A stretch of DNA of 37,914 nucleotides from Ectocarpus siliculosus (taxonomy: Eukaryota; Sar; Phaeophyceae; Ectocarpales; Ectocarpaceae). The DNA lies in NCBI GenBank assembly GCA_000310025.1, contig FN649747.1, forward strand, positions 1,915,758-1,953,671, written 5' to 3'. The number at the start of each line of letters is the position of its first letter. The stretch's first letter is position 1. Shown in pieces: positions 1 to 37,914 of this stretch. The translations under genes and the position numbers were made by a program. A model generated the notes under the pieces. The model was not told the DNA's origin, made no database searches, and saw only the letters and a program-made list of their open reading frames with translations.

Positions 1-711
1 TTAGGACGAAGCACACGAGATCGAAGATGCGACTTTCTATGCCACGGCACCAAAGAAATTGCCATCCCTGATACAAAGTACTCCGAATTACACCCTCCAC
101 AAGGCATGAGCGATGGCTACTGAGAATCACAGAGCGGATGACAGGGCCAGCGGGAAATAGTTTCTGCAGCGAATCCGATCGTAGCAAGAACCGTGAAGAT
201 TGGTACGATTCAGGTCACACCACTACACGCGTCAGCGCACCACATACCACGGCTGCCCTCAAACAAAAATGGACGGTTCAAACTAAATAATACGGGAGTT
301 CACGCGACGCAATCGAACTCCGGAAAAACGCGGTAATTAATAGAGAGCAATGCATCGGCTCGTCACACGCTGCAAATCAATCAAAGCGTAGACTGTAGGC
401 CCCCATGGAGGGGATAGGCAAACAAAAGCCCACCACCCTCGTTCCTCCATGGCTTGGCGGGCGTGATTTGTCGCACCTCCAGCATCGCGGTGTTTGTGCA
501 AGCGCAAAAGAATCGCACAGCGCGCGTCCAACGCGGTACATCAGCAAGCCAACAGACAGGAGAATGACTGTCACCCAAAGGTATGTCTGCAAGGCAGCAC
601 GACCCTTTCCGAGCCTGCCCTCTTTGAACGAACTACATACTGTACCGTGCTCGCGCACTGTTTTTTCTTCCGTCGCGCTCGGTGATTTGTTTTACGGCAA
701 CGGCGACACAG
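1..711. other. Left-edge region, no supported exon
   Basis: No exon can be assigned with confidence here. The downstream channel gene must have earlier exons, because its first visible exon (712) begins in the middle of a codon. A plus-strand open frame from 405 reaches a good splice donor (AAAG/gtatgt near 575) with the phase needed by the exon at 712, but its peptide has no membrane segment or family similarity, so it is not accepted. A minus-strand open frame (658-377) contains a hydrophobic stretch, also unsupported. Confidence 0.5.
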
Positions 712-3700
712 GGACGACTTGTCGTTGTACCGGAATGGCGTCCCCGACCTGATCGTGACCCTCATGCTGGTGTTGTTCGCCATGGCGTCGCGAAAGGCGG
801 AGAGTGTGGCGGTGGAGAGCATCGACACCGCGCAGCAGACGCCCCAGGATTATTCGGTAGGCTCTCTTGTTGTTCAAACTTTTTTTTCCTTGTTGCATCG
901 TTTCGGAGTGCCTTTTCCGTTCGCTGCGGTTCGTTGGCCTGTTCTTGTTGTCTCCAGTCTGTTGACGCGTCTCCCAGGCATCAACTCATCCCCCTTAGTA
1001 GGACGACACTACTGTTTTTGTACCCAAGAACGCAATACAGGTATGATCCACTCATTGTCTATTGACGATGTTGGGTGGCAAACACACACTTTTTTTGTAC
1101 CTCACAAACGCAAAACAGGGATGCATCCACCCGTAGTATATTTACAATGCTCCGTGGCAAACACGCAATTTGTTTGGTACACTACAAACGCGAAAAACAG
1201 GTATGCATCCACAGTCCGCCGAGAGCCCCCGGCCTGTCGGACCCCGACACCTACTACGAAAAATTTCGAGTCCACGGGGAGATCGCGTTCATCACCATTT
1301 GCCTAAGGAACGGAACTCTCTTGAAGGTGAGTGAGAGATCGACTGTGTTTGGGGGCGAGTTGTGTTCTGTAAAAGCAACGAATTGCGCGTGGTGAATAAC
1401 CAACGAGTTGCTCGTGATACATAAATGAAGTCTGTGTTTGGGGCCGGGCGAGGTCCATTTTCGGCGAGTGAGCCATGGACGCGTTGCTCATGATACATGA
1501 ACGACGTCGTGGGGGCGAACTACTCCGTATGCTTTTCTGTGGGCAGGGCCAATTTACCAGTTTTGCGCTTGAGTTTAGGCTGTGCTATCGTGGGCTTCTT
1601 TGTGCACCAGCGCACGCCCTTTCGTGCGGCGTTTGGATGTCGGAACACAGGTTCTGTGACGTGTTCACGCACACCCATGTAGAAGAGGACGTACTTGATG
1701 CTGCCCGTGCGCACGTTACCTCGCCTGGCGATGGGGTTGATTGTGAGCCTAGCATATCTACGATGGTGGTCGAGGTTTGGTCAGCGCTGGTACACTACCA
1801 CCCACCAACATCAACAACAACAACGACGACGACGCCGCGCTGGCTTGTGGGCATGTTGTGCTATCCTGTCCTTACATGTATACCCGCGAACGACATGGCA
1901 TCATGGGATGGCAGACGGTCGCGAAGAAACGCGTGTTGGAGCACAAGATGCACGCGCTGAACGCCCAGGCGGAGCTCGCGGAGAGGGAAGAAAACGTGGC
2001 CGGCGTGAGAATGGTGAGAGTGTGAGGTTTTTGTGTGGCTGTTTGCGCACAACCTGGCACAACATAACTGTTTTTTCTCTTCGCCGAACGATTACGGGGG
2101 GGCAGAAGACGAATTTTGATGTTGACTAATTTTGAAAACAAATGCAAGAGCACCAGAAATTGCACAACAGACACAGCAGACCGGTAGGAAGACACCGCGA
2201 AAAACAGAATCGTTGACTCTCGCACAGGGCGGCAGTAGAGGCTGCTCAAAACATACATTTCACGCGCCTACCTCCACACGCCTCCTTTGAAATCAATATA
2301 GAATCCACACTATTCTAAATTCTAGTCAATAGAGCCAAATCGGAAGGCGCTCAAACAAGGTCAATTTTGGGTGTTAGGTGTCGCATTCTATTGTCATCAG
2401 TACAGGACATCATGAAGAAGCGTCGTGCCTGCTGGCTAGTTCAGGTTTGCCACTGGAGCTGAAATATCGAAGGTCGCAGCAGCCTCTGAAAACAGTCCGA
2501 AATCTACGCCGGAACCAAGCGGCATCCAACATTTGTCACAGCCGTGCTCACCGCCACGGACCGTAAACCCCTAAACGGAGGTTGTCAGCAGTGGCTAGTG
2601 TACCAGCTACTGCTGTAAACCCGCAGTTCAGGAGATTGGGGTCAGTGGCAGCGAGCACGGCTGTGACAAATGTTGGATGCCGCTTGATTCTGGCTCAGGT
2701 TTCGGACTGTTTTCAGAGACTGCTGCGACGTTGGATATTTCAGCTCCAGTAGCAAACCTGGATGTACCAGCACGCACGACGCCTCTTCATGGTGTCCTCT
2801 CCTGATGACAAATAGAATGCGACACCTAACCCTGGCGAGAAGGTTGTTTACTTTCTTTGTATAGGAATAAAGTATGGGAAAAAGAGCCAGTGTCACAACC
2901 CCTTTTCTGCACCCCCTTAAACGGACGGCGATCTTCTTCACACAGGCAGCAACCTCTTAACTCCGTTTGCCATCACCGTGGCCCGTTGTCGGTGTAGCCG
3001 TAGCCTTGAGAGAGGCCAAAAACGTCTCGGTGCGGGACGGGGTCACGTATGTAGAACGAACGGCGACTCTGACGTGCTTTGCGTACAGCAGTGCGAGAGA
3101 GCCACTACCGGATCCGGGACAAACGGTGAACATTGTCGCCCCTGAACCAATAGTGAACCAACATTTACCCCTGGACCAACAGCAGTTACCTGAACCAGCA
3201 GTTAGTGCATGACGGCATGTTTTGCCACAATCGTAAGCCCTCTACCGGATCCGGATAAAAACCGTGAACACGTGTCACCCCTGGTTCAACAGTAGTGCAT
3301 GGAAACATCGGAATGTTTTGCCACAACCGTACGCCCACTACCGGATCGGGATAACAACCCCGAACACGTGGCATGGGAGCAGCGCAATACCACAACCGAA
3401 TTGGTTTTCCCGAACCCAATCCAATTCCCGAAGCCGAAACAGATTCCCGAATATTTCCCCGAACCCTCTAACGCACAACCGCTTAACCCTTGGAAGGCGA
3501 ATCGGACCACGGCCGACCTCAAGACGTTGCAGAGGAGTGGTTGAGCTAACCCGAGCCCTTACCATAAACCATAACCCTGAATCCGTGGTTCCGAACCAAT
3601 TCCCCGATCCGATCCGATCCCCGAACCGATCCCCGAACCCGCCAACAAACAACCCCTCTCAAAACCCCTTTGGAAGGCGAACCGGACCACGGCCGACCTC

Positions 3701-6700
3701 AAGGCGTGGCAGGCATGGCTGCAGGGCAAGCTGGGGCTGTTCCCCACGAAGGACTACCTCGAGAGGGCCCTGAAAGAGACGAGTGAGAGGCTGCGCGGCC
3801 TGACCCAGCGGCACTACGACCCGAAGCGGGTGTACATCACCTACCAGACCGAGCAGGCGCAGAGGAAGTGCCTGAAGGCCGTGGAGACAGGTACAAATTG
3901 GGTGTTTAGTCGCGGCAGGGTGGGGCACGGTCTGAAGGGTAAGGAAGGGTTAAGACGCTTCTGGTGGGTTTGTTTTTTCTGCGGAAGACTAGGCAGGGCG
4001 GGGCATGGTCTTGAGGGTAAGCAAGCGATATAACACGCTTCTAGTAGCGGGTTGTTTTTTTTTTTGCGGCAGGGTGAGGAAGGGGTGACACCCGTGTGGT
4101 GGGGTCAAGCGATGCAGGGGCGTGGTCGTAAGGGTAAGGAAGGGTTGAGACGCTTCTGGTGGGTTTGTTTTTATTGCGGAAGGCCACGCAGGGCGGGGCA
4201 TGGTCTTAAGTGAACGGAAGGGTTAGCACGCTTCTGACCGGGTAGTGCGAAAGAACTGGCTCGGGACGGCGACGGCGGGGGAATAGAAGACGGTTCGTTC
4301 CTGCTGTTCCCCTCGAGGGAGGAAGCGACGTTTTCGCCCTCTCGCGAGCCCGGCTCTCAGTAAGGCTGGATGATGTGATGGAAGCCCGTAGGAATCGTTT
4401 CTGGAGGGACAAGCACTTGTTCGAACCTGTGTCAGAATCCCGATTCTTTGTATCTTCTTGTCTCACGCGCAAGGCTTCTTGTAGAGCGTGTGGCTGTCTC
4501 TGTTGCTCGTCGACCGAGAATGTCGCGAACAACAGGTGAGTTTCTAGCGAGGTTTTTAGCTTCGTCGTCAACGGTGTCGTGCAACAGGCGGGCGGGAGAG
4601 AGCGGGCGCAACACTGCTGCGTTTCATCATTTTCGCAATACTCATCATCGTGTTCTTTTCTAAACACAGTCAACAAGAGGACGATGATGATCGTGATCAC
4701 GCGAAGGTCGCATCTTCGGCAAAGCCTTCAAGTGACGACATGCATGCCATGCCCAAGATTATGCCTGACCGATCGGCCGTGCACAACACCCACCCGTCAT
4801 GCAAGATATTGGGATAATCTCTGAAAGGATCTTGGGTCATCTTCTTGAAAATTATACTTCGCCACAAGGTTTTGGGTTGACGTATGAGAAAACTGCGGGC
4901 CACCTTTGCCTTTCCCCTATCTTGTGTGCTCTCACGAAAACAAGGTCTGTGGGAGGAATACGTGGCCAAGCTGACGGGGAAAGAAGTTAACCAGGAGGCC
5001 GTCATTGGCGGTTCCGTGTGCCGGATAGACGAAGCCGAAGAGCCGTCGGACGTGCTGTGGGAAAACATTGATGCCTCCATTGTGCAAAGGTATGCTCTGT
5101 GCCCGCCGGTGTGCGTTGTGTGATTTCGTGCGCCTCATGTGTGGCCCGCGCGCGCGGCCAATTCGACAGGTGAACGGTTTACACATTTTTTTTTTGTCAT
5201 CCCATTCTTCTGGGCGTTAGTTTTTGCACCTTTCGGTCATACAGGAGGAAGGCCGCACAGGAGATGCATCTTAAACCACAGAAGCGGAGTTTTTGTTGGT
5301 GTAGAAGCACGTCTACCTCCATATTCTCAAGTGATGTAGTCACAGACTCCGCTGGTAGTCTACCTCCATATTCCGAGGTGATATAGTCACAGAACCCCCT
5401 CGTAGTGTGTCTGAGGCAGTCGTCCTTGCCGCTGTCTGTGTTCCTGAAGACTTGCTACGGCTTTCAGCGTCAACACTGATACCTCTGTACGCCTTCTGTG
5501 TCAATGGTGTGAAGGGTGCGCTACACTCATTGGCTGGTAGAGGAATATTGACGCCTCCGTACCCCGGAAGACTCTCCTCGGATGGTATCTACAGTAGGTG
5601 TTGCTCTATACCACTGCTGTGTTTTGTCGGCCACATTTGTTCTGCCGGCGACACTTTTCGATCCCTAAGGCGTCGAAAATTAGCTTGGTTCAGTACTCCG
5701 GCAGCATTTTACGTTGTGAGCGGTATCAGCGTAGCTGCGCCCGTGGGTGTCAATGACTTTGCGCATTCATTTATGTGAGGCAAGTGTCTAACTCCGATTC
5801 CTGAGTTAATTGCTGCCAGTCAACCGCTACCACTCCCGGCATAACCCTGAGACGCCAACGAGCGAGCCACAACGGCCGGCGAGAGCTGCTGCCGTACCCT
5901 GCTCTAGAATTGGCGTTGGAACGGCACCTAGTAGTAGCAAACGAGCCGGCTTCTGCTAGAGAGAAACGAGCTGTACACGTGCAAGTGCTACCGAGCCGGA
6001 GAGCTAGAAGGACACAACGAGTGATAAAATTTTCGCTGCGAGCCACAGCTTCCTGCGAGCAAAGAGCCGCACAGTTGCAACGCGGGAACCCGAGCGCTGC
6101 TCTTGCCGCCGCTGCTGCTACGTGGGCGATGCTGCGATCTCTTTTTCAGGGGTCTTGCGCGAACGATTTTCTGACGGTGTTGTTTGCCGTCCCTGCCGAA
6201 CTGCTGTTGTTGTGGTGGCACCGGTGCTGGCGTGTTTTTTTTGCAGGGCGGCGACTTTCGCCCTGTCCGGGTTCCTCTCGGGCGCTTTCCTGGCGGGGAG
6301 CTTCTTCATCCTCAGGGCTATCTTCGAGGCTGGCTTCATCGCCGCCATATTCGTCGCTCTCGTCAATGCCCTGCTCCCCCTCGTCATCAGGGTCCTCACG
6401 CTCACCATAGGTCGGTCCGTTGATCTGTCTATCTCGGCCTTATTGCGGTACGATCAAGTGACTGACGCGCCAACGCCCTGCTCCCTCGTAATCAGGATTC
6501 TCACCCTCACCAACTAGGAAATATACCTCATACAACCAAGGGGAGGCTACCCGTTCGGGATATAACCACAGTCGAAGGGGATTGATTATCGCCTTTGTGG
6601 CGCCCCTTGTTGTCGTCGATTTGTCTATCTCAACCTTTTCGCGGTATGGTCAAAAATACTGACGCGGGGGAGAAGAGATGCCGCCTTTCGTGCTCATGTT

Positions 6701-9700
6701 TTAGTGTACAGTAGCTGCGTTGAAGAGGTGTCCATTATTTTCGTAGCTGCTTTGCTAAAGTGGCAGGCCTCGTTGTTGTTACTGCTCATGCTGATCAGCT
6801 GCGTTGAAAAGGTCTCTCCTCTTTTTTTCATTTCTTGGCTTGTTGGTATATATATGGTATATGGCAGGCCCCTCCTGTTGATCGATCGTTTGTCCTTCCG
6901 TCTCGCGTCCCGGCAGAGCAACACAAGAGCCTAACGCAGATGCAGGCGTCCATGATGTTCAAGCTCGTCACCGCCCGCGCCATCAACTCGGCCTTCCTGC
7001 TGTTCATCATCACGTCGGACGAGGAGCAGCTGGAATCCGACACGCTAACCAAGGTACGCACGCGTGACACCCGAAACGGTACTAATAAGTAACTACAGAC
7101 ACGGCATTGCGCCCGAAAAATGGTACTGCTACAACCAAGAACCCTGCAGTATGGTACGTATTCGGATGAAGCATTCCACCGCCGGAACCGGCATGAGAGC
7201 AACCGGCATCTACGGTGAGCACTCTGAATACCCTGTTGTCTAATCACCCCGCCTAACCCCCCGCCCCGTGCCTTTGCTGGTCTTGACGACACAAATTTTG
7301 TTCATTTGTTCGTTTATCTCGTGTGGTCGGCCGAACGGTGGTGTGGCATCAGATCCTCTCGATTCTGATCGCGGACGCCTTCACCGGGCCCCTCCTGAGG
7401 CTGACCAACCTGCCGGACCTGTTCGGTCGGAAGGTCATCGCCCCGAAGGCCAAGACGCAGGCAGAGATGAACGTGTTCTTCCAGGGGGCTCCGTGGAATC
7501 TGGCGGAGAGATACACGGACATGGTCAGTTGCGTACCCGTACCTCTGTAGGAAGAGGAAGCTCACTGTTGGACTGCTGCGGTTATTTTGTCTGGGGTAGT
7601 AGCCTTTCTGTGATTGTGTATGTATATTTTCTACCAAACAATCTGCGGAAAACGGCATTCGGTGGGTTTTGCCCGGACGGTGTGCTTGTGGTGCTTATGT
7701 TTATGACGATCATGTATTGATGTTGCGACGGCACAGGCCGTGAATAGAGTACGGCGCAGGCCGTGAATAGATCACGCACACGATAACTCCAACGGCTTGC
7801 TGCGTGCTACAATATGGAGCCAGTCGTCTACAGCAGTACATTGCACCAACAAACTTAATGGATACAAACGGCTTATGCTTTTTGTCTTGTGCTGCGTCGC
7901 CGAACCTCCTGTGGGAAAAACTAACGGCCGAATGCTTGAACAACCACGCCGGCGGGGGAGGCAGATCAAGACGGTTTTCGTCGGCCTCTTCTACTCGGCC
8001 ATCGTGCCCACGGGGCTCATCGTGACGGCCGTGGCCATGATGATGCTCTACTGGGTCGACAAGTACTCCCTGCTCAGGCTGTGGAGGAGACCGCCGGTGA
8101 GTGTTGCGAAAAATCCCGCCAAAAGAGTGACGGTACGGTAAAACAACAACGGCCATGGTAAATCAACAACACCTCTCTCTTTCTTGACCGGATCTACGCC
8201 ACGCTCCACGTGTGTTTTAACGATTGGGTTGGCGGGGGGGATGCTCCGGCAGCGCCGAAGGGCGTGCGTCTTCGGGAACACTTTTTTTTTGTCGGCGTTT
8301 CCGACGCAGAAGTCTGACCTCTGCACGATGCCATCCGTGAAATTGATCAAAGGGTCGGGGGGGTGTACGGGTACTGCTGTACTACGGTTGTTTTTTGCTG
8401 CTGCCTATGCCGTTATTTGATTTTGGCGGTGCATTGCTTTATCTCAATTTTTCGGCGTCCATGGCGTCTAGTGGCTGCTGTGTGGAAGACGGCGCATCCG
8501 GTCCTATCGCATCTGTTGCTGTTAGTGTTAGTTGCTTCCGTTCTAATACTGTTTGCCGCCCCCCCTCCGAGAGCCATCGGGGTTAGGTTTTCGTCGCTTG
8601 GCAATAACATTGGCAAACACGCCGATCGCTTCGTGAGCTTGACAACCCGGTTACCGGTTTTCTTTTTCCTCTCTTTCTTTTCTTGCGGTATCCATGATGG
8701 CGGTCGAATAGATCATGTTGTGGAGGGTCGAGAACCGTCACTCCGCGCGAAGGGGATTATCGCACTACGTTGTGTTCAATTGGTCAAACGCCTTTGAGGT
8801 AGTTACACAGTGCTCATAACTGCTGTCTCTGGAAGCGAAAGCACCAGAAAATAAATTAATTCATTTGCAATTGTCCTCCGTATGCAAGGAAGTAAGCACA
8901 AGATGCCGAACACCCTTAGCAGGATGCAGCGCACCCTCCATGCGACTCGCCGAATACCTCACGGCGCTTCGCGTTTGGTGATGTGGGAGCCCGGTCCGGT
9001 GAGAACCGGGCGTGCTCCGTCCCGGCTTTGTAGGGATGCGAGGTCAATGGTCTAACGACTACGGCATGCACGACTATGACTACACCCCCACCCCCACCCC
9101 CGCGTTTGCCCGGCAGGCTTACGATGCGCGGTTATCGAGCTACAGCCGCAAGTACGTTGTCCTGTGCATCTGGCTGCACCTCGTCATGGCGAGGATTTTC
9201 TTCGCAAAGTGAGTCACGACCTATCGAGTCAGCCTATCATATCGCTGCTGTAAACCGCTCCAAAAAGACAGGAAGTGGTGGTTACATTTTACAACGATGT
9301 ATATGTTCGTGCAACATTTGTGTTGTTGTTGCCTTAGGCTTGGAGTCGGATTACAGCAGAGTCTCGTCCACTCAGCGTGCTGGTGATGCCTTGACGTGAG
9401 AAACTGTTCTCCACTGTTTGAAGTCGTACCCCCTGTACTCCGTAACCTCAATGGCGAGTCAGAAACAAACTCCCGCCGTCACAAGCTCTTACCCAAATTC
9501 AGGCACGAATCTGTATGCACAAAGGGACCGATCGGGCGGGAGTGATGGCACTCACATTACGTTTGTCGTCGCGCAACTTGCTGTTTTTTGCGGCTCGTTC
9601 ATAGTCGTTCCGTTCCGTTTCACTCCGTTCGGTTTCGTTCCGTTCCGTTCCATTCCATTTCATTCCATTCCGTTCCATTCCATTCCGTTCCGTTCCGGTC

Positions 9701-12648
9701 CCACTTGTGTTAAATCTTGGCCTCTGCTTTCGCCTCGCCGTCTGTGTCCTTTCCATTGCTGTTTTGTTGGCGCGCGGTGCGCTGCTCCCCGCAGGTGGCC
9801 TAGCAAGGTAGAGGAGGGTCTGCCGGACTGCGGCCCGTTCTTCTGCGACGAAGGCGACGCCGACTTCACCGCCGACCAGAGCGAGATCGTCGCCATTTAC
9901 GAGGCGAGTACACCTGCGCTGCCGTTGCCGCTGCATCCGCCGCGCATGGCCTGTTGTCGTACACCGTCGAAATCGGCGGCATGGACAAGTCACACGCTGT
10001 ACGCTCCGCTCCCGCTCCCGCAGCTGCCACGCATGTCGTCTTGCCGTATATGGTCGAAATTTGGCGGCACAACGAAGTCACATGCTTCGCGATGACTTGG
10101 TTTCCTTGCCCGCTGTGTCCGCTGCCGCCACGCATGGCCTGTTGTCGTGCATGGTCGAAATTTAGGGGCATGGACACGTCACGCTGCGGTATTCGATACT
10201 CTTGGTTTCTTGACCGCTGTCTCCGCCGATTGTTGCGACTCCGGGCCGTCTTGGTTTGTTGGGTTCGGTTTTTGATGCCCCTCTTGCCGGTTAACCTCCT
10301 TCGAGTCGTTGTTTTAGAGCCAATCAGGCCCCCGTCGTTGCTGGTGCCGGGGTGTTACCTTGAGTGTTTTGCAGAGCCAGGTTGGTCGTTCCGCAATGTT
10401 TCTACCCTAGATGTTCCGTCATTTTGATTGTCCTAAATGGTCCACCCCTCGATGATCCAAAATCTTCGACCGTCGTCCAAGACCTGCCACCGTCGAGTGT
10501 CCAAAGTGCTTCACCCTCGATTATCCAAGATGCTCCACCCTTGATTGCCCGCAATGCTCCACCCTTAACTGTCCAAGATGTTCCATACTTGCTGGTCTTG
10601 TCCTAGAGAATCGTCGTCGTTCACGCGTCGATTTTCAGTCGGCGTGAAGCGTCGGTTGCCGCCGTCAGCTGCCTTCAAAGTGCCCGCCTATGCCTCTTGC
10701 GCCCATCGGCTGTTCCGTTTCGCGTCGATTCAGTCGGCGTGAAGCGTCGGTTGCCGCCATCGGCTGCCTTCAAAGTGCCCGCCTATGCCTCGTGCGCCCA
10801 TCGGCTGTTCCGTTTTCGCAGATTCTCGGAATCCTGGTGTTTGCCGTGGGGGGTGGCTTGGTTGCGCTGCTCTACATCCGGCACTACGCCACCAAGCTCG
10901 TGGTGACGAAGCACGAGGCGGTGAGTTGTGTTATCATTCGCTCGCTGCTGTGCCACTGGTGCCTCTGGCTGGTGCTGCTGGTGCTGCTGTGTTGGCAATG
11001 CCGCTGTTCGTGTAGACTGCTGTGCGGGTAGACCCCATGGCGTACAAATATCTCACCACTTCTTTTTGGTATTTAGTCTTGCGGTACGTGGTATTCGGTA
11101 AGGGCATGCTTTTTTTCGTCGCTGGTATGCTCTCCTTTGTATTTCGTTTCTCTCACGTCCCGATTGCACCCATTTCTGTTCTACATGCGTTCAATCCTTT
11201 TGGACGGCACGCCCCCCCGTTGGGTTGCGTCGCGCGTAGCTTTTGGAAAGCCTGCAGTCATTCTTGCCTCCTCCGCTCAGTCCGAACACCTGACTCTCTT
11301 CCCACTCCGAGGGATAAATGTTCCTCGACAACTATTATACATGCACCGCCTTGATGCTTCGTACACATGCCGCAATACCGCTCTCGTTGTCGGAAGTTTA
11401 GTCATCCCGCGTTTGGCTGCGCTTGGTACACGTGTGCAACGACCGACCGCTGTTTGCATCCAAGTGCTGCACATCTTGTGTATGCCCGTCTTCCAACCGA
11501 CTGAAATGGTGGCATATATGTGATACCCTCTTTGTGCAGTTAACCTTTGACTCAGTACGTTTTTATGTGAAGACAATAATAACCACCACGAAGACAACGA
11601 CGCCGTAGAATGATATGAACGGTACCCCTCGTGAAGCATCTTTACGCGCATCCAATTCCATTCACTACTGTTGATGTTGTGGAGCAACGTGTTCGTGCAG
11701 CTTGCGAAATCCCCCCCCCCCCCCCGTACCCTCCCCCGGTGTTTGCTACCGGGGTTGGGTTTTCGTCGCTTGGCAACGACGTTGTAAAACAAGCCAATCC
11801 ACTTCGTGAACTCGGCAACCAGGTTACCGTTTTTTTTTTACCTCTGTTTTGTTTTTGGCGGTAAATATAATGGTGGTCGAGTAGATCATGTTGTGCGGGG
11901 TGGAGAACCCTCACTCCGCGCAAGGGGGATGATCGCACCACGTTGTGTTAAAATGGTCAAGCATCCTCGAGGCAGTTACACAGTGCTTTCAACTGTCTCT
12001 GGAAGTGAAAGCACCAGAAAAAAGATTAAGTCATACGCAACTGTCATCCGTACGCAAGGAAGTAAGCACAAGATGCCGAATACCCTTAGCAGGATGCAGC
12101 TCACCCTTCATGCGACTCGCCAAATACCTCACGGCGCTTCGCGCTTGGTGATGTGAGAGCCTGGTCCGGTGAGAACCCGGCGTGCTCCGTCCCGGCTTTG
12201 TACAAGTAGGGATGCGAGGTCAATGGTCTAACGACTACGGCATGCACGACTATGAGTACCCCCCCCCCCCCCCCCGCCGACGGCCACATTTGTATGCTTC
12301 TTTTTTTCGATTGCAGGTAGGTGCAGCGTCCAACATTGGGTACCGCTCCGTGAGCGGGATCGACGCGTACATACCCCTGATCCACGTGAGGGAGCTCACG
12401 GACCCCCTTATTGGCATGGACGTGAACGACCTGCCCAGCAAGTGAGACGCAAGGGGGTGTTTGTAGATGGCAACAACCAACCACGTGCGTTGGTGACGTC
12501 GAAGGCTCTCCCTCGTTGTTGTTTCGATGCGAGATCAGCGAAAAGCTCCGCCTACGGGGAAGGGGGCGAAGCTTCCAAGGCTGAACAATTGAGATGCTGC
12601 TTTTCTTATTGTTGCTGTTGTTGTTGGTGCTGCTGCTGCTTTGGCTGC

Positions 12649-12685
<37 letters not shown>

Positions 12686-15600
12686 CACATGTTGTTATTG
12701 TGAATGTTCACATTAACAACTATTCCGGTCCCTGCTCAGTACCTTCTAGGACCCGTGCCGGTTCAACTGACTCAGGACGCTTTCCGTGTTCACATATGCA
12801 TACTGCAGCAGGTTTTTAACGTACGAGGTTTACGCTTGGAAAAATCCAAACGAAAAGAAAAACGATGCGCGCATGCAGGGCACATAATAATTTTCTCCAA
12901 CAAGTAGCGTTTCTCAAGCCGCCACCGACAACGGGTTTGTTCGGAAACCTTTCAGCATGACGTGCCCGGAATTGCCAACCACTCGTTGCGTTGTGGAGAA
13001 AAGGGAGGTACGGTACGCAACGGAAGCCGGTCGCAGGGAAGAAAGAGTAAACACTGGCCGAGCGATGCGTTTCATCCTTCGTTGCAATCATGTCGACAAG
13101 ACGTTCATGTCCCTGTGTGTCAAAAGAGAGCGCTTGCTTGCTTAACGTCCCGTAGCGGTCTTCCCCCGCTGCTTTGACGTAAGGCTTGCTGCAGTTTACC
13201 TAGAAAGAGCGCTCACGACTTTGGATGTTATGAATTCATTGCCAACTCTTGACCCGTTTCACATGCACCCACCCACCACCCACCCCCACCCCCGCCGTTG
13301 CCCTTGCGGTGCCCCTATCGCCGTGTTTTTTTCTCGTAACTCTGTTTTAAATCTTTTTTCAGCGCGCACCCGTTCCTTCCGCTACGAATAGGAGGATTTT
13401 ACAGCGCGGAGGAGCTGAGCATGAGCAGCGACAAAGACTTCCCCGACATTCCGAAGGTATCCACACTTTCACTCGGATGTTTTTTTTTTATCCATAGGGG
13501 CGGGGGTGGTGGTGGTTGTTTGGGTAGTGACTCAAAAGACGCGGTCAAATAGAATGGTTGTGGCCGAGTGCAAAGGTTTGCTCAGTGTGTCAGGCTTCCG
13601 CAGGACACGGCGGGAGTACGCTGCCCCCCCCCGCCCCCCGCCCCCCATGTCTATTTGGAGTATTGTTCGTGCCAAACGTTTTTCCCCCCTTCCATCCGCG
13701 TAGAAGATAATACATTTGTTCTTGTACGCTTTTCGGGCGGCGGCAACCGTTTGCCTCTCTCGCGTTGGCGTGTTTCGAAGTGGCATGGTTACACTTGATC
13801 GAATGCTCGTTGTGATCATTACCGCTTTTTTCCATGTGACATAGGTTCACTCGATTGATTCAACTGAACCTACATACCTCGTTATTTGTTTTTCAGCGAG
13901 AACGAGATGAGCTGTTCAGCAAGGTCCGGTACTACCCCGGGCCGAGGGAAAAAATTCAACAGGCGACCAAGAATGCAGGCATCCTCTACACGGTGAGAGA
14001 CAACAGCAGTCGGTTCGCCTTCCTTCATGACAAATTGTGAAAATGAGGATAAAGGTTTATTGCCTCTTATTGTTTGTGCAATAAGAGTGAAATTGTTCGA
14101 AGAATCGTCGGGGAAAGGGTTCCGCGGCCATTCCGGGTCAATCAGAATTTTTTGTCGATTTTTTCAGGGTTGTTCACGAAGCGTTTTCTTTTTTCACGGA
14201 GGGAAGCGGTTTACGACATGAACAAAAGAACGCTCCGCTCCGTGAGAACTTTGCCCTCGGATAAATCGCTCCGCTCCGTGGGAATTCCCAAGAATCCGTA
14301 CATGCGTTTTTTTCACGGAGCGTTAGAGCTACTCCGTCCGTCACACAACCGCGGATAAAACGGCAACACAGTCACGGTTTTCCTACGGAGTCACAGTTGT
14401 TTTGCCACGGAGTCACGATATTTTGTGTTGGGAAGGCTAACGCTCTGCATCTGTCCAAGCCGCTCGTGCGGGAGAGCAAGTGGTTGTCGAGGTCGAATCT
14501 GGCTGAGTGAAATAGGGGGCGTATTTGGTTGAATGCATGAGACGCCTGGTGTTACCAAGTGCTATTATAGTTTCAACGAGAGGAAATGAATATTTGTCGA
14601 ATATTCTGCTGTTGTACGTACGTGTTGCAGGAACGTATGACTCGAGGAGATATCGATGTGGGGAACAGTGCCTTCCTCGATAATCGATTGGTTGATTGAT
14701 TGATAGCTTTTTGGTCCGTTTGGGTTGTCCTGGCGGCGAGGACGCGTACGGTGTCACCGGCGGCCTCCAAGCACCGCACACCTTGCGGAACAATCGGTTT
14801 TCGGTGTACCAAACCCAACGTATTTCACGAACTTGCAGGTAGTCCGTCGATTTGTACGGATAATATCCGTGTGCGGTTTCGGCGTGTCTTCTGACGGTAC
14901 ATCGTCCTCAACACCACGACTTCGCGCGATTTATGCTACGGAGCAAACAAAAATGCTCCGTGCCATGAAAAAAAAACGATCCGTTCCGTGAGACTTGCCC
15001 TCGGATAGACGGCTACGCACCACTCCGTGATAGTTTCAAATAATTAAAAAATGCTCCGCGGAGCGGTTCTACTCCGTGAACGACCCTGGATTATTTTTTG
15101 AGATGTTTTCCCCTCAAAAGTGCGTCGTGTCAACCCAGTTTCAACGCCATGCAAAGGTTCAAGGATCGCTAAAACGTCAGACCGGAAGTTCGAGGTCGTC
15201 GGATTGTCTACACGAACATGGATACGAGAAGTACTTTGATTTCTCTGTGGTCATTGTTAAAAAAATGTGGCACATACCACATATACTTAGGACCAAGCAA
15301 ACCACGACTCTGCTCGAGGAAGCAAACAACCAAGTGGTGGACCAATAACTGGCTCGAGGGGGGGGGTCCTTGGTGCCAAACAAGCAGGAACCCAATGCGG
15401 CAGTCTAGTGGTCTAAAGGGGGCCTTCTCGGATCGAGTTATTTAGTCCCCATTTTCGAAACGAGCTTATATTCTCGCGCAGAGGAAGTGCACGACGAGCG
15501 ATTGAAGGACGAACGTTTGGAAAACCTTACAGCGCAGTGTCAGGTGCACCCCACCATCTTTGGCGTAGGAATGCGACCCACGCCCACACAATCGAGCCTT

Positions 15601-18600
15601 TTTGTGACATCACGACGAGCTCAAGCCGCATTGGCGCCGGCAACGACCTCTTTACCTACCAACACAACTCCCTCACATTTCTTCCATCGTGCTCCAAACG
15701 TTTGCAGCACATACAACGTGCTCCAAGTTTTTCTAGAATGTAAACACGTACCTTTGAGGGATACAAGTAGTCTTCTGGAACCGTGAGACGGGTCATGCCG
15801 ATGCCGTGCAGCATACAGCAGGATAGCATACAATTGTACCTAACAGACGAGAGGGATATGCGGCGTAAAATTTACACACCGCGGACGATATCAGCACCAG
15901 TGCACGACGTTCGGGTCAAAATTGAAGGCAACCTTGGCTTGTCCTCGGCTTGTCCTCGTCAACCTCGGCTTATCCTCAGCAACCTCGGCTTATCCTCGGC
16001 TTATCCTCTGCTAATCCTCGTCGCCTCGACTTGCCCTCGACTTAACCTCGGCTTAACCTCGGCTTGTCGTCGACTTGACCTCGAAACCTCGACTTGTCCT
16101 CAGGTTGTCCTCGGCTTGTCGTTGGCTTTTCCTCGGCAACCTCGGCTTAACCCTCGGCAACCTCGGCTTAACCCTCGGCAACCTCGGCTTATCCTCGACT
16201 TATGCACAGCAACCTCGGCTTTTCCTCGGCTTAAACCTCGACTTAACCTTGACTTGTCCTCGACTATACCTCGGCTTATCCTCAGCAATGTCGGTTTAAC
16301 CTAGGCTTATCCTCAGATCCTCAGCAACCTCGGCTTATCCTCGGCTTATCCTTGGCTTATCCTCAGCAACCTCGACTTATCCTAGACTTATCCTAGGCTT
16401 ACCCTCAGCAACCTCGGCTTATCCTCAGCATACTCGGCTTAACCTCCGCCTATCCTTAGCAACCTCGGCTTACCCTCAGGAACTTCGACTTAACTTCGGC
16501 TTATCCTCGGCAACCGCCGCTTGTCCTCGGATTCTCCGCGGCTTCTCCTCGGCTTCTCCTCGGCAACTCGGCTTGTCCTCGGCTTATCCTCAACACCCTC
16601 GGCTTGTCCTCGACTCAACTTCGGCTTATCCTCAGCAACCTCGGCTTGCCCTCGACTTTACCTCGGCTTTATCCTTGGCAACCTCGGGGTATGGTATCCT
16701 TGGCATCTTCGGCTGAACCTCGGCTTATCCTCAGCTTATCCTCGACTTACGCTCAGCAACCTCGGCTTTTCCTCGGCTTGTCCTCGGCTTAACCTCGACT
16801 GAGCCTTGGCTTGTCCTCGACTTTACCTCGGCTTATCCTCGGCGTATCCTCGGCGTATCCTCGGCTTATCCTAGGCTTACCCTCAGCAACCTCGGCTTAT
16901 CCTCAGCATACTCGACTTAATCTCCGCTTATCCTCAGCAACCTCGGCTTATCCTCAGGAACTTCGGCTTAACTTCGGCTTATCCTCGGCAACCTCCCCTT
17001 GTCCTCGGCTTCTCCGCGGATTCTCCTCGGCTTATCTTCGGCAACTCGGCTTATCCTCGGCTTATCCTCGGCTTATCCTCAACACCCTCCGCTTGTCCTC
17101 GACTACAATTCGGCTTATCAGCAACCTCGGCTTGTCCTCGACTTTCCTCGGCTTATCCTCGGCAACCTCAGCTTAACCTCGGCTTATCCTCAGCAACTTT
17201 GGCTTAATCTCGGCTTATCCTCGGCAACCTCCGCTTATCCTCGGCCTATCGTCGGCTTAACCTCGGCTTATCCTCAGCAACTTTGGCTTAATCTCGGCTT
17301 ATCCTCGGCAACCTCCGCTTATCCTCGGCCTATCGTCGGCTTAACCTCGGCTTATCCTCAGCAACCTCGGCTTATCCTCGGCAACTTCGGCATAACCTCG
17401 GCTTATCCTCGGTAACTTCCGCTTATCCTCGGCTTATCCTCAGCAACCTCGGCTTATCCTCGGCTTTTCCTCGGCTTATCCTTGGCTTATCCTCAACAAC
17501 CTCGGCTTGTCCTCGACTCAACTTCGGCTTATCCTCAGCAACCTCGGCTTGTCCTCGACTTTACCTCGGCTTATCCTCAGCAACCTCGGCGTATCCTTGG
17601 CATCTTCGGCTGAACCTCGACTTATCCTCGGCATCTTCGGCTTATCCTCAGCAACCTCGGCTGAACTTCGGCTTATCCTGGGCAACTCGGCAACCTCGGC
17701 TTATCCTCGGCATTCTCGGCTGAACCTCGGCTTATCCTCGGCAACTTAGGCTTGTCCTCGGCTTTACCTTGGCTTTTCCTCAGCAACCTCGGCTTGTCCT
17801 GGGCTTTTCCTCAACAACCTCGGCTTGTCCTCGATTTCCCTTCGGTTTATCCTCAGCAACTCGGCTTGTCCTCGACTTTACCACGGCTTATCCTCGGCAA
17901 CTTCGGCTTTACCTCGGCTTATCCTTGGCATCCTCGGCTTGTCCTGGACTCATCCTCGGCAACCTCGGCTTACCCTCGGCTTATCCTCGGCATCGTCGGC
18001 TTATCCTCAACAACCTCGTCTTGTCCTCAGCTTAACCTCGGCTTATCCTCAGCAACCTCGGCTTGTCCTCGGCTTGTCCTCGGCTTATCCACGTCTTGTC
18101 CTCAGCAACCTCGGCTTGTCCTCGGCTTATCCTCAGCAACTTCGGCTTAACCTTGGCTTATCCTCGGCTGTCAGCAACCTCGGCTTATCCTCGACTTAAC
18201 CTCGGCTTGACCTCGGCGTGTCCTTGGCTCATCCTCGGCAACCTCGGCTTAACCTTGGCTTATCCTCGGCTTATCCTCAGCAACCTCGGGTTATCCTAGA
18301 CTTAACCTCAGCTTAACTTCGGCTTATCCTCGGCAACCTCGGCTTATCCTCAGCAACCTCGGCTTATCCTTGGCTTAACCTCGACTTGTCCTCGGCTTAT
18401 CCTTGGCTTAACCTCGGCTTGTCCTCGGCTTATCCTTGGCTTAACCTCGTCTTATCCGTGATTTCTGTCATGGTTCCAGTTGCTATCATTGCGCTACATG
18501 AGAGAACATGGACGAATCGGCATTTTTATGTGATCATGCGTTAGGTGTTTTGTACCAGAGCGAGAGGCTCGAAACTTGCCAAACAACGGGAAAACGGTCA

Positions 18601-21600
18601 GTTGGTGGGTGCTCAAAGCCGAATTTTATGTTCGACAAAGAGGACACATCTCTGAATCCTCCTCGCCATAACTACATACACGTATGCGCTAAGCACCACA
18701 AACAAAAGTAGGAGAGAAAGTGAACTCCAGTGTGGCTTTTTTGTATTTACGGGTCGTGCCGCTTCTAGCATTGGCAAGGGAAAAATCGAAATTATTACTT
18801 GACTGAGACGCGAACGCACACCCCTACGCTACCCGGTGCAATGTGCCATGGCTCGGTTTGTTGGCACTCGTGTGAATAGTCCGCGAGCGGTTTCGAATGA
18901 GCTGACGCGCACTGACTCTCTTGATTCCCTGTATGCGCTGCTGTGCGTCTCTGTTGTCGGGCTCAACTATCACAAAGGATATACGTTCGTACGGTTGTAA
19001 GATTGCGATTCGCCGCAGCTTGTGTCGGTTCACTTGTGCCTGTTCCCTTGTGACGTTCTTCTCTCGTGTATGTTGTTCTTGTTCCGGATCCCGGACCGTC
19101 CAGGCCACAAGCGTCGACCAGACACCGGCGGGGGCCGGCGACATCGACGGACGCTTCGGCCTGGCAAGACAAGGGTCGTCGGTAAGAGATGCATCTGTCT
19201 GCTGAGGGCTGACCTCGTGTGGCCCGTCCCTTGGTTCTCTTCGGTTTCCCTTTTTTTTTATTAGTCAGCTTTCCATTGTTGCTGCTGCAACGCTGACCGT
19301 TTCTTTGCGCGATGTATGGATAAGATAGTCGTCCCTCTGGAATCGTGCCTGGGTGTCGCTGATGGTCACACCCGCGGGAAGGACCTCAATTGTCACGCTC
19401 CTGGGAAATACCTGGTAGAGCGGGGTTCCGCGCCGCGAATTTCTCTGCTTCTTGGTGGAGGTGTGCAAGTTTGCGAGACGTGCATGCTTTGTCAAACAAC
19501 AAAAAAAGCTTCCACTGATCGGTCATTGATGGCCAAACGAGGCTGTTGTGGGCGAGGTTTGTGGACGAGCCTACTTCGTAGGGCCAAGCGAAGCTTGAAC
19601 CCAAACCAACCAAAACGGTCCGGCGTGGGGTTAAGGAAAACAGAGGAGGGGGAAGGTTGTTGTTGTTCCCCATATATGGAGGCAAGCGGGAAGAGAACCG
19701 TTGGATACGGTTCTTGCTAGCGAAGATGATGATGATCATCATCATCGTCCTTTTCGTGCTCTGATGCGCCAGTCGTGGTGGTGCTCTGCGTTCGCCCTCC
19801 CTCTATTCCTATCGTGCTTTGCTCCCCTCTCCCACCATCCAGGCCGGCGGCGCGTTCATTCTACCCGCCGGCCCCGTGGAGGAGTCGCGGGCGCCTCAGC
19901 GCTCTCGCCGCAACGACTCGCGGGTGACGGAGGCGGCGCAGGTAAAGCATTGCGAGGCCAGAATACAGAAACAACGGCAACGTTGTCCGCCGGCGTCCTT
20001 CAAGTAGTACGGTACGGGCCGGGGGATAAGAAACTCGTCAAGATCGGGTCGAGGCTCAGTTTTTTTCCTTCGTCGCCACCGTCGACCACAGATTGTTATA
20101 TGGTATGGTATATTTTAGTGGTAGAACCCACGGCTGAGGTAGGTGTGTTCCTTACCCATTCTTGTTATTTTTCGTGAAAGTATGGGCCTCTGTTTCGTAA
20201 CAAAATACACTCCTATTTGCTTAACTGCGGGCCCGTATTGTAATGTAAGTGCCGAGTGTTGTAGTAGACCCGATTTTTTTCGTTTCAAAGGCTCGATTTT
20301 TCTCCATCCACAACCAAGAAAGAGTCTCGTCGAGAGGGAGCTTTTCCTCACGCGTGTTGCTCGATTTCTCGCACCCTGTTGTTTGTGGAGGCAGCCGAGT
20401 CGGTCTCGGCGCCTCGCGCACCCCACGTACGGTATGTATTGCCCTTGTATGCGGGGCATATATATTTATGCCGCTGCGGAAGGTTGGGCAGCGCGGATCA
20501 GATTCCGACCACTCACATCGTCGTACTTTCTGTCGCTTAACGCATCAGACCACCACTGTTATTTTTCGGCCGTGTCCCTTGCTTCATCGTCTCGACAATA
20601 CACACATGACAACGAAACATCACGACGAAACGTTTCGACGAAAACGTCACGACGAAACGACACGACGAAACATCACCATGATGAAACGTCACCATGAGAC
20701 GTCACCACGACAAAACGTCACTACGAAAACGTTACGACGAAACGACACGACGAAACGTCCCGATGAAACGTCACGACGAAACGTCACGATGAAACGTCAC
20801 GATGAATCGTCACCACGACGAAACGTCAACACGAAACGTCACGATCAAACGTCATCACGATGATGAAACGTCACCACGAAACGTCACCACGAAACGTCAC
20901 GCATTCACACGTCGGAGGCTGGATCGGAACGCGTGCCTGTACGTGTATATACACAGAATCCGCTGCCGTCCGGGTGGGAGGAGCGCGCCACGGCCAACGG
21001 GCGGCCGTACTACGTGTGCCACCACACAAGGACAACGCAGGTACTGCACTTCACCGAACTGCACTGCACTGCACCGCACTGTACTGTACTGCAAGCGGCC
21101 TGTCTTCCTGTCTTGTTGCTGTACCACACTCTATTGTACATGTAATGTGCGGTGGGTTCTGTCCTTCCGAAATAACCTCTTCCTCTCTGCTCCGGGGGCC
21201 ATCACACCAGACCCGCTCCGGTAGACAGGGGAAGCTTGAGATATATGTCCGGTGTAGCGTGTTTCGCCGCACATTTACTGTTGGGGCGGAATAACTAGCT
21301 CTTTGCCACGGTTGGCTGCGTTTTTTTTTCTTTGCCGCGCGTGCATACTTTTAAGTGGGCTCATTTGCGTGTAAATACAGGAGCGTGGATGCTGATTGTT
21401 TGCTGCAATATAACTGGGCACAACTTCGGCGTTTCCTTTATTATCTCGTTGGTTGTCCACACCTGACCGTTGTTGCTGCGCAAGCCCTTCACCGGTCCCA
21501 CGCGGCCGTGAGCTGTATTGTCCACCGTGCTACTCTATCGAATGGAACAGCGTGTCGCTTTGGGAAGATGCACTGCTGATGCCCTGTTGTTTTAGTCCTT

Positions 21601-24361
21601 CGAACCTTGGAAGACAACGAGTTACATGACTCCACAAGTGAGGGAATCCCAAGGAGGGAGGAAAGAACAACAAGCAGAGAACCTTCCCCCCCCTTCTCCC
21701 TTCCCCTCTGTCGGCCCCCCTGGAACGATTGGTGGTGTGAACGACCAACCACCTCCACTACTGAACCATTTCGGAAGAGGAGAAAAAGAGCAACAACATC
21801 ACCCCCCCCCCCCCCCCCTCCCTTCCCCTCTGTCGGTACCCCTGGAACGATTTGGCAGTGGGAACGACCAACCACCGCCGTGCCGACATCTTCCCGGGGC
21901 TTCCAAGGCATGCCCACCAATGGGGGAGCCATTCCGGACATACATGGCGCCGTCAGGGACCTACCGCCGGGCTGGGAGGTCAAGTGAGTCGAGCCACTAA
22001 GAGACGGCGTAAATTTCAGTGTAACCGGCATCACGAACCGCAACAACCTTTTGGCATATCTCGCCGCAGGTCAAGCGAGTCGAGCCACTAAGAGACGGCA
22101 TAAATTTCAGTAACCGGCATCACGAACCGCAACAACCGTTTGGCGTATCTCGCCGCAGGAGGTCAAGCGAGTCAAGCCACTAAACGGTGTAAAATAGTAC
22201 AGTCGTGGCTCCGATATCAGAGTGTACCTTGTAGGAGGAGGCAGAGGGTCGAAATCTGTCGTGACGGACTCGACCCGCTACAGTATAGTATAGTTGGGTA
22301 ACTTATGAAAGGGGCCCCGATATGAAAGAGGGTCAAAGGCCTTTGTCACACCACCCTCTCATATCGGAGGCACGAGTGTAACCGGAATCACGGACCGCAA
22401 CAACATTTTGGCATCGCAACACGCATGCGGACATGGCCAAGGGGCGACGAGAGCCTCTTTTTGGTTGTTGTTGCTGCTTGGACGGCCGTGTGAATGTGTG
22501 GCACTTTCATCGCCATTCTGCTCGCGGGGTCGCAACCTTTTTGTATCGCCACGCATGCCTTTCGACGAAGGTCTCAATTTTGTTGTTGCCGCTCAGACCG
22601 CCGTGTGAAAGTGTGGACACTTGCCGCCGTGTTTCGTTGTGCATCCTGTCTTCAGAAGCATCCCGAGAGTGCGGCTGCGCGTACGCGAAAGGAGTTGGAC
22701 TGATGGTGTTGCCTTGCAATCCGTATTGGTGCAGCATTTTCGACTGCTTTTCTTGCCCGACTCGCTGGTGTGTGCTTGTGTCAAGTACTTGAACCACCCA
22801 GGCGCCCACCACGATTTCATGGCCACTTGAGTATTGTGCCGTCGAAGTCGCTCTGAGTCACGTGCTTCAACGCTTGCCCTTGTCACTGTGAAAACTCACC
22901 TACCTGTGCGTTTCGGAATCCCCCGAAGCGTCGTACATCGAGGCGTGGATTATGAGTGTGCCTCAATCGTGACGATTCATTCATTCCACGGTCGAGCCTC
23001 AGATTCTCCGATAATCCATGGGAGGCACCGACCGCACCTTGCCAAAGGGAAGGATATCAGAGAGCTGTCCCCCCTTCAGCGGCACGGGGTTCCCACACAA
23101 CCAATATTCGGAAAAGCACACGCACCTTTCCACGGCGGTGCCTCGCCCCCTGCTGCTGCTGTCGCCCGAAGGGTGCTCATTTGGGTTCCTCTTTTTTTTT
23201 TTTGGGGTTCCCCCCTTTTTTTTTTGTGAACAGGTACTCCCCGGATGGCCGACCCTACTACGTGGATCACAACCACCAAGTCACGACGTGGGAGCACCCG
23301 ATCCCCTCGGGGAGACCGGGGGTGCAGCAAGGCTCGGCGGCCGCGGCGGGGGGAGCAAATCCGATTGATCAAACAGAAGGAGGCTCCACGGTATGTGTCC
23401 TGTGGGGTGACGAGTGAGACATACAGATTGGGAGCTGGGAAGGGGAGTCACCCTTCTCGGAGTGAAAGCGTCGGGTCGTTCGGACCCCCACGAATAAATA
23501 GCTTTTTTTCGAAGCCGAAATTAAACGAGTGTCAGTTTTGGCTCGTAATGACCTCGCCGTTATCCGCGGGCGAGATGTGGTACAACGTGGCGTTCGTTTG
23601 TTTACGTATAGTTTTCGTTGCAGAGTGTGTTGTTTTAAGCTGTTCCACTCGCCCCGCGCTCACTGTACCGCTCAAGCGTACTTATCCATCCCGGGTGCAT
23701 GTTCTCACAACCCCCCTTTCGCCCTCTTCCCCCCCCCCCCCCCCCCGCTTGCCAGTTCCTGGAGCAGTACACCGCTGCCGGCCTACGGTTCTTCGTCAAC
23801 CCCAAGACGAACGCCGCCAGGTGGTCCCCTCCCAAGTCACGCCGCCGTCGCGACAGCCGTACGTCCAGCGACGCCGCTGCCGCCAGAAGCGCAGGCGCCG
23901 GTGCCGGTGACGGCTTGGACGAGAGCCTTTCGAGCACGTCCAGGGGCGGGGGCAGGGCCGCGGGCCTCCCGCGGGGCTGGGAGAAGAGGACCACCCCTGC
24001 GGGGCGCGAGTACTTCGTCAACCACGACCTCAGGATCACGCAGTGGGCCCCGCCTGAGGGGGCGGCTGGTGAGCAGAAGGTACCGTACCCTGGTGGTAGT
24101 GCTGCTACTCACCGAGCGGCGTCGCCAACCGCACCGTTTGTCCCGCCCACCGCGGCGGCGGCGGGCTTGGGTGGGTTTGTGCCGCTGCAACCGCCTCCGG
24201 CCCCGGTCTTTGCCGGCGGAGCGGCGGCGGCGGCGGGGGTTGGCGAGGGTGGCCTGCCGGGGTACATCGAGGTCCGGACGCACGCGGACGGGCGGACGTA
24301 CTACGTCAACCACCGCACGAAAGTGACGTCGTGGGTGCCTCCGCCGAGAGAAGACTGGTAG
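712..24361 (+). CDS. OSCA/TMEM63 (CSC1-like) mechanosensitive cation channel with C-terminal WW-domain array, 5' partial
   Basis: Spliced gene. Exons: 712-856, 1201-1326, 1915-2013, 3677-3890, 4945-5089, 5245-5298, 6247-6410, 6917-7053, 7353-7523, 7965-8096, 9117-9208, 9795-9903, 10822-10920, 12317-12441, 13363-13456, 13897-13992, 15484-15543, 19104-19181, 19843-19941, 20957-21040, 21859-21983, 23234-23390, 23756-24361. Phases match at every junction and give 1069 visible residues ending in TAG. Family marks are DYSV with an SPP turn at the start of the cytosolic domain, VLWENI, RYTDM just before the TM pair, and VDKYSLLRLW after it. OSCA/TMEM63 proteins are stretch- or osmotically gated cation channels of plasma or internal membranes. 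The N-terminal membrane helices lie outside the window or are unrecognised. The WW tail is joined by phase-0 introns; a separate WW gene starting after 13992 cannot be excluded. The exons at 5245 and 15484 are the least certain. Confidence 0.85.
1010..1215 (+). repeat. Three tandem copies of an exon 2 acceptor unit (about 80 bp)
   Basis: Three diverged units share tttgtacc, aacgcaa-acag, gtatgcatccac and ggcaaacac. The third unit ends at the real exon 2 acceptor (acag/GTATGC at 1201) and includes the first 12 exon bases. Confidence 0.8.
2373..2830. repeat. Foldback (inverted-repeat) element in intron 3
   Basis: Two arms of about 190 bp in opposite orientation: left 2373-2561, right 2641-2830, with an 80-bp spacer. 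Both arms carry TTAGGTGTCGCATTCTAT at the outer end and ACAAATGTTGGATGCCGCTT (or its complement) at the inner end. No open frame spans it. It resembles a non-autonomous foldback or MITE-like transposon; a flanking target duplication is not obvious. Its transcript would form a long hairpin within the channel pre-mRNA. Confidence 0.85.
3098..3372 (+). repeat. Tandem minisatellite, about 3 units, intron 3
   Basis: Three diverged units carry ctaccggatc, gggataa and gtgaacacg at about 3098, 3240 and 3333. The last two also share atgttttgccacaa-cgta. Only intronic sequence is involved. Confidence 0.7.
3420..3715 (+). repeat. 180-bp tandem duplication containing the start of exon 4
   Basis: The segment tggaaggcga-ccggaccacggccgacctcaag occurs at 3491 and again at 3671, 180 bp apart, with similar CCCGAAC-rich sequence before it. 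The downstream copy is the start of exon 4. The upstream copy runs into a stop after about 16 codons, so it is a decayed partial exon copy. Confidence 0.8.
3905..4245 (+). repeat. Minisatellite of about 85-bp units, intron 4
   Basis: About four units share gcagggcggggcatggtct, agggtaaggaagggtt, cacgcttct and tgggtttgtttt. It lies just inside intron 4 after the exon 4 donor at 3890. Units contain GGGTAAGG, which looks like a splice donor, but nothing indicates use. Confidence 0.8.
5315..5400 (+). repeat. Two-copy direct repeat, intron 6
   Basis: gtctacctccatattc followed by tgat-tagtcacaga occurs twice in succession (about 5310 and 5358). Nothing else is seen in the remaining 0.9 kb of this intron. 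Confidence 0.6.
8558..9104 (+). repeat. C-bounded dispersed repeat, copy A (intron 10)
   Basis: A 547-bp element bounded by C-tracts on both sides. Shared landmarks with copies B and C are ggttttcgtcg, gtcgaatagatcatgttgtg, cactccgcgc, aaagcaccagaaaa, gcaaggaagtaagcac, cttagcaggatgcag, cctcacggcgcttcgcg, cgtgctccgtcccggct and ggtcaatggtctaacgacta, then gactatgactac and poly-C. It ends 12 bp before exon 11, so its terminal C-tract forms the pyrimidine tract of that acceptor. It has no terminal inverted repeat, A-tail or significant protein. The class is unknown. Confidence 0.85.
9606..9698 (+). repeat. Pentanucleotide array (TTCCR)n, intron 11
   Basis: About 18 near-perfect units of TTCCG, TTCCA and variants. 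It is simple-sequence repeat with no coding role. Confidence 0.9.
9915..10230 (+). repeat. Minisatellite of about 90-110-bp units, intron 12
   Basis: Three units share gccgc-acgcatggcctgttg, tcgtacatggtcgaaattt and ggcatggacacgtcac. It begins about 10 bp after the exon 12 donor. Confidence 0.8.
10425..10595 (+). repeat. Minisatellite of about 27-bp units, intron 12
   Basis: Five to six units resemble tccaagatgctccacccttg. It is separate from the arrays on either side. Confidence 0.8.
10624..10821 (+). repeat. 97-bp tandem duplication ending at the exon 13 acceptor
   Basis: Two near-identical units run from cgcgtcgatt through ggcgtgaagcgtcggttgcc, ccttcaaagtgcccgccta and cccatcggctgttccgtt. 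The start of a third unit provides the tttcgcag acceptor of exon 13 (10822). Confidence 0.85.
11711..12275 (+). repeat. C-bounded dispersed repeat, copy B (intron 13)
   Basis: A 565-bp element in the same orientation as copy A, starting with 15 C and ending with 17 C after actatgagta. It contains the 9-bp stem GTGCTTTCA / TGAAAGCAC and all the landmarks of copy A. It ends 41 bp before exon 14. An open frame across it (11806-12156) is conserved only in parts between copies and is not considered a gene. Confidence 0.85.
12317..13992 (+). other. Exons 14-16: cytosolic tail just after the last membrane helix
   Basis: Exon 14 reads through a conserved-looking stretch with GIDAYIPLI and TDPLIGMD. 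Exon 15 has HPFLPLR followed by a Ser/Glu/Asp-rich segment. Exon 16 is charged (RERDELF, then YYPGPRE). The Y-I/V-P-L-I and D-P-L-I pattern after the last helix is typical of protist members of the family (from memory). Junction phases are 2 and 0. The acceptors of exons 15 and 16 have strong T-rich tracts ending in TTTTCAG. A duplicated 12-14 bp stretch does not occur at these junctions, unlike others in the gene. Confidence 0.8.
12600..12690 (+). repeat. (TTG)n/(CTG)n microsatellite, intron 14
   Basis: Interrupted trinucleotide tract, mostly TTG with CTG and GGC variants. Confidence 0.9.
14215..15075. repeat. Scattered ACGGAG/CTCCGT motif cluster, intron 16
   Basis: The motif CTCCGTGAGA with TTGCCCTCGGATA occurs at about 14240 and 14985, and single copies of gctccg, ctccgt and the complement acggag recur between them (for example ccacggagtcac near 14410). 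The spacing is irregular. It looks like a decayed or interspersed repeat, not a gene. Confidence 0.6.
15484..19941 (+). other. Exons 17-19: hydrophilic linker between channel and WW domains
   Basis: Three short phase-0 exons. Exon 17 (15484-15543) is 20 residues, highly charged, likely helical; its acceptor could be 2 bases upstream but only 15484 keeps the frame. Exon 18 (19104-19181) is Gly/Ala/Asp-rich. Exon 19 (19843-19941) is Arg/Ser/Pro-rich (RAPQRSRRND). None has a recognisable domain. They are assigned here because each has a good acceptor, a GT donor (gtgcac, gtaaga, gtaaag), an open frame and matching phase between the channel and the WW exons. Exon 17 and exon 18 are separated by the large minisatellite at 15928-18458. 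Confidence 0.55.
15928..18458 (+). repeat. 2.5-kb mosaic minisatellite of 9- and 11-bp units, intron 17
   Basis: The tract is built almost wholly from an 11-mer (CCTCGGCTTAT and variants) and a 9-mer (CCTCGGCAA or CCTCAGCAA), often paired to make 20 bp. Because 9, 11 and 20 shift the frame, open frames of 60-170 codons occur in several plus-strand frames, all Ser/Leu/Ala/Pro-rich. These are by-products of the repeat. It sits inside the intron between exons 17 and 18 of the channel gene. Confidence 0.95.
20607..20901 (+). repeat. Short-unit array (CACGACGAAACGT-like), intron 19
   Basis: About 25 units of 10-13 bp based on ACGAAACGTCAC, with CACGATGA variants. It ends 55 bp before the first WW exon. 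Confidence 0.9.
21690..21875 (+). repeat. 120-bp tandem duplication containing the start of WW exon 21
   Basis: cccctctgtcgg followed by cccctggaacgatt and gaacgaccaaccacc occurs at 21704 and 21824. The downstream copy holds the real acceptor (tttggcag/TGGGAACG). In the upstream copy the AG is lost (attggtggtgtgaacg), so it cannot be used in the same way. A 17-C tract separates them. Confidence 0.8.
21977..22195 (+). repeat. 91-bp tandem repeat copying the exon 21 donor
   Basis: Two full and one partial unit start with aggtcaa at 21977, 22068 and 22160. The first is the real donor of exon 21 (AA/gtgagt at 21984). In the later copies the donor reads gcgagt and each is preceded by tctcgccgcag, an acceptor-like sequence. 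A further weak copy of the unit centre (accg-aatcacg-accgcaacaac) lies at 22380. Confidence 0.85.
22317..22368. repeat. Small hairpin, intron 21
   Basis: Inverted arms ccgatatgaaagagggt and accctctcatatcgg enclose a loop that contains the palindrome caaaggcctttg. Confidence 0.8.
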
Positions 24362-26760
24362 TGCTAAGTCTTGTTTGCTGACAGATTGACCATCTATCTG
24401 CAGACGACCTATCTCCCGTTGCATTCATTCCTCCATGGACCGAGAGCGGTATCTCTTTCGGGAGACGGTGTTGTAATCTTCCGCGAGACGTTTTCCCTGC
24501 TGCTGCTGGGGGGCGGGACTACAAGCTAGTCGTTGTAGTGTGCCTCGCTTGCCACCCTGATGGCCCCATTTTTGGGTGGTTAGATATCCGCATGTTGTCT
24601 TTGTAGAGTAGGTTCCGCTGGTAGCCGGTTGTTGTCCTGGGTTTTATGGTGCCGTGCTGTATAGATAGGAATTGCATTTTTTCGTGGATATGTGTCGTCG
24701 CCATTGAATTTCCGACTCGTAGAGGGGGTACACCCTGCTATGTATTCCGTGCTAAGTAGTTTGTACCCGTTGTAGGGAATGCACATGTCCGCACTCACTG
24801 TCGATGAAGCCTTGTATTTTCTGGGCCTAGGCTTGGCGTGACTTTGCTCGGTGTAGCTTATCTAATTCCTAACGGTAAGCGGGTTGGTTAGTTTGAGTGC
24901 CACAAGAGCAGTCCTCGCTCTCGCCTATGAGGAAAACGAGCAGACCTACCGTAGTATCACTCCCGCCTTCGAACTGTAGAAAAAAAAAGGCGAGTACTAG
25001 GGTCGGGTGCGATCGAATGTACAGGGGTGCGCTGACATGTCGGTCCTCGCCATTCCCAGTTTGTTTCGCATTGTCACGTCTTGCCCTTGTTGTCGGTTAG
25101 ATTCGTCTATGTACAAACGTCTTCGCATGTATCTAAGGTTCGGTGTCATCGGATGCGCGGCGTAGGTCTTCCGTTCTTGTCCCACCCTGTTCATAACGCA
25201 GGGTGCGACATGCGTCGGTGCAGCTGGATGTATCAGCCAGCGGCACCCATAGGGTTTCCTATACCGTCGGCGCGTGTTTTCGGATCTGGAAGTACATCCA
25301 GTCACTACAGACCGCACACACACACACACACGTTCTCTCCCTGCCAACCCCGAAATCGAAAAAGCGCAACCAAAATGGTGCGCACCAGCGTATCCACGCT
25401 CCGAACTTTGAAACCCAACATTAAAGCGTTACGGCCGAACGCTCTCCACAACGAGAACCGACGCGTCAAGCTTGTACAGTACACAAGTACAGGTGCGTTA
25501 GACTGACATCGCCGGTGGCGGAAAAAACGGTTGTAGAAGCAACGAGAGACAGACTAAACCCGACAAAGAATACCCCGAAAACGCCCCACCCCCCCATTCA
25601 TCTGCTGGTGTAGTATATAGACAGTACCCGCAACCCATCCGCACACCATAGGAATTGTCTCCGAAAAGTGCATCAGCGATTTCCTCTCACAAAGATCGTG
25701 ACGGGACTGACTGCCTTTTTCACAGTACCCACAGCATCTATAAGCCCAACAAGAAGAACGAAGACAGTGACACTGCAAGAGAACAAGAACAAACCCCCAA
25801 CAACGACAGACTGTAATATCAACCACACCACCAAACGAGAACTCCCAAGCACCGGAAACAAACAGAAACGCTTAGCTAGTGGCGTGAACGGCAACAACAA
25901 CGTTTAAAGACCATTACACAAAACAAAATCCCAAAACGACGAACGAAGTGATCATAGCCGATGCCTCGATTCGCCGACGCCTTCCAGCGCAGAGTCAGTT
26001 CCCTTGGGCCAACTGACGCAACCAACTGTATTGTTGGTGTACACCGCGAGAACACTTTTTACCATCTGTGCATGTGACGAGTGATTCTAGCTGAAATGAC
26101 CACATGATGACCAGTCACCGTCGACCTCCGAAAAATCAACGCTTTAACAGTGCACGAGGAAACCCCTTTGTTTGGTGGAAAGCACGAACCCCCACCTACC
26201 CCAATGAAGTACGTTGTTGGTACTGCTGTAGAGCTCTGAACATACACACACATCTTCGTCACACTCCTGTACATACACAACTACCAGCCCCACATCCCAA
26301 AAAACGCTCCTAGAATAGACCATGATCAATCGACAATACAATACATGGAAGTCAACTATTTAACAAGAAAGACGAAGCCGACGGGTGTTTGAGAAAGTAT
26401 ACATAAGCTCACATAAAGACTACCCGTTCGAGATAATACCACAGTTCGAAAGGTTGTATTGAAGTCTTTACAATGAGTGGGAAGAAAACTGGCTGGGTTT
26501 GAGTTGCGAAAAAAAAAGTGAAAACTGTTGGTTGGGGCTTCGTTGTTGGAGTTGCGCAGCTAACGGCAGCCTGGAGCAAAGTGGTATGGTTTGGAGTCCC
26601 AAACCTGTGGTGGTGTTCTGAGGCCTCTGGACAAGCTGTGCCACGAAAACCAACCGAACAACGGACCCCGCTTGCCTCCCATCCATGCCATCCATGTGGT
26701 GGTGGGTATTCATGACAAAAACGTCCGTCTATAAATCGATGGCTACAGCTTGAGCAGCAA
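24362..26760. other. Convergent intergenic region
   Basis: Lies between the stop of the plus-strand channel gene (24361) and the stop of the minus-strand sulfotransferase (26761), so it should hold both 3' untranslated regions. TGTAA-like sequence occurs near 24471, but a poly(A) signal cannot be assigned. A short (AC)n tract is at 25316-25331. From 25540 to 26300 the plus strand is rich in A and C. The only coding candidate is at 25375-25907. Confidence 0.6.
25375..25907 (+). CDS. Weak candidate two-exon small gene, unknown function
   Basis: An ATG in a good context (accaaaATGG) opens a basic 39-codon stretch (MVRTSVSTLRTLKPN) that reaches a donor at 25492 (ACAG/gtgcgt). An acceptor at 25725 (tttttcacag) continues in frame (25726-25907, Thr/Asn/Lys-rich) to TAA, giving 99 residues. 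No domain, signal peptide or family is recognised. The second part is low-complexity and lies in an A/C-rich tract, so the frame may be chance. It might instead be untranslated sequence of the upstream channel gene, or the first part alone may be a 43-codon open frame ending at 25506. Confidence 0.2.
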
Positions 26761-29700
26761 TTACCACATCATCTTACGACCGAGAAGTTTCTCGAGGCGC
26801 TCGGTGTGTGGGCGATACCATTCCCTAAACAAGTCTTCCTCCTCCAGCATCGTCTCGTACCTGTGCAAAGACAACCGACCATATTGCATGAAATATCAAC
26901 CGGAAGCAAGCGTTCATTCGGCAGGAACGTGCCTAGGGTCGGGATCTTCCGAAGACAACTGATGATAATGTAGACCACAATAACTTGTTTGGGAGAAATG
27001 AAATTCGCTCATGGAGACGGGCATTCATTTAAAGGAGACTCGTTGTGCATATAGACTACATGGTTGGCTGCAGTTTGCATTGTTTATTACCCTTCACCTC
27101 CAAGTTATCGGAGGTCGATGGGGACTGTGTCTCTCATTCCCACCATCACTTACTTTGTGAATACCGCAACCAGCATGGCAGGGGATCATTTCCGTCGGTC
27201 GCGCACCGAACAAAATTGAGACATCCCCAACCCCCAAGGGTCTACGGGAAACAACATTATTTCGGACAGCACATAGTCTAGGCCACCCCCTCCGTCCCGG
27301 CTTTGTAGGGAGGCGAGGTCAATGGTCTGACGACTACGGCATGCACCACTATGAGTACCCCCCCCCTCCCCCGGGAGGGCAATTTCGATTTCGTTTATTG
27401 TAGGAACTAGTATGGGGGGCTTCGTTCACGAACGTAAATCATTGCCCCCCCTACTGCAGATGGATTTATGTCCACTGTGCCCCGCAATTATTAGAAATTA
27501 GAGCCCCCCGCCGCCCAAAATCACTCCCCCCCCCAACGTCGTTGTAAAACAAGCCGCCGCCCCCGGTGTTTGCCATTGGGGTTGGGTTTTCGTCGCTTGG
27601 CAACGACGATGGAAAACAAGCCCCCCCCCCGGTGTTTGCCATCGGGGTTGGGTTTTCGTCGTTTGGCAACGACGTTATATAACAAGCCAAGTCACTTCGT
27701 GAACTCGGCAACCAGGTTACCGTTTTTTTTTTACCTATGTTTTTTTTTTGCGGTAAATATAATGGTGGTCGAGTAGATCATTTTGTGCGGGGTCGAGAAC
27801 CCTCACTCCGCGCAAGGGGGATGATCGCACCACGTTGTGTTAAAATGGTCACTCATCCTCGAGGCAGTTACACAGTGCTTTCAACTGTCTCTGGAAGTGA
27901 AAGCACCAGAAAACAAATTAAGTCATACGCAGCTGTCATCCGTACGCAAGGAAGTATTATATTATATTAAGCACAAGACGCCGAACACCCTTAGCAGGAT
28001 GCAGCGCACCCTTCATGCGACTCGCCGAATACCTCACGGCGCTTCGCGCTTGGTGATGTTGAGAGCCTGGTCCGGTGAGAACCCGGCGTGCTCCGTCCCG
28101 GCTTTGTAGGGATGCGAGGTCAATGGTCTAACGACTACGGCATGCACGACTATGACTACACCCCCCCCCCCCCACCCTGATTTCGATTATTTGTAGGCCT
28201 GTGTGTGTTGAATTTTTCTGCAGTAGACCCTTGACACCCCAGCGATTGTCGATGACGAAAGCAGCAACAACTACATACATATAGTATGTATATGTGGTTT
28301 CTTTCACAGGGATGGTGTGCGTCATCCCCCCGGCCCAAACTTCGATCTCGGCGAATGTATGAAGGAGTATGGAGTATCAAGCATTCGCGCGGGAAGGCCA
28401 AGATCTTGAACCTTCTGCAAGCAAGGTGAATTTTCCACCTCACTCAATCCACAGACAACAAACATGCACGTTTTTTTTTTCCGACGTACCGTCCACCGTC
28501 CGCGAAGAAATCGGGTTGATTGTGATATCGAATCTTGTCCCGGCAGGCTCCTTTGAATTCGTGCTTGTCGTACTCGAACTCATGCTCCGGCAGACCCGCC
28601 CACTCCGCCACTACTGCCACCGTTTCGGTGAAGTTCACAAACATCTCGGCCGAATCGATCACCAAGATCTTTGTAGCAGTCGCAAAAAATGAATCGTGCC
28701 ACACACACATGCAAAGAGTGGGCACGAGGTGTTTTGTGGGTGCTTACACCTTGGTGTCAGAGTATGTACAGTTTTTGTTCTCACGCATGGCCAAAAAAAT
28801 AAGAAGTGCAGCGGACAGATCCTCTGACTATACTTCTCCAAGCTTGTCGACGCACATGTAATTTCCCCACGTCAGTAAGCACGGGCACTAAATGCACGGA
28901 CAATGCATGCTGGTGGGTGGAGCAAGGTGCTGCCTACTGTGTGCACACCTGTGATTTGTCGTAAACCCGGAACCACCGTTCTAGCTGGTCCGCGTACAGT
29001 CCCCTGTGGAGAGGATTGTGAGTTGCCATGGCCTTGAAACAGTTCCAAAGGTCCGCGGAGGTAGCGTTCTCTCCGCGGCAGCGCTCCCCATACGGGTTGT
29101 ACGCCGCCTCCGCCTGACGAAACCAGGCAAGCGAAGGCACACCGTAAGCGTTGTCCTCTACAACTCACAGTGGACTCTAGAAAGAGACGATGAGTACATC
29201 CTTATAAAAAAACATTTGGGGGTGGACCGGCCGCGCAGCGAGGGCTTGCTGTCGATGCCGCCGCCCTGCCGTTGGCATAAGATAATGTTTTCTGGATGGA
29301 AACCTCTGCCTTGCCAAACGTTCCGACCGACTACCGGGATTCGTGAGTGAATTTCGTCATCGGTGTCCGTGTTGGTGTGTGCAGCAGCGATAGTATATCG
29401 AACGATTTAGAGTGAACCAGAGAAAGCTATCAGTCAAGTCCATGAAGAGAGACCAAGAGAGAGGAAGACAGAGCCAAAGAAAGCTAGAGGACATGGTTGT
29501 ACTTTATTTAGAACTTTGAGTTTGCTTCATCGCGCAAGTTCTACGAAAAATAACGATTATGGCGTACCACGAATGAACGTAGAATCCGCCCTCCGTGCAC
29601 TGTTTTCGCGGTGTACTCACTCGCTTGATGTACCCTTTCGCCTGCCCCGGGGGGTGGAAGTGCGTGCTGATCTGTTCCTCCAGCGACATGTAGCCTGGGT

Positions 29701-32700
29701 CGGGCTCCGTCTTGCACATGACCATCCGCAGTTGAGAAAAATATCTTGGGAAGCAATGCACGAGAGAGAGCGGAAAACACAGGATGAAACGAATGAAACC
29801 GCGGATAGATACGAAAAATCGGGCGACTGAGCACGAAAAGGTATTCATTCGATAAAAAACTGCGAGCGTATCCAAACTACATGTAAACAGACCACAAAAG
29901 CAGATTAGGCTCCTAGGCGTGTTCGGTATCCCTTCAAGAGATTTCCGGTTGGATTCATTCATTGTTGTCCTCGCCGCAGTGACTGAAAAAAGTGCGTCCA
30001 TTCGGCATTCTGCTGGCGAACGAAATATATCTTGGTGGATGCGAATAAACCCCGCCTCTTCACTGTTAGAAAGGCTTACCCATTAGAATACTCAGTCAGC
30101 GCTGACTAAGTAGTCTAATGGGTAAGCCTTTCTAACAAAAGATATACTCTCGGCTCGTTGCCATCCAGCTGTTCACTGAGATTTTTTTTTTTTTTGTATA
30201 GACTTCTTCGCATGAACACATGAACTGCACGCACACGCGCACGCACCATCAATGAGGGGGCGACGCAGTATACAACAGGGGTACTATGCACACCCTAGAG
30301 ATATATTCCACGTACCACACAATCCTACGGTATTCCGCGCAACATCAGTCAATGGGAACATTCCGTATCAACCACTTGGCATTGCTACAAAGTATAAGTA
30401 TATCTATCAGCCCCCCTGCTTGTGACCATGCCATGTCTTTTTCGATCCTCAATAACTCCAAAACACAAGAAAATAAAATCAGAAACTCAACTCAACTCCA
30501 GAACAATAATAGCCTTCTTGGCTAGACATCAATACCCATCCCCGATCATACTAGTTATACTTCTTCGAACTTCAGCGAACTAATTGCCCCCCATTCTAGA
30601 ACACCATCCATTGAGAAAAACCATAGGCAAAAGTGTAAAATGTTGCCACCCTAGTTGTTTGATCACACACAAAATAAACCCAAACACCAAGATATTAATC
30701 CACACTCATTACGAAGTTACGATGAAACTCAAAATTTCCCACGTGAAGTGCCTTCGTGAGGAAGTCAGCATGTTGATACGCCGATTCCACGTGAAAAATC
30801 GAAATCTCCTTCCTGCGTACCAAATCCCTGATAAAGTGGTGCCCTACGTCGATGTGCTTCGAGTTAATGTTGCTAATCGGGTTCTGCGCCAACTGAATGA
30901 CCCCCTGGTTATCCTCGAACACCGGAATACACGGCATGCCTGCTTCTGGCAACATGAAACGCCATACTTGCCTCAGAAACGACACTTCCTTCATCACGTC
31001 TGCAAGAGGGACATACTCCGCCTCTGTCGTGCTCAACGTAACGCACTTCTGCGTCCTTGAAAACCAAGAAATACATCCCCCCCCACACATCACCAATCCT
31101 CCTGACACAGACCTCCTATCGGCAGCCTTACGTGCATAGTCTGGGTCTGCGAACACCTCCATGCTCAACCCTGCTACACTACTCCTCCTGAATGTAATAC
31201 CCAAGTCACTAGTCCTTACCACATACCCCCAAATACCAAGACCTGCTCTCCAATGAATTTCGTTGGGAGCAGCACAGTACCGTGCTACCGCTCTCACTGC
31301 GTTCGCGATATCTGGCCTCGTTTGCGTTGCCAGCCACATCAATGATCCTATCAGCTCACGAAAAGGCCTTGATACCACTTCTTCATCCTGGTCAAACTCT
31401 GAAAGCTTCAACCCTACAGGAAGAGGAATCTCCTTCCCGTACTCTACCCCAAACTCCATCCCCAACTCTTCAGCGTACGTTTGCTGCGAGATCTTCAAAG
31501 TCCCTGCACCCCAATCTCTCTCATAAAAGCACCCTGAATACCATCTCAAATCCCCAAGATTCTTCACCGGTACCATGGTGTTGAGATCTCTGCCATAAAT
31601 ACAGGATGTAGGCGTTCCACGTAGGCTTTCCCTGCTGATCCATGCTGAGCTGTCGACGAAACATTATCGAGCTTCCTGTTGTCGCTCGTTCAAATCGGAT
31701 GTTTGTCTCCCGAATTGGTACTTACAAGCCAAACGCGAAGCACCCTTTCGTACTTACGTACCTCTTCTTCCTCGTGAGAGGCCACGGGCTATGACGTCAC
31801 CGAGTTCGACGAAAGGCACCGTAAGCGTGTGTGCTTGAAGACATTCACTACGTTGACGGCTACATATGCCCGGCTTTCTTTCCCCCCTCAAATCGAAATC
31901 GTTTTCTACTATTGTAGTTGCTGCTGCCGTTTCAAACACGAACAACATCGGTTGACGACATATATATCATAATGCTCGCACACACACCTGTCTGTGGGAT
32001 CCCTCAGAACGACGACCAGCTTGGCACGAGGAAGAACCATCCTCATCCGGTAGGGCGCGATCGGGGACAGTATGTACCGGGGACTGGACTCAACGATGAC
32101 CCCGCTGCTCATGGCGGCCACGTTCTTGTGCCACGCCGGTTTCTTTTTCGGCTTTCCCTGCGGTGCGACCGACGAGCAAGTGACCAGCAACAGGCACGGT
32201 GGGGTGGTTCACGCGGGAAACGAGGGCGGCCGAAGAAAGCCGGGAGGCATGAGGCAGGCAAAAGCAAGATTAGACGTTCAGCACATTTGTGATGTGCCTC
32301 ATAACGAGATATGACCAGGACATCTTCCAATGGCTGCCACACACCTCTCCCAGGCACGCTTGTTTCTCTTTGTGCCCGGAAGCGAGGGTTTGCGTACTTA
32401 CCTCTTCTAGGCAAGTCTTGGCGTACTCGGAAAGGATCCGACCAATCGCTCCAGGGCTTAGCTCTTTCTCTCGCCCGTCTCCCTGCCAGTGACCAAGCTT
32501 CGGGTAGCTTCGCGCAGCGATAAGTGAGGCAAAGCAGGGGAGGGAAACCTCAGATTGTTTGAGTTTTGAGTGGAACAGCGCAAGAACTCCGACAGTGTTC
32601 AGAAGAGCGGCCTATTAGGTCACGGCGGTTCTTGAGACCCTTCAAAACGAATGGCTAGCTGTAGCTGTTTCTGGAAAGTAAACTCTGAGGCTAGCAGCGG

Positions 32701-35700
32701 TGCAAAGGTAGGTATCACTCGGGGCAGACCGATAATGATATTGTTTTAGGGTTTTTGGTGCTGTTTTTGCTGTTGTTGTTGTTTCACCAAGAACGGGTTG
32801 TAACAAATACCCAATGTGGGAATCGACAAATTCAACATGATAGATGCAGGTCAACGAAGGGGAATCAAGGCAACAGGGTACAGTGGCATGGAAAAAAAAA
32901 ACTCTATCTTCCTCAAAGCGCAAGTACCAAGCACGCCAGTACACATTTGATAGAAGCATCACGGTCGCCTAAAAGATTCGTTTTCGCAAGTCTTGAGTCT
33001 ATCGATCAATCCATCCCCCCGACACGCACAAGGAGCAGAGCCGGGACTACAATCTATCTCTCTTACTGCCAAGTTTTATCCCCCTACTTTCTGCGTACAT
33101 AGTGCTCGATATAGAGTGCCGCCTCACGACACCGACGTGAGTCGTCAAGCATTTTCGTGCCGTCGTGAATAGCGCCGGTACCTCACTGAGGACTGTCGGT
33201 GGATTGGGCTGGCACATGAAGGCACACTTGACGGTACGCCACGATCTTTAGTCTCACATGTCGGGGTCTTGGTCGAAGAAGTGCACCTCGTTCGGCATGC
33301 CCGTCACCAACGGGTGCGTCAAGAGGTTCCTCCGCAAGTTCGTGGTGCCTCCCTTCTGCTCCGGCCACATAAGGGGCAACAAGCATCAACGCGCAACGAC
33401 AGCGAGCGGGAGGCAACAAGCCGCAAAGAGTCGCGCTCGTTAGTGCACCGTGACGCCGTCAACTACACCGTGCCCGAAGACCAACGAAAAAAGAACCTTC
33501 GGCACCGGCGCGGATGGGACAGCAACGTACCGCGGTGGGTTGCCGCGTGAAAACAAGGTGTTGTTGTGGAATACCCCATCCTACATGAGTTAGCCATGAA
33601 GTGCAAGAAGGTTCCACAGCGAACGCATCGACGTATCATTTGCTATCGTGGCACGGCGAGGTGGAGATAGGCCTTGGAGTCGTGCCTGTGACGGTGATGG
33701 ACACCATACTTCGCGTGGAACGAAAAAAAACGCCGTGAGGGTCTACCGGGGGGGTGAGAACAACGCCTTGGGGGGGGGGAGGGGGGGGCGGCGATTAGAG
33801 ACCTACTGACGGAGATGATTGCCGCGAAGGAAGATGTGTGAGAGGGGCACCTCCGAGGGACATGTAATTTACGCAACATCTACAAGGATAAAGGGCCACC
33901 TTTCCTGACCACGTTTGTTGCCAGGTTCTACTTCGTTCGGTTCATAGTGTGACCACCGAAGCAGGCTCTAACGGGGGCTAAATCTGCAGGGGATTGTAAG
34001 GGGCCGTTTGAGATCACGAAGGGGTTCAATGTGCAAGCAACAGACAAAACCAAGAGTGGAAACAATTCCAAGCACCATCAAGCAACAAACGTCAACGCAC
34101 CTGCACTCCAATGATGGTGATGAGTGGGATGGACAGCAAGGATCTCTCCCCGATTGGAGCCACCAGAGGGAGGGGGAGAGGGTCAGAGGAGTTCGAGCTT
34201 TCCAACGCGTACTTGGCGAAGCTCGTGTACTGCTTCAACAGGCCTCCACCCTGCCAAAGCACCAAAATCGTTCGAAATTTTTGCGGTCGCAACCATGGCA
34301 CCACGTGCAGGAGTTCGTTTCGTCCCCATAAAAGCCCGGTCGGTTTTTCTTTTCTCTGTCTTGGAAAGTTGTAGCAGGTCTCAACAGTAGTGCTCCTCAA
34401 ACGATGACTGTCTTTACGCTGACGTAAGATGGTGCTGCGACTCTGTCACCCTCGTCAGGTACACTTTGGTTTTCGCGAACAAGCGCGTTTTTTTGGAAAG
34501 AGCACGGCCTGTTTCATCTGCGATTACCCCATCGCCGCATTGGTGTACTGTCGTTGGCATCCTCGGAACTGACTTTCTCAAAGCGTTTTTTTTTCTCTGG
34601 AGTGGAGAACTACGCATAATGTACATACAGCATTCTAGAGGTGGAAACTCATACTCGAAGAAGACGGGCGCATAAAAATAGAGGGAAGGAGCTGCGGAAT
34701 CCTTCTCACGTTAAGAATCAAACTCAAGCACCGCCGGGCTAACGGTGGAGGAGAGACAAAAATGAAGTCAAGCGTGTTCACCTTCCTCTTGTTTAACCCT
34801 GGCTACAACCGCAGGGCATCAAACATACAGCGACAGGTGCGAACTGGAGATGGGAAAACCCACACAAACCCAGCCTTCTCAAACTGCGCTCTGACAAAGT
34901 CTGCCATGCGTACATAGTCTATGGCCTAGACCATCTTTCTCAGGGTCAATGCCCCGCGGGACGACTTTCAACCCGAGTCCCCCATACACACTCCTGTACA
35001 TGCATCCGGAGTTACAGTAGTCATCTCGCAAGAAAGTGTATCCCGAACAAGCACACTAGGCTGAGGTTGTACAGGATATAGTGTAGAGTGCTAGCGCCGA
35101 CTGTTGCACGAGAACCTGCGTTTTGTACCATACTGTTGGCGATGCTCGACTTCCGCCTCACACAGGGATGGATCTCATGCCGTATCCAACTTGCGTCTGT
35201 CCCTTCTCGCTGCAAGTACAACAACCATCGTTCTGAATCAACCAAAGCACACCTACATAGTACGTTTTGCGGGAGATGGTAATCAGCATAGACATAAAGC
35301 AAGGCACGCAGTATGTGCAATACGGATACTTTGCGCGGGGTGGAATTAACATGGACGGGATCAATCCTCCTATTATGTACATGCATCCGAGATCATGATA
35401 CGTGTCTGCCCCCTCTCCCCTCTCTCCATCTGTCATTGTTATTGTCTACAAAGCCTACATATCAAAGAAGACAGACTACCGCACCTCTTGGGGATAATTC
35501 CCCGATCATTTGATCAACACGACAATATTATTTCGTAGATGGGGGACCAAACGACCAAACTGCTGTGCGGCAAAATTACCGGTCATGGTCTGCGTAGAAA
35601 CTTCCTCCTCGCCCTGTGTATGATTGATTTACTGTAATGACGGAACGGGCAATAGACGTCGCCTTACCGCCGACTCGTCCGCGTTGACCCCCAAGACTTG

Positions 35701-35940
35701 CAGCTTCCTTTTCTCTAGCGTGCGGTGCGAATCGCGAAACCCGCCGCTGCTTGATGTAGCTAAAGCTCCCTCATGCTGCGCGCTGGCTCTCAATGTGGAT
35801 CCATGATCCAGCAAGGGGACCAAGGATATCACCAGTCCAACACCCGCACTGGCTACAAGCAAGACAGCCACCACGATTCTACACACCCAGTTCCAAGGAC
35901 TCTTTGATCCAGGTTTGGCAAACGCTGGCCGTGGATCCAT
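26761..35940 (-). CDS. Type II membrane carbohydrate sulfotransferase, complete, 9 exons, 454 aa
   Basis: Exons in gene order: 35940-35668, 34250-34101, 33355-33258, 32507-32402, 32157-31988, 29744-29621, 29113-28949, 28668-28490, 26860-26761. All phases agree and the sum is 1365 bases with TAA at 26763-26761. The enzyme should transfer sulfate from PAPS to a sugar acceptor. Visible marks are a signal anchor (19-44), the PAPS 5'-phosphosulfate loop GVQKGGTT (139-146) followed by HP and NEVHFFD, ESSPRYIL, the 3'-phosphate segment VVVLRDPTDR (257-266), GLYADQLERW, VIDSAEMF, AGLPEHEF and the C-terminal WYRPHTERL. Potential N-glycosylation sites are N111, N322 and N374, fitting a Golgi lumen position. 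The acceptor chosen for exon 4 (32507) is the only one that keeps frame; a nearer acceptor at 32482 breaks it. The substrate is unknown; fucan or other wall polysaccharide is an inference. Confidence 0.9.
27283..27374 (+). repeat. C-bounded dispersed repeat, partial copy D (3' end only)
   Basis: About 90 bp matching the end of copies A-C: tccgtcccggctttgtaggg, gcgaggtcaatggtct, acgactacggcatgca, ctatgagta and poly-C. It lies in the last intron of the sulfotransferase, antisense to that gene. Confidence 0.85.
27525..28175 (+). repeat. C-bounded dispersed repeat, copy C, with duplicated 5' end
   Basis: Full copy with all landmarks of copies A and B, ending actatgactaca and 12 C. Its first 75 bp (ggtgtttgcca to acaacgacg and aaacaagcc) is present nearly three times in tandem from 27525 to 27690, each separated by a C-tract. 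It lies in the last sulfotransferase intron, antisense to the gene. An insertion of ttatattatatt near 27957 distinguishes it from B. Confidence 0.85.
30065..30136. repeat. 72-bp near-perfect palindrome, sulfotransferase intron 5
   Basis: Two 36-bp arms meet without a loop at 30100/30101. The left arm begins gttagaaaggcttacccatt and the right arm is its reverse complement with two mismatches. The centre AGTCAGCGCTGACT is itself a perfect palindrome. It could be a tiny foldback element, a cruciform-forming site or an RNA hairpin gene; nothing in the flanks decides. Confidence 0.95.
30695..31576 (-). mobile_element. Truncated Ty1/Copia-type retrotransposon: end of reverse transcriptase plus RNase H
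   Basis: A 293-codon open frame in the same orientation as the host sulfotransferase gene. It begins within the reverse transcriptase thumb/connection region (KNLGDLRWYSG, then LKISQQTYAEEL), continues with GSLMWLATQTRPDIA and ends with the Copia RNase H: acidic residues in VFADPDYA, STTEAEY and FEDNQG, then NSKHIDVGHHFIRD. The upstream frame stays open for about 30 codons but has no YVDD box, protease or integrase, so the 5' part is missing. A G-rich run on the minus strand (complement of 30589-30594) after the stop may be the polypurine tract, but no LTR pair is visible. It is probably not autonomous. Confidence 0.9.
31988..32157 (-). other. Sulfotransferase exon 5: 3'-phosphate binding segment
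   Basis: The exon carries IVESSPRYIL, then RAKLVVVLRDPTDR, with the last Arg completed across the intron by exon 6 (YFSQLRM). In sulfotransferases the R-(D/N)-P-x-x-R segment and a downstream Ser bind the 3'-phosphate of PAPS; R262, R266 and S269 occupy those places by analogy. The donor reads AG/gtgtgt. Confidence 0.9.
33258..34250 (-). other. Sulfotransferase exons 2-3: PAPS 5'-phosphosulfate binding loop
   Basis: Exon 2 (34250-34101) ends SIPLITIIGVQ and exon 3 (33355-33258) begins KGGTTNL, so a phase-0 intron of about 745 bp splits the strand-loop-helix of the PAPS site exactly before its Lys. Exon 3 continues NLLTHPLV and NEVHFFDQD, the usual K-E-x-x-F-F region that follows. K142, T145 and T146 are the expected phosphosulfate ligands by family analogy. 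Confidence 0.9.
35668..35940 (-). other. Sulfotransferase exon 1: start codon, cytosolic tail, signal anchor, stem
   Basis: The chosen start (35940) lies in a favourable context (gcaacgATGG) and gives an 18-residue Pro/Lys-containing tail, a 26-residue hydrophobic helix (WVCRIVVAVLL onward to VPLL), then a Ser/Arg-rich stem. The frame stays open upstream to another Met (36156), but that would put about 70 Cys/Arg-rich residues before the anchor, which is atypical for type II Golgi enzymes. The exon ends at a strong donor (GCG/gtaagg). Confidence 0.8.
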
Positions 35941-36497
35941 CGTTGCACGCCCCTCTTGTCTCTCTCTTGCTTGGTGTGTTCTGAAAGCAACCACGGCGCA
36001 CGAAAGATATTTCAGGGGGGTTCGCACATGTGTGTTATTTCGAGTCCCCCCCCCACTCCTCTTGGCGCAGGGGGCATCATCGCACTTTCGGCGTCTGTTC
36101 TGCGGCCCAATCCCCAGTGCGGTGCAGAGGAGAAATCCAGCCACAGCGCTGGACAAAACAGAAGGAGAGGTCTAAAACGCATTCCAGAGAGGGGCGCGCA
36201 CGCAGTGATGGCGGCAAACAACAGGGGGGGTGACGCCCAAATTGGGTTCCAAAAGATTTTTCTCGGGGAGGTGAGACGCCGCCGACTCGCTTTTATCCCG
36301 ACGCGCACACCGGTATGCATACCTTTTTTTGTGTCCTCTCGCTGGCGAGATTGGATAGCGTAGCTACGTCGTGTTGCCCAGTGGCTGGTGCAGTGCCGGT
36401 CCTTCTCCTGCTACAGCAGCGCTGGCACACGGCACCTGCCGTTGTGCTTTCGTTGTTGTGAGCGTTGGCAGGCTGCTGCTGCTCCGCCATCCATGCA

Positions 36498-36532
<35 letters not shown>

Positions 36533-37733
36533 CTCTTGGAAAGAGCAGCACAGCGGGCTTGTGTAAAATGCTGCCGCCACCGCCGGTCGATCGTGCATAG
36601 CCGCCATTGCTGCAGCAGTTAGTGCGGCACGTTGATAATACGTCGGCCTAGGAGGCAGCAGTCCGACCTTGACATTGAATGCGACAGCAACGACCTTGTC
36701 TCGCCAAGAAATCGCAGAGTATTCGGCGATCGGAGAGACCTCGTGGCTGTTGGATTCAAATGTTGGATGTTTCTCTTTACACCATGTAAAACAAGATAAT
36801 GGTAAAACATAGCGGCGCTCTACTTATATGCAGCGCCAACCTTGCTCCTCTCGTCACCGCAGTAGCATGTTCAGCGCCCCGCCGCACGATGATATGCAAC
36901 GTCACTCTGCCGGTTGTGTACGTAGCAATTGCACCGATTAGAGCAAGTGGCAAACCCATCGCAAGCAATTTGACCTTAACTCACATCGGGTCCCAGCACT
37001 AATGAAGGCCAGCACTATTGAAGGACGCTCGGGTCGCTCAACTACACGAGGGACGCTCGGTCGCTGAACTACACTAGATATCTAGATATAGATACACTTG
37101 CATAGTACTGCTGTTTAAGCAAAAATAATTGAGGGCAAGTTTGTTGGTTTTCGGGCGCGCGCCGGGTAGGTGGCAAGGGGAAATGGCAGCTGCTTGTTGG
37201 GTAAGAAAGGTATAATGTATCGGACTCGCGCGCACTGTTGAGGGCGCGGCGTGCATGTATGCACCGCCTACGGTTCACCCCGTGTGATTTCACGGGGTCT
37301 TCTTCGGAAGTACTTCCATCTTCCTGTTCCACATATATTTAATAGTTTGATATACCCGAAGTTCGATCTGAGCTGGCAGAAGCTCTCGCCGTGCTTCCGT
37401 GCGAACAACACACCACGGCCGACCAAGGCAAACCCTGCCGTGCGCTTTAATCTTCAGCTACGATGGCGGCTGCTGCTATACCAGTACTTCTGCAGCTGCA
37501 ACTGTAGTTTGATTAAAACCAGATGAAGGCGTGACGATTTTTGCCCAGTTATTTTCGGCTGTCTGGGCCTCTATGCGCAGCAGTTTATGTCAGCAGTAAG
37601 TCGGTATGCCTCACCTACTTCCATCTAAACTTTTTTTTTGTGTATTTACGTACGTGCATCTTTCCTCCCTACTCTGATCCCCTCTCTCTTTTGCTTCCCG
37701 TGTCTCGTTCCGCGCATGCTTTTTTCGGCCGAC
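35941..37733. promoter_or_regulatory. Upstream region of the sulfotransferase; possible divergent promoter
   Basis: No coding exon is supported here. It must include the sulfotransferase promoter (minus strand) and, if the exon at 37734 is a gene start, a divergent promoter. Seen in it: a (TG)n tract at 36502-36530, a C-run at 36047-36057, a two-copy direct repeat gggacgctcggtcgctgaact near 37022-37073, a short hairpin accccgtg / cacggggt near 37277-37299, and the palindrome ctagatatctag near 37075. No TATA box is convincing. Confidence 0.4.
36502..36530 (+). repeat. (TG)n microsatellite
   Basis: About 14 TG units upstream of the sulfotransferase start. Confidence 0.95.
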
Positions 37734-37868
37734 ATGGTCATGGCTTGCGGGCCACGCACACGTGACGCGGTATCCTTCTTACTGGACGTCGCTCCCCTTT
37801 TCGCCCGAACAACAACACAGCTGCAACGGGGCGTGAGCTCTATGAACCTGGATGGGAAGGAAGTGAAC
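37734..37868 (+). CDS. Putative exon of an unidentified gene, 3' end outside the window
   Basis: An ATG in good context (gccgacATGG) opens 45 codons ending at a consensus donor (AAC/gtgagt at 37869). The peptide has RDAVSFLLDVAPLF, ARTTTQLQRG and MNLDGKEVN, a balanced composition unlike the low-complexity frames nearby. No acceptor AG lies within 90 bases upstream, which favours a first coding exon. The family is not recognised. The intron enters a C homopolymer and the window ends. Confidence 0.4.
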
Positions 37869-37872
37869 GTGA

Positions 37873-37877
37873 GTACC

Positions 37878-37914
<37 letters not shown>
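37873..37914 (+). repeat. Poly-C tract at the window end
   Basis: About 39 consecutive C followed by tc, just inside the putative intron. It may be a true homopolymer or an assembly end. Confidence 0.9.

Follow-up and report, generated by a model that had tools for sequence, protein, structure and literature searches.

A candidate fused gene joining a divergent TMEM63/OSCA-like channel and a WW-domain array in Ectocarpus siliculosus

The window analysed here is a stretch of 37,914 bases on contig FN649747.1 of Ectocarpus siliculosus. It carries two blocks of exons, head to tail and both on the + strand, with channel-type exons at 712-13992 and WW exons at 20957-24361. We asked whether the two blocks form one gene that encodes a channel with a WW-domain tail, or two neighbouring genes. 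The original prediction had read them as an OSCA/TMEM63-type channel fused to a tail of five WW domains, in 23 exons with matching phases and with neither a stop nor a start between the blocks. On the sequence evidence, one fused channel-WW gene was the better reading, and we put its probability at about 65%.

The exon chain was rebuilt from splice signals and reading frame. It comprised 21 exons, not 23, at 712-24361 on the + strand, and encoded 1022 residues followed by a stop. A single frame was open across all junctions of this model, without internal stop, to the TAG at 24359-24361, which bore out the predicted matching of exon phases through E1-E21. The start of E2 was placed at 1201 because phase with E1 must hold, and the donor of E11 was of the GC type (GAG/gcgagt). 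Thus both blocks, their strand and the open frame stood, while the exon count and the absence of any start or stop did not. The features were as follows.

712-856, + strand: E1, first readable channel exon, with a hydrophobic stretch at 734-790; aligns with an exon of the C6 paralog
1201-1326, + strand: E2, start of the cytosolic (PHM7_cyt-like) domain, in phase with E1
1915-2013, + strand: E3, cytosolic domain (exon model)
3704-3890, + strand: E4, cytosolic domain (exon model)
4945-5089, + strand: E5, end of the cytosolic domain, with an EEPSDVLWEN motif ahead of the next helix (exon model, paralog alignment)
6247-6410, + strand: E6, two hydrophobic stretches (hydropathy scan)
6917-7053, + strand: E7, hydrophobic stretch (hydropathy scan)
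7353-7523, + strand: E8, RSN1_7TM region (Pfam)
7965-8096, + strand: E9, RSN1_7TM region (Pfam); a PPAY motif lies across E9/E10
9117-9208, + strand: E10, loop after PPAY and a hydrophobic stretch (hydropathy scan)
9795-9903, + strand: E11, loop exon with the GC donor
10822-10920, + strand: E12, final hydrophobic stretch (hydropathy scan)
12317-12441, + strand: E13, conserved tail (IDAYIP...; paralog alignment)
13363-13456, + strand: E14, conserved tail (paralog alignment)
13897-13992, + strand: E15, conserved tail (YYPGP) and a phase-0 donor scoring 8.2 (paralog alignment)
15932-18457, no strand: minisatellite, 11-base unit CCTCGGCTTAT in about 241 copies, within the proposed 5111-base intron
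19104-19181, + strand: E16, candidate linker exon, phase 0/0, without Met (exon scoring)
19843-19941, + strand: E17, candidate linker exon, phase 0/0, without Met (exon scoring)
20957-21040, + strand: E18, first part of WW1, with a weak acceptor (-1.6)
21859-21983, + strand: E19, end of WW1 and start of WW2
23234-23390, + strand: E20, end of WW2
23756-24361, + strand: E21, WW3 (degenerate, 23756-23833), WW4 (23966-24055), WW5 (24254-24343) and the stop

The true start of the channel gene was unreadable because the 8,000 bases immediately upstream of the window were all N. The gene may begin upstream of 712, and a short, phase-compatible start exon at 564-580 is possible. Near the paralog on contig C6, an earlier open frame with an additional hydrophobic stretch was seen by eye, which suggested an upstream start for the window gene too. 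Base skew, taken as a sign of transcription, was inconsistent along the gene.

Several other elements were observed in the window. Intron 3 of the channel gene held a hairpin at 2497-2705 that matched Rfam MIR8622 (RF04141) with 199.4 bits against a cut-off of 197. An intronic microRNA gene at this place was rejected, since a genome search gave 37 scored matches among 13,091 first-look candidates, and the hairpin behaves like a dispersed hairpin or palindromic repeat. The MIR8622 family presumably comes from Ectocarpus. Passages from PMC4513859 and PMC9322779 gave no indication of this origin. Three similar stretches of about 550 bases (around 8550-9080, 11730-12260 and 27560-28180, by eye) formed an interspersed repeat, each ending in a near-identical run around gcgaggtcaatggtctaacgactacggcatgcacgactatga. 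On the - strand, a 322-codon open frame at 30695-31663 resembled, by eye, the last part of a copia-type retrotransposon polyprotein; Pfam gave no match for it at E <= 0.01.

The identity of the first block was borderline by Pfam. RSN1_7TM matched the window protein with E 1.7e-6 and 28.1 bits against a cut-off of 28.7 (profile 145-252 of 274), and PHM7_cyt with E 0.003 and 18.2 bits against a cut-off of 27 (profile 20-174 of 174). Anoctamin (PF04547) reached 16.3 bits, below its cut-off of 28, and the RSN1_7TM match was the stronger one. The hydropathy scan gave eight hydrophobic peaks, all within E1-E12. A phmmer search of the PDB with the window channel protein returned 0 matches at E <= 1. 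A profile of three paralogs retrieved four PDB sequences at E <= 10, none of them significant, namely anoctamin-6 (1.5) and CSC1-like protein 2 three times (4.5, 4.5 and 7.6). NCBIfam gave no match for the channel part. The predicted OSCA/TMEM63-type call was favoured by the domain order and by the RSN1_7TM E value, but it missed both Pfam cut-offs. These results suggested placing the first block, as a divergent TMEM63/OSCA-like protein, in the TMEM16/TMEM63 group, in which we take the OSCA/TMEM63 and anoctamin/TMEM16 families to be one superfamily. Like the OSCA/TMEM63 proteins (CSC1-like; PF02714 and PF14703), the window protein appears to have a cytosolic domain, an EPxDxxWEN-type motif and a 7TM block in the same order. 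It differs from them in lying under both curated cut-offs and in its extra conserved C-terminal tail, which is followed by the WW array. Its likeness to the anoctamins consisted of weak matches, 16.3 bits for the window protein and 21 bits for the paralog on contig C2, both under the cut-off of 28. OSCA/TMEM63 proteins carry the N-terminal helices TM0-TM2; on the N-terminal side of the window protein one hydrophobic stretch (E1) was readable, ahead of which the DNA was N.

We then compared the block with its paralogs, which were searched exon by exon in the 189-Mb, 492-contig genome, a procedure by which weak matches may be missed. The channel protein found near relatives at C2:1727k and C6:778-783k, with alignment identities of 33% and 24%, and weaker ones on contigs C16 and C157. 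Taken alone, the C2 paralog matched Anoctamin with 21 bits and the C6 paralog RSN1_7TM with 18.6 bits, both below cut-off. Beyond the last helix, the C2, C6 and window proteins shared a tail (E13-E15) that was about 105 residues long and reached to a YPP/YYPGP motif. The expectation that little should follow the last helix in such channels therefore did not fit this subfamily, where C2 and C6 keep the conserved tail. Outside these relatives, 151 viral and 94 genome-contig pattern matches were obtained in two collections that hold no algae, and tblastn confirmed none of them.

The second block was clear as a whole. Pfam WW gave five stretches at E <= 1, with a whole-protein E of 4e-45 and 151.9 bits, over the cut-off. 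In the exon-wise genome search WW1, WW2, WW4 and WW5 were over the WW cut-off, and WW3 was absent at E <= 0.1. The first Trp was missing in WW3 and WW5. By the usual rules for WW domains, the His of the PPxY pocket is kept in WW1, WW2, WW4 and WW5 but not in WW3. The predicted tail of five WW domains was thus supported in four clear domains, while WW3 was degenerate. WW1 was split across E18/E19 and WW2 across E19/E20; because each straddles an exon junction, E18-E20 form one unit. Among the best 60 of 113 PDB matches, the closest to WW1, WW2 and WW4 were NEDD4-family domains, NEDD4L and ITCH, and this NEDD4/ITCH-like character makes PPxY ligands likely for these three domains. The window protein resembles the NEDD4/ITCH WW arrays in these closest solved structures, but differs in having neither a HECT nor a C2 domain among its 5 Pfam families at E <= 1. 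Across the genome, WW-like exons gave 110 matches at E <= 0.1, the four of the window included, with clusters on C15 (1688-1696 kb), C3 (5115-5137 kb) and C16 (7176-7183 kb).

The question therefore turned on the gap 13992-20957. The intron that would join E15 to E16 was 5111 bases long, whereas the other 19 introns had a mean length of 814 bases. About half of this joining intron was the minisatellite of about 2.5 kb. A second tandem repeat lay at 20612-20901, just ahead of E18. The rest of the gap held E16 and E17, which were scored with a codon and splice-site model built from the window gene and the C2 paralog (1471 codons, 26 donors, 29 acceptors). The model is small and takes about two thirds of its codons from the window gene itself; E16 and E17 were left out of training. 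The training set kept one doubtful C2 exon, and the C2 exon at 6288-6393, whose phase was unresolved, was left out. The model recovered 8 of 9 known exons in 5100-13996 exactly and overlapped the ninth, a check that is not independent as these exons were training members. Since it considers no donors other than GT, it does not place the end of E11, which has a GC donor, exactly.

In their own frame E16 scored 11.4 bits as coding (0.44 per codon) and E17 15.4 bits (0.47 per codon), where the channel exons gave 0.19-0.70 bits per codon. With total scores of 29.5 and 20.8, E17 ranked first and E16 second of the 380 internal candidates of phase 0/0 in 13993-20956, and they kept these ranks among 3486 candidates of any phase. 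When the gap was shuffled 200 times, the best candidate reached the E16 score in 1/200 cases and the E17 score in 0/200. Shuffles of local composition (19001-20000, n=300) reached the E16 score in 7/300 and the E17 score in 0/300. The best real negatives scored 15.1 on the reverse strand of the gap and 20.1 on the forward strand of 24420-36000. E17 was clear of these negatives, and E16 lay at the noise limit. The acceptors of E16 (3.3) and E18 (-1.6) fell under the training range of 3.4 to 11.4, the donor of E15 was strong (8.2), and E16, E17 and E18 contained no Met. E16 and E17 had coding character, and they look like true coding exons in the phase that a joined transcript would need.

An alternative is that the blocks are two neighbouring genes. 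The channel gene would then stop either at the TGA of 14038-14040 or within a small terminal exon. The WW domains would belong to a gene of their own, whose first exon, short or largely untranslated, would lie at about 14041-19104. Unspliced at 13992, E15 ran on for 15 codons to that TGA, so the claim of no stop between the blocks was too strong. The frame of the C6 paralog, too, continued directly into a TGA at the corresponding site, shortly past its YPP motif, and because of both observations the channel could simply end at 14038-14040. The length of the 5.1-kb gap, which far exceeds the other introns, and the abundance of WW-like exons in the genome (the 110 matches at E <= 0.1) also favoured separate genes. 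Against an end of the channel there stood the strong E15 donor and the best phase-0 terminal exon, which reached just 6.9 bits.

Starts for a separate WW gene were present in the gap, but none was good. From an ATG at 18933 the frame ran open into E16, and the stretch scored -46 bits as coding. Five in-phase ATG first exons with a donor of at least 3.9 were found at 14041-19100, one of them at 18628-18681. They were tiny or low-scoring, all with <= 6.4 bits, and the best three had 4, 18 and 5 codons with 6.4, 2.6 and 1.8 bits. The best of 159 ATG first-exon candidates in the whole gap scored 8.8 bits (20468-20482, five codons) and would skip E16 and E17. A short separate first exon for the WW block is possible. 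The predicted absence of a start was accordingly too strict, although no good separate start was found. On balance, we regarded two genes as unlikely, but as a reading that keeps real weight.

The paralogs gave a mixed picture of the same region. The C2 paralog had a donor-like GTGAGC site whose phase matched the end of E15 and whose position came close to it. In the 9.6 kb that follow, no exon candidate scored above 16.5. A WW-free last exon proposed for this paralog was open in phase, but its codon score of -21 bits marked it as non-coding, and it was dropped as support; this is the doubtful C2 exon that the training set contained. The C6 paralog had a donor-like site slightly earlier, after its YPP motif, with strong coding-like exons downstream. 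These Q/P/G-rich exons lay at 9979-10117 in L003, and at 11023-11480 and 11766-12318 in L003+L004, with scores of 35, 71 and 127, which low complexity may inflate. The first of them joined in phase only via the acceptor at 9978 (L003), not via the best-scored one at 9973. They could encode a long disordered tail or be part of the gene that follows. The C6 channel protein may therefore continue beyond the conserved tail, and these exons lend weak support to long variable tails in the family. The channel-WW order itself was not found elsewhere in this genome, with no WW match within 50 kb of any RSN1_7TM, PHM7_cyt or protein match listed outside the window; the nearest WW to a channel match on one contig was about 51 kb away, on C157. 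The fusion was thus favoured by the open frame and the linker exons, while the long joining intron and the lack of a second copy in the genome spoke against it.

It is also conceivable that both products are made: alternative splicing or polyadenylation within the long intron would give either a short channel that stops at 14038-14040 (TGA) or a longer protein that includes the WW tail. A read-through stop and a strong donor coexist at 13992/13993, and long repeat-bearing introns can favour early transcript ends. We considered this highly improbable. The slimmest chance of all was given to an assembly artefact, in which unrelated loci would have been misjoined over the 2.5-kb minisatellite at 15932-18457. 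Wrong assembly joins can occur at arrays of short repeats, and a 29-base piece of the CCTCGGCTTAT minisatellite also occurred on contigs C9 and C30. However, 5 of the 7 exact genome matches of this piece were at the present locus, the window contained no run of N, and the phase agreed across the join.

In the preferred reading, one gene would encode a divergent TMEM63/OSCA-like membrane channel. Its C-terminus would lie in the cytosol and lead from the conserved tail of about 105 residues through a linker to the WW array, with four clear domains and one degenerate domain. This would depend on splicing across 13992-19104, which we infer from the phase and the candidate exons. Topology and gating are drawn from what is known of OSCA/TMEM63 proteins. 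By analogy with family members, the putative channel part would most likely be opened by bilayer tension or osmotic change. On the cytosolic side of the channel, the WW array would most likely serve as a docking place for partners with PPxY motifs. Such docking could fix the channel's position or recruit effectors, and we infer that membrane tension might in this way be coupled to proline-motif partners, as had been proposed.

The protein's own sequence offered one possible ligand. Its only PPxY was PPAY, at residues 434-437 across E9/E10, in a loop between the last helices that we take to be cytosolic by homology, from the topology of the family. A PPxY occurred at least once in 303 of 2000 shuffled window proteins. 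The loop was readable in five proteins, of which the window protein had PPAY and the C16 protein PPQY, and those on C2, C6 and C157 had no PPxY; in five further loci the loop was unreadable. The WW array might act as a built-in clasp on the channel's own PPAY, released by tension or by competing PPxY partners, so that gating would be set by the channel's own proline reader. By itself the PPAY motif was weak evidence for such a clasp, and we rated the idea as a long shot.

We searched for known systems of this kind. In the open-access papers searched, no OSCA/TMEM63 protein with WW domains was found, and no mention of RSN1_7TM together with a WW domain. In PMC11085791 the OSCA sequences of diatoms fall into four clades, next to brown algal sequences, and a term count of its text gave no occurrence of 'WW domain'. 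The nearest precedent appeared to be a WW-tailed membrane calpain; PMC10762896 reports, for Ectocarpus and oomycetes, calpains that combine a membrane part with a WW domain at the C-terminus. The type 3 membrane-anchored calpain resembles the window protein as a stramenopile multi-span membrane protein with a C-terminal WW. It differs in having one WW domain, where the window protein has five WW stretches. The window protein in turn had neither a C2 domain nor the CysPc calpain protease domain among its 5 Pfam families at E <= 1.

Should the joined transcript prove real, it would represent a type of tension-sensing channel with its own multivalent docking tail. It would belong to a lineage, probably the brown algae, in which complex bodies and walls arose separately from those of plants and animals. 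It would stand in parallel to the WW-tailed membrane calpains described from the same wider group in PMC10762896, and it would tie a channel to PPxY partners in a concrete way that can be tested.
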